A DNA stretch of 64,000 nucleotides from Tribonema minus (lineage: Eukaryota > Sar > Xanthophyceae > Tribonematales > Tribonemataceae): NCBI GenBank assembly GCA_017506865.1, contig JAFCMP010000368.1, forward strand, positions 372,001 to 436,000. The letters run 5' to 3'. The notes under the pieces were generated by a model. That model had not been told where the DNA came from, did no database searches, and saw only the letters and a list, made by a program, of their open reading frames with translations. Numbering within the stretch: the stretch's first letter is position 1; every line of letters starts with the position of its first letter. Below are positions 1-64,000 of the stretch, piece by piece. A program made the position numbers and the translations under genes.

Positions 1-280
1 GCCTGCAGGTGCAAACCCAGGCTGCATGATCGGTTCACTCGCCCCTGTGCTCTGACTGTATATCGCAGGAAGGAGGCTGACACCAACCTCAATGCTTCCT
101 TCAACTTCAAAGATGTCCGCTGCATGTGCCACCACTAGTATGTGCCTTGGAATTAGCTGGCGTCAACACTTTGCGGCAGCCTTGAACCATGAACTGATGC
201 CCCTAAACGGTGTGGAACAGGCGTGCGCTCGCAGGTTTTGCGCTGTGCTTAGAGTCAGGGTTGGGTAACCCTACATGTGA

Positions 281-3200
281 TCATCGCGTCGGTAATGTGC
301 TCCCGAGAACGTCAAGAAAGATCTTCAAGTCGTCAGCGCTGACGTGCAGCGCGCGGCGCCCTATGTCGTACAGCAGAAACTGCCCGCTGCAAACGTAGCG
401 GCAATTCGCAGAGCACGGAAAGGAGGGGATAAGCGGGGACGGTGGATCGAGCTCACAATAGGCGCTGAGGTCGTGACCGACCAAAGTTTACATTCTTCTA
501 CAAGTACTAATCTGCCCGCTGCAATGTGGTGGCAATGCGCAGAGCACGGAAAGGGAGGAGGAACGGGGTTAGCGGATCGAGCTCACAAGGGTACTGCAGC
601 TGAGACTGTGACCCGCCACAGCTTAGAATCTTCTTCTTCTTGAAGTACTAAACTGCCCTCTGCAATGTGGCGGTAGTGTGCAGAGCACGAAAAAGGGGGG
701 GACGGGGGAAGCAGCTCGAGCTCACTACATGTAGGTGACGAAAGACGGGGGGGGGGGGGGGGGGGGTCAGCAGGTCGAGAGCTCACTGTATGTAGGTGTT
801 GCAGCTGACCGCAGTGCGCAGAGCACGGAAAAGGGGGGGGGGGGGGCAGCATGTCGAGCTCACTGTAGTTGTTGTAGCTGTGGTCATGAGCCACTTAAGT
901 GCATATGCCTCTGCTTGCCATTCTGTTACAGTATCTTAGACGCTGTGCCTACGCTTTGTGGCTCTCGGATTGCTTTTGATGTGCAGATTGAAGTGAAGCA
1001 TTTTCCGCATGTTTTTTACGTGCGCAGCAAGTGATACCGGAATTAGTATTGCTGAGAGGTATGCAGGCTCCAGTAATGGCCACACGTTGCCGAGCGGTGC
1101 GCTGTACAGCGCAACGCGCGCTTCAGCAAGTGCTAGCTGATGATGCATGACTTTCCCCAGCATGCGCACACATGGACACGAATGCGACACTGCATGACAT
1201 GAACTGTGCCAAGCGACTGGTGCATTGCAGGTTTTGCTGACACAACGCATCTCGGTACGACAATAGCACAAGTTGTTCGCGTTTGACAGTGCACAGTGCA
1301 TCACATGTTGCAGTCGGGTCCTTTTGGGCATGTGCGCTGTCAAATGCGAACAACTCGATGATATGAGCTGTGTTGCCTGGTAATAGCGCCGCTCTACAAG
1401 CAGCGCCAGCCAAGCCCCCAACTTCAATGCATACTTCAACTCTTACTTCAAGAATCCTAACTTCAATCCCTTGCTGTGTTACCTGATAATTGCGCCGCTC
1501 CACAGGCAGCGCCCTCCAAGCCCCCTAAACAACGCCCCAAAACCCCCTTCTTGCACCTGCGCAACAGCAGTGAAAGCCATATTCATAGAAGTATATAAAT
1601 TGAGATGACAAGATGCAGATATGTGTATATCAATTCTTGCTCAGTCCGCAAAAAAGCCCAGATGGTGGATGTCCTTGGACCTTGCAACCAGAATCTACAT
1701 GTGTCTTTGTGAACACATTGAAAGTGTCTCAATGAGCGTTGCCGATCAAATGTGCCTGTGCGCCAGCAATGGAGACAGCAGCACATGCATTTACATCACG
1801 AGCCAAAGGCAGAAGGCAACCGTGCTTTCCAGGGACGGTGTGTCTTGCTGTGCAACTGGAATGCTGTCACACCGCATGCCTTCACAGCATGGTAACAATG
1901 GACTGGTGTCATGAACAACACCTTTTAATGCCCCCCACCCTGAGCAACCCTGACCCTAACCCGTCATCTAACTCTAAAAAAACAAGCGCCAACACTACAC
2001 TACAACACTTCAAACTTGAACTCGAATGCAAGCGCCCAACTATACTCTTTGTGCATCCTGGAGGCACAGAGGAGCTACGGCTACAACTGTACCTTCACCC
2101 CATGAGTAACCCTAATCCTGACCCTAAACCTAACTCATACAGAAAAGCGCCACACTGCAACACTTAGAACTCTGTGGTGTATACCACACCGTGCAATGGG
2201 GCATTTGAAGTTGTTGATGCTTGGTTGGCTTCTACGGTGCGCATCCTGAGCAGCAAACCAGTTAGGGTTAGGGTTAGGGTTGATTGTAACCCTAACCCTA
2301 ACCCTGAAATAACCTACAAACCACACTACTGACTAGCCTTTTGGTGATCCCAACAGCCTGCACATTTTCATAACATTCACCAGCCCTTCAGCGGCAGCAA
2401 AATATCTGCACTCTGCACAAATACAATGCCTACAAACCCTTTGGTGGTTCCAAAAGTCTGCACATATTGCACCACCTGCCAACCCTTTGGTTGTTCCACC
2501 AGTCTGCATATATTATACTACCTACCAGCCCTTCGGTGGTCCTAACAGTCTGCACATGCTTCGAAGTGCAGCAAATACCTGAGGTTTATATAAAAGCAAA
2601 CATTTCAAGTTGAAGTATGTACTACTTACCAGCCCTTTGGTGGTCCCAAAAACGGTGGCCGCGCCGCCCTGGCGGTTCATGGTGCTGAGCACTGTGTCCG
2701 CTGGCTGTGATACAATGGCCGCGCACACACCAGCAACTAGGCCCGAAAGAAGCGATACGCCAGCCTGACAAGTAAAGGGGGGAGGGGAGGGGGGGGGTGA
2801 AAGTTGCCCCCGAACTCTGCAGTCTGACAGTATAAAAGCGCCTAATCATGACCACCGCAGCAGTGGTTGGTGAGCGGGGAGGCAAGAGGGGGGTGGCTGT
2901 GATACCGCGCACATGCCAGCAGCGAGGCCCAAAAGAAGCGATACGCCAGCCTGACAAAGTAGGGAGGGGGAAGGGGAGGGGGGTATTGCCTCAGAATATC
3001 AGCAGTGTCTGGCGTATGAAATAAATCGCCAAAGTACTGCCACCGCAGCAGTGCCAAGGCTAGCCCAACCAAGCAAGGGTGAAAGGGGGCGGCGGGGCGA
3101 ACAAGAGAACATCGTCTCAGACTAAAAGCTGCATACAAAATAATCGGTTAGCACCACCGCAGCAGTGACCAAGTGAGGAGGGAGGAGGGTGGGGAGGAGA

Positions 3201-6200
3201 CGGGGAGGAACACATACGAATGTGCCTTAGAATGTAGGCATTCTGACACGAGATGACCGTCAAAGCACCACCGCTGCAGCAGACCAATCAAGGTGAAGGA
3301 GGAATTTGGGGGGTAAGGAAGTGGGCAGCACCACGGTGAAATGCTGTCTCAGAATTATCCGTGTTGACTGACAAGCAGTCCGACACATGAAAAAAATACC
3401 GGAACAGAACCACGACCACAGAGACGCCAATACGAAGTGCTGCAAAGTATGGCAGTTGGTGCTGTGCACGGCGTGAGAGCCTGATGGCCAAATGGAATGT
3501 CCCTTGAAAGGGGGGGGGGGGGGGGGGGGCTCACCATCCCTGGTACTGTAGCTAATTCAAGAGCTTAGGTTTAGGGCTAGGGTTAGCTGAGTGCGCATCA
3601 GCTGCTGCAGAACCCAACAAACTGAGAAGCAAAGCACTCTGTGCACCTGTGACCAGTGATCACACCATAACGAGCATCGCCGAACTCGCATATGCATAGA
3701 TAACTTCAAGTGAAAAAAATTCAAATGGATTAGACTAGGCAGCTGGGCTCAATCACATGCCTGACATGCTGTTCCGGGCTTTTTCAAGTGCGACGCACCT
3801 GTGATATGATTACTTCAAGTGTGACGCACCTGTGACACGGACGAAGCCGCCAGGTCCGGCAGGGCGCGGTAGACGGCCTCCGAGAAGAAGTCAAAGATGA
3901 GAAACTTCACCATGCCAAAGCTGACCTGCAACACCAAGGCAAACGGCGTGCGCAAACGTCATTAAACATTATGACCAGGTGTTGTCATACATACATGCCT
4001 ATCGAGTGAGCAAAGGCGGGCACCCCTCGCACAGCCCACCCTGCTCTCCCACTGCGTTGCACATCGCGATTATCGTATGGCTCATGCACACTTGCATACA
4101 TACATACCTGTTTGAATGAGCAAGGGGGGAACTTGTACAGCTGAGCTGAGCGCTGTCACAATAAATACATACTTATACATACATACCTGCCGAAAGAAAG
4201 GCGGGAAACCCCTCATACGGCCGAGCTGAGCGCTGTCACAATGATTGCATACATACATACCTGTCGAATGAGTAAAGGCGGGAAAACCCTCATACAGCCG
4301 AGCTGAGCGCTGTCACAATGACTACATACATACGTACCTTCTGAGCGAAGGCGGAAAACCCCTCATACAGTCGAGCTGAGCGCTGTCACAATAAATACAT
4401 ACTTCTACATACATACCTGCCGAATACGCAAATGTGGGAATCCCCTCATACAGCCGAGCTGAGCGCACGTCATGTCTCGATACATACATACATACCTGTC
4501 GAATGAGCAAAGGCGGGAACCCCTCGTACAGCTTTCCCCACCCCTGCTCCCCCACAATAGTGCGCAGCACTGCGGCACCGCCCCCCAGGCTTGGCTCGGA
4601 GACCTGCCTGCAGATGCCAAAGGCCAGGCACACAACACGACTTCATGAAACTTCCAAGTTGAAGTAAAATAATTCTACTGTCGAAATTCAACAACAAAAA
4701 CAATATGCAGCACTGCCGCACTCCCGCCCCAGGCTTGGCTCGGACACCTGCCTGCAGACGCCAAAGGCCAGGCACACAACACGACTTCATGACACTTCAA
4801 GTGGAGGTTGAATACTCTGAAGTTGAGGTGCAATCACAAAAACAGAATGCAGCACTGCGGCACCGCCCCCCAGGCTTGGCTCGGACACCTGCCTGCAGAT
4901 GCCAAAGGTCAGACAAACAACATGGCGGGGCAACATCGCTTCATGACACTTCAAGTTGGGGTTGAATAAAATTCAATCACAATCACAGCACGCAGCACTG
5001 GCGCACCGTCCCCCAGGCTTGGCTCGGACACCTGTCTGCAGATGCCGAAGGTCAGGCACACAAGGTGATGAGGCAACATCGCTTCATGACACTTCAAGTT
5101 GAAGTTGAATAGCTCTAAAGTTGAGGTTGAATTACAATACGTGTACGCAGGCCGATGCACAGCACCACACCCTCACCCTAGCTCCAGTCCAGTCACCCCT
5201 ACCCGTACACCCGTAGTGTGTGTTAGCCCGACACAGCGTTAAGCCCTAGCTATGGTCGTATATCATACTACCACTTCTGTAATCGTTGCACTGACCTGAT
5301 TTCCACGGGATCAGCAGGGCAGACACATGTGCACGCCACGGACATCCCAACCCTAGCTGCATTCCAGTCTAATAACCCTAGCCCTGTATTGTGTGCTAGC
5401 GGTGCCCACGCTATGGCTGTATAGTAGATGTGAGTGTTGCACTGACCTCATTCTGACGAATTCGGCAGGGCACACACCGATGCACACCTCCCCGATCCCA
5501 ACCCTAGCTCCAGTCACTGACCCGTAGTGTGTGCTAACGTACAGTTAAGTCCAGGCCACAACTAAGTTTGAGAAGATTCAATAGCTTACTGACCTGATTC
5601 TGACAGATAGAGCAGGGCACACGCCGATGCACGCCCTCAAACCCTAAGCCTAGCTCCAGTCTAGTCACCCCTAACCCTAGCCCTGTAGTGTGTGCTGGCG
5701 GTGCCACGTTTAGCCCTAGTCATGGCTTGTGTGCTGCTTAAGTATGATCGTTGTGGCTTGTGTGCCAGACAAAACCTTCAATAATTGCTGTCCTGACCTG
5801 ATCCTGACAGATTCGGCAGGGCACACGACGATGCACGCCACCATTGCAGCGCATATGCCGGCCATCCAACCTAACTCTAGCTTCACTAACCATCAACGCT
5901 AGCCCTGTAGTGTGTGGCAGCGGTGAAGAGTTGAGCCCTAGCTAAAGCCGTGTACTTTGAAGTTGCAAATTACCGCTTCTGATCGCACTGACCTGATTCT
6001 GACAGATTCGGCAGGGCACACGCCGATGCACGCCACCACGGTTGCGCATGCGCCCGCCGCCAACACCAGCGGTACGCGGTAGGCCCATGCCGCCTGGAGC
6101 ATACATACCCGGGGGGGGGGACGGGTATCAGGCAGAGCATGTGAGACACGATCAGCGGAGAACAGCACTTTGAATATGTACATGAAGACGCTGTTTATCA

Positions 6201-9200
6201 TGGTATGTTGCTATTCGTCATGTCCAGAATCAAGTTCAGGTACGCATGCTTGCAGTAAGCATACCCCCAGGGTTACATAATAGAGCCTTTTATGACACCA
6301 AGGCGACAGCAGCGGCTTGTACATGTACATGAAGATGCTGCATATCATGGTATGCTGCTATTCATCATGTCTAGAATCAAGTCCAGGTATGCCTGCAGCA
6401 CGAGTATACATACCCCCAGGGTTACACAACAGAGCAGTCAGGACACCACCTGCGGAGGATGGCAGTTAGTACGTGTGCTAATATGCGTCGATTATCATGT
6501 CACGCAACCATTCGTGACACCCAAACACACCATGACACAGAGCACATCACGGTGACAGCAGCAGTTTGTGGGTGTACATGAGCATGTGCCACTTATCGAA
6601 ATACGCTACAGTTCATCATGTCCATTGACGTATGACAGCAGTTTGCGACGCGTGTACATACATACATACGCTGTTTATTGTGTCAAGCTACAGTTCAACA
6701 TATCTGAAAGCCGCGTCCAGGCAGCAATTGTCAAACCAGGCAACACCTGCGAGCGAGTTGGGACGTGTGACTTCATTCTTTTTCCTAACCCTCATCCTAA
6801 ACCTTTTCTTTGCCATTCAGGCACGTTGCCTGCACATAAGAGGCTGCGCTACCTACCTATGTATATACCATTATTCTGCACGCGACAAGTCCGCCACTGA
6901 CACTGCTTCATGCAATTGGGATGCGTTGAGATACCAACTTCAAGTCACAAAATACACCACACGCAGCACAGCAGTGGAGAGTTGCTGACGTTGTTATGTG
7001 TTGTGATACGTTCTACCTCTACATCATTCAGGGTGTTTCACCCCTACTAGCATCAGATGCAGAGTCACAAACTCGGCACTCTGAGTGTGATTTATACATA
7101 CATACCTCTGGCCCCACTGCTTCTGCGAAGGCGCGCCGCAGCAGCTCATACCCAGGGTACACCTGCGAGCAAGCCGTAAGAGTCATTAAGTAAGTGAGTG
7201 AATATGAGTGGACAAGTCAGCAAAGTCGTGCCGCAGCAGCTCATACCACAGGTAAACCTGTGCGCAAGTCGCAAGAAGTGAGTGAGTACGAGTAAATAGG
7301 GGAGCAGGCGCACAATGGAATAGAATGTAAAGCCTTTGCTGAGAGACATAGGACTTAACCCCATCCCCAACCCGAACACGAAAGCAACAGCGTATTAGTA
7401 CCATCTTTGTTGCTTGACGCAGGCAAACAACACCAGGCTCGCAACTCCATCAGAGCCCTGGCTGGTAGGCAACACAGAAAGGACGTGTATCAGCACAAAA
7501 CACCGTGTTCGCCTGGGTGCACCTACGGGCCAGCCGCAGGTGTCGTTGAGTACATGAGTGAGTATGAGTAAGCATGTAAGTAGTGGTGTTGTTGAGTGAG
7601 TGAGTGAGTATGAGTCAGCAAGTAAGTACTGCCGTGCCTTCCGTCCATCCGCTAGCTGTCCGCAGGCGAGCGACCTGCTAGCGTTGAGGCGTGAGGCATT
7701 GCCACTTCTTGGGTTAGTATTAGGGTTAGGGTAACGGCCGCAAGGGCCCCCAAAAAAAAGGTGTGGAGCACTGACATCGTGCTGTCACGCATGGTGCACA
7801 TTTGCGGTCACCACCGACGGAAGAGACAAGCCAATGCGCCTTAATAAGTCATTTCTGTCGCGCCACAAACCACGCCTTGCATGTGTCCACATGAGCGTGA
7901 AACTTGTGCGCAGGGTTTGTAGACTAGTGCCCATTAGATATCAACAGTGACTTGCGGGGTGCCAGGCAAATGACGCCCCCAATAATCCCACAACAGAACA
8001 AACAAATGTTCCAGAGATACGAACAAGCAAACAAGTTTTTGTTCCAGAGATACCAAGATTTCTTCTTTGTTTAGGGGTGCCCAAATAACAACAAAACTTA
8101 TGGGAAAAAACGAGTCACAGAGTCCATGGCAATTGAGCTGGGTACTGTCATGACTTTATACAAACACATAACCCCATACCCTTGTTTGCCGTGAAGCCCT
8201 CGCCCTGAATTCCCCAGCATGGTTGCCCCCCGGGCGTGCAGCAAAACTGACATGTCCTCTTTCGCCATCAAAACAGATACCGTATGTATGTTGAAGACAA
8301 GACCATACTCTACATACCCATACCCTTACTCACCGTTAGCCCATACCACGAATACCCCAGCATGGTTGCCCCCGAGCCCTGGAGAAGTGCTGACATGCCC
8401 TCTTCAGAGACAATGCGCGATGCGGCCTGCATATTCACATACATATGGGTGAATTGAATGGTAAGAATTAATGTATGAAAGGAAGGGTATACAGATGCGC
8501 GTGTGTGACATTCGTGAGGACTGACATGGGTGAGTGAATGAATGCATGAATGAAGGGGAGGGTATACAGATGTAAGTGTCATGTATATACATGAGGACAC
8601 CAGACATGCCCTCTCAGCACAAAATTGTGGTAGAAACGAGCTCACAGATCGTGGATTGCCTGAGGTTTGACATTAAGCAATACCTTTTGCCGGATGCAGC
8701 TCTTCACGCTGAGTGAGACTGCGCGTCTGAAGCGGCGCTTCGCAATCAAGGCTGGAAAGCATGTGCATGCGCTGTTCTGGGCAGGGTATGTGACAGCGCA
8801 GCAGTACCATCATACCTCTGATCGTGACATACCCTACCTACCCTGAGCAAAAACATGCATGTGCTGTTCATGTGAAGTCCACACAAACAAGACGCCGCCG
8901 CCTGCAACCCAATACGCTGAGTGAGACTGCGCACTGAAGCGGCGCTTCGCGATCAAGGCTAGCAGCATGTGCATGCGCCGTTCTGGATAGGGTAGGTGAC
9001 AGCGCAGCAGTACTATCATACCCCTGATAGTGACATACCCTACCTACCCTGAGCAACAGGCACCCTCGTCCAGCGACTCAGCTTGCTGAGATAACCGTGT
9101 TTCACAGATTTTTTTTTCACAAGATGCAATTTTAGAAATTGCATATGCAAAATACACTGTTTACGGGCATTTTGCAGCCTTGCTGGCCTTTTTTCAGCAT

Positions 9201-11723
9201 TTTGCTCGTTGAGATTGATTGATCGAGTAATCCTCATGTTGAAGTTGCCAAGAAGACAGGCATACCGCAAGAGCACTCGATAGCACTTGACGCTCCTGCG
9301 CTGCGCTTCTTGAGACTCTGGAGACACTCCTGAGTACTGATGCACAGGTCATTAGCTGCATGTCAGCCCCTCTGCAGGGTATGTATTGGTGTCCAATACC
9401 AACATACCCTGATGGTGACATACCCTACCTATCCTGAGCACACACCCTCATTCAGCGTCTCATGCTCTGCTGTGCCTTTCTGCATCATCTTGGGGTGGGG
9501 TATGTAAGTAGCGGCAATCAGGAGATGACATACATGAATGACCGCAGCGGCTCTGAGCAGCGCATGTGCCAGTTCAGGTAGGAAACGCATGGGTGACTAG
9601 AAGTATACAAACCTGAGGCAGTACGGAGTACTTGGCTGGCGCCAACTGCATCTAGCGTTTTGGATAGGGTATGTTGCACTGTTTTTGGTAGAGTGTGTAG
9701 CGGCGAATATAACAATACATACCTGCAGCAGTGCAGTGTACTTTGCTGGCGCCATCTGCATACTGGCGCTGTCTGCATATATAGGGTATGTTGTAGAAGT
9801 ACTTTTTCGGTAAAGTATGTATAAGTGACCAGAGAAATACATACCTGTGGCAGTGCTGTGTACTTTGCTGGCGCTGTCTGCATATACTTCGAAGTACAGG
9901 GTATGATGTATTGTTTTGGGAGGATATGTATGGGTGACCCAGGAATACATACCTGTGGCAGTGCGGTGTACTTTGCCAGCGGCGTCTGCATCCGGCGTTT
10001 TGGGTAGGTTGTGTATGCACTTTTTTTGGTACGGTATGTAGGGCGAATAGTGGTATGCTGTTCTGGCAGGGTTTGTATGGTGAACAGTAGGATACATACC
10101 TGCGGCAGTGCGGTGTACTTTTGCTGGCGCCGTCTTCATAGATAGGTACGATATCATGTTTGTGGTAGGGTATGTATGGTGACCAGAGGAAGGCATACCT
10201 GTGGCAGTGCGGTGTATTTGCTGGCGCCGTCTGCATAGTTAGGGTATGTTGTACTGTTTTTGGTAACGCTGAGGAAGCGCACCAGGCAGGAGTCCGCACA
10301 AGCTGTGAGGACGTGCGGCAGCTGCAGCAGCACGAACAATTTGACCACCTTTTTTGGGAATAATTCTCCTTTTTAATGATTTTAATCAATTAATGGAAAA
10401 CCAAATTATTTAAAAGGGCAGGGGCGGCAAAGCCAGCGGCGGAGGTATCGTCGTCCATTGCGTTATCGCAAGCCGAGGGCACGCCCCAAGAGCCGTCGTA
10501 AGCCAGCGTAGCGGTGCTGCTGGGCACGAACTCCGACGCCGCTGCTGCCGCCGGTGCCACTGCTTTCAGTGCCCCAGTCGCGTCCGTAGCTGGTGCTGTT
10601 GCCAACGACCTAGCGCTACCCTGGTCTGGAGAAGCGGCGGAAGTGACGGCGTCTGGGTGGCACTGCGCCCATTCCCCCAGCATGGACCTCACTGATGCGG
10701 CCAGCACCGCATCCAACACTAGGGTCAGGTTAGGGTTAGCATCCAGCACGCTGGGCAAGCGCGGCCGCAAGAATACGAGGGAGCAGACTGCAGCAGTCGA
10801 TACCGAGGCCGCCGACACCACAGCAGCAGCAGCACACCTTGACACTTCCTGTCCACAACTTCAACTTCATCTTGAAGTTGGGTGGTCCGCGTTCAAATCC
10901 CTTGAGGGGCCCAGTATGGTGAACATTAGGATGCATACCTGCGGCGGTGCGGTGTATTTTGCTGACGCCGTCTGCATAGATAGGTAGCATATACTGTTTG
11001 TGGTAGGGTATGCATGGTGACCAGAGGAATACATACCTGTGGCAGTGCGGTGTACTTTGCTGGTGCCGTCTGCATAGTTAGGTACGTTGTACTGTTTTTG
11101 GTAGCGCAGAGGAAGCGCACTAGGCAGGAGTCCGCACAAGCTGAGAGCAGGTGCGGCAAAGGCAGCGGCGGAGGTATCATCGTCTGTTGCGTTATCGCAA
11201 GCCGAGGCCATGCCCCAAGAGCTGTCGTAAGCCGGCGTAGCGGGTGCTGCTGGGCACGAACTCCGGCGCCGCTGCTGCAGCTGCTGCTGCTGCTGCTGCT
11301 GTCGTGTCGGCGGCCTCGGTATTGACTGTTGCAGCCTGCTCCTGCGTATTCTTGCGGCCCCGCTTGCCCGGCGTGTTGGATGCTAACCCTAACCCTAACC
11401 CTCACCCTGACCCGGTTGGATGCGGTGCTGGCCGCGTCGGAGAGGTCCATGCTGGAACAATGGGTGCGGTGCCACCCAGACGCCGTTGCCGCTTCTCCAG
11501 ATCAGGGTAGCGCTAGGTCGTTGGCAACTGCACCAGCGGTGGTGGGTACGGACGCGGCTGGCTCACTGAAAGCAGCGGCATCGGCGGCAGCAGCAGCAGC
11601 GGCGGGCGCGGCGGCAGCAGCAACGCTCCGTGCATTGTGCTTGGCAACGTGCACAGGAGCAAGGGTAACCAGTAGACACTCTGTGGTCGAGGTTGTTGCA
11701 TTGTCCACGGCCGGTCAAGCGCG

Positions 11724-11760
<37 letters not shown>

Positions 11761-14700
11761 ACGGAGATGGACTCGCTGGAGAGCGCCATCCAGCGCGGAG
11801 ATTACGCCGTCCTGGCACAGCAACTGCTGGAGTACAGCTGCACCAACCACGCCGTGCAGCAAACCTTCAGCCACGGCCTTACAGAGCAATCTGTCCAGGT
11901 CTTGAAGGAGGTGGCTGACGAGTTCCGCCTCGGCCACGTCCATGTACTGCCCACGGAGCGCGACGACAGCGCCGGCGCCAGCGGCGACGGCAGCGGCGGC
12001 GGCGGCAGCGGCGGCGCCGGCGCTGTCGTCGCGCTCCGTGGGCAGTACATGGACGTGGCCGAGGCGGAACTCGTCAGCCACCTCCTTCAAGACCTGGACA
12101 GATTGCTCTGTAAGGCCGTGGCTGAAGGTTTGCTGCACGGCGCGGTTGGTGCAGCTGTACTCCAGCAGTTGCTGTGCCAGGACGGCGTAATCTCCGCGCT
12201 GGATGGCGCTCTCCAGCGAGTCCATCTCCTTGGGGGGGGGGGAATCAGGCGCCATTCCTGCTGAGGTTGATGCGAGTGCTGCGCTTTCAAGTTCTTCAGA
12301 ACACAGTACAGGAGGGTGTGTGTACCCAAGTATGATGCATAACTCCAATGTCATCGTATTGCTTGCGTTGGCACAGTGCTCAGCGCTCTTAATCTTCATC
12401 GCAATCACAGCGGTCGCTGCACTCGTTTTGCCTGCGGTGGCATGGCATAGAATAAAATGGGCGCGGTGCCACCCAGAAGCCGTCGCTTCCGCCGCTTCTC
12501 CAGAACAGGGTAGCGCTAGGTCGTTGGCAACTGCACCAGCGGTGGTGGGTACGGACGCGGCTGGCGCACTGAAAGCAGCGGCATCGGCGGCGGCAGCAGC
12601 GGCGGCGGGCGCGGCGGCAGCAGCGACACTCCGTGTATCGTGCTCGGCAACGTGCACGGGAGCAAGGGTAACCAGTAGACACTCTGTCGTCGAGATTGTT
12701 GCGTCGTCCACGGCCGGTCTGCCGCCGCTGCACTGCCACACACCGCGCCTGCTTCTTCTTTTTTTGGTCTTGCCATCACCTGTTTCCGCAGTGTCCCCTG
12801 CGGCAACTGCGCCCTCGCCACGTGCGGCGGAGTGTGCGACGGCGATAATCCCAATAATAGTCATTTTTAAGTAGTATTTCATCTTATCTTTCTTTAAATA
12901 AGATCGGATGTAAACCTTATTTTCATTGAAATGTATGGAAAGTCTTGGTCTTTTGATCAGGTTTTTTATGACAGCAACGGCGGGAGCGGCGGCGACAGGG
13001 ACAGTGGCAGCAGCTGCGGCAGCAGCAGCGACGGCGGCTTCAGGCGCCGGTGCTGGCGCACTCAGGTCGCTGTCGAGGACTCCAGGAGCCGTCGCTGCTG
13101 CTGCCACCAACCCTGTTGGTGATGGTGAATTCGGTGGTGCTGCGGAAGAGGACGCCTCTACTGCGCTGGGGGCAAGCTCTGGTACTGCCGGCTGTGCCAC
13201 TTCAGAACCCGCGCTGGGTGCCAGAGCCAAGTCCACGTTGCCCTCTCACCTTGGTCCTGCATTTCCACCTCTGAGGTGGGCAAGGACACCCACTCGTCCC
13301 ACTCCGTCTTGCCCGCATGCCCAATGATGCCATCGAGCCCCATAGACCCGTCCAGCTTGAACCACCAAGGCTTGAAGCACGGCGCTGCAGCCTCCAACCT
13401 GAGGCCCCGCAGCATCGCAAGGAGCGCAATCGCCGCGGTGACCGGTGGAACCGCAACCGCTTATCAGCGTCAGGCCCAGCGTCGCACTACTGCAGCTACG
13501 CTGGAAGCGGCAGCTTCGAGGGCCTCCGATGCCATGAGCAGCATCAGCAGGGCGTCGGCGGCGGCGAGCCCAACAAAGCCGCCCAGCTTGAACAACCAAG
13601 GCTTAAAGCACGGGACTTCATCGTTGGCAGTCGCATCCGCCTGTGCTGTCGCCCATGGCTTGCTGACGTGCTCCACGGCGGCGGCGGCGGTGGTGGCGGC
13701 GGCGGCAGCGGCGGCGGCGGTGGTGGTGGCGGCAGCAGCGGAGGCATCCGTGTTAAAGTTTATCGCTGCTGTTGAAGTTCGTCGCCGCCTCGTCGCGCCC
13801 CGCGTCTCGTGCACTTACAGTAGCCATGTCCACTGCCGTTACACCGCCAGCAGCAGACGCGCTCGTGGCACTCATGTCAGCAGATGAACCGCCGTTGCTG
13901 CGACGTCAATGCCCTGTGCGGCAGTGCATGCGCCCGCCGCCACCACCGCAGCCTCCGCTGCCACCGACGCCCTGCTGATGCTGCTCATGGCGTCGGCGGC
14001 CCTCGGTGCTGTCGCTTCCAGCGTTACTGCTGGTGTGCGACGCTGGGCCTGACGTTGATCAGCGGTTGCGGTTCCGCCGGTCACCGCGGCGATTGCGCTC
14101 CTTGCAATGCTGCGGGGTCTCAGGCTGGAGGATGCAGCGCTGCGCTTCAAGCCTTGGTTGTTCAAGCTGGACGGCGTTGGTGGGCTCGATGGCATCATTG
14201 GGCATGCGGGCAAGATGGAGTGGGACGAGTGGGTGTCCTTGGGCACCTCAGAGGTGGAAATGCAGGACCAAGGTGAAAGGGCAGCGTGGACTCGCCTCTG
14301 GCACCCAGCTCATCTGAAGTAGCACAGTCAGCAGTACCAAAGCTTGTCCCCAGCGCTGTAGAGGCGTCCTCTGCCGCAGCACCGCCGGAGTGCCCATCAC
14401 CAACAGGTGGCAGCAGCAGCGATGATGGAGTATGAAACCTGCACACCTACATTGCATGTGCCTACATACCTGCACAGGTTTTATCCACAGTGGAATTACT
14501 CTTGTTAGTACACCATGTACTGGTCCAGCACCACCAGTTCAGTACTGTTCCGATCCTGCGCCAGGACTGTTTCTCCACTTGCACAGGCAAGCACCTGCAC
14601 AATAATCACTTCTTTGCAATCCAGCCTGCCCTGGTCTAGTGCTGTTCTGCACTTTGCATTGGGTCCACCTTGGGTGTCCTACTCTGCCACGGTGTTTAGT

Positions 14701-17700
14701 TTCGTCAGTAGGGTATGTATGGACGAACAGAATGAAACATACCTGCGGCAGTGCGGTGTACTTTGCTGGTGCCGTCTGCATGCGTGTCTTGACCACATCC
14801 AGCGGTATCACCTGCAGTGGTTGACGAAGTGGTGTTGTGCATGTACAGTGGGTATGGAGTGAGTATGTAGAGGGGGGGGGTTATTTTTTGAAGAAAGGGT
14901 ATGGTAACGGGGTATCTGCAGGCAGGGACAGACCACAGCACAGTTCATGTTGAGGTTGAGCCCTGCCAAGCACTGTGTGCATGGTTCAAGCAGGTTCTAC
15001 AACCTGGCTGACAACGATCGCTTCTAGCATTACATGTACTCTGTAGCCGCAATCTGCATTAATCTGCTTCGCTCCCTTGGTTGTCCATCTCTGGCCGGCG
15101 GTGAGTTGCATGCTCTCGCTCAAATGTGGTTGAAGTTAGTTAAAGTTCATACTTCAAGTACATACGTACCCCCGCGTGCGTCACCGTGCACCCCAGCGCT
15201 CCGCAGAGCGCAAACAGCGCAAAGTCCGGCGGCAGCAGTCTCCGCTCCTATTGCAGCAAGAAGGAAAGTGCAGAAGTTGAGCGCTTGTGCACATGAATGA
15301 TCAATCATATCAGCCGGCAGCACACCGGGGAGCAAGTTGCAGCAACTCCAGAGAATTTGTGGTGTACCTGAAAAGTAGCACATCTGCTGCTGCCAGTGGT
15401 GAGCAAAACACGAGGCGGGTGCTGATTTAGGTGAAGGACTTCATAACACCTGAAACTAGTTCGGACTTGGTACAACATGCTCCTCAGTGCTTCACGTCGT
15501 AGTTCCTGTCAGGTGTAATTTATATTTTCTCGCCTAGGGTGCAATGTAAGGCCAGATGGTGGCTGTCAAGCTTGCTACCAGTATCTTGTGACAACTCGAC
15601 GAGTGTCTCAATGTACCACTTCAGCACCAACATTAAGAATGATTTGTTTCGTGTGCTTGAATAAAACTGACATCATGCACACACTCAACGGAGTTACTTC
15701 AATTTGAACTGCCGTGCGTGCTGCGGCGTGATCAACTAACTGACTTTGTCAGGCATGGTCTGGCGCAAACTGGGCGCCTGCGTCCTAACCCTAACCCTAC
15801 AAATGCAAACGTATGAAGTGTATATACACCTGAATGGCTGAAATTCTGCACCACGATGCTATCATCATGTACGATTCATCTCATGTAGAAGTGTAACCAC
15901 TGCCGGCATCGAGCACAAACCACGTTAAAATTGCCTGAGTTCAAACTATCGCGTGCTGTGGCGATACAACTGACCTTGACACGCATGGTCTGGCGTGGAC
16001 TGGGCGCCTGCGCTCTGAGCACTGCCCTCGCTGCTAGCCCTACCCTAAATATGCAGGCATATGAAGTGTGTGTGTAACTTGACATTCAATGTTATGCAAC
16101 CCTTCGGTGCCAACATCATGTGCAATTCATTCATGTATTTCACTGCTGGCATCATGCGCAAACCGTTTTGACTTCAATTCAGCTTTTGAACAGTCGCGCA
16201 CGGCGGCGTGGAAACTGACCTTGACGGGCATGGTCTGGCGCGGACTGGGCGCCTGAGCTCTGAGCACTGCCCTCGCTGCTGCTCCCTCGCCCTGCAGGGG
16301 GGTAGGCATGTATGCACGCACATAAACACGGAGCGATGCGCTCTTTAACACATATGTTCTAGGTTCAGAAGTAAATAGGTCCAAAAGTAGATACCATCGA
16401 CATATTCAGCCTGCGGTCTGGCGCAGGCCAATCCCTCGCCCTGCGCAGGGGGTAGGTATGTATGCACGTTAACACGGAGCGATGCGCTCTCCACAGTGAT
16501 TTTATGTTATATGTTTCAGAAGTACATATTCAGCCTGCGCTCTGAGCAGTGCCCTCGCTGCTGCTCCCTCGCCCTGCACGGGTGTAGGCATGTATGCACG
16601 CGTGTGCACACGGAGCAATGAGCTCTTTTACAAATGATGATGCTATAGGTCCAGATGTACACATGGTACTGCCCTCGCTGCTGCTCCCTCGCCGTGTCCG
16701 GGGGGTAGGCATGCACGCACGTGCGCATGGAGCGACGTGCTCTTAATAGTGATGTTGTGTGAATAGTTTCAGAAGTACATATTCAGCGTGCGCTTTGAGC
16801 ACTGCCGCTCCCTCTCCCTGTGCAGGGGTAGGGATGTTCACACGTACACACAGAGCGATGAGCTCTTGAATGCTGATGCTGAAGGTTGAGAAGTAGATAT
16901 ATCAGTGATGCAAGCAAGCGCTCTGAGCACTGCCCTCGCTGCTGCTACCTCGCGGTAGCCATGTACGCGCATACATGCGGAGCAATGAGCGGTCTTACCA
17001 TAATGCTGAAGGGTCAGAAGTACATGCATCAGTGACGCAAGCAATGCTCTGAGCACTGCCCTCACTGCCCTCGCACTGCGCGGGGGGGAGGCATGCACGC
17101 TAGCACGCGGAGGCATGTACGCTAGCACACGGAGCAACGAGCGTTTTTACAGTGATGCTAAAGGTTCAGTGATAGATGTCTAACCCTGATGCTAACCTAT
17201 TCAGTGTGTTCTGAGCACAGCCCTTACTGCTGATCCCTCCTTGCGCGGAGGGATGTACGTACGTATGCAGGCGCGGTGAAATGTGCAGTGATGCTATAGG
17301 GTTGGGTAACTGCAGCCTAACCCTACTCCTGACCCTAATGCGGAGGTGTGTACTTAGACACGAAGTGCTGAGCACTGATCACTGGCGCTGGTCCCAAACC
17401 TAAACCGAACCTTGCTTTAACAATGATGCCCTTAACCATCACGTGACAGCCAGCAGTGCGTGCAGCACGTCCGCATAGGGTCAGGGTCAGGGTTAGCCTG
17501 ACCCTAACCCTATGTAACCCTAATGCGTTCAATTCTATGTGTGATCCTCACAACAGCCGCAAACCATTATACCTGCCTACCCGCCTAGTTGCGGCATCAC
17601 TGCGTAGCCTGAGTAGCAAAGTTGTAGCCACGTTTCGTAGTTGTGTCGAGGCCCATTGGCATCATGGCCTAACCCTTTCCCTAACCCCAACCCCCGAAAT

Positions 17701-20700
17701 GTTGTCCTTACCCTGACCCTACTCTAAACCCAAACCCTAACCCCCATCCCTCCCCCTGATCCTACTCTGACGCATATGACCCATCTGAAAAGCCGTAAAC
17801 ATCGGTATCATATCACAGTGGCGGGCTGAAGGGCAGCAATCTTCAACCTCACTCCTAATCCCCCAGCGTGGTCACTCCAAACCCTAGCCCGAACCCTAAC
17901 GTGAACACTGAAAGCGCGCAGAACCCCACCTGCGTAGCGAACTTGTAGCCACGGGTTTCGGCATCATATCGCAGCGGCGTGATAGAGGGCAGCAGCGCCG
18001 TTGGCGTGGCACGCAGGGCCTGGACCTGGTGGGTAGGTAGGTATACAGAAAGAGGACATGAAAACATGAAGCGAATGCAGATTTAAAGTACTTTAAGTAT
18101 GCTTTAAAAGCATGCTTCAGAAGCAGATGACAGCGTTGAAATGGATTTTGGCATCATATCGCAGTCGAGCGATAGACGGCAGCAGTGCCGCTGGCGCGGC
18201 GCGCAGGGCCTGGACCTGGTCTGGTAGGTAGGTAGGTATACAGAAAGGAGGTTTGAAAACTGTCACATGACTCGAATGCGCGTCTGAGGTACTTCAGGTG
18301 TGCTTTAGAAGAATGCTTCACATGCAGATGACAGCATTAAAGTGGGTGTCGGCATCGTATCATTACGGCGTGACAGAGGGCAGCAGCGCCATTGGCGTGG
18401 CGCGCAGGGCCTAAGGTAGGCATCCAAAAGAGACGGCGAAGTATGTAGGAAATTGTTGGTATTGACAACATGTATTCAAGTATGCATATGTAAATGCATA
18501 AAAACTTATTGCGGATGCCACGCAACCCCCTCCCCCCCCCCCCCCCCCCCCCCCCTTCCCCCGCACCTCCGGTCCCACCTGCCCCCCTCAGCAGCCGCCC
18601 CCCCAGTTCTCCCTTCACGTGACTACAGGCTCTGAGGTATACATGCTTCTCGAAATTATGCTCAGTCAACATGCTTCTCATATATACATGACCCTCAAAA
18701 ACATGCTCATGTATGCATTTGCGTACACACCTGCTGTCATTGCACGCCGCTGTCATTGGAGACATGTACCTAGGCATGCATACATGAATGAATTGATACA
18801 TACACACCTGCTGTCGTTGCACTCCGCTGCCCCCCCGAAGCACATCCCCCAGGTCCCATCCGCCCCCCTTAGCGGACACTTCCCCCTGCTCTGAGGGGGA
18901 GCGCGCCGGCACCCCCGATAGGGTCTCTATGAGGGACAGGGGCTGTAGCGGGGCGGGCAGCATGGCAAATAGCAGGCCCAACTGCCGCTGAGCATCTGCT
19001 GCAGAAGAGTTAGAGTAGGAGGAGGGTTAGACGGCTGCAAAGCAGCATGAGCTAGGGTTGAATTTAGACAACAAGCATGGCAGGCGGCACGGCGAGGCAA
19101 GGCCCCACTGGCGCTGAGCATCTGCTGCAAAGCAGCAAGTAAGGTTGGGGTTAGGGTTGAATGGAGCTGTAGCGGAGTGGGCAGCATTGCAAATAGCAGG
19201 CCCAACTGATGCTTCGCATCCACTGCAGAAGGGCTAGGGGTAGGGCCATGGTTAGCCAGCTGCAAAGAAGTATAAGCTAGGGTTACATTTAGATGAATAG
19301 GGATGAAATAGGTTAGTGCAGCTGCTGTAGGGGCTCAGGCAGCATGGCAGACAGCAGGCCCAGCTCCTGCTGAGCATCCGCTGCAAAGCAGCAATAGTTG
19401 GACAGCAGCGGTAACGGGCAGGCAACACGGTGCACGGTTTGCCTAGCCAAGAGGAAGGCAGCAATGCGAAAAGAGTAGGGTTGAAGGGGGTAGGCTTAGA
19501 CGGCGGCTGTGGCGAGGCACGCAGCATGCGGCAGGCCCGTCTGCCGCTGAGCATCCGCCCAAAAACGGATGTTCGGCGACATCATCGATCTGTGTACTTG
19601 AAATTGAAGATGGTGACCATTCATCGCTTCCCGTGTCAGTGCAAACGTAGCGCGCAGGGCTCACCTTGCGAGAGTTTGCGTCGTGTGTGTCAGAGGGAAA
19701 TGAAGCACGCGACTGCCCTCTTGTCCGCAAAAGCTGTAAGCTGTTTACTTGATATTATTGAAACACGTGATTTTTTTTATGTTCAACTATCAACATCCTT
19801 GGCGCCTTCAGATTAGCCAAGGTGCCTTGGCCAATGCGGCCCAACATTAAACAGCACAGGAGGCTGCTCACCGTCGTCTGAAGGACACACCATGAGAACA
19901 GACACCCCGCTTAATTTACAGCAACATGTCATACATACATACATACATGCAAACTGCAGCAGTGCTCACCATTGTCCGGTGAATAAACTGATCATGACAA
20001 CAGGCACCGCCGCTGGAATGAAAACAACACAAACCATACTGCAGCAGTGCTCACCATTGTCCGGTTCGAATGCGTAGCGTGCAGCCAGGGCATCCCCCAG
20101 CGTCCGTACCCCCTCCGCTCCTGTATACCTGCGACACGCACAAGTCAAGTCTGGGTTGTGATTCGAGTCAAACAGGGCAAGTAAATTCACAGATGTCTAG
20201 GTTGTGATTCGAGTCGAACAGGGCAAGTTAATTCACAGGTGATGTACCCTGTCCGTACTCGTATACCCAAAAGATGCATGCGTCGAGTCAAGCTCGTGAG
20301 TCGAGTCAAATAAGATGAGTAAAGTCACAGGCGATGTACCCCCTCCGCCCCCGTATACCTACGAAAAGAACGAGTCGAGTCAAACTCATGAGTCGATCCA
20401 ATTCAAGAGAGACAGTGGTGCCTGCGGAGAACAGACTTCAGTGAAACACGTGTCATAAAGGTCAACCAGTGAGGTTGACCGTGTAAGTGCCCTAGCCCTA
20501 GTCTAACCCTAACCCTAGCCCATATTCTCAGCAGAGCAGCATTGCAGTGGTATGATGCGAGGCTTCACAGTTCGTGCCTGCAGAGAACGACTCGAGTGAA
20601 GCTCGTGTACTGCATTTGAAGTTATAGAGTCAAACCACTGAGGCAACATGCCAACTAGGCCTTCAAACGAGGCAGGGGTGAGAGTTGAGGTTGCAACGAT

Positions 20701-23700
20701 GGGCAAAGGTGACCTTCACTTTGATCCTAACGGTTGACAGGAGGATTGCACGCTCACCTGTCTAGCCCGAAGACCACAGAAGCAGCAAAGCCGCGGAAGA
20801 CATCGGCAGCTGCAGCAACAGCACACAAACACAACAGGATTGCGGCTAGGTTGAGAACCTCTGTAGGGTTAGGCAAGCACCACCACACTCAACCCTGACC
20901 CTAACCCTAGGGTTCACTCTGGTGCAGACAGCAGGGCTGAGGCTACGGAAGAGCTGCCGTAGGGCTAGGCAAGAACCACCGAACCTAACCCTAACGCTTA
21001 CCCTAGGGTTCACTCTAGCAGCGACGCCGCGGAAGACATCAGCAGCTGCAGCAGCGGCACAGAGGCAGCAGAAATGGGGCTACATGGTAAGAGCTTTCCT
21101 AGGGCTAGGCAAGCACCACCAAACCAAACACTAACCGTCAACTCAACCCTAACCATTAACCCCTTGGGTTCACCCAGCTTCTTACATGCTGATGTTGAGC
21201 ATTGTGGGAAAACCCCAGCAGTAAGCAGCATTTGCCTCTGTACTGATGTAGGTATCAGTTGCGTTTGAAATCACAGCAACGGCACAAAGGGAGTAGCGTA
21301 GTAAGAGTCCCCTAGGGCTAGGCAAGCACCATCAAACCTAACCCTGACCCAAGGATTCACTCTACTAGTAGCGGCAACGGCGCAAAAGACGTCAGCACCT
21401 GCAGCGACGGCTCAATGACAGGAGAGTTGAGGCTGGGGTTCAGCGCATGAGAGTATCAGCTCTGTTGCACGCAACTCTTGTTACGTTACGCTTTCCAACC
21501 CAGCCGCTGTGATACAACTCAGGACCTCAAGTACTGGTCTTCAGTTCTGAATTTGGCCATCCAACTTCTGCAGCACTATCGGCAGGGCTCAGGCCCCCAA
21601 TACTGGCCTTCAGTTCTGAGTTTGGCCACCCGCTTTCTGCAGCACTATCAACAGGACTCAGGGCCCCCAATACTGACCTTCAGTTCTGGGGTTGGCCACC
21701 CAATCGCTACTGTACAGTACTATTGGCAGGACTCAGGACCTCCAATGCTGACCTTCAGTTCTGAGTTTGACCACCCAGTTTCTGCAATACCAGCGGCAGG
21801 ACTCAGAACTTCCAATACTGACCTTCAGTTTTAGGTGTGGCGATTTGGATTGAAAGATTGTTCAGTTTCTCTTGTACTTCAGTTGGTGGCATTATCTTGT
21901 TGATAAAGCTTGGCCATGGAAGTATCAGCAATGTTTTTTTGGAGGTTCAAAACAACATTTGTCCCCTCAGTACTGACCTTCAGTTCTGGGTTTGGCCACC
22001 CTGTCTCTGTAGTACTGGCGGCACGAGGTATCGTACGTGAGGAGAAAGCGCGCCAGATACGCCACAAACTCATCAGGGTAGGTATCCATGGCGCTCGCCG
22101 CTATTTCGCCTATCGCGTCGCGGAACGCCGCGTCTGCAATTGCACAAACACAGCACACAATTGAAGTACAGATATTTCATGTGCCGTTGATACTGGGAGC
22201 ATAGGCTGGTGTGTCGTATGTGAGGAGAAAGCGCGCCAGACACGCCACAAACTCATCAGGGTATGTATCCATAGCGCTTGCTGCTGCATTCGCCTATCGC
22301 ATCCCGGAACGCTGCATCTGCGGTCGCACAATTCATCAGTCAATAGCATCAGTCAGTTGGTGCCAAAGCATTGGCTGGTGTGTTGAACCAAGTATGTCAA
22401 TGCGGGGAGGCGACGGGCGGGATTAACAGTGATCAAAATGAGACATTCTTCAGAGGGAAGGTGTCCATGGCGCTTGCCGCTGTTTCGCCTTTCGCATCCC
22501 GGAATGCTGCATCTGCGGTCGCACAATGCAGCAATAGTTTGTAGATTGTCGTCATACATATTTGTCTGCAAGTACTGGCTTATTGTGTTGAAAGAGGTTT
22601 AATGCCGTATGGAAGCCGCTGGTGGCATCCATACAGTAGCGATAACACATACTTCAAATTATACCAGGACTACTGGCAAAACTTGTTGGGGTATGTATGC
22701 ATGGCGCTTGCCGCTATTTCGCGTATCGCATCGCGGAACGCCGCATCTACAATTGAACAACACAACAGACAATTGAAGTACCATTTTAAGAACCATTGAT
22801 ATCAGCCTTGCTGTCCTGAACATATTCCGAGCAGTTATACCAGCCTTGCGCCACTGTTACCCAGAGGACGCAAAAGAGTAGCGTTAGGCTCATACCTTTG
22901 AACAACAATTGGACATGACTTCAAGTTTGGTGGCGTGCAGCGCTAGTCTACTTATGACATGTTTTTCAGTGACAGGTGCAAGGTAGACATTGCTGATAGG
23001 TCGCTGCATATACACAACTTCAATTGGCGTATGTTTCAAGTTTGGTGGCGTATAGTGCTACTGGTGGTGTAATGTACAGCATGGCTCCCATAGTGAACTT
23101 AAATGAAACATTGTTGAAGTTCACCTGTCCCTCCTGCCGCCACAGAGAGCACCTCAGCCTTTGGTAGCCACACCATGTTGTCCCCCACTGCAAATGCGTT
23201 GGCAGCAGCCGTGACCACAAAGAAAGACGACTGAGATCATCACTGTACATAAGTTGAGGTGTAGAGCTTCGAATATGCGTGCAGAACTTCAAGTGTGCAT
23301 GAGAACAGGTGTGCTTGCGCAACTTCAAGGGGCATTCATCGTGTCGTCACCGACCGCACACAGCACGACAGCATCCGATGAATGAGAAATCATGAGCGAT
23401 GGGTTCAAGCTGAGCTGCGGGCGTTTGGCGGGCATCGCCAACTTCAAGTTCAAGTTTCAGAACTTCACAAGGCATATATTACTGACGTTGACCGGCTCTA
23501 TCAGCGCTCATTACCTACTTGATGGTATTGATTTGCATAGAAGTGTACATTTTGGAGAAGTGTACATTTTGGTTTGTTGAATTATTGCACCGCAGTATGT
23601 GCGCAACCCTAGCCCTGACCGGCCTCCCCTCAAACCCACTAGAGTACAGCAGCGATCCCGTCTACAGCAGCGATCCCGCCTTTGTACAAACATGTTGCAG

Positions 23701-26066
23701 CTTTCAAACTCCACGAAGGCCAGGCAGGCGATTTTTTAAAGTTACTCCATGAGGTACTGATTTGCATAGAAGTGTACATTTTGGCTTTGACATCGCAACT
23801 AGTAATTCCGCCTGCATAACATCAAGTTGCAGCGTGCAAACTGCACTCAGGCCATTTTCAGTTATTGATTCGCAAAGGAAGTTTAGCATTCTGGCTTTCC
23901 CATTGTGCTGCGGCATGTGTGTTGCCCGTACCGCACACCTAATCCGCCGCTAAGTATCAAGCAGCCAGGCAGCTCTGGCAGTTTCCAAAGACGAAACCAT
24001 ATTTGGTTTGTGAGGCAAACGAGGTGCCACATCGCCCCTGCATGAGCGTGGGGGCTAGGGGGGGCGCTGAGCACTGAGGCAGTTGTCTTAGTAGGGCGCA
24101 CACTGGCGCAATGTGCGCCCGGAGTTTGCCGATACAATACAACGCATTACGGTGCCTGTACAGCGCTGAATACTTTACCCGTGACCCTAACAAAAACCGC
24201 AACCCTAGGAGCTGTGTTGTTTCAACAATGCGTGAGCGCACAGCACCAGCACCGGGACTGAGCACTGCACCAAGCTGCTGCTTATCACTGAGCCAAATGT
24301 CTGATGGCTGCGCACGCTGTCGGACAGCGCCTGGAAATGGGCACTGCGCCACTGCGCTGCGCATTGTACCAACATGCTGTGCACCACGCCAGTGTGCTAA
24401 CCGTTGAGCCAAGTGCCTCCATCAGGCGTGCACTGACGCAATAAATGACAAGGCCAGCAGTGCCTCTGCGTCATATCACTGAGCACTGCACCAACGTGCT
24501 GAGCACTGCCGCAGCGTGTTGAGCGCTGCACCAATGTGTTGAGCACTGCACCAATGTGTGGAGCGCAGCACGAACGTGCTGAGCACTCCATGAACGTGTT
24601 AAGCGCTGCACCAACGTGCTGAGCACTGCACCAACGTGCTGAGCACTGCACCACCGTTGAGTTCTGCACCATCGCGCTGAGCAGTGAGCCAAGCGTGTAC
24701 CGATGTGCGAAATGTGTACCAATGTGCTAAGCACTGCACCAAAACGTGTTGACAGTGAGTACGCCATCAGTGTCGGCTGAGGACTCAGCCAAGACGGGCA
24801 AAGCGCACTGATGCAAAAGCGCCAGGAAATGAGCACTGTGTGCCATGTTGTGAACGTCTGACGGGGGCGCAGCGACAGAAAATGGGCACTATGCGGGATG
24901 GAGCTTAGGACTTCACCCACCTGCTGCTGAGCACTGAGCCAAATGTCTGCTTCGCTTCGGGCTAGGGTGCGCACTGATGTCACTGCACCGGGAAAATGAG
25001 CACTGACTGCTAATGTGCTGCCATCGTGAGTGCGGCTCCAATGTGCTGAGTACTGCAGGTGTGTGTGCTTAGCACTGAGTCAGCCTGTTTGGCACGCACT
25101 TATTCATAACGCTACGAACAAAACGCACTAGCGTGTGGATCCAGGGCCGTGCAGCAGCCTGCTGATCTGACCTAGGGTTAGGGTTAGGATTGAGACCAGG
25201 ACCGTGGAGACGGCTGCCTGCTGATTTGACCTAGGATTAGGGCTACAAATGAGTCAGGACGTGGCAATGGCTGTCAACTAGGGGCAGGGTGAGGGTGAGT
25301 CTTAGGGTCAGAATTAAGGTTACAATTAGCCTTGGACTGCTGATAGGCCAGCGTGCTGTAGTGTGTGTCAATTTAAGCATGTGCAGAAGTGCTGCTGCAC
25401 ACCGCTCTTGATTGTGGCCAGTGCGATGCAAGCCATTCATGATGCTTTGGGTCATAGCACCAAAAACATGCTCATGAACGCTACATGCTGAAATGTCAGG
25501 ACCTGACCTGCTGTCAACAGATGAGACAACAGTAGGAGCTGGTGCTCCTGCACAGCAAAATCACTGTGAACATCTTAGAATGAGTACTGTAAGTGCAGAG
25601 CTGACATAGGAATTAGTATGTGTCTTGAGACTGTGAATTACGCATTTCATGACATCTGAACTCTTGGCAATAGAAAGTGTAAGTCTTGACGGCAGTCACC
25701 TGTAGCCGCCTGCGCCGCCAACGGAGCCAGCACTCCCGTCAACAGAACCGCGCCCGCCCCCTCCTGCAAAAACATTCTCCTGCTAGCACTGTTCCGTAAG
25801 CTGCTTTCGCCGGCGCTCATGTGTTCACCACCGTCGTGCTCTCCACTTGTCATCGATGCGCCTTCACGACACCGACTGCCGCCATGCCTCCTCAACTTCC
25901 ACGGCATCGATGTTTGAGATGCACCAATTGCAGCGCGTCCAGACCTCGGTGACAGGGATCTTGTCGAGGCACACATGACAGCTGGCTGAGCCGAAGAGAA
26001 CGCTTGCGCAGTTGCCGCTAAGGTTACTGCCGCGGCTGCAGCCATGCAGCAGCAGCGACACCGCAT
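281..26066 (-). CDS. Plastid-targeted phosphate-carrier-like SLC25 protein with long N-terminal extension, 18 exons, 663 aa
   Basis: Exons (minus strand, 5' to 3'): 25700-26066, 23125-23187, 21978-22133, 20758-20809, 20055-20128, 18808-18998, 17930-18025, 16220-16291, 15170-15247, 14743-14811, 8334-8426, 7106-7162, 5993-6093, 4496-4607, 3830-3925, 2630-2764, 1483-1556, 281-386. All junctions are GT-AG and phases match throughout. Residues 1-22 look like a signal peptide cut before Phe23 (AQA|FSS), the heterokont plastid context. RRMFLQEGAGAVLL (96-109) ending AQA|A (118-121) resembles a twin-arginine thylakoid signal or an envelope-retention segment. Residues 123-357 match no family I recognise. 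Residues 358-663 form a three-repeat mitochondrial-carrier domain: PLDVVK at 386-391, PAESVR at 483-488, PADTVL at 580-585. The non-basic third signature, GALGCTVTH and GQFLLYD are phosphate-carrier-like. A Met at codon 8 (26045) is an alternative start; the upstream Met gives a charged n-region. Inferred role: phosphate or similar anion transport at a plastid membrane. Introns 2-10 and the first intron carry exon-edge copies and repeats. Confidence 0.86.
381..890 (-). repeat. Copies of the exon 18 acceptor edge (carrier intron 17)
   Basis: The real acceptor edge is near 386. Three further units of about 130-140 bp, at about 511, 651 and 786, repeat the acceptor region with the first bases of exon 18 (CTGCCCGCTGCAA) and the CAGAGCACGGAAA stretch. 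G-runs of up to about 24 bp lie between the units. Confidence 0.8.
2330..2560 (-). repeat. Copies of the exon 16 donor edge (carrier intron 16)
   Basis: The real edge is at 2630. About five shortened copies of the last 20-25 bp of exon 16 with its donor (plus strand ACCAGCCCTTTGGTGG) occur near 2333, 2380, 2432, 2476 and 2523, spaced about 50 bp apart. Confidence 0.85.
2830..3310 (-). repeat. Copies of the exon 16 acceptor edge (carrier intron 15)
   Basis: The copy at 2919-2964 repeats about 40 bp of exon 16 (AGGCCCAAAAGAAGCGATAC, plus strand) with its acceptor. Increasingly degraded copies follow near 3055, 3165 and 3283, each with purine-rich GGAGG sequence and a CACCGCAGCAGTG block. Confidence 0.75.
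3990..4490 (-). repeat. Copies of the exon 14 donor edge (carrier intron 14)
   Basis: Six copies of about 75 bp carry CATACATACCTG, GAATGAGCAAAGGCGGGAA and CCTCATACAGC (plus strand), starting near 3990, 4100, 4186, 4253, 4333 and 4418. The real exon edge is at 4496. Every copy has the CAG|GTATGT donor context on the minus strand. Confidence 0.9.
4640..5145 (-). repeat. Three tandem 147-bp copies of the exon 14 acceptor edge (carrier intron 13)
   Basis: Copies at about 4705, 4850 and 4990 each hold about 45 bp of exon 14 (CCCCAGGCTTGGCTCGGA, plus strand), the CTGCAG acceptor, and then the ACTTCAAGTTGAAGTTGAAT palindromic motif. Real edge: 4607. Confidence 0.9.
5290..5860 (-). repeat. Copies of the exon 13 donor edge (carrier intron 13)
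   Basis: Copies near 5297, 5445, 5590 and 5797 repeat CTGACAGATTCGGCAGGGCA and CGATGCACGCC (plus strand), the last 50-60 bp of exon 13 plus donor. CCCTAA-like words follow each copy. Real edge: 5993. Confidence 0.9.
6175..6645 (+). repeat. Three tandem copies (about 150 bp) inside carrier intron 12
   Basis: Units near 6178, 6328 and 6575 share GTACATGAAGACGCTG, TATCATGGTATG, CATGTCCAGAATCAAG and CATACCCCCAGGGTTACA. This is partly acceptor-side sequence of exon 13. No coding is seen. Confidence 0.75.
7190..7700 (-). repeat. Copies of the exon 12 acceptor edge with GTGAGTGAGTATGAGT runs
   Basis: A copy at about 7212-7290 repeats GCCGCAGCAGCTCATACC (plus strand). Weaker copies occur near 7505 and 7655. 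GAGT-rich simple repeats join them. Real edge: 7162. Confidence 0.75.
7700..8330. other. Carrier intron 11 remainder
   Basis: This stretch holds a TTAGGG-like word near 7715-7730, an AT-richer part (8000-8110) without ORFs, and one copy of the exon 11 donor edge at 8175-8262 (GAATTCCCCAGCATGGTTGC). No gene is seen. Confidence 0.6.
8705..9056 (+). repeat. Tandem 212-bp duplication in carrier intron 10
   Basis: Two copies (8709-8850 and 8921-9056) share GCTGAGTGAGACTGCGC, GAAGCGGCGCTTCGC, ATCAAGGCT, GACAGCGCAGCAGTAC and GTGACATACCCTACC. A third partial copy is at 9405-9440. No coding is recognised. Confidence 0.85.
9585..11120 (-). repeat. Eight copies of the exon 10 donor edge (carrier intron 10)
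   Basis: Copies near 9614, 9720, 9841, 9950, 10098, 10198, 10936 and 11036 repeat the last 40 bp of exon 10. On the minus strand this reads MQTAPAKYTALPQ followed by a GTATGT donor. The real edge is 14743, about 3.6 kb from the nearest copy. The palindrome block separates and interrupts the array. Confidence 0.92.
11459..12723 (+). repeat. Direct repeat flanking the palindrome (11459-11712 and 12458-12723)
   Basis: Both copies run from TGCGGTGCCACCCAGA-type sequence through the GTAGCGCTAGGTCGTTGGCA block to the GTAACCAGTAGACACTCTGT block. A partial inverted copy lies at about 10595-10665. Minus-strand reading gives VANDLALP and TTECLLVTLAPVHVA in both copies. Confidence 0.85.
11761..12232. 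repeat. Large palindrome (arms about 210 bp, centre near 12000)
   Basis: The left arm starts GGAGATGGACTCGCTGGAGA, and the right arm ends with its reverse complement just before a G-tract at 12233. The centre is a GGC/GCC-rich loop. Both strands therefore encode the same peptide, beginning MDSLESAIQRGDYAVLAQQL and continuing through TEQSVQVLKEVADEFRLGHV to VLPTERDDSAGA. Arm sequences differ at very few positions (Asn/Arg in SCTNHA against SCTNRA), so the duplication is recent or kept identical by conversion. Confidence 0.9.
13140..14400. repeat. Second inverted repeat with a conserved peptide module
   Basis: Sequence at 13140-13600 returns as its reverse complement at 13985-14400. The frame reading FKPWLFKLDG...GLDGIIGHAGKMEWDEWV and TSEVEMQDQGERA is open in both copies (plus strand 14107-14322; minus strand about 13410-13180), and a third partial copy of FKPWLFKLGG occurs near 13600 on the minus strand. 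Product unknown. Confidence 0.8.
15730..17260 (-). repeat. Copies of exon 8 edges on both sides (carrier introns 7 and 8)
   Basis: Real exon 8 is 16220-16291. Donor-side copies lie near 15735 and 15970 (ACTGGGCGCCTG). Acceptor-side copies near 16425, 16540, 16672, 16795, 16920, 17050 and 17210 carry CTGAGCACTGCCCTCGCTGC and the CTGCAGGGG-type acceptor. Spacing is about 120-170 bp, with GGTAGGCATGTATGCACGC and TTCAGAAGTACAT between them. Confidence 0.9.
17455..17780. repeat. TTAGGG/CCCTAA-like tracts and donor copy of exon 7
   Basis: GGGTCAGGGTTAG and CCTGACCCTAACCC face each other at 17476-17515, forming a potential hairpin. Further CCCTAA variants run from 17665 to 17760. A partial donor-edge copy of exon 7 is at 17595-17650. 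Confidence 0.75.
18140..18425 (-). repeat. Two acceptor-edge copies of exon 7 (carrier intron 6)
   Basis: Units at about 18148-18235 and 18340-18415 repeat GGCATCATATCGCAG, GGCAGCAGCGCCGTTGGCGT and CGCAGGGCCTGGACCTGGT from exon 7 (17930-18025), covering some 75 bp of the exon. Period is about 190 bp. Confidence 0.9.
19085..19570 (-). repeat. Four acceptor-edge copies of exon 6 (carrier intron 5)
   Basis: Copies near 19085, 19170, 19330 and 19500 repeat GGCAGCATGGCAAATAGCAG and CTGCCGCTGAGCATCTGCTG. Real exon: 18808-18998. A donor-edge fragment lies at 18728-18762, and a poly-C run of about 27 bp at 18531-18554. Confidence 0.88.
20205..20380 (-). repeat. Two acceptor-edge copies of exon 5 (carrier intron 4)
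   Basis: GATGTACCCCCTCCG and GTATACC blocks repeat near 20240 and 20330. GAGTCGAGTCAAA runs lie between. A donor-edge fragment of exon 5 (GCAGCAGTGCTCACCATTGT) is at 19957-19978. Confidence 0.8.
20900..21430 (-). repeat. Copies of the exon 4 acceptor edge (carrier intron 3)
   Basis: Copies near 20925, 21018 and 21370 hold GCGGAAGACATCAGCAGCTG (plus strand) with the CTGCAG acceptor. CTAGGGCTAGGCAAGCACCA and CCTAACCCT words recur at each. Real exon: 20758-20809. Confidence 0.85.
21530..21975 (-). repeat. Four or five donor-edge copies of exon 3 (carrier intron 3)
   Basis: Copies near 21535, 21600, 21670, 21745 and (short) 21815 repeat CTGACCTTCAGTTCTGGGT and TTGGCCACCC with a CAGCACTATCGGCAGG-type tail, matching the last 50-60 bp of exon 3. 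Real edge: 21978. Confidence 0.9.
22205..22765 (-). repeat. Three acceptor-edge copies of exon 3 (carrier intron 2)
   Basis: Copies at about 22213-22330, 22455-22530 and 22685-22755 repeat GAGGAGAAAGCGCGCCAGA (first copy only), ATCCATGGCGCTTGCCGCT and CGGAACGCCGCATCTGC. The first copy covers about 110 bp of the 156-bp exon. Confidence 0.9.
23535..23790 (+). repeat. Duplicated GAAGTGTACATTTTGG words in carrier intron 1
   Basis: TTTGCATAGAAGTGTACATTTTGG appears (split here as TTTGCATAGAAG plus TGTACATTTTGG) at 23530-23553 and 23761-23784, with a partial tandem copy at 23556. No coding is seen in 23190-25690 apart from simple repeats. Confidence 0.75.
24475..24745 (+). repeat. GAGCACTGCACCAACGTGCT minisatellite, about 20-bp unit
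   Basis: About a dozen imperfect units follow each other in carrier intron 1. The word GAGCACTG also recurs in other introns and in the arrays around exon 8. No spacer structure, so this is not a CRISPR array. Confidence 0.9.
25700..26066 (-). CDS. Exon 1 of the carrier gene: tripartite plastid presequence
   Basis: This exon carries the targeting part of the carrier gene. It has an n-region with two arginines, an alanine-rich hydrophobic core and the AQAFSS cleavage context. A Ser/Arg-rich transit-peptide-like stretch follows (residues 23-95), then an RR-plus-hydrophobic segment ending AAQAAT. It ends in phase 1 at a GT donor (GTGACT, next to 25700); the open frame running on to 25647 is intron. 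About 70 bp separate the start codon from the 3' end of a non-LTR retrotransposon, so little native 5' leader remains. Confidence 0.85.
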
Positions 26067-26154
26067 CCCGCTGCAGGTTCCGGTGCCGTTCCGTCGCGCT
26101 CTCAGTGCTAGTATGATTCACAACACGCGACGGGAAGTGAAGTTTCTTCTTGAA

Positions 26155-26248
26155 GTTGTATATTATGTCCTGGACCGCATGGGCTGCGCGCACGATCTAA
26201 GGAATTCCGGTACGGGGGAGTTGTATATTATGTCCTGGACCGCATGGG
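26155..26248 (-). repeat. Tandem 29-bp duplication in retrotransposon 3' UTR, period 65 bp
   Basis: A unit starting GTTGTATATTATGTCC and ending GACCGCATGGG occurs at 26155-26183 and 26220-26248. It sits between the endonuclease stop codon and the element end. Short 3' repeats of this kind often take part in recognition of the transcript by the reverse transcriptase in RLE elements; here that is only a suggestion. Confidence 0.85.
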
Positions 26249-26282
26249 GGTTGAGCACACGATAATCGGGCGATAACTAAAT

Positions 26283-29200
26283 CTACGGAGGGGCCGGCGG
26301 TTCGGCGCTGGCCGGCGAGGGCCGCGGCACTTGCAACAGTGCGATGCGGCGGTAAGCACTGACGTCGCCATCAGGGGCAATGACTGCGTTCCAGTTGTCG
26401 ATCACGACACGTGTGAGCGCGCGCTGTAGCGCGAGGGAGGCGCGGCGGCGCCAGAAGGCAACGCGCTGCGCGAGATTGTAGCTGCCCTGCGAGCTCTGCT
26501 CGGCGAGTGCGTGTAGCAGCGCTTGGGTGTCGCGTGACATAGCGCCGAAGTGGTCAAAGGCTGCGGAAAATAGGGTGTGTGTAGTGGGGTCCAGGGCCCC
26601 TGAGACTACGTATGTGTCTATCTTTTCCTGCGAAGCCGATTCAAGCACGCGCTGCACATCGCGCGCGCCCCCCTGAGCCTGACGGAGGCGGGAGGGACAT
26701 GAGCTGTCACGTATGGTGACGTCTATGCAACAAGCTACTTCAAAGCCGCCGCGCAGTTTAGTGCACCGGCCTGCCGCTACCGCGTCGGCGCTCGGCTGCA
26801 CTTTAGGGACTGGAAGGCAGATCTGGTTGCTGCCGAAGACGATGTCCATGAACTTGTTGAACCCGTGGCGCGCCGCGTAGCGGCGGAAGGGGGCAAGGGT
26901 GTCCCGGTCGAGACCGCGGAGGTGGGCCACCTGCTTGAGCAGCTGAAAAAGCGCGTCTGCGAGCAAGTTGTGTCGCGTGACATTGAGCCCTTGTGTGCAG
27001 CGGCGCAGGTGGGCACCTGACTCCACTGTTTTATGGCACTTGGGGCACCGCGCCGCAGCGGAGGCGGGGCGCTCCACGCCCAGGTGGCGCCGCAGCGTCT
27101 CGCGGAATTCCGGCGGCGACATGGTCTCCGCTGGGTCAGTGCTCGGCAGTTGCGCCAAGAAACCCATGGCCCCCTTAGAGGCACCGCTGCGCCACGCCGC
27201 GACTGCTTCCAACGCATTTGCTGCTTCAAGCCGGCGCAGCTGCGTGGCGGCGAGCGCTGCGTCTAGCACCCGTGATAGCGCGGCTTGACGCCGCGGCAGC
27301 ACGGCGGCCGGCGGGGCCTGGGCGGAGCCTGGCTCGCGCGCCGCCGCTGGCGCAGCGCGGCGCGCGCCGGCGCGAGTCCGCATGCCCAGCCCCGCAGCTC
27401 CGCCTGCCCGTTGCAGCAGATCGCGCAGTGCCCGCCACGCGCCGTCGTCCTGGCGCCAGTCCTGGTACCAGACCGAGGGCAGGAGCAGTGCGAGGGCCGC
27501 TGCGGCATCATCGCTGCCGCTGCGCAGCTGCTGCAGGCAGGTAGCTATCTGAGTGAAGGTGAAGCCGTAGCGGGCGTGCTCCAGGACGCGGCTGCGTGCC
27601 GCCACTGGAAACGCCGCCAGTGCCGGTCCCATGCACTCGAGGGTACGCGCAGCAAATGCGGCACATGCACGCGGCGCCGCGCCCAGCACGCCAAAGCCGC
27701 CGCTCCCCAGCCGCAGATGCACGCGTACCTGCTGATGTGCTAGTAGCGTCACCGGGGCCTCGCCACCCCAGTCTGCGCCGCGTACCCATGCCACTGCCGC
27801 CGCCCACAGAGAGGGCGGTGCCGCCGCCGCCGCAACCGCCGGCGGGCTGCGGCAATCGCCACCAGCCGCCGGCGCGCCATCGTGGGCCGGCGGCGTAAGG
27901 CCCGCCGATGGCTCCTGCGCCAGCGCAGCCACGGCCGCCAGCGTGATGGCGTCGAAGCGCCGTAGCTCCTCGTGCGTGAGGGATGGCGCCGTGTTGCGCG
28001 CGACATGCCCTGCGCGGGCGGGGACAGCAAGACGCAGAATCGAGAAGGCAGCCTGCACATCCTCCATCTGCACCAGCTCCGCCACCAGGCGGTCGGTGCC
28101 GGGGGCACGAAGGGTCGCCGCTACGTGTGTGCGCACGAAGTCCTCGGTGCCCACCGGCACCCCCATCAGCGTGACGCCGTCGTCACATACTGGTACGGGG
28201 ACATCGGCGGCGGCGAAGACGGCGGCGGCGCGCTCGCGAGCGCCGCCTGAGGCCGGCACCAGCGCTGCGCATTTCGTGACATTGACCTGAATGTTCAGCT
28301 CGCTCAGCGCCTGTTGTATGAAGCAGAAAGCGCGGCCAACGTGGCCGAGCACTGGCGCGTCACAGCTGGGCGTCATGATGGTGAGGTCATCGAGGTAGCC
28401 CGGAAGCGCCAGCTGCGGGAACTTGGCGCGGGCAGCCACCATGGTGCCGCGCAGTGCCAGCGCAAACAGCAGCGGCCCCAATGGGTCGCCCTGCTGCACG
28501 CCCTGTTGGGAGAGGATGATGGCGGCGTCGGCGTGCCCATCTAGGCCAAATTGTAGCCAAGGGGCCCGCCCGGGGCCGTAGATATGCTCGACGTAGCCGT
28601 ACAGGCCAGGCAGATGCTCGGCCACCGCAGTGAGGACTGCCGAGCGCGACAGCGCGTTGAAGGCATTACTGCCGTCAATGGCAAGGAGCACGCCGCCGCA
28701 CTCATGCGTGAGCTGCGCCATGAGCGCCACCCTCTCCGCGCCCCCCCGCGCGCCGACCCCAAACTGGCCAATGGGTTCTAGCAGCGCGGAGACACGGTCT
28801 CGGGTGTCCGTGCAAAAGGTGCGGGCGAACAGGCGGCGGATGGTGTCGCCGCACGCGATGGGGCGCGCCTTCGCGCCCACAGCGCTGAGGCGCGCGGCTG
28901 CATGGAGGCGCCAAAAGGGGGCGGGCAGCGTGGCGGGGGTGGAGTACGCCGTGGTACCCAGCCACGCCAGTAGCTCAAGGAGCCAGTCAACCATGCGCCC
29001 CGACGTGTGCGCCGTGTGCCGGACGCACTGCTGGAGGTGGGAGTTGCGCAGCCCAGAGGGACCGGCGGCCGAGCCAGGGTTGGCGGCGAGGATGGCCTCA
29101 CGTAGCCCGTCCGCTGTGAACGAAGCGCAGTTGAGTGGTGCCGGCGCCGCCAGCGCCGCCGCCGCCACTGAGCTGCGCGCCCGCGATGCCGCGGCATCCA

Positions 29201-30455
29201 GCTTCGCAGGCGCATCGCCAGCTGGGTGTTTAGCCTGCAGTTTATGCAAGGTAGCGGAGTCGCGGGGGGCAGATGTGTCAGTGCCCTCCGCCAGCAGCCG
29301 CGCGGCGCGCCCGACGCCGCCCGGCTGCCGCGCCGTCGCCGCCGCGCGCTCGCGGACTGCCGCCGCCGCCTCCGTCATGGACCTAGCGCGACGCGCGCAC
29401 GCACGGGCGGCACCACGGCGGCAGAAGGCCAGCGCAGTGCGCGTGAGTAGCTCCAGCTCGCCTGCCGCGAAGGCCGCGAAACGGTGCGCCCGCGGCAGGG
29501 AGCCGTCGGGCACTAGCAGCAGGCACGGCAGCAGATGCAGCAGCTTGCACCATGCACCCGCTGTAGCGGACGCCTGCGCCGCTGCCTCGGCACCGTGCGC
29601 CTGCGCTACCGCCGTTTGCGCCTCCCGGAGGCCCGCCAGCGTGGCCGTCAAAGCGGCCGTGAAGTCCGAGCGGTGCTCCAGGCGAATGCGGCGGCCAACC
29701 ACCAGTTGCTGCTGCAGTACGTAGTCAAAGGAGAGTTCGTCCAGCGCTGCGCGCGCGGGCGAGAGCGGCGCGAGCGTCCAGAGCGGAAGCGCGCTGCGCC
29801 ACGTTGGCCCTGCCGCAGCCACCGCGGCAGCTGCGCGGGCGCCGTGGCCCTGCGTGCCGCCACTGGCTGTAGGGAGGGGGAGAATGGGGGGCAGAGGCGC
29901 GACGCCGCGAGGCCCGCGCGGCCGCTGCGTTGTGCTCGCGGGCCGGGATTTGTCGAGGTGCTTGCGCAGGTGCAACTTCGTGAGCACGCACCCGGGCTCG
30001 CCGCACGAGACGCATGCGCAGAGTACCAGCTCAGGTTCCACGGCGCGGTAGGTGCCCTCGCCAGCGCGGTGGAGGGTCAGACACTCGGCGTCAATCACCT
30101 GCATACGCGTGAGGAAATCTGCAGGCATATCCGGATGCTCGCGGCGCTGGTGATCCGCCAGCGCCGTGGCGATGCGGCGCGCCAGCGCCGGCGACGCTGA
30201 TGTCTGCGCGGTGAGCGTGTGCGCCTCTCCGTTCCTGCGAAGGCGCGGTTTGGGCACTGGCACCCGAAAGAGGCAGCCAGTGTCATGTAAAGGGCAGCGC
30301 GGATAAATGGCAGCCGTTGCAGGCTGAGCGGGCGCCTGCACTGCCTCGGGCTGCGCCGCCGGCGGATCTGTGCCCGCCGCGGCAGCCGCTGCTGCAGCAG
30401 CAGCTGCCGCAAAGGCCGCTGGTGCGGCTCCCCCTGAAGTAGAGTCGAACATCAT
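26283..30455 (-). CDS. Non-LTR retrotransposon polyprotein: zinc fingers, reverse transcriptase, restriction-like endonuclease
   Basis: One uninterrupted 1390-codon ORF. An Ala-rich N-terminus precedes a CPLHDTGC...HQRREH finger (about 54-107) and a CVSCGEPGC...HLRKH finger. The reverse transcriptase follows, with AAGPSGLRNSHL near 485, LAIDGSNAFNALSRS, GVQQGDPLGPLLFAL near 652-666 and the catalytic YLDD at about 687-690. After a thumb-like region come a CPKC...HLRRC zinc knuckle (about 1135), IDVTI near 1240 and EKIDTY near 1275, which fit a PD-(D/E)XK restriction-like endonuclease, as in R2/NeSL/CRE-type elements. The protein is expected to nick target DNA and prime reverse transcription there. 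With no stop or frameshift the copy could be young or active. GC content is much higher than in the flanks. Strong ORFs on the opposite strand are composition shadows. Confidence 0.95.
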   Translation of the reverse strand: MMFDSTSGGAAPAAFAAAAAAAAAAAAGTDPPAAQPEAVQAPAQPATAAIYPRCPLHDTGCLFRVPVPKPRLRRNGEAHTLTAQTSASPALARRIATALADHQRREHPDMPADFLTRMQVIDAECLTLHRAGEGTYRAVEPELVLCACVSCGEPGCVLTKLHLRKHLDKSRPASTTQRPRGPRGVAPLPPILPLPTASGGTQGHGARAAAAVAAAGPTWRSALPLWTLAPLSPARAALDELSFDYVLQQQLVVGRRIRLEHRSDFTAALTATLAGLREAQTAVAQAHGAEAAAQASATAGAWCKLLHLLPCLLLVPDGSLPRAHRFAAFAAGELELLTRTALAFCRRGAARACARRARSMTEAAAAVRERAAATARQPGGVGRAARLLAEGTDTSAPRDSATLHKLQAKHPAGDAPAKLDAAASRARSSVAAAALAAPAPLNCASFTADGLREAILAANPGSAAGPSGLRNSHLQQCVRHTAHTSGRMVDWLLELLAWLGTTAYSTPATLPAPFWRLHAAARLSAVGAKARPIACGDTIRRLFARTFCTDTRDRVSALLEPIGQFGVGARGGAERVALMAQLTHECGGVLLAIDGSNAFNALSRSAVLTAVAEHLPGLYGYVEHIYGPGRAPWLQFGLDGHADAAIILSQQGVQQGDPLGPLLFALALRGTMVAARAKFPQLALPGYLDDLTIMTPSCDAPVLGHVGRAFCFIQQALSELNIQVNVTKCAALVPASGGARERAAAVFAAADVPVPVCDDGVTLMGVPVGTEDFVRTHVAATLRAPGTDRLVAELVQMEDVQAAFSILRLAVPARAGHVARNTAPSLTHEELRRFDAITLAAVAALAQEPSAGLTPPAHDGAPAAGGDCRSPPAVAAAAAPPSLWAAAVAWVRGADWGGEAPVTLLAHQQVRVHLRLGSGGFGVLGAAPRACAAFAARTLECMGPALAAFPVAARSRVLEHARYGFTFTQIATCLQQLRSGSDDAAAALALLLPSVWYQDWRQDDGAWRALRDLLQRAGGAAGLGMRTRAGARRAAPAAAREPGSAQAPPAAVLPRRQAALSRVLDAALAATQLRRLEAANALEAVAAWRSGASKGAMGFLAQLPSTDPAETMSPPEFRETLRRHLGVERPASAAARCPKCHKTVESGAHLRRCTQGLNVTRHNLLADALFQLLKQVAHLRGLDRDTLAPFRRYAARHGFNKFMDIVFGSNQICLPVPKVQPSADAVAAGRCTKLRGGFEVACCIDVTIRDSSCPSRLRQAQGGARDVQRVLESASQEKIDTYVVSGALDPTTHTLFSAAFDHFGAMSRDTQALLHALAEQSSQGSYNLAQRVAFWRRRASLALQRALTRVVIDNWNAVIAPDGDVSAYRRIALLQVPRPSPASAEPPAPP

Positions 30456-30705
30456 TACGATGAATGAGGGGAGCGCCGCACCGGCGGCTTACAGGCCCGA
30501 GGCGCCGCCGCCTCCCTCCGGTGCCGGCGGCGGCGCCGTCAAGGTGCAGAGGAAGCGGTCGGCGGCGGACTGACCCTGAGGCAGCCCGCGCGAAGGGCGT
30601 GCAGCGGGGGGTTCCGCCGCCGAGCCCGGCGTGCGCTCAGCAGCCGTGCGCTTGCGGCTGGGGCGGGGTGTGCCACTTCTTGAAGTTCCTCAGGTGAAGT
30701 TTCTT

Positions 30706-31170
30706 GTCGTGATAGTGAGACAATTGCTGAGCAGTGCGTCCCCCAGGTAGCAGACCCGCACCACACCCATGCTAGTTTGGCATTGACCGCTCAGAACTAT
30801 ACTTAGGTAACCGACATGAACCCTGCAGGCATGCCCCAATGCACGGACACACTTGAGCGTCAAGCGATGAAGCTCAGAATGGAGAAAGCAACAAACACAC
30901 TGGCGCAAAATGATACGGTGGCCCTAAGAACCTTCAGAGTTTACTGCCGTGCCAAACTTAGTGTCAGTGTGAAGCTTTCTCACATTCCACAGGTGAGAGA
31001 CGCTATGCGCGAGTCACTGCAGTAGTGTGCTTGTGCCCAATTGTCTTAAAGCGCACACTATGCGGCTGGACACTGGCGCAACATAATGAGCCACATACAG
31101 CAGCAAGACCGCACAGCCTTTTGAGTAGCGCACCATATGACTTCTGCCCCCACAACAGCTCCAAGGCAGC
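30706..31170. other. Intergenic stretch between the two retroelements
   Basis: This is native flank between the non-LTR element and the LTR element. It has short ORFs only, with no recognised gene or promoter motif. Confidence 0.6.
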
Positions 31171-31584
31171 TGATACGGCTTGGGGGTAGATTGAGGACCA
31201 GTTATACCTCATAGTGAGGCCAGGTCATAGTCAGACCTGGCTGGTCATCTTAGACCTGAAATAGGTGCCTAGAGCTGCACTTGACCCCAGTTGAATCAGG
31301 TGCAATTAGCTCAGGTCACATGCCAAAGGGCACATCAGTATAGTATGCACAGCTTCAGTCTCTCGGAACCTTGCTGCAGCAGCAGCAAGTAGCAGACAAC
31401 AGCTGTACCAAGACATCAGGCCCCAAGCCTCCTTCTCTCCGCATCGACAATAAGACATCCCCCGGTGAGCCCTTGCGTCCGCATCAGTCACACATCAACT
31501 TGTTCTCTGGAGCTTGTCTCCATGTTTTGCTCTTCCAGCTTGCTAGCTTGCATTTATGACAGCATCACATGGTAGCCTGTTTCA
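31171..31584 (+). repeat. 5' LTR (414 bp)
   Basis: This copy matches the 3' LTR closely but contains about 69 extra bases (roughly 31193-31260) with short internal CCAGGTC/GACCTGG complementarity. Either it gained an insertion or the 3' copy lost it. Substitutions between the two LTRs are few, which suggests a fairly recent insertion. Confidence 0.88.
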
Positions 31585-31587
31585 ATT

Positions 31588-31605
31588 TGGCACCCGTCGA
31601 CAGTC
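31588..31605 (+). other. Primer-binding site of the LTR element
   Basis: TGGCACCCGTCGACAGTC begins three bases after the 5' LTR. The TGG start is complementary to the CCA end of a tRNA, and the following bases would pair with its acceptor stem. The tRNA species was not identified. Confidence 0.75.
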
Positions 31606-32696
31606 CTTATACCTCGCGCTAACCCCGCTCGCAAGGGCAGCAGCGCGGTGATAGCTGTTAATGTATCACCACTCGAATCGTGTCAAAACCTTTCGAGATG
31701 CCCAGTCACGTAAAGAATTACGTAAAGAAAGCCGTGGGGCCGCGAGTTTAGAAGGTTAATCACGCCCGTATTCCTGCATAAGAGTGTCTATACGACGGGG
31801 CAACGTAGTGGTGCACCACTGCGTCGTGACCCGCCCCCTTGATGTCAAGATACCGCAGTGCGTGCTGCACGAGTCTAAGCGGCGTTGCCACTGCACTTGA
31901 GCGAGCACCAGCAAACAAGAAACAAACAGAACACACAAACCAGAAAACATGTGTGGTCATGATGTTGTGCCATTGTGCGGGGGGGGGGGGGGTGAAGCGA
32001 CCTCAGGACCGACCCCTGGGCTGATAATGCCCAGAGCCTCCCCTGCACTTCCCCCCCCCCTTCCCCCCCCCCTCTCTCATGACCAGGAAAAGGGAGGGTG
32101 GGTGGGACATTGCTGAAGACGACTACTAGTAGCTTCTTTGGTTGTTGCTCGCTGTTGGTCGTGCTTCCGCAGCAGAATGACCCATCCGCTGCTTGCTCAC
32201 CCCTTGGTTGGTGACAAAGTTTGTTGAGCACTGCGGCTCAACATGCCCTTGATTGTGCAACTTTCATCGAGCCGACCCTATTCTGCGGCTCATCTGTGGT
32301 TGATGAACGTAGTCATGTGGACTCATAGAGAGGGTATCAAGGGAAGTATTTGTACGGTAGCGAGCTGCGTGCGCCACCTACGCGCCGTACACTATCACGA
32401 TTCGCACAGGAGCCTCCCGGGAGGACAGCGACGCCTTTTTAGGGAGAGGCACGTGGTAGAAAGCGCAAAGTAGTCGTTCAGTATACGACTAGTCATAGAC
32501 AGTGCAAGTGATTTTTGCCCGAACAGGTCGGGCACAAGCGCAAGAGGGGTATGCGCTGTCACTTTCTGACTGTAACGAATTGCCTATGATGTAGTTTAAT
32601 CCGTACCGCATGCTCTCCTTTAGTAATGCTCTAAAGCTGATTTGACGAGCTTTTTGCAAAGAAGGGGGAGAGGAGTCCTAGCTTTAGAGCAAAGCG

Positions 32697-34937
32697 ATGC
32701 ATTTTTGCCTCATGATTGTCGGCCGCAATTGTATTGCAAATTTGACAACGCGGTCGAATCTGTACAACTGCAAAAGCTGGCTTACTTGCAGTTCAGAGTG
32801 CCTTAGTAGCACGAGTGTGCGGGGCATAGGCGGCTCTGCGTTGACATGCTTAAGATGCGGCTTGTCAACGTCAGCTTCATGCGCGTCATGTGATGCAGGA
32901 TACACAATGGTCAAAGAAGACCAAGGCTCAAAGAAGCCATCCAGTGGGTCAAACCGTAATGGACGTGGTGGTACTAGCAGAACCAGGCCTGAGGCTACTG
33001 GCAGCACTGCTTCTACCGGCAACACGAGTGGTAAGCGCGCAGTGCGTCCCTCGCGTAGCTCGGGTGACAAGTCGTCAACCCCCCAGTCACGGTCCGCGGC
33101 AGCGTCCGCGAAACCCAGCCAGCAGGTCGGTGCCAGTGCGCCCGACACCCCTGGGCCAGCAACGCCTGTCATTCGTAGCTTTGCGAACTTCAGTGATGAG
33201 CCCAACAGTGGTGGTTCTAAGGCTGATGCCATAGCGGCAAAACAGTTACGTTTGAGGCAGGCAGTTGAGCAACTAGCTGCGCAGGGTATTACAGTAACAG
33301 TAGCCCAGCTTGCCGAGTTTGAGGCAGAGAATGCGCGCGCAGCTGTTGAGAGACAACTCGCACAGAAAGTTAGCCCACGCAAGACACCACATGCAGCAAC
33401 AACCGCGCCAGTTGTGTTGGTAGCCGCGCCAGTTGTGCCGGCAGCGCCCGCGGCAGTCGCGGCAGCACCAGTTGCAGTAACAACCGCGCCAGTTGTGCCG
33501 GTAGCCGCGCCATTTTAGTCGGCAGCGCCCGCGGCAGTCGCGGCAGCGCCAGTTGCAACCCCAGTTGCACCCGTGGTGACCCCACAGAAGGTCAGACGTA
33601 GTAAGTCGACCAAGACGTCGGTTGCGCGCAGTGCGCAGGCCCCGAGTGCGCCTGAGGTGGCACTAGTGGCTAGAACCATAACGTCTAAGAGCAAGACGTC
33701 AGCTGCGCGCAGTGTGCAGGCCCCGAGTGCGCCTGAGGTGGCACTGGTGGCTAGTACGTCTAAGAGTTCCGCGCCGCGTGTGCCAGTCGTGCCACGCAAG
33801 GTGCCCGTCGCGCCGCGTGTGCCAGACGTGCCACGCAAGGTGCCCGTCGCGCCGCAAGCACCAGTTGTGCAGAGCGGCAAGGAGCGACGTAAGTCTTCCA
33901 AGGGTAAGGGCGGCATACCCTTTGGCCCGGAAGGCGCAGAAGAGGCCAGTAGTGCTGCTGCACGTCAACTTGCTCCAAGTCATAGTGATCGACCAGAGGT
34001 TGATGGTGCTGCGGCACGCCAGAACGCATCACGTAGTAGTCAGCGAGCAGAAGTTATTAGTGCTGCTTCACCTCACTTTGAGTTAACTTCAAGTTCAACA
34101 CCCAAGCCAAGGTTCGACCTTAGAGGTTTTGGCGATGGTGGTGTGGATATAGTAACCCAAGTTGGTAGGCTTCAGGCCTCCATCAGAGCCTTTGAGCGTA
34201 GCTGCGAAGTACGCGGCGTACCTCAATATGCTTACTCAGAAGCGCTCATGCAGAGTCTGAGTGCGAGTCAGTACTCTGACCTGACTCACCCAGTGCTCAA
34301 CGAGCGTACAGGAGTCAAGGAGACTCGCTCGTTCAGTGACCTAACGTACGCTCAGATGATAGAGTGTCTGACAGCGGCGTACGACAGTACATCTGCTAGG
34401 CAGATGGCGTTGCAGAAGTTCCACGAACTCACTAGGACTACTGGTACCAGCCCTGAGGTATGGGGCAGGCAGGTGGTCGCAGCTGCATATGATGCTGACT
34501 GCTCGGACAACCAGCAAATTGTCCGTATGAAGTTTGTTCATGGATTACCCTTGAGCTGCCGTCAAGATGTAAACGGCATGCACGACACTTGGGATATGGT
34601 TAATACCAAGTTGCCTAAGGTGGTAGCCGTTGCACAGCAAAAGTGGCAGGCTGCTCCCGAACATGAAAGAGAGCTTCGATTCCTATACAGAATGCCCGCT
34701 TTCACAGACGAACGCGTCCAGGAAGACAAGCGTTCGTGGGACAGTGCTGAGAGCAGCGCTGATGAGTCAAAGTCGGACTCAAGTGACTCCCACAAACAGT
34801 ACAGCAAAAAGAGCAAGGTGGACATGGCAATCAGCGCCATAGCGGACCTCACGCCCGCAGAGCGTGCAGAGCTGCTCTCAAGCTACAAGAATAATGGCAG
34901 TTACTACGGTCCCAGTTACCGTTGTGACCAGTGGTAA
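32697..34937 (+). pseudogene. Gag-like ORF of the LTR element, interrupted by one in-frame TAG
   Basis: Codons from 32697 and 33573 are in the same frame, and the only stop between them is TAG at 33516-33518. In the neighbouring repeat unit the same codon is GTG, so the stop looks like a mutation inside a VPAAPA-type repeat; programmed readthrough is an alternative. The N-terminal half is low complexity (Ala/Pro/Val repeats such as APVVPVAAP). The C-terminal part (about 34100-34700) has capsid-like helical sequence, including FHELTRTTGTSPEVWGRQ and MKFVHGLPLSCRQDV, consistent with a Ty3/Copia-type gag. No CCHC knuckle is seen. A Ser/Asp/Lys-rich tail ends with GPSYRCDQW. Confidence 0.8.
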
Positions 34938-34991
34938 AGTTACCACAAGTTGCAACCAGTCACCCAGTCAGTGAGCATTGGACATGCTCAG

Positions 34992-35097
34992 ACTAGGTTG
35001 CATCCTGCCTTGGTTTCAAGTTTGTGAAAATGGAACAGTACCATTTTGCATCCTGCCTTGGCTTTAGGTTTGTGGAAATGGAACAGTACCATTTTTT
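34992..35097 (+). repeat. Tandem 50-bp duplication downstream of gag
   Basis: Two copies of a unit beginning GCATCCTGCCTTGG and containing GAACAGTACCATTTT occur at about 34999-35045 and 35048-35095. Coding is absent from 34938 to 36205. An AATAAA at about 35323 could serve polyadenylation. Confidence 0.8.
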
Positions 35098-36190
35098 GCA
35101 AAAAACGGGGAGAGAAATGGGGGACCTGACTGAAATTTTCAAAAGTTGATGTTTCAGAACCCCAAGTCACTCAAAACAGTATGAGTTAATGCAGCTCAGT
35201 GATGCCTGCAAGATATATCCCCTTATATAAGCACGTCAGCGAACAGTAACAGCTGATGAGTCAATTCCTTGGGACAGTTCCATGGAAAAGGCCTGAGTGC
35301 GGTCTCAGAGAGGTTTATTCTAATAAAGAGTTTATTCTTGTGCCGAGTACGGCTGGGCACTGTGGGTGCGCGGCAGCCGCTCCCGTGGCTCCCACAAGAG
35401 CTGATGTGTAGCGGCGCGGCATTCAAATGGTCAACAGCGTCACCTTGACAAGAGGGTACAGTGAAACCTTTGTCAATGCTGGTGAGGCAGGCGTCAGTCA
35501 CCTGGCAGGTGCAGCAGCCTTAGGCAAACGTACAGTTAAACACGTTGCCCAGGCCCAAAGTATGTATGCCACCTCTGTGAGTTGCAGAGCAGTGGATTGG
35601 TCTTGCCAGATTGTGGCAGTTGCTCACAAGTTAGGACCATAGTGGCCTAATCAAGATAGCCTAGGCATCCGCCGGGAAGCGGGGGTTGCAGGCTCAAGTC
35701 TGTCATGCAGTTGACAGAAGCAGTGCGTGACGAGCAACGCAAGTTGCAAGTCAAAAGTTACGTAATCTGCCATAGAATACGCGCAGTATGAGGAAAGCTC
35801 AGACATGAATCTGAACAGTTACAGATCTTGCTGAAAAAGCTACCTAAGCTGCCCGAACCAGATTTTGAGGTGAGATGGTGCAGTACTATTCTCGTTCAGG
35901 TTGTACGCGCGGCGAACGTGCTCGCAGCTTGCCTGTCCCTCATAATCTTCAAGTGCGATATAGTTGTGGGGACTCTAAGTTTGAGTCACACCTGAGGCCA
36001 GGAACTGCCTTTTCCTGAAGAGAGGATTCACCTGAACAGCAGATTTGCCTCCCAGGTTTTTAATGGGGTTTTCAAGCAGGTAATATTGGCCGTCATGCCT
36101 AGTAGTGCACTAAGTGCGGGCATGCTGCAACTATCACAAAGCAAGGTCCTATGCGTCGAGCTTGAACTCCGCATCGAGGGCGATGCTCAG

Positions 36191-36205
36191 CAAAAAAGGG
36201 GGATC
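36191..36205 (+). other. Polypurine tract of the LTR element
   Basis: CAAAAAAGGGGGATC lies directly before the 3' LTR, at the place where plus-strand synthesis is primed in LTR retroelements. Confidence 0.8.
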
Positions 36206-36550
36206 TGATACGGCTTGGGGGTAGATTAATAGGTGCCTAGAGCTGCACTTGACCCCAGTTGAATCAGATGCAATTAGCTCAAGGTCACATGCCAAAGGGC
36301 ACATCAGTATAGTGTGCACAGCTTCAGTCTCTCGGAACCTTGCTGCAGCAGCAGCAAGTAGCAGACAACAGCTGTACCAAGACATCAGGCCCCAAGCCTC
36401 CTTCTCTCCGCATCGACAATAAGAAATCCCCCGGTGAGCCCTTGCGTTCGCATCAGTCACACAAGTTGTTCTCTGGAGCTTGTCTCCATGTTTTGCTCTT
36501 CCAGCTTGCTAGCTTGCATTTATGACAGCATCACATGGTAGCCTGTTTCA
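36206..36550 (+). repeat. 3' LTR (345 bp)
   Basis: Direct repeat of 31171-31584 without the extra 69-base block. It is preceded by a purine run and followed by CAGC, the presumed target duplication. A small indel also separates the copies near 36463 (CACAAGTTG against CACATCAACTTG in the 5' LTR). Confidence 0.88.
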
Positions 36551-36554
36551 CAGC

Positions 36555-37081
36555 CATGCACTCAGAGGCTCCAGCAGCAATGGCCCAGCATCAGCGCCCG
36601 CCCCACCCATGGAGTCCTCATAAACCCATGTGCATGCTAGATGATGCTTCGTTACATGCCAACTTCAACACCAACAATTCAAATTCACACGATTCACCTT
36701 TCGATCGAGTCCGCTGTTTGTGTATGGTACACCGCAGAAATGTGAAGTGAATGTGCAGCCTGCACGTTGCCCCATGCACGTCCCTTCTTGCCAGCCATGA
36801 CGGTGCTGGTCGCAACGCCAACAGTCCCATCCCTGATATCATAGGCACAGGCACTGCAGGAAATCGGCAGCGCTTGTGAAAGCCTCTCAAAACCTCAACT
36901 GTGACCTTACGCTGACGTGTGCATTGCTGTATGCAAGGTGTTACTGCCATTACAACACGTCGAGCAGCTGCAGCAGTAGCCGATCGGTAATTTGCCCCGC
37001 TGCGAGCCCGCGCCAACTGCCAAACGTTCGAGACGGGGTTCGGATCTGCGATCTTGCCCTCCAAGCGAATGCAGCAGCGAT
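36555..37081 (+). promoter_or_regulatory. Upstream flank of the aldo/keto reductase gene
   Basis: About 530 bp separate the LTR element from the reductase start codon at 37082, so any promoter and 5' UTR should lie here or within the LTR. I see no TATA box or other clear element. The LTR element transcribes in the same direction, so its 3' LTR could act on this gene. Confidence 0.4.
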
Positions 37082-39399
37082 ATGGCGCGTGTACCAGTAG
37101 GACCCACGGCAGTGATTTTGGTGGTTCTACTGCTGGCAGAGCAGCACAGCACAGCAGCTTTCGCTGGCGTGCGTCAACGAGGTGAGTTGACATGAAGTCT
37201 TTCTCTGATGACGATGACGCAGCAGGAAAAGCGCTCGTACTGAAGGCTGCAAATAAATGGTCTGTGCGCACAGGCCTCGACCTCGGACGCTGATAATCGT
37301 ACAGCTCGACTTGCCCCCTGGTGTATTGGCAACTACGCTGAGGCTGGGAACACTCGCTTCGATCGCCTTCCTAATCTACGAAGTTCGCAAGCAGTTCACT
37401 CCTCTTGACGCAATGAAAATATGGAGCTACCTGTGGATATTGAAGCGATGAGGGCAAGGGATGTTCCAACTTCAGACACGCCATGCGTTTCGATTTCAGT
37501 TCTATCATCAACATGCCCCCTGGTCGTGATGGGAAGTGGTGCCTTCGTAGGGTTAGACTACATCTCTAAGTTTGGGTTGGGTGTCAGAACCAGAGTTGCA
37601 GCACGCTTCTGCAGGCGAAGAGGGAGCAGGGCATCGAAAGGCCGCCATGATTGGCAACGGTGCAATGCTGAGCGCTGTGTCAAGCACTGCGTTCAGCGCT
37701 GCGCCATCATCATTGGCAACACCAGTGCGATGCTGAGCACTGTGTCAAGCACTACATGCAGTTTCAGCGCTGTGTCATGATTGGCAACGGTGCAATGCTG
37801 AGCACTGCGTCAAGGCATGTCGAGCGCTGCACTGGCCCATGCACTGTGTGTGTGCGCCCAGGTGGTCAATGCAACGCATTTCAGTACCTGTACGACAATC
37901 GTGCACTGTGTGCAAGCCCATATCGAATGGAGGCATAGCCAGCAGCCAAGGCGGTGCAAATAAGTCGGCAGTGGTGCGATACATGCGGAATCTGGCGCTG
38001 CTGGTTTTTGCGTATGGCATGTCCAACAACATGGTCGAGGGAGAAGGGCGCGTCGTGAAGTACGCGTCGCCTCTTGTTGAAGTTCGCTGTAGCAGGAAAG
38101 CATTATGTCCAGCGCTGCACTGCCCCGCGCACTGTGCCTTTGCGAGCGGTCAGTGGGCATGATATATGCGCGGTCTGCCCCGAGCTGCCGCAAATCGCTC
38201 TTATATCGACCCGATCCGTGTCCAGCCGTCAGACCGCTCTTATACTGTGACCGCGCTTATATGGAGCGCTCTTATATCGTGACCCCCTCTGTATCGCAAT
38301 GCAGCCCTACTTCAACTACTGCTTCACCTAGGGTTGCCCCACGCAATGTGTGTCTGCAGGCAGTGCGAGGCCGTTGCGATGTTGGACGCTGTCAGGCGCG
38401 GACGCCTGCGGCGGCACTCCCGACCTTGACAGGTGAAATAAGTTGTGAATTTGCAAATCGATATCTGCCTGGGTTAGCAGCTGCAAGCCACACGAGCCAC
38501 CTTGGGGCCACGTTGGTCTGCTGATTGCTGCATGTCTGCCTCCGGCTGACACTGTGCTGCGTGTGACCTATACGCCCGAACCATCGCCTTCCCCCTCCTC
38601 TGCGCCCCCGTGCTGGTTCCTGGTCTTTGGCTCCAATTTGTGCCGAAATTGCCGAAAACTTTGAACTCTTGCGTTCAGCGTGCTGCGGTTACAAGTCAAT
38701 TTGCCTCACGTTTCCATGAAGACGAAGCTAGTACTTCTCCAGTTATGCCATGCTAACAAGTAGTTTTCTCTTTGAGACGTCTTTTGGTGCGGCAATGTTA
38801 GTGCAGTGGTGGAGTCAAAGAAATGCTGCTCGATTGTGGCAGTACCACTCGCTTCACCTGCGTGAGATCAAACTCTGCCGCAGTGCTGGCGACAGTAAAT
38901 TCAATTCAAAGTTGGCTAGCGCAGCAACCTGCAGATTCACCATTCATGGCAAATCTGACGCTGCACCATCACTCATGTCACCTGATTAGAACAGTGCAGG
39001 CACCATCACATCAAAACTGAACTTTGATTGCACGGTTGCCATGGGCCGACCTGAAGTATCGCCAGTAACGGGCGCCTGACGTTGCGCAGCTGTGGGACTC
39101 ACTCACTCATTCACTTCCTCGCTCACTTCCCTGACTTGAAAACTGCTTTGCAGACGGACAGTACTGGCAGATGAAGTTGAAATTATGGCACGGTCACCAT
39201 GGTGAACCTGAAGTATCGCCACTGACAGGTGCCTGGCGCTGCGCAGCTGCTGACTCACTCACTCACTCACTCGCTCGCTCACTTCCCTGGCCTCAAACTG
39301 CATTGCAGGCGGACAGTACTGGCAGCGGCGGCGGGCGCAGGGGGCGTGTTCAGTGGACTCTTTGGAGGCGGTGCAGCCAATGCAGCAGGGCTCAGCAAA
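37082..39399 (+). CDS. Exons 1-3 of the aldo/keto reductase: bipartite plastid presequence plus RR segment
   Basis: Exon 1 (37082-37181) gives a hydrophobic signal ([10 protein letters not shown]) cut before Phe27 and ends in phase 1 at GTGAGT. Exon 2 (38360-38432) gives a Ser/Arg-rich stretch, ending AG| in phase 2, so that the second arginine of the RR pair is completed across the intron. Exon 3 (39309-39399) gives [12 protein letters not shown]...AANAAGLSK. Exons 1 and 3 are well supported by motif content. Exon 2 is inferred from phase and from its position after a TGTCTGCAG acceptor, and another exon could fill this place. A truncated copy of the exon 3 start lies at 39139-39168, directly before ATGAAGTTGAAATT. 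Confidence 0.75.
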
Positions 39400-42300
39400 G
39401 TGAGTCCTACCCTAGCATCACATTAGCAACCTCAACTGTGGCGGTGATTATTGTACATGGCCGGGGTGGATACGCTTTGATGAACTTCGAAGTACATCAG
39501 AGTGCACAATGGCGTACTTTCAGAGCACTGAGGTTATCAAGACCAGGATGACGTAGGGTGGGGTCACGGCTGGGTGCATGTGCCGTACTGCTGAGGGGTA
39601 TGGTCAGCTTCTCTGGCTTGTCAACAGAGGAGTGGATGTTCATGAGCCAATGTCGTGTGCCGATGGTGTGCGTTTCACTGGCCAGGTAGCCTTACACAGT
39701 GCGTTCACATCAAGCCACTGTGGTCAGGGCTAGGGTTAGGATCAGGGTTAGGTCAACATGTACATACATACCCTCATCTTTACGCCATTGATGGTCATAG
39801 ATCTGTGTGTACAGTAATGCCTATGCACGCGTTCTGCTGTTCAGTCCAGCTATTCTGATTGCGACATTGCAATTCAAAACTGCTGTCGCCTATGCCTAGG
39901 GTCACGGTTAAGGTCAAGAGCAGTGTCAGTGTTTCGTTCAGGGTAAGCGCGTCATTTAGCCACAGCTCTTGTAGCTAAGCTCGTGCATGCACCCTGCTGA
40001 CACTTTCAAAACTTGCTTTGCGTCTTGTGGAACTGGAGGTTTATATGGGTTTACGATGAGGGGCACCTAACCCTACCCCATTGCCGACCCCCGCTTTCCA
40101 AACATTCACGCCTTGCGAACACCTGGATGAAGTTCCTAGTAGCACTGACAATTACCCTGCCCCTGACTGTTCTGCCGCTTTGTGCACTGACTGCATGCGC
40201 GCACCTGCGCTTGTGTGCTGATGCTCAGCAGGTGGCGCCAAAGGGCAGGACCAACGAGGTGAGGCCGCTCGCGTAAAAGCGCAAAACAAATATGACCACA
40301 GGATGAATTCTTACATGAAAAACGAATCAAACGATCTTTGAGCTCTAGGTGACAAGGGATGGTTAGCCGCAAGTGCCTTCCACCAATAACCGTGGTCGCC
40401 GCTGCTGCAGTCATTGGCCACAAGTCAAACAGTGCCACCATGACCACATCATGGCGTTCATTGTTAGCTTTCGTCAGCAGATTGAAGCCAAAACCAGGAA
40501 TGGACAGGGGGCGCGGCGCTGACAAAGGGGGGAAAACAGAGCGTGGCTATTCGCCATGTTCACCCCGCACAACACGAACACGGCTCAGCTGCTCACAGTG
40601 CCTTGCAGCACAATTTGTGAACTCAAGCATTGCAGTTTGGTGTAGTGTTAGTGGCACTGCTCTCAACACAGCATTCAGGGGGAGGAACAATGACCGGACG
40701 CTGCTTGCGTGAGAAGCGCTTTGTGATGGCAATCGAAACCTAAGACTAGGTCAAGGATTACTCAACATCTTGATACGTAGCACTGAGCATTGCGAAGAGG
40801 AATTTGCAAGTACGTATTTATTATAATGTGATCGCCATGTCATCTGGTGTCATGTTTCTTTTGCTGCGATGTCATTGCTGCTGTCCGAGTGCCTCAGCGC
40901 AACATCTTTGCCAATTCATCTGTTTCATTTATGAAATCATCCTGGCCATCAATTCACCTTTATGGGCGTCAATGAAGTTTGTTTGCGCCCCGTGAATTGC
41001 ATACGGCATGCACGCTGCGGGGGCTGTGACGTCATCTTGTAGGGCGCTTGCTCCCATGTGGTAGGCATGCAAGGTAGACACTCACACCAGTCACTACACG
41101 AAACCCCCCTCACTACACTAACCCCCCCTGTCGGTCCCCCATGTCAAACATAGCTCAAGTGCATGTGAGTGCCGAGTGAGGGGGCCAGGCAGAGGGTATG
41201 TATGTATGCGGCTGATGAATTTTATCCATCAATTCATCGAAGTCATTCATTCACGGTCACGGGCGCCGACACAGGTTGTCCGCACCGTGAACGGCATAGC
41301 ACAAGCGCTGCGGGGGCGCGACATTGCTGCCCAATAATCTGCCTGAAAGAAACTTCACCAACACATCGTCTGGGGTTTTAGTGCCCCATGTGTCAGGCAT
41401 GCCAGACAGCCGCTGTCAACAATCACAACACTTATCACCCCCGTTGGTAATTTGCAAGTGATGAGTGAGGCGGGCAGGCTTAGGGCAGGTACGTATGCGG
41501 CTCATGAATTCCATTCATCAATTCATCAGTGACATTCATTCATGATCATGATTACTGACGCAGGTTGTCCGCACCGTGAATGGCACACGCCACAAGCGCT
41601 GCGGCGGCGGTGGCATTGTTGTCTCTGAGGTGGGAATGAATTTCATTCATGAATTCATCACTATCATTAATTCATGATCATGATTACTGACGCAGGTTGT
41701 CCGCACAGTGAACGGCATACGCCACAAGCGCTGCGGCGGCGGTGACATCATTGTCTCTGAGGTGGGGCTCGGGACGCAGCGATGGGTGTCAGAAGACTTC
41801 AATGCTCCGGATGAAGCTCTCTGCCACCAAATGATGGACAGGCGAGAAAAAAATCGGACCATACCAAAGTGTGCACTTCGTAAGTATTATGCTTGATCTT
41901 GTGTATGATCTCTCAATGCATTATGCTTTGCGGTAGCTATTCAGTATGTAGTACGTGCAGCACATGTCTGATGAGTCGTGCTCAGCACTGATGTGCCTGT
42001 CGAAGTTCACGCAGGGTTTCTTTTCCGTCTGGTCTGCGATGCGCACTTCCCAGAACACATGCACGGGCTGCGCGTGTTGCCCTAACTCTAACCCTGACCG
42101 TTACCCTGAACCTGAGTTTGCGTCTCTTGCTTAGTAGGCTCTGACACGGTGGTGAGCCATACGCTCTCGTTCGCTGACTGCTCTTGTTCTGGTGGTACGC
42201 TTCTACCCTATCCCTAACCCTAAGGCACTTGAGGTGCGCCATGCCACTGCAGCTTGAATTTAGGGTTAGGGGTAGTTTAAGGCTAGGGTTGGGGTCAGAC

Positions 42301-45300
42301 GCTTGTACCGCCACCCAGGCCAGCAAGTGGTTAAAGTTCGAGTTAGGTTTTTATTAGGGGCGGAGTTGGGGTTACGGTTAGGGTCAAGTGCGCTCCCCTC
42401 TTGCACGCCAGCATCCCCTCTTCAAGCCCTTCTGCACTTTGTGATTTGAAGTTGTCTGCCTTTCCTTCAGTGCTTGTGAAGCTGTATGCCTTTCCTTCAG
42501 CACATGTCCTACACCGACCGCTTCTGACCGCTGTCACGCCTAACCCTAACCCTAACCCTAAGTCACGCCTAACGCTAACCCTAACCCTTCTGTCGCACCG
42601 CACACCCAGAGCAATACTGGAGGGAGGAGTAAACCTGATCGACACGGCTGAGCAGGTGACACAGCCACTGCTTATACCACATTTTAAACTTACATATACA
42701 TACCCATCATTTGATCTGCGGAGCAGGTGATACGGCCAGTCTCAACCCCTCAATCGCGGGTATTGATAGATAGATGATATTTTTAGGTTTTTACCACCTA
42801 AAAACAGTCCCGCACAGTGGGGAGGGGTAGCGCATGCGTTGTTCACTTACTTCCCTATTTGCGGCTTATTTTTCTTGTTGACCCTAACCCTGAGTGGGAA
42901 ATGTCTGTGCTCAAAAGCGAGGCCAAGAGCCGACCAGCAGCCAAGAACGGTCACAAGCGGCTGGGCTCTATGCGCACTTGGTGCAAATCCCTGTGAGCCT
43001 TACCCTAACCTTTGCTGGGTTACCTTTTCTAGGGTCAAGTCCTTTGGGGGCGGGGCTTACCTTTTCTAGGGTCAAGTCCTTTGGGGGCGGGGTCATGTAG
43101 AGCTGGGTGCCCAGGGACAACCCTCAATAAATCAGCCACCGGCTCCTGAGCAGGTGACAATACATACTCCTCAAATATACATGTTCGCATCTCGGGCCCC
43201 CACCCTCCCCAATTAGCCCCTGAAGGGGGGGGGGCTATGAGGATATGCAGCGGCGAGTGCCCTGGGACAACCCTCAATAAACCTCGGCACCAGCTGCGGA
43301 GCGGCAGGAAAGGGGGAGCCTAGCGAATTCTGTAACAATATTAATTTTGAGGTACATGTGTTGTTGAGCTATGAAGACCATGTACACTTGCCACTGCATC
43401 TGCATGCGTCAACCTCAACTTCAATTGAAATCGTTATTCACATCTGTACCAAGCTCACAGTGCAGCTCTCTCCAGCATATGTTACACGCTGGCATATGAT
43501 TTCACATAAAGAGTTCTGGACCGCATGTGAGCACAATATAAAGCCATTCGTTGTCCAAAGGCTGTTTCTTCAAGTGTTTGCTGCACACCTGTTCCCAGGT
43601 ACTCAGCGGCAGCAGGGCTGCACAGCTGCTAAAATTGAAGTGCACGGTGCAATGAGCCTAGCGGGGGTTGACATAGAAATGCCACATGATGTAGAACTTA
43701 GGATAGCACCCGTCACTGCTTCAGCGCTGCAGCACCGTGAAGAAAAAACTTCTGGTAGGGCGCTCAGAAGCGCCAAGAGTCTCGCGCGTCCCGTGACATT
43801 GTACTTTGAAGTACATGCATTGTAGGAGAATATCAACAGGTTGAGCGCTGTGGCATCCTTAAAAAGTTGTTGAGGCAATTCCTGGTCTAGGTCAGAACTT
43901 CTAGGACCGACACGAGCTGCTCAGTCAGCGTGCCCCCCCCCCCCCCCCCCCGGTGCGCAAATGCGTTGCTGGGCTGCACGGCCGGCGCTCATACTTGTAC
44001 ATACCTACCCGTGTTGCGGTGCCGCAGGGCCGGCGTCCATACGCATACATGCATACATATGGCTCATACAAGTTTTTTTGAAATACTGCTACAAATTAGG
44101 GGAGCGACTTTTATGGTTCATGTGTAATATGACATGTGAGGTGGATCGTATGCCTGTGACGCTGCATTCGCTCATCCTTGACTGGATGGAGCACCTCGTG
44201 AAGTCTCAACATGAAGTACGAGGTGCAATGTTGTCGTTGTACACCTACCTGCTCGCCTGCGACGTGCGTCTTACATGCCTACATACCCTACTTATCCTCA
44301 CTGCGCAGTACCCCATTCCTAGCAGCCGTCCGAGGCCCTGAGTGTCTGGCGGAATCTTATTTCCTACCAGCCCACCTTTGACACGTGCCTTACAGACATA
44401 CCTGCCTATCCTCACCACGCAGTACCCCATCCCTAGCAGCCGTCGGAGGCCAGAAGGGCTGGCGGAGGAAGTCATCGGGAGGTGGATCAACAAAGGTAGC
44501 GTCATGTCCCAAACCTCAAGTTGAAGTTGACATTCTGTACAGTGACACCTGGCGACTCTGCGTGTTGTCTGTTCAATGTTTTTTACATAGAGTCTTGGCT
44601 GGGGTGCGAAAAAGTCCAGACGATTAATGTCAAGGTTGTTATCACAGTCATTATATACCTTGTGGCAAAGCGTCGAAACCCCTACCGCTTTTCGTGTTGC
44701 AAATATCAAGTTGAGGTTCCTATACAGCTAAGGTAACACCCGGCACCTCTACGTGATGTGTTCAAAGTACATACACCAAGAGCATCGCTAGCAAAATCAA
44801 TGCTGTTCATATGTGTCATGGGCTGAAAAGTAAATGGTCTTACATGGCTGCATGGCACACGTGTTCTTGACACCTTGCAAGTCAAAAATTAGAGCAATTC
44901 GACGGTGGGAGACGCAGGGTTAGAGTTAGGGTTAGGGTCACCCTGCACCACAAGGTTGCAAGTTCACAACAATGGGGCGTCTCGATTAGCCCGCACGATC
45001 ACGGGCGGCTGCGTCGGTATTGTAGGTTGCAAGTCCTGCGAGCATACGACGCAAAACCACAACTGTTCACTTCTGTGACACACAGACCAGCGCTCATGAA
45101 CGCGCTCATGAACGCATCATCCTTGGGTGAATCCTGCAGCACCAGGGCGGCGCAAACAGGTTAGGGTCAGGGTCCGGGTTACGGTCACCGAAGCCCTGCA
45201 TTCACAAGCCCACTGTCGTGACATCATCCAATAACCCACTTCCTGAACCCAAGCGCTGCAGCTAACAAGTGCATTGTTGTGACATCAGCTCCATAGCTTC

Positions 45301-48300
45301 GGGGCGGCAGTGCGAGCAGGTCAGGGTTAGGGTTAAAGTTAGGGTTACCGGAGCCGTAGCATTTGCAAGCGCTCAGCTGTGACATCTTTCCATAACTCAT
45401 TTCCTGAACCCAAGCGCTACTTACAGCTAATACGTGCATTGTCTTTGTGACATCAATGCTACTGTACAGCACCGGGGCGGCGCAATAATGCTTTTTGTGA
45501 TAAGAGTGCAAGTGGCCACTCTGAACTGCGCTGGGTAATTGAGGTTTGACATACCTCAACAACTCACTTTCTGAACCTAAGCACTACAACTAACAAGTGC
45601 GTTGTCGTCGTGACATCAATGCTCCAGGGCGGCGCAAACAGTGAATTTTTGCGATAAAGTATGAGTGACCTAGCGCTAATAAGTGCATTGTCGTCGTGAC
45701 ATCAATGCTACTGCACAGCTCCGGGGCGGCGCGAAAAGGTGGTCATCGCCAGCAAGATCTCAAAGCACTGGGGCTACACAAAATTGCGATGAGCCCTAAC
45801 CCTAACCCTAAGGGCCCTATTAACTGACTGTGCACTATCACAGTAACACTATCACAGTAACCCAATTATTGAGCCCAAGCGCTACTGCCAGTAAGTGTAT
45901 TGTCGTGACATTAACTCCACAGCACCGGGGCGGCACGAAAAGGTGGTCATCGCCAGCAAGATCTCAAAGCACTGGGGCTACACAAAATTGCCAGGAGCCC
46001 TAACCCTAACCCTAAGGGCCCTATGAATTGACTGTGCACTATCACAGTAACCCAGTTATTGAGCCCAAGCGCTACCACTGATAAGTGTGTTGTCGTGACA
46101 TCAGCTCCACAGCACCGGGGCGGCGCAAACAGGTGGTCATCGCCAGCAAGATCTCAAAGCACTGGGGCTGTGCCAAAATGAGCTCTAATGTGGCATCACT
46201 TAACAACTCACTTCTGCTCCGAAGCGTCACCGCTAATAAAAGCGTTGTTATTGTAACATCAACTCCACAGCACCGGGGCGGCGAGAAAAGGTGGTCATTG
46301 CCAGCAAGATCACGGGCGGATCCAACGTCAACGCAGCGAATATAGCCGCTGACTGCGAGGGCAGCCTCCGCCGACTGGGCACAGACTATATGGACCTCTA
46401 TCTGGTGCGTACTGCTAACACTAACCCTAGGGTCTGACCTCGCTACTGCGTACTGCAAACTGGTAACCCTAATGCTAGGGTTCGACCTCGCTGAACCTAG
46501 GGTTAGGGTGAGGGCAGCCTCCGGCGACTGGGCACAGACTGCACTCTATCTTGTGCGTCCCTCTGTCTGGATTTAGGTTGGGGTTGGCGTTAGGGTTAGG
46601 GTTAGGCTGAGCGGTGGCAGTGTCCCAGTGTCCGCACATACAGCATGGACCTCTACATCACGTATTCCTCATGCTTGGTGCTGTCTGCTCTGGACCACAT
46701 TTACGATCAGTGTTTGAGTGAGACTTCTGCCTGCCTAGGGTTAGGGCTAGGGATTAAGTCATAGACGTGGTGTGACGGCGCAGATGACATGAACCCTAAC
46801 CCTGAAGTTAGGGTTAGGGTTAGGCCTTGGCCCATTCCACCTGCACAGTACCGTCTGCTTGGGCCTAGCATTGGGGTCAATAATAATGTCAGCTTGACAT
46901 TTGGGGTCAGGACCAGCAGCATCGGTGCCTGGGCACAGACTACGGGTATGTATGTATACTGTGTGTGTCGCTAATACCACATGCAACAGTGTCCGCTCTG
47001 GTTTACTAGGGATAGGGTCAGGCTCAGAACGAGGCTCGGGGCATGGTCCAGCATTGCGGCCGGCAGTATAGGCGGCTGGGGGTTGTGTTGGGGTCAAATT
47101 TAGAGTTTTTAGAGGGGTTTAGGTGGGAGTACATGGACGGCAACTCAACGCGATCGCACAACAGTACGCATTTACATGCAAGTCAGCAGCGCCGGTGCCA
47201 GTCCAATGCATACGCACCAAGTAAGTGATTGATCTGTAATAAGAAACACGGCGGCATAGACATATTGTCATCAGACTTTCTGAGTGCACAGAAGGAAATC
47301 CAGTGATGTGTCCACAACAGACCAGCCTTCTGCTTTCACGCAATGGGTGCGATATACTCGGGCTAGACTTTGCGTGTCCATATGAGTAGTTTGAGTGTAC
47401 ACATGTGCATGCCAGGGCATGAGGGCCAACACTACGCTGACTGGCCTGAGCGCTGCCACGTATGCCCCTCACATAGAACTTGAAGTTGATGTTGCATTGC
47501 ATTGCCGTGCCCGACACTGTGTCCACAAATACATGTTCTTGCAGTGGTGTGCTGTTTTACCCAATACACTGACCTCACTGTTGAATCAGTATGTAGGCTG
47601 AAACCAGTCTGAGCTAAGTTCAACATGAGTACTCGCCAATTCATGATGGGTTGGGACTTGCTTCAAAAGCCAGAGGTTTTGTTTGTCAATTATTGATGTA
47701 CCTGGAGCTGTGTCTACTCAGTATACATGTGGTAGAATACAAAGGGGTAGATTTTGTTTTTTTACTCACATGAGTGCTCATCATGGTAACTTATACACAC
47801 AAAGAAGCCTAGCCTCACTGGAAGTGTTTTTGATGGTTTCGCAGTCATTTGCAGCTTCACTGGCCAGCGCGGTACACGCAAATTCTACCCCTAATGACCA
47901 CGCTGGTGCGAAGCAAATATTGTCCAAACACACCGCATCTGAGTTGAAGCTGATGTTGAAGTATTGCCTTGCCACTTGCAGCTTCACTGGCCGGCGCGGT
48001 ACACCCCGCAGGCGAACTGGGGGCAGAGTCTTGCGTACCACCAGGTGATCCGCTTCACATGTCATGTCTTGAATGGTTTGTCATTCAACGATTGATATTT
48101 TGAAAATATTACGATTTTATGAACACCAGGTGATTCGGTTTTCATTTCTGCGGATGTCAGAGCAGGTACTGTCGTGTGCGAGATTAGGCCGGTCAGTCAC
48201 CAATTCAGAGCGTACCGAGCACCAATTTCAATTAGGCCTGGGTGCTTTGATGATAGTACCACCAGGTGATGCGGTTCACATTACATTGCGCGCAAGTCAT

Positions 48301-51300
48301 TCAGATGAGCAGGTAGACTTGGGAGTTGAACTGCAAATTACGGGGGCGGCGCCAGGTCTGTTCGTCATCACGTGACTTGAAGTTCCGGTCTTGGTTAATG
48401 GGCGACATTCGCCCAAGCCCGCGTTGATGTACAAATATACGCTGCATGTGTGTCCAGGTACCGCTGCATTCAGTATGAGTTGTGGTGAAGAATGGGGGGT
48501 GGACTCTTCGCAAAAAGTCCGCATTCCTCGCAGCCTTTTCCTCCTCTGAGCGGTTTTCATTGCAGTTTTACTGGAGCACAGCGTCTCTAAAGTTAGGGGT
48601 AAAATTCAATTTGGGGTTGAAGTTGGGTAGGGTTAGGGTCGGGGCCCAGTCTCTCAGAATGTGGCTTGGAAGCAGAGCCTCTCAGGCTGGCAACTCTGTT
48701 GGCATACCGCAACCGTTCGCCAACAGCGTTGGACTTCTGCTTGACATGACTGATGTAAGACAGCCTGCAGGTTCCTTGTGCACATGCTGCAGGCGAACGC
48801 TGCCTCCTGGTTTGTGGAGCTTCTTACGGCCATCTTTGCATGCTTTGATGTTGTTGCTGGAAACTGCGAGCAAATTAGAAGTAGGGTTGGTGCCCCCGAG
48901 CTCTTGATCTGTCTGTCTATAGTAGCTATCTTAGTGGAAATGCCTATCAGCTGACACAGATCCTGATTTGCGGATGTGGAGACAGGAGGCGGAGAGGTTC
49001 TACAGGGGACACGCATCGTTTGAGGAGATTGCTGAGGCCATGGGAAAGCTCGTCAAGTGAGTCATTGTATTAATGAGTGAGTCAGTGAGTCAAACAAGTA
49101 CTGAGTGAATCTGGGTAAGTGAACCGTTTGAGGAGATTGCCGAGGCCATGGGTAAGCTCGTCAAGTGAGTATTGAGCGAGTAAGTGAGTCAACAGAGTAA
49201 TGTCTGCGTAATTCATACTAGCCATGACGGGGTAAGTGAGTCTTTTGAGGAGATTGCTGAGGCCATGGGCAAGTTCGTCAAGTGAGTACTGAGTAAATGA
49301 ATGAGAATGTACTTTTTATAAATTCTCGCTCAGGGCGCGAAACAGCCCAGATGATTGGCATCTCGGAATCTACATGTCGCATGACAGTCTGAAATGTGTC
49401 GTGACGACAACCACTCAAACGCCGCCGCCGCCAAATGGCATCTCGGGATCCTCCCCAACGTCCTCCTCCATGTGCTCCCCCCCCTAGATTCTGCCATGTG
49501 TGTCATGACACGGCCAGAGTACGCCATGAGAATGTACTTATGCTTTCTTTAGTGACAGCTTTCTGCAAGCAGGTTAGCAGACACTTGTTGATTATGGGCG
49601 CGTGCCTTGGGACACCTTGTCAAGTGTACTCCAGACATCACTCAACGCTGCCTGTAAGCCGCACATATTCGTCGAGCAGAGAGCAGACAGCTCTTGGTTG
49701 CAGTCACGCAACTAGGGGTGAACAAGGGACAAACGGAGAGGGGGGCAAAACCCCGCTCAGTCATTCGCTTACCTCAACCGTAACCGTTAACCCCATCGTG
49801 AGCAGACGCTCTAACACTAAGAAGAGCAGACTGGTGGACTTGAACTTGAACTTGTTGTTTCATTGTGTACTTCATGGGCCATGAATGCATTGTCACCCAT
49901 GATGTTGTGCAGGCAATCAGATGGCGCATATACTCGCGGCTGGGGCAACTGCAACAGCTTGAAGCAGTGACGATGACACAGGCTGTGCCCTTCAAAATAT
50001 CATCACGTTGCTGGTCGCGACTGTCTGTGCATAGGTGTGCATACGCGGCTGGGGCATCTGCATCTTGTACTTATAGTATTTATTTTAAGTAGGTGAAATG
50101 TGAGAGCATTGGTTCTGCAACCACATCATGTACCTTACGGATCATGAACGCAATGTTGTCTAGAAGTATACTTCAATGTATACGCACTGGAAAGGAAGGG
50201 CCTCATAAGCAGCTGGGCGTATACAACTTCAACTGGAAATGTGCTACAGCCAACTCTCGTATGGTTGATGAACCCGTTGTTGTCTATGACGCTGCGGGCT
50301 TACACTTGTGCGCCCAGGTGTTGTCGATGCAACGTATCTCGGTACCTGTACGACATCTCGGTACCTGTACGACATTGTCGTACAGGTACCGAGATGCGTT
50401 GCATTGTCGTACAGGTACCGAGATGCGTTGCATCGACAACACATTGTCGTACAGGTACCGAGATGCGTTGCATCAACAACACCTGGGCGCACACACTGTC
50501 TGCAGGCGGGGGCGCATATGCTCGCAGCTGGGGCATGTGCAACAACTTAAAGTACTTCGCAGTAACATTGAAATGGGCGCTGTGCCATTTGAAATATAAC
50601 CACGTGTTGGCCGTGACTGTGTCTGCAGGCAGGGGCGAATACGCGGCTGGGGCAACTGCAACAACTTGAAGTGTTTCAGAGTGACCATGGACATAGATGC
50701 TGGGCCATTTGAATTACGAGCACGCTGTTGGTTGTGACTGTGTCTGCAGGCAGGGACGCATACGTGGCTGGGGCATCTGCAATGACAACGCCTACGGGCT
50801 GGCGGCTCAGTCGGCAGCGGCGCGGCAGCTTGGAGTTGAGGTAGGCATGGCATAACCTGAAGTTGCGGCATGTAAGTATGCAGTTGAAGTTAGGGCATGT
50901 AGGTATGCCTGAACCTCTCTCTCAGTACGCGACTGCAGCTGCAGCCTAGAGCTGAAGTGGGTATTGTATTGTAGCACAGTGGATGCATGAGGGTGTTTCT
51001 GCGCCTCTGCATCTCAGTATAGGCTGGAGTTGAGTTGAGGTAAAAATGTGGGGTTGAGGTAGGTAGGTATGCCCGAGCCTTACTTGCTGCCATACATACC
51101 GTAGATCAGGTGATGCCTGAGCGCAGCCCTCATGTGACTGCACTCACACATGCTGGTAGTAAAGATCACCATCGTTGACAGCAATGGAGGAACTGAGACC
51201 GTCGCGGCAGCTGGAGCTGAGGTATGTAGTATGTATGCCTGATCCTAGGCTGGAGCGTGGGTTTTGACTCGTTGCAACACCCCGGCCTAATGAGTGTGTG

Positions 51301-54300
51301 GGCAACCAAAGTTTATGTGCACAGCTACTTGTACACAGCTACTTGGAGATTCGCCATTAACTTGAGATTTGCTAGCGTGAGGGGTGGGGTGGATTACTGG
51401 GTGGGGGGGTGGGGGGGCACTTAAATCAGGGCTAGTGTTGAGGTAAATAAGCCTAGCACCCAGTGTGTGTGTACTACTAGGTTCAGGTTATAGGGTTAGG
51501 CTACTAGTAGGTCGTCCCTCACTGCGCACGCCTTCAGTCGTGCAAGGCGTGTTTGCTGTCGTTTGATGCGAACCACAGCCTATGGTTTGTTACGTGCAGT
51601 CTCTTCTTCCATACCTTGCTGCTGGTTTTGTGACATTTGGGTGTACTCAACACCGTGCCAGCGGCGCTTACCGTGTACCCCTTTGTCCTCTGATGGTGGT
51701 GCGCGCGCAACAGCCGCCCTAGGTGACGCTCCATCTGTTGAAGTTGTACACTTTGAGTTGCACCTGCAGTATGTGGCGCACTCGGTGCCGCTGCTCTCTG
51801 GACAGCGCCTGTGAGGGTTCATCAGTAACTACTTCAAAGTAGGAGTACTTGCCTTCCTGCAACTTGATTTGATCATGTATCACAGGCGACTTCAGCCTTG
51901 TCAACAACTGCTCCATCTGTTGATGTCGTACACTTGCGACGCTCCATCTGTTGAAGTTTTGCACTTCAAGTGACACCTGCAATTTGATGCGCCCGCAGTG
52001 CTTCTGGTCGCGGGCCGTGTCAACTCGTTAACCACTGCCTAATTTCCTGAAATTTCTTGATGGTTTGCTCCGTTTCGCAGCCGCCATGCGTGATGCAGGG
52101 CGACTTCAGCCTCATCAATCGCCGCAGCGCCGAGAACGGCATGTTTGAGGTGCGTGCTGGCAGCAGATGACCTTGACGTGTTGAAGATTTCAGTTGGGTT
52201 AGGGCTTGGATTAGGGTCAGGGTTTGAAATAGAGTTAGGGATTAGGGTTAGCGAGAGGGACCTTGGCATGCTGAACAACGAAGATTTCAGTTAGGGTTAG
52301 GGTTTGGATTAGGGTCAGGGTTTGAAAAAGAGTCAGGGATGAGGGTGAGGGAGGGGGGGGCTAAACAGATGACCGTGATGACTTCAGCTAGGGTTAGGGG
52401 TTTGGAGTAGGGTTAGGGTCGGGGCTAGGGTTAGGGTTGGACAACCTTGTCACGTCTACGCGTAATGTGCGCCCATTCAACATTGTCAACTGACGCAGCG
52501 CCGATATGTTATCATTTTTATAATTACTTGTTTTTTTATTTTGAGGTGATTGGACGATCGCGGCGGAGGAGTGCCAGAGAGGACGCATGGCATTTTCTAC
52601 TACCTTAACGTAGGGTGAAGGAGACACGAAATGCCGCCATGCAGATGCTGTGGTGGCCCACACCTTGACTCTTACTCCTACTCTTCCGCCTTAGCTTTGC
52701 GAGGGTGAAGGGCATGCGCAACGCCACAATGTCGTGCATGCATGTGGTTGGCATTAATGGGAGCACGCAGTTGTAGCTGTTCAGGCTATGCGACATAACT
52801 GTACTTCATAGGGGGGCGAGCGTGGGGGGGGGGGGGGGCACACTTCAGCGCAGCGTTGGAAATGGCGTATTCGATGTGTGCAGATAATGCTCTCTTGAAG
52901 TACCTCCCGTACTTGAACTTGGACTAAGTGGATTAACTTATTAATAAACTAGATGGTCAGCAAATTCTCTGCAGTCTCTTGCACCCGAACCCCGACCCTA
53001 ACCCTGACCTAACTTTTACCTAGACTTACTTTAACCCTGCGCCTTAACCTTTACCACCATCAACTCCAATTCTGTTTTGATCGTGGACTTGCATGGGCCC
53101 GTGGGTTCAGATCAGAAGGCATCAATGTACTCGTGGACTTGCAGTGACGTACTTCAGCTGTACTGCAGGTGTAGCACACGTCCAACGCAGAGACGGGGGG
53201 TAGGACTAGGGTTAGGGTTAGGGTTAGTGTCAGGGTTAGGGTTTGGGTAAAGGTGTGCGACGAGAGTTTCACCGCCTTTGGCGCTTGTGCATGCGCTTCT
53301 ATGTTCTGGAAACACGGGACCCGAAGTACGATTGTTAAAACTCGTCTTGCTGCCAATTCAGATGGCAGGGCTGCTTACACGTCAACACGGAGCGCGTGCG
53401 TGCTTCCTCGGCTGCGACGTGCTCAGAGAGGCCCGCGCTTCACCGGTATGCATGTATGTTCATGCTGATGCAACGTAGAGAGCTGTTGCTCCCTACGTTG
53501 TTGCTCCAGACTGGCAGACGCAGACATCAAGGTGACCAATGCATCAGAAGACCGACGCCAGCCGTGTGCTGCTAGCAGCGGTTATCCTGCGTTCTACTTA
53601 CACAGGGTTAGCCCTAACCCTAGCAATGAGCACGTAACTGCTACTATGGTCCAACAATGCTTTAGGGTGTGACCACAGCCGCCCTCCGCCATTTTCGACT
53701 GCAGGGCTGCTCTCCCATCAATGAAAACGGGGGCTTTCTCGGCTACAACGTGCTTGGGGGGGGTGTTCTCACCGGCAAGTATCTGGACTCCCCCGCTGCT
53801 GCTGACCTGCCGACAGAGGATGCGATGAAGGAGAGGCTGAAGGCCCCCCGTGGCAGGTATATATAGAAATATTGCTGAATTTTGATGCATCGAGGCTGCT
53901 CGTGTGGAGAAAGCTGGCATCGCGGCAGGTGTACATGGAAACATTGTTGAAATTTCATGCGTAAGGGGTGTCCGCATGGAAGAAGTTGGCATGCACGTTT
54001 CTTCTGCACGCGGATGGATGTTGGCAACGCGGCTGGGACGACCAGCGACCTGCCGACAGAGAGCGCTATTAAGGAGAGGCTGAAGGAACCCCGAGGCAGG
54101 TATGGAAAGCCTGTTCTGTATCCAGGCGTCGCGACTGATTGTGTGGAGGAAGTGCGTTTTTTTTGTGTTTTATGTTGTTTTATGCATTAGGGTTGTTTGT
54201 GTGGAGGAAGTTGGCATGCCGTATCGCTGGTGGTTTGCTGAGCGCAGACATGGCGACCGCCGCTGGAGGCCCACATTGCAATCACATGGGGCATGTAGCT

Positions 54301-57300
54301 CAAGACTCTGTCTTGACAATCTGACACTGTAGGGCATGCATGCACCTGCCGACAGACAGCGCGATGAAGGAGAGGCTGAAGGCCCCCCGTGGCAGGTATT
54401 ATAGAAATGCTGTTGGAAGTTGATGCATTAGGGCCCCCCGTGGCAGGTATACATAGAAATATCATCAAGAATTTATGCATTAGGGTTGTTGGTGTGGGGG
54501 ATATAGGCTTACAAGTGGAGGAAGTTGGCATACAAATGTCTTCTGCACGCGGTCGGGAAATGGCAATGCGGTTGAAAAGACATGCGCATTCAATGGAGTT
54601 TTCGCCTCTCGCAGAGAACAGGGGGTACGTATACATTGATGATTGTTTTGCAGTTCACTAAAGACACAATGCCTGCGGCTGCAGGGCCCGTTCTGCGATG
54701 CCTGTTGACGTCTAAATCAAAAAGAGACATCTGGTTCAACTGTCCACCGTTGTCGCAACAGAAAATTCAAGAAGCATTATCGTGAAGGTTCTTACGTGCA
54801 CCTTGGCAGGTTCCAGAAAGCGGATGCAAATCAAACACTGCATATCTTCATGACCGTTTGGGCGCCACTCCGTATCAATTTTCAAAGGTAGGTCTAGTGA
54901 GCCCTAAACCCTAACCTCAGCCCATAAACAGGCATTTCGACTGCATTACGGCAAGCCGATCAAGCGGGCGCAAATCCAATGCTGCATGTGCCTGTGTCTC
55001 AACCTAAGTAATTACAGCACCAGAAATGATGTTGTTTCCGTAAAGTAATGAACCAGCAACTGGTTCACGGATACCATCGATGTCCACTGGAGGAGCAGCG
55101 ATGAACGCAATAATGTAACAAGTTGTGGCTTTGCTGAGCGCAGACACTTCAATCGCCGCTGGCGGCCCACTTCGAACCACATGGGGGCATGTATGTATTG
55201 ACAATCTGATACAACGGGGGCATGTATGTATCGCTGTCCATTTGCTGAGCGCAGACACGACGACCGCAGCTGGCGGCCCACTTCAAACCACATAGCGCAT
55301 GTATGCATTGCCTGCTTACGCACAGTGGGAGCATGTATGATGCCTGCTTACACACATTGGGGCATGTATGTATTGCTGCTTGTTTACTGAGCGCAGACAC
55401 GATGACCGTGGCTGGGGCCCCACTTTGTACCGTTATAGGAGCGGGCCGGCAGCAGAGGCGACCAGAGCCTATGCCGCGCTTGCTAAACAGGCGGGCATAT
55501 CTCCGACACAGGTGAAGTCTAAGTTTGCATACAACATACACTGATGTACCGGCACACCTGTGATGTGTAGTACTCTTGAGGTTCCACACGAAGTATCTGT
55601 GAGTAGGGGACAGCACAGCGCTATTGGGACGGCAGCAGAGGCTACAAAGGCTTCCACCGCGCTTGCCCCACAGGCGGGCATGACTCCGACACAGGTAAAG
55701 TTGAAGTTTGCATACAGTGAACTTGAAGTGCTGGCAGAACTGTCTATGTGCTCACATCACAGCTGTGAAGTGTACGCAAGAGGTTGCGCTGGAATAGCGT
55801 CATGTCATGTGGGCTTTTTGCGCCTCAAGAAGCGAAAATCAACAAAAACATTCAGGTCTCGCCCATCTTGGCCATCCTCATGCGTGCCAATGTTGTGCGA
55901 CGCCTGCTTTACGCATGGACTCTGACGTTGACCAGCACTTCATGCTACTTTTGCATAGCGTTTTTGTCAATCCTGAGCCACAGATGGCTTTACGATGGTG
56001 CAAGCCGCAAACACTTTTGTTCGTGACGATACATTACATTGAATGTAATGTTTTTGAAACGGGCGCACACCAACAAACTTGGAGCGAATGTCAAGTCTTA
56101 GTCACATCGCAGTAGTCTCACCTGTCTCTTTTGTGACTTTTGCATAGCAGCTGGCTCTACGATGGTGCAAACAGCAATCAGGGCTCACGTCCGCGCTGCT
56201 GGGGACTTCAACTATGGACCAGTTGAACGAGGGTCTCAAGTGTTTTGCGGACCCAAAACCCCTCTCAGATGTGAGTTGAAGTTCTAAAGCTCAAGAAAGT
56301 TGGCACAGATTCGTACTCAACCTTTCAATGGACCAACTGAATGAGGGCCTGAAGTGCTTTGCTGACCCGAAGCCCTCTCAGATGTGAGTTGAAGTTCAAA
56401 GTTCACGACAGCTGGCACAGACTCATGCCTTTAAAACCTTACTCAAATTTGTGCTTACAGACCATAGAGCAGGGAGGTGATGGCGACAGTCGGTTGTTTT
56501 GCTTGCAATCATCACCCCTCTCACATGTGAGTTCATGCTTGTTGAAGCGTATCAACAGATTCAACTCAGGTTCGTGCTTAGAGTCACTTGGGATGAACAC
56601 TCATGAAGCATCGAGCCAGGAGTTGGTGGCAACAGGCGGCTGACTCATTGCTCCCCAGCACCTTGAAATGCGTAGGAAACCTGAAGACTGACCTGAACCA
56701 GCAGGCCCACTATAGTAACAGGTGGCAACACAAAGAAAAAGTGCATCGGAGCCTCATCGCCATGTCTCTCACCAGGTGAGTCGGCGATTGCCAGTTGAAG
56801 TGGTGGACACACAACTTCAACTCGTACATCCTCACAAGAGTTTGCGAACCAATCACTTCTGTCGAATACACTGAGTCGGTGCAGGGCAACAGCTCCGCAG
56901 GTTTGCCACCAGGCTCCTGGGGAGGAATGGCAACCTGACAAGCTGTAATTAGCGCAACTGAACTTTGCTATTGAACCACACCACCTAGGAGCTTCAGATT
57001 GCCAGTACTCAGCTCTGCAGACCGTGCACTGCAGCACAAAGAAGGCAGCTTTTACCCATGTGTTTTTTCATTTGCACAGACCTTTTGTTCTGTGACGTAC
57101 ATGATGTCTGATATTTCAAAGCAGTGATCCTGCAGTCGACACCTCATCTTCCATAAATGATCCAGCGAACACTTGCAGCGTTTCAATCTTTACCTAGTCC
57201 TCTTGCAGCCGGCAACAGCATTGTTGACGGTGGAATGTGGGCATGAGCATGGCTGACAACTGCTGCCGTGCCGCCGCTGCTGTGGCACGGCTTAGGATTA

Positions 57301-57934
57301 GGGTTAGGGTCAGTGTTGGGGTTGCTGCGACACCCTGACATCATGGGTCCACGCTCACCACTTGCTGCAAGGGTCGGAGTGCACTCCGAAGTACTGCTGC
57401 TGCTGCTGCTGCACAGCATGGTGTTGTGCGTCCGCCACCAAGCTCGCTGCAAGGCTCGCAGCGCCATCAGGATGATCTCAGCCCCCGCACCAACAGTCGA
57501 GAAAGTGCACTTGAGGATTGGTCACAGCACACACATCGCCAAACCAACCGTCGAGAAAGTGTGTGTGAAGCATTTTTCTGTGACTGTTGTAGAGACTGGG
57601 GTGCAGTCTACGGCAGTGTGTGTGACGAATTATATGTCGCTGTTGACTTCTTGATCCTACCTCACCAGGCTCCCAATGTCGTACAGGCGCCGAGATGCGT
57701 TGCATCGACAAGAGCTGGGCGTACACGGCGCACAGCAATGCCAGTTGTGCCTTTCACCTTACTCTCTGTTGCGTCTCCTATTTCTGCTGCATCATGCGCT
57801 GCAATGGCATGCCTCAGGAGCTGCTGTGGGAGATTGACCGCGTGCACATGCGGAACCGCCTGCCCATCTTTGCCAGCACCAGGGTCGGCAAGGACTGGGA
57901 TGGGGAGGGCGAGATAGGGGAGCGCATACCCTAG
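37082..57934 (+). CDS. Aldo/keto reductase family oxidoreductase, plastid-targeted, 16 exons, 496 aa
   Basis: Exons: 37082-37181, 38360-38432, 39309-39399, 40229-40258, 41696-41841, 42610-42655, 44423-44495, 46271-46404, 47982-48044, 48986-49056, 50750-50840, 52081-52149, 53705-53856, 55397-55511, 56151-56270, 57818-57934. Phases agree at every join and the total is 497 codons. Residues 1-26 are a signal peptide ending STAA before Phe27 (AAFAGV), the heterokont plastid motif. [14 protein letters not shown] (57-70) running to AANA|A (80-84) is a twin-arginine-like lumen signal. The mature part is a Tas-like (alpha/beta)8 reductase: [88 protein letters not shown]. Catalytic residues Asp158, Tyr163, Lys199 and His233 are present. 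The expected role is NAD(P)H-dependent carbonyl reduction in the plastid, possibly the thylakoid lumen; substrate unknown. Intron 5 uses a GC donor. Exon 2 (38360-38432) is the least certain; it was chosen because only it supplies the required phases. Confidence 0.91.
37655..37910 (+). repeat. GCAATGCTGAGCACTG repeats and a dispersed-unit copy in reductase intron 1
   Basis: ATTGGCAACGGTGCAATGCTGAGC words recur near 37648, 37710 and 37773, split by GTGTCAAGCACT. At 37845-37905 a copy of the dispersed unit follows (see 50318-50490), with GCGCCCAGGTGGTCAATGCA and AGTACCTGTACGACAAT. Confidence 0.8.
40975..41640 (+). repeat. Three acceptor-edge copies of exon 5 (reductase intron 4)
   Basis: Copies at about 40982-41045, 41258-41335 and 41560-41635 repeat CAGGTTGTCCGCACCGTGAA and CACAAGCGCTGCGG. 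The third extends to GTTGTCTCTGAGGTGGGAATG before diverging, covering about 70 bp of the exon. The real exon starts at 41696. ATTCATGAATTCATCA runs separate the copies. Confidence 0.92.
44265..44345 (+). repeat. Acceptor-edge copy of exon 7 (reductase intron 6)
   Basis: CTTATCCTCACTGCGCAGTA followed by CCCCATTCCTAGCAGCCGTC repeats the exon 7 acceptor and 30 bp of exon (real start 44423). Donor-edge copies of exon 6 (GAGCAGGTGA) are at 42722 and 43148. Confidence 0.85.
45120..46190 (+). repeat. Seven acceptor-edge copies of exon 8 (reductase intron 7)
   Basis: Copies near 45136, 45292, 45468, 45625, 45720, 45925 and 46108 start with an AG acceptor and ACCGGGGCGGCG. The last three continue through GTGGTCATCGCCAGCAAGAT in the exon's own frame (VVIASK), then share a tail reading ISKHWGY in place of ITGGSNV. 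The real exon starts at 46271. Unit length is about 180-210 bp. Confidence 0.93.
46490..46960 (+). repeat. Donor-edge copies of exon 8 (reductase intron 8)
   Basis: GAGGGCAGCCTCCGGCGACT and GGGCACAGACT recur at 46508-46555. GTCCGCACATACAGCATGGA followed by CCTCTACATC is at 46628, and GGGCACAGACTACGGGTATG is at 46929. TTAGGG tracts surround each copy. Confidence 0.8.
47845..47905 (+). repeat. Acceptor-edge copy of exon 9 (reductase intron 8)
   Basis: TTGCAGCTTCACTGGCCAGC followed by GCGGTACACGCA repeats exon 9's acceptor and LHWPARYT codons, 130 bp before the real exon (47982). Donor-edge remnants ACCAGGTGAT lie at 48125 and 48261. Confidence 0.88.
49120..49290 (+). repeat. Two donor-edge copies of exon 10 (reductase intron 10)
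   Basis: TTTGAGGAGATTGCCGAGGC, CATGGGTAAGCTCGTCAAG and GTGAGT repeat at about 49127-49175 and 49233-49285, each with a complete donor. The real exon ends at 49056. Unit is about 110 bp. Confidence 0.93.
49905..50670 (+). repeat. Four acceptor-edge copies of exon 11 (reductase intron 10)
   Basis: Copies near 49910, 50022, 50498 and 50618 repeat CTGCAGGCAGGGGCGCATA, CGCGGCTGGGGC and ATCTGCAA, then break off into ACTTGAAG-type sequence. The real exon is 50750-50840. Confidence 0.92.
50318..50490. repeat. Inverted cluster of a dispersed unit ending in QRISVPVR-like codons
   Basis: GATGCAACGCATCTCGGTAC plus CTGTACGAC occurs forward at 50326-50375 and reversed three times at 50374-50480, giving a strong hairpin centred near 50373. 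Single copies are at 37845-37905 and 57675-57735, and a fragment at 1238-1262. The outer part (GTGTGCGCCCAGGTG) is also shared. Confidence 0.88.
51005..51910 (+). repeat. Exon 11 donor-edge and exon 12 acceptor-edge copies (reductase intron 11)
   Basis: CTGGAGTTGAGGTA-type donor copies lie near 51012, 51058 and 51205 (the last with GCGGCAGCTGGAGCTGAG). The acceptor copy is at 51880-51910 (CACAGGCGACTTCAGCCTTG). Real junctions: 50840 and 52081. Confidence 0.8.
52195..52445 (+). repeat. Interstitial TTAGGG-like block (reductase intron 12)
   Basis: GGGTTAGGG, GGATTAGGGTCAGGGTTTG and related words repeat three times, about 100 bp apart, together with GATTTCAGTTAGGG. Another block lies at 53205-53250. 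Confidence 0.85.
53345..53455 (+). repeat. Acceptor-edge copy of exon 13 (reductase intron 12)
   Basis: GCAGGGCTGCTTACACGTCA, TGCTTCCTCGGCTGCGACGT and GCT match exon 13 (53705 on) over about 65 bp with gaps. Confidence 0.8.
54030..54465 (+). repeat. Three donor-edge copies of exon 13 (reductase intron 13)
   Basis: ACCTGCCGACAGAGAGCGCT, GGAGAGGCTGAAGG and CCCCCGTGGCAGGTAT recur at 54047-54104, 54349-54402 and 54431-54453. Real exon end: 53856. Confidence 0.92.
54220..55300 (+). repeat. Three acceptor-edge copies of exon 14 (reductase intron 13)
   Basis: GCTGAGCGCAGACACGACGA, CCGCAGCTGGCGGCCCACTT blocks occur near 54237, 55134 and 55240. The real exon starts at 55397. One donor-side copy lies inside this interval, so the two ladders interleave. 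Confidence 0.9.
55610..55705 (+). repeat. Donor-edge copy of exon 14 (reductase intron 14)
   Basis: GGCAGCAGAGGCTACAAAGG through CAGGCGGGCATGACTCCGAC to ACAGGTAAAGTTGAAGTT repeats some 75 bp of exon 14 with a usable donor, 110 bp after the real exon end. An acceptor-edge copy of exon 15 is at 55975-56020. Confidence 0.92.
56320..56535 (+). repeat. Donor-edge copies of exon 15 (reductase intron 15)
   Basis: ATGGACCAACTGAATGAGGG to CCCTCTCAGATGTGAGTTGA (56330-56392) repeats 55-60 bp of exon 15. CCCCTCTCACATGTGAGTTC at 56515 is a shorter copy. Confidence 0.92.
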
Positions 57935-58060
57935 GTGTAGGGTTATACCCTACTTTTACGGCTTCATAAGCACCAGGGGGTCGGCTGGGATGGGGAGGGC
58001 GAGATAGGGGAACGCATACCCTAGGTGCAGGGTTATACCCTAGTCTTAGGGCTTGCATGG
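57875..58060 (+). repeat. Tandem duplication of the reductase stop region and early 3' UTR
   Basis: GGGATGGGGAGGGCGAGATA, GGGGAGCGCATACCCTAGGT and AGGGTTATACCCTA occur at 57897-57955 and again at 57989-58048, about 92 bp apart. The stop codon TAG of the first copy (57932-57934) ends the protein. Confidence 0.9.
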
Positions 58061-59406
58061 TGGAGAGATTCTGCACTGAAGCATGCTGCTCCAGAAAGAA
58101 GCGAGGGTATGGTGCTTCAAATGTGAGAAGAATACGCTCGAAGGGCTCCGGCCGTATGGGAAAAGCAGCACCCGCCACAGCATGAGTCATCACACGTCAG
58201 TGATCAGTCGAACTGAGCACTCAGTGGCTTGCACGTCCGACAGTCAACAACACTGCTGGCAGTGTGACAGCTACTGCCAGCTTGGACTTGCAGCAGCATA
58301 CTCCGCAGAATATATACTTCCTAGAGGCATATTCACGTTCATGATGCCACTGTCACATGGAGACCTAAGCTGTAATTTTTGTTTCGTCATCTTTGTTGCT
58401 GTCTACTAAGCGAGGCCAAGTTGTGCGTCCACTTCAAGTGCTCTTCATGCATTTACTTGACTAATGACATACTGCGCACAACGCTGCACGTGCTTTCAGG
58501 CAGGAGGGAAAACACGAGATCAGACCGGTGCTGGTATCACTCATTTCTTGTCCGGCTCTGTGAATGAAGCAATTTGCCATCGGCCACTTGTGGCGTGCAT
58601 TTTCTTTTTGTAATTGCACCTGCACTTGCTTTTGAAAGCACCAGGTCCACAGATGCGTGTCACCAGATGAGTTTCTTCACTCACGCTTAACCTGAACCTC
58701 TACCCGCTACTTGGATGCCACCCCCCCGGCTATTCAGCTCCGTTCCAAGCATACTTGAAAGCTGACTGCGCAATCTTTCAGACACAACTCTGTGAGGCAA
58801 TGGCTGCAAGCACCCAGCTCAAACGCCGGGTACAGCCCTGAGAGCTTCACTTCAGTAAACCGCGGTGGTAAAAATGGAAGGAGACTTTGAGGTCTCAGGA
58901 GCTCTCTCAAAATAAACTTGCTGACGATATGGGGGGCAGGGGCTGCTTGCCGGCATGCGTCCATGTGGTAGCTGACATGCTTCAACTTGAAGTTGAAGTG
59001 AATTATGCTGATCCCCACAAACCATTCGCCAACCGCAATGAGCTCCGACACGTACGGCTTAGACCCCATGCCTTGCTTCTGAATCAGGCAAGCGCCAAGC
59101 GCCAACCTCAGTAAACTGCTGCTGCAGGGCGCTGCGCCCGAAAACACTCCTCTATGCACAGATGCGGTGGGCACAGCCTCTTTCTGCCCCGTAAAACAGT
59201 GCGTGCGGCACTGAGAGCACTGATGCAACTCCGATGCTGAAAAAGGGCGCGCCAGCAGAGCACGCAGCGCGGTGCTGAGCACTGCCGCAGCGGCCACAGG
59301 CCCAGGCGCGTTGGTGTGGCACTGCGCGCTGCTGCCACCGTGGTTTGCAGAGCACTGCCGGCACCCGTGTCGCGCGAATCACCGTCGCCGCTGCCGCTGC
59401 TGTTGC
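58061..59406. other. Intergenic space between convergent genes
   Basis: Expected to hold the 3' UTRs of the reductase (plus) and zinc-finger (minus) genes. A minus-strand 187-codon frame (58734-59297) has no recognised similarity or coding signature. No RNA gene was recognised. Confidence 0.5.
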
Positions 59407-62400
59407 TTAGCCCGGGAACAGCGTGTATATGATGCGCGGCAGCGCCCAACCTGTCCACGGCTTAGCGAGGCTTCCTGAGCCGCCACACCGCTCGCACCAC
59501 TGCCAGCGGCGCGAGAAGCACCTGCCGGGGGGGGGGGGGGGGGGGGGGGGGGGTGAAGTATTACTTGAAATTTCATAACTGAACTAGAGGTGAACACGCA
59601 AGTCACTGCACCGCCCACACCACTGCCAGCGCCGGGAGAAGCACCTGGCAGTGCGGGGGGGAGGTCGGTCAATGTTCACGCCATAGATGGGGTAGCAACT
59701 GCACTGCATGAATATCCAATGCAAAGTAGGAATTCACCCTTTGTGTGTACATACGAGCTGCGCCGCCCGCACAGACGCCAGCGCTGGGAGAAGCACCTGG
59801 CGGGAGGGAGGCTGAGGAAATGCCCAACACACTTGCGCATGGGCTGTGACTGAAGTTCCAACCCTGCCTCAATTTCTATTTTCTTGTACACATGCAACTT
59901 GAGCATTCAAAGCCTAAACATCATATGAGGCATGGGTTTGTTGAAAAAGCGAACATCAGGCTGGTCTTGTGGATGCGTGCCCCTGTCCGAAATGTTGATC
60001 TAACTGTTGCCTGATGCTCGCCCTACAGGATTCGTGGTCACAATCTGAACAAACCAACCGATCCCATACCTAACCACACCCTCCATTTTGGACACGACTG
60101 TGTGCAGATGAACTCTCAAGTCTGTCAAGAAGAACTCAACCTTGTGAACGCGGCGCCCGCGGTGCTGCCCTTTGTAGTCGACCCTAACCTCATGCCTACT
60201 TGAAAGTACCACTGTGTTGCGCATTTTGGACACGAATGTAACTTCATCTCTATAACTTCACATCTGACCTCACATGGGCCATGCATGACATGGACTTCAA
60301 AGCTTCGAGTGCAGACCCCTACCCCTACCCCTCATCGTGGGCATGGATCCGGCAGAACGAACTTCATGTCTTCATGAGGCCTCATGAGGAACACAGTGCT
60401 GCCGCGTGCAGTTGTCCCTAACTATTTTTTTTTAAGTGGACCTATTCTCCTATTCTCCAACCCTAAGCCTACATAATGTAGCATTGCTCACTTTGGGCAC
60501 GGATCCGTCAAAATGAACTTCAACTCGTGGATGTGGAACCCCGTGCTGCTCCCTGTAGCCGATCCTAACCCTGTTTTCGTAACCCTTTTGGTATAAACCT
60601 AGCTCTCATTTTGGACACTTGCGGACATGATCGTTGTCCTCACACATGGCCATGCATGCGCGAAACGAACTGCAACTTGTGCATGCGTTCCCCTACATAT
60701 TCCTCGCTTTAGGCACAGTGCCGTCAGAACGCAATGCATATCACTCCTTATGAGGACCCCAGTGCTGCCGTGTGCAGCTATCCTCAACTACTCCACCGTC
60801 ATCAATCCTACAGTATACTCCCTTTGGGCACGGATCCGTCATAACGAACTTCATCTCGTGCACGCGGAACGCCATGCTGCCGCACAGCTGACCCTAGTAC
60901 TGGTCCTATAACTCTAGCCTGCGCGTTTAACATGAATGGACTTGACTTCTCGTCAATTCCGCGCAATGTGAACTGTGCCGTGTGCAGAGCCAGCCCTTCA
61001 ACCCGAACCCTCACCATAACCCTAACCCTAACCCTAAGCTCGCTTTTTGGGCACGGACCTGCCATGCTGAACTTCATCACGTTCACGAGGAACCCCACAC
61101 TGCCGCGTGCAGCTGTCCTCAACTACATGACTTTGAAGTGGCCCTATGCTCCAACCCTGACCCTACATAGCGCAGCTCACTTTGGGCACGGATCCGTCAG
61201 GATGAACATCATCTTGGGCAAGCGGAACCCAGTGCTGCCGCTCAACCACATTACTTCGGTCCTATTCTTTGACCCTAACCCTTCATACTGTAGCATTGCT
61301 CACTTTGGGCACGGATCCGTCAGGATGAACTTCATATCGTGCACGCGAAACCCAGTGCTGCCCCCTGTAGCTGATCCTGGCACTGTATTTGTTATTCTAG
61401 CCCTCACGTTGGACACAGGTAGTCTTGATCTTTGAACTCACGTGGTCATGCATCCGCGCAAAATGAACTTCAAACGTGTGCACGCAAACTTCCGACCCTC
61501 ACTCTGCGCATGGATTCATCATATTGAACTTCATCACGTTCATGGCGAACCCGATACTGCCGTGCGCAGCTGTCCTCAACTTCGTCAAGAAGTACGTTAC
61601 TTTGGAGCGGTCTTGTTCTCCACCCCCAGGCGAAGCGCTACACTACTCACTTTGGGCACGGATCCGTAAGAATGAACTTCATCTCGTGCACGCGAAACCC
61701 GGTGCTGCCGCAGAGGTCGCACGGCTCGATACCAAAGCCGATGCAGCAGGGGCAGCGCCGCTTGAGCGAACGCTTGCGCATGTACAGGCCGCGCGCCTGC
61801 AGCAGCGCTCAGAGGACAGAAGAGTCTTATTAGTATATTTGTGGAATGCAGGTCGCACGGCTCAATGCCAAAGTGCAGCAGGGGCAGCGCCGCTTGAGCG
61901 ACGGCTTGCGCAAGTAAAGGCCGCGCGCCTGCAGCAGTGCTTAGACGACAGAAGAGTGATATTAGCGCGCTTGTGGAATGCGGATTGAGCGGCCATATGC
62001 GCATGTGGCCGCATGCAGCAGCGCTTAGGTAACAGCAGTAGAGTGTTATTGGGGCACTTGTGGAATGCGGATGCACAGACGGCTATGTTGACGTGGTGTG
62101 TGTATGCGGGGGGGGGGGGGCTGTCCAGACAATAACAGTGATGGAGCAGAGCTCAGCATATGTTAAGGTCCAGCCCTTGGTGAGCACTGACGTGCCACTT
62201 CAGGCAGGGTTCGCATCGTGTTCCCGATTCACTTCGTTCTGTAGCAACACAATGCTCTCGTGAGTTGTGTCTGCTTGGCTGCTTGGTTGTCCACCTTCGG
62301 CACGGTGGTGGCGCTATGCGCTGTCACACAGTATTTCCCAAGTACTTCTGTTTCACGGCAGAGGTCGTAAACAACGCCCAGACACTCAAGTACTTCAAAA

Positions 62401-63469
62401 TTTTGCCATGAATGCAGGTATGTATACCTATACCAATACATACCTGCCGCACGTTGTAGGTGTCAGTGAGCCGCGCCGGCGACAGGTTGGCGGCAACTGG
62501 TACCAGCACAAAGGCAGTACGTGTTGCAAGGCTCTCTACACACACATGGCCTCAATGATGATGAACGGCTGCAAAACATCGCCCTGAATGCAGGCATACA
62601 CACATACCTGCCGTGTATTGTAGGTGTCAGTGAGCCGTGACAGCGACAGGTTGGCCATCGAACAGGCAGTTTTTTCAAGAGGCTCACGCATATGGTCTCA
62701 ATGATTATGAAGGTGATGATAGAAGCTGCAATACATCGCCCTGAATGCAGGCATACATACCTGCCGGGCATTGTAGGTGTCAGTGAGCCGCGACAGCGAC
62801 AGGTTGGCGGCCGCCCACGCCAGCGCAAACGCAATGGCGCAGCAGAAGGCAAAGCCGAGCCGCCTGCACCGGGGCGAAGGGCACAATGATGTGTCATACG
62901 ACGCTCACAGAAGTTGCACTTATGATTCTTACCCTAACCCCAAGTCTGCGATGGCGCAGCAGAAAGCCACGCCGCCTGCAATGGGGCAAAGGGCGCGATG
63001 ATGTGTCATACGAACTTCACAGACAGTGCCAATTTTTTGCGCTGTCCCCGGGGCCATGTGCAGCAGGGAAGCAGGCGCATATGCTTCTGATGGGCACAAA
63101 GGGGCACGCCACCTTCACCCCAATGATTTCAAGCAAAGGCGATGATGCAGCAGAAGGCAAAGCCGAGCCGCCTGCGCCGGAGGCAGCGGGCACAGTTTCC
63201 AAGTCACGCGGGGGATTCACGAAAGGTGCAGTGGTCAGCAGGAGAAGCAGCGCGGAGAGGCCCGCCGCCGCCACCACTCAACTTCAACTTCGACATGTGA
63301 CATTGTGCCGCTTGTGGTTACCCACACAAAAACCTCTACTGAGCAATGCAGACAACGGTGTGAATGATCACTTTCATATGCTCACCTGCTGTGCAGCGGC
63401 GTCAGCAGGAGCAGCAGCGCGGAGCGACCCGCAGCCGCCACCGACGTCGCGGCGTAGACGGCGGTGTTG
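59407..63469 (-). CDS. Small membrane protein with DnaJ-like cysteine zinc-binding motifs (3' part, four exons)
   Basis: Exons, 5' to 3' on the minus strand: 63386-63469, 62761-62863, 61651-61796, 59407-59521. All are GT-AG with matching phases (2-2, 2-0, 0-2, 2-stop). The first exon needs two bases from an exon upstream that I could not find, so the 5' end is open. The translation has two hydrophobic stretches (SALLLLLTPL and FAFCCAIAFALAWAAANL), a basic linker (MRKRSLKRR), CPCCIGFGIEPCDLCGSTG, then CPKC...WCERCGGSG and a short tail ending LFPG. The CxxCxGxG-like spacing resembles the cysteine-rich domain of DnaJ and the small plastid zinc-finger proteins of the BSD2/LQY1 kind, but no J domain is present. 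A membrane-anchored zinc-finger chaperone or disulfide-handling role is inference. The gene converges on the reductase gene. Confidence 0.72.
59523..59815 (-). repeat. Acceptor-edge copies of the last zinc-finger exon
   Basis: CACTGCCAGCGCCGGGAGAA and GCACCTGGC recur near 59620 and 59770. The real exon edge is 59521, followed by a G-run of about 28 bp (59526-59553). Confidence 0.85.
60215..61565 (-). repeat. About ten donor-edge copies of the zinc-finger exon ending at 61651
   Basis: CTCACTTTGGGCACGGATCC, GTCAGGATGAACTTCATCTC and GTGCACGCGAAACCC recur near 60217, 60335, 60487, 60605, 60703, 60820, 61040, 61180, 61299 and 61487. The best copies preserve about 65 bp including the donor GTGAGC/GTGAGT. 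TAACCCTAA words fall between copies. Confidence 0.92.
61855..62035 (-). repeat. Acceptor-edge copies of the zinc-finger exon starting at 61796
   Basis: GTGCAGCAGGGGCAGCGCCG, CTTGAGCGACGGCTTGCGCA and GGCCGCGCGCCTGCAGCAG repeat at 61866-61938 (about 60 bp of exon). A shorter copy is at 61990-62025. Confidence 0.9.
62425..63200 (-). repeat. Edge copies of the zinc-finger-gene exon 62761-62863 on both sides
   Basis: Donor-side copies at 62444-62500 and 62608-62660 carry CATACCTGCCG, GTAGGTGTCAGTGAGCCGCG and CGACAGGTTGGC. Acceptor-side copies at 62947-62985 and 63137-63180 carry GCGCAGCAGAAGGCAAAGCC. Confidence 0.9.
63225..63275 (-). repeat. Donor-side copy of exon 63386-63469
   Basis: GTCAGCAGGAGAAGCAGCGC followed by GGAGAGGCCCGCCGCCGCCA repeats the AAAG(R/L)SALLLLLT codons of the neighbouring exon about 170 bp downstream in transcription. 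Confidence 0.85.
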
Positions 63470-64000
63470 CTGCAGACATCACAGCAGCGCTCAGACACGT
63501 GAGTGGACGTGCGTAGGCAATGGCACCGTACAGACGCAGACGAAACCTGTCTGCAGGAACACGCGTGCAGTAGACAGTGTTGCGCACGCGCACGGACGAT
63601 TGCAAGATGTCGATGCGGCGCCGCAGCAGCGCTCAGACATGGTACCGTCGCTCAGGCGTTCAAACTCGCATCTGATGGCAGCGCCAGCATGCAGCCGCAA
63701 AAGCGCTTCGAGCACCGCAGCGCAGACAGAGCAGCTGCGCATGCAGTCAAGCGAGCATGTTGCAAGGTTGGCACTTGTAGCCCTCACGTGACCACAACTC
63801 TACGCCTGGGTACATCTCAAGTGCACACATCAGCTCTTTGTCACATGCAACAGGACCTGAGACACTACCTTGGCGGCAGCTGTACTCACAGTACTTTCTG
63901 CTGAGTCGAATGGTTTATGGATAACTTCATGAACGCTTGCGTACTCACCTCAGCGCAGCTACCCATGACTCCAGGGCTACTGTCAACCCCTGCATAAGTG
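63470..64000 (-). other. Upstream part of the zinc-finger gene, exons not resolved
   Basis: GCAGCAGCGCTCAGACA occurs at 63482 and 63625, which looks like intron-side repetition. A further 5' exon is required by splice phase but could not be placed; it may lie beyond the window end. Confidence 0.45.

Follow-up and report, generated by a model that had tools for sequence, protein, structure and literature searches.

Ladders of decaying exon-edge copies in introns of Tribonema minus probably record recurrent short-range duplication

Introns of the alga Tribonema minus contain ladders of partial copies of their own flanking exon edges. These probably arose by recurrent short-range direct duplication acting across non-coding DNA, with duplications inside exons selected away and those crossing exon–intron junctions left behind as fossils that lengthen the introns. 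We analyzed a window of 64,000 nucleotides (contig JAFCMP010000368.1, positions 372,001–436,000), the whole stretch under study, along with carrier-protein genes sampled outside it. A preliminary description of the window had proposed that a bidirectional process targeting exon edges supplies the sequence from which introns are built. The copies and their direction held up, but the data do not support a process peculiar to exon edges, as duplication reaches intron interiors at about the same frequency as junctions.

We used two definitions of a copy. Under looser rules for 'edge copies', with a reach of 2 kb, extended to 6 kb for a single exon, we counted 64 exon-edge copies at 28 of the 53 junctions in the window, and, as first described, all three spliced genes contained them. 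The initial figure of over 80 copies thus became 64 at our thresholds, and is neither confirmed nor excluded at looser ones. A stricter definition, 'spanning', requires a match of at least ~10 bp on each side of a point with E ≤ 1e-3, within 1 kb in the carrier genes or 1.5 kb in the window. Comparing the window with itself, a check proposed with the preliminary description, yielded 149 pairs of repeats, the majority local; 139 of the pairs were in direct and 10 in inverted orientation. Close-spaced repeats were found by a diagonal scan; the BLAST self-comparison returned no spacing below 80 bp, which we took as a limit of the program. Across six sampled regions, 266 segments exceeded threshold in the real sequence and none did after dinucleotide resampling. 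The pattern of exon-edge copies is real and confirmed. Across 53 introns, recognizable duplication rose with intron length (Spearman 0.37, p = 0.006). Mis-assembly can also yield local near-repeats, and the copies were read from contig sequence rather than raw reads; however, most copies differ from their exon by several to 30 percent, they occur on many contigs and their decay is orderly, making an assembly artefact scarcely credible. Some of the ladders are plain arrays. A Pfam scan of 20 long open frames placed only a reverse transcriptase above the cut-off.

The clearest ladders lie in a predicted Tas-like aldo/keto reductase gene with a plastid-type leader (37082..57931, + strand; 16 exons, 15 introns of 639–1775 bp). 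Its exons join without a stop codon to encode 495 amino acids, and the product is identical at 435 of 459 aligned residues to that of a relative, P0001, whose source is named as a transcript assembly. P0001 stops short of the last exon, which was placed using other relatives and its splice score. All of the following exons are on the + strand, with offsets negative upstream and positive downstream. Copies of the 5' edge lie upstream of exon 5 (41696..41841; –132, –421, –716), exon 8 (46271..46404; –158, –348, –552, –806, –974) and exon 11 (50750..50840; –121, –244, –717), and exon 8 also has a 3'-edge copy at +153. Downstream of exon 10 (48986..49056), its 3' edge recurs at +108 and +225. We had originally placed this exon on one of its own copies, which produced a lone 'exception' in direction, one upstream donor match; P0001 fixed its identity and corrected the placement. 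Exon 13 (53705..53856) has 3'-edge copies at +243, +539 and +589 and a 5'-edge copy at –336, and exon 14 (55397..55511) has 5'-edge copies at –142, –253 and –1149 and a 3'-edge copy at +183. In the 13th intron between them (53857..55396, + strand), the donor ladder of exon 13 and the acceptor ladder of exon 14 do interleave, as originally noted. Junctions 46276 and 55431, used in an earlier spanning tally, are now placed at 46271 and 55397.

On the – strand, a mitochondrial phosphate-carrier-like gene (1483..15231) was modelled from carrier-protein homology and splice-site scores, and nine exons were placed. The 3' edge of the exon at 14743..14811 (its last 39 bp plus the donor) recurs seven times between 9688 and 11075 at 76–88% identity, and six of the seven copies begin at the same exon base. 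The exon at 5993..6093 has 3'-edge copies at +194, +399, +546 and +697, and the exon at 4496..4607 has ladders on both sides, with 5'-edge copies at –144, –285 and –428 and 3'-edge copies at +78, +161, +234, +311, +391 and +503. A third spliced gene, also on the – strand, is placed roughly at ~26.0–17.9 kb (17930..25985) with exons assigned by splice score only. It has a predicted thylakoid-lumen-type leader (25985–25700), and two candidate exons (18998–18808 and 18025–17930) carry 5'-edge ladders; three of its candidate exons entered the edge-copy count.

The pattern recurs in other genes, as the preliminary description would lead one to expect. By our count, edge copies are present in 14 of the 20 stretches of carrier genes that we sampled outside the window, regions picked for widely spaced exons and so favouring long introns; no edge-type copy was found in the other six (L034, L039, L046, L047, L049 and L050). 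A match close by was present for 28 of the 89 carrier exons and was of the edge type for 25 of them but not for the other three; at least one exon, of 96 bp in L044, has a near-whole copy at 94% identity. Ladders in these stretches reach eight copies at one junction. Among 22 extra carrier loci, nine were matched, but at least six of these look, by eye, like carrier-repeat homology rather than ladders, and all were left uncounted. Two extra loci outside the counts, L029 and L030, show ladders.

Short duplications repeatedly cross exon–intron junctions: across the carriers, the reductase and the phosphate carrier, 66 copies hold exon together with adjoining intron across the splice site. At the placed junctions of these genes, all 31 spanning donor copies lie downstream of their exon and all 35 acceptor copies lie upstream. 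The 178 carrier exon edges gave 27 matches in the outward flank, two inward and none inverted, upholding the direct orientation and outward spread first described. By the spanning measure, inverted matches in the carriers covered about 1% of interior points and 2 of 88 junctions. At window junctions there were none (0/38), and interior points had them at 5% in the reductase and 23% in the phosphate carrier. The phosphate-carrier gene contains a block rich in inverted repeats.

This outward pattern could indicate a process directed at junctions, in which outward copying favours exon edges, for instance boundaries that are transcribed, spliced or prone to form R-loops. The height of the ladders fits such a process, as do the window's two modelled genes taken alone, where junctions are nominally spanned at a higher rate than interiors: direct copies spanned 12 of 30 junctions versus 58 of 268 interior points in the reductase, and 8 of 17 versus 75 of 187 in the phosphate carrier. 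In the larger carrier sample, however, junctions were not above interiors (15/88 versus 110/538; difference –0.034, 95% interval –0.112 to 0.044), and summed over all genes the rates were similar (35/135 versus 243/993); interior points of one intron are autocorrelated rather than independent, and the junction sample is small. Moreover, exon-side matches should remain detectable longer than others, one partner alone drifting, which inflates the junction counts. We therefore regard a junction-directed process as improbable. Exon middles, sampled in exons over 120 bp, were rarely spanned (1 of 53 points). The two-sided pattern can be attributed to random local duplication combined with selection against insertions within exons. 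These rates also temper the original statement that most introns show such copies, which overreached: under the looser rule roughly half of the window junctions have one, and under the spanning rule 12 of 30 do in the reductase and 17% in the carriers.

The copies decay as predicted if they drift neutrally while their exon remains under constraint. Across 57 exon–copy pairs at 32 junctions, divergence was 0.089, 0.097 and 0.227 at the three codon positions, 0.195 in intron sequence and 0.106 at the splice dinucleotide. Relative to positions 1 and 2 together, these correspond to ratios of 2.44 (1.97–3.00) for position 3, 2.10 (1.68–2.58) for intron and 1.14 (0.58–1.70) for the splice site, and base composition alone predicts near-equal rates at the three codon positions. 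Three of the 57 pairs used junction 46276 (now 46271) and enter the decay, composition, stop-codon and nearest-rung results. The excess at position 3 is by itself no proof of neutrality, as distant real paralogous exons give a similar ratio (2.40); position 3 is near saturation in these, rendering the control uninformative. Comparisons between copies also showed the excess (1.61; 1.09–2.12), which we attribute to births at different times.

If the copies instead served as alternative splice sites or exon ends, selection would keep them functional. Many do still read as open frames with a GT or AG in place, and in-frame stops are few (5 of 64 copies), though 7.7 are expected under neutrality. 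However, the copied GT/AG dinucleotides have changed at 12 of 113 bases, a rate matching that of positions 1 and 2; among the codon changes of 56 pairs, 152 are nonsynonymous and 127 synonymous; and 11 of the 56 copies have frame-breaking gaps. The 459-residue product of P0001 also aligns to the joined reductase exons with no copy inserted, even though the sequence at its C-terminal end would be intron in the window gene; for this one gene, at the level of the product, the relative joins the same exon sequences with no extra copies. Maintained function is thus very improbable. At sites where the reductase exon and the relative differ, the copy matched the relative's residue in 7 of 19 site observations, the exon's in 7 and neither in 5.

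Within ladders, farther copies tend to be older. Over 24 ladders, distance and divergence agreed in 90 pairs and disagreed in 39 (permutation p = 0.0006; this test kept junction 46276 and excluded the exon 10 donor and exon 14 acceptor). The nearest rung was younger than the average of the other rungs in just 15 of 24 ladders (p = 0.31). Copy births look spread over time.

Ladder steps measure ~105–190 bp. In 43 of 105 high-identity pairs the homology covered at least 0.9 of the spacing, as expected of head-to-tail units, and in 62 it was shorter; among nearest rungs, 9 of 32 reached 0.9 and 15 of 32 fell below 0.6. For many pairs, then, a simple head-to-tail unit does not fit, implying that some copies originated at a distance or were rearranged later. 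One explanation is templated insertion, in which break repair copies 40–100 bp from nearby rather than duplicating in tandem. The 62 short pairs would fit this, as would a 64-bp pair at 97% identity spaced 192 bp apart. However, 15 of 18 pairs spaced 40–80 bp apart lie head to tail, wide spacing can be mimicked when sequence between repeats is later deleted, and break-repair insertions are frequently inverted, an orientation absent from the carrier edges. We consider templated insertion the lesser possibility, though the most plausible of the alternatives.

Under recurrent local duplication, short segments of nuclear DNA would duplicate beside themselves repeatedly and in direct orientation across all the non-coding DNA sampled. 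When a segment crosses a donor or acceptor, splicing in this organism would stay with the site joined to the complete exon, and the extra exon edge, GT or AG included, would land inside the intron, making it longer. Later duplications at the same junction would displace older copies outward, building a ladder, while duplications within exons would presumably be purged by selection. Unmaintained copies would decay neutrally beside a constrained exon, so that recognizable similarity would persist longest on the exon side and weaken towards the intron. Candidate molecular events are slippage, template switching, unequal exchange and repair copying.

Known systems share parts of this pattern. Introner elements, dispersed families that insert new introns, also tie repeated sequence to introns, but the copies described here each resemble the exon next to them, and none of the 178 carrier edges matched foreign intron, each edge having been compared with one 2-kb piece taken from the window's two genes. 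Arrays of mutually exclusive exons are whole exons duplicated in tandem under retained coding constraint; their copies likewise derive from and sit beside an exon, but ours are mostly partial and decaying (the 96-bp exon of L044 being an exception) and the splice-site ratio and the codon changes reveal no comparable coding or splice constraint. Minisatellites and other local tandem duplications share direct, local, recurring units, but here unit length and breakpoint vary and the exon provides a slowly changing reference. A 2010 Drosophila study by Lehmann reportedly concerns, by its title, novel intron positions arising by intron sliding or tandem duplication; both cases involve tandem duplication at intron boundaries, the Drosophila one reportedly yielding new positions. 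Among the top listings of our literature searches, we found no description of such ladders. A report on a potato RdRp gene (PMC4974935) describes a single tandem duplication across an intron–exon boundary that, as here, copies splice signals; there a new intron was made, whereas in the window copies accumulate many-fold within existing introns and on both sides of exons.

Intron lengthening without mobile elements is hard to see as intron DNA loses its history. With the exon as a slow reference, each junction-crossing duplication becomes recognizable, datable and orderable, and rates of intron growth would become measurable within one genome. For gene predictors the introns carry a warning, containing many decoy exon ends with plausible splice sites. 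More tentatively, and at somewhat less than an even chance in our judgment, an unusually active genome-wide local duplication may be a main engine of mobile-element-independent intron growth in this lineage, with the ladders as its ordered, datable fossil record and some copies keeping earlier protein sequences of their exons.

Repeats in the window are mostly local: self-comparison recovered 139 direct and 10 inverted pairs, and six sampled regions contained 266 segments above threshold, compared with 0 in dinucleotide-matched resampled sequence. The window lies inside one contig (C368) of a 158 Mb assembly of 554 contigs. Its plus strand carries an aldo/keto reductase gene of 16 exons; its minus strand carries a mitochondrial phosphate-carrier-like gene and a third spliced gene with a thylakoid-type leader, both placed by homology and splice scores only. 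Retroelement stretches are also present. A homologue search with the joined reductase exons retrieved P0001, a relative in EukProt with a transcript-assembler name. Fifteen exons were positioned by alignment to P0001 and the sixteenth from other relatives and splice score. Joined, they encode 495 aa without a stop, identical to P0001 at 435 of 459 aligned residues, and we regard this predicted gene model as firm. The start of reductase intron 15 (56271-56276) reads VS, the two terminal residues of P0001, which may thus reflect a transcript retaining that intron. At 37082-37181 and 25700-25985, the leaders combine an AAFAG or QAFSS motif with a hydrophobic segment of thylakoid type, which suggests a red-algal secondary plastid.

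As the preliminary description had claimed, partial copies of exon edges with their splice sites are present in adjacent introns. We placed 64 such copies on 28 of the 53 junctions of the three genes, including a ladder of five 5'-edge copies upstream of reductase exon 8 and one of seven 3'-edge copies downstream of phosphate-carrier exon 14743-14811. A GC-rich block (11100-14500; 63%) with several inverted repeats separates the latter exon from its own ladder, as if inserted later than the seven copies. Elsewhere in the genome, a search for mitochondrial-carrier exons gave at least 146 matches, from which we sampled 20 stretches of 10 kb each and defined 89 exons. Edge-type copies were found at 25 of these exons (other matches at 3) and in 14 of the 20 stretches, so that they recur in most sampled carrier stretches. 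One exon is followed by eight consecutive downstream copies, all running across the donor position into some intron, with the GT missing in some. Among the 178 exon edges, 27 matched their outward flank and 2 their inward flank; none matched the outward flank inverted or one randomly chosen 2-kb piece of foreign sequence. At the carrier locus L044 (plus strand), exon 3081-3176 has a near-whole copy (2883-2978; 94% identity, recorded as 198 bp downstream) that apparently includes both acceptor and donor and could be a recent whole-exon duplication.

At placed junctions, every copy spanning a donor lay downstream (15 in carriers, 6 in the reductase, 10 in the phosphate carrier) and every copy spanning an acceptor lay upstream (11, 18 and 6, respectively). 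An event crossing a donor would leave its surplus downstream only, and one crossing an acceptor upstream only. Direct local copies spanned 15/88 junction points in carriers, 12/30 in the reductase and 8/17 in the phosphate carrier, and 110/538, 58/268 and 75/187 intron-interior points, respectively. Pooled, with the third gene left out, the rates were 26% at junctions and 24% in intron interiors; the junction rate was nominally higher in the window genes alone, but not in carriers. Only 1 of 53 exon middles was spanned. Duplication is therefore spread across introns, with exons nearly spared and junctions resembling introns, and the two-sided pattern thus requires no special mechanism. The pooled rates give no support to the earlier proposal that introns are built specifically from exon edges.

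The 53 introns total 71 kb, of which recognisable local duplication makes up 25%. Fractional coverage was greater in longer introns (Spearman 0.37, p = 0.006), at 0.05 in those below 500 bp and 0.27-0.29 in those above 1000 bp, although the trend may be partly due to the greater room for matches in a long intron. Across the window, coverage was 0.42 at 1483-9500, 0.44 at 15400-26000, 0.27 at 41696-58000, 0.35 at 58-64 kb, 0.18 at 36.6-41.6 kb and 0.12 at 31.0-36.6 kb. It was 0.00 at 26283-30488, a 1401-aa minus-strand reading frame (70% GC) with a reverse transcriptase domain, in which no local duplication was recognisable. The values for these last two regions fit younger, inserted DNA, the reading frame being a weak control because it is also coding. 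Direct repeats at 31260-31584 and 36228-36550, 97% identical and about 5 kb apart, could be the long terminal repeats of a retroelement; the long frame between them (33519-34937) had no Pfam match. A short palindromic sequence occurs in both orientations in three reductase introns (50304-50493, 37848-37899 and 57674-57726; in tandem at 50.3 kb) and, unlike the ladders, is dispersed. Short telomere-like tracts (CCCTAA or TAGGGT) are scattered at 42533-42588, 53207-53248 and 61000-61037.

If constraint acts on exons but not on copies, codon positions 1 and 2 would differ through changes in the copy alone, and position 3 and intron sequence through changes in both partners, so differences of the latter class would be about twice as frequent; a copied GT or AG would decay like positions 1 and 2. 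Across 57 exon-copy pairs at 32 junctions, divergence was 0.089, 0.097 and 0.227 at positions 1, 2 and 3, 0.195 in the intron part and 0.106 at the splice dinucleotide, where base composition predicted nearly equal rates at the three codon positions. Distant real paralogous exons likewise gave a ratio of 2.4, and the ratio alone is therefore no proof; decay of the splice dinucleotide and the codon changes in copies (152 nonsynonymous, 127 synonymous) carry more weight. Stops were found in 5 of 64 copies, in agreement with the 7.7 expected under neutrality (3.5-13). Between copies (means of 15 ladders), divergence was 0.151 at positions 1 and 2, 0.243 at position 3 and 0.240 in intron, which we read as copies born at different times while the exon changed at silent sites.

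Divergence increased with distance from the exon in the 24 ladders of at least two copies (90 pairs concordant, 39 discordant; permutation p = 0.0006), a trend that could also come from local exchange between the exon and near copies; the nearest copy was younger than the mean of the others in only 15 of the 24 (p = 0.31). Exon and P0001 differed in 19 site observations; the copy carried the P0001 residue in 7 of these, the exon residue in 7 and neither in 5, and the P0001-like seven would most simply preserve an earlier exon state.

The median spacing of copies is 140 bp (quartiles 106-189). Pairs spaced at 40-80 bp were head-to-tail in 15 of 18 cases, and homology filled at least 0.9 of the spacing in 43 of 105 high-identity pairs. 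Tandem duplication with deletion afterwards and copying directly at a distance are both possible origins. Inverted exon-edge copies are very rare (one exon in the 89-exon carrier set); inverted repeats do occur within one phosphate-carrier intron.

Window and carrier copies lack the tested features of introner elements and of exon arrays. A study of the potato RdRp gene describes a new intron created by tandem duplication across an intron-exon boundary (PMC4974935), apparently an event of the same kind as in our ladders but with a different outcome. Top-listed titles and abstract starts in the literature searched mentioned no exon-edge ladders or comparable intron growth; our comparison covers this one genome. 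The earlier reading should be reversed: local duplication lengthens introns along their whole extent, and it is at exon edges that the process becomes apparent.
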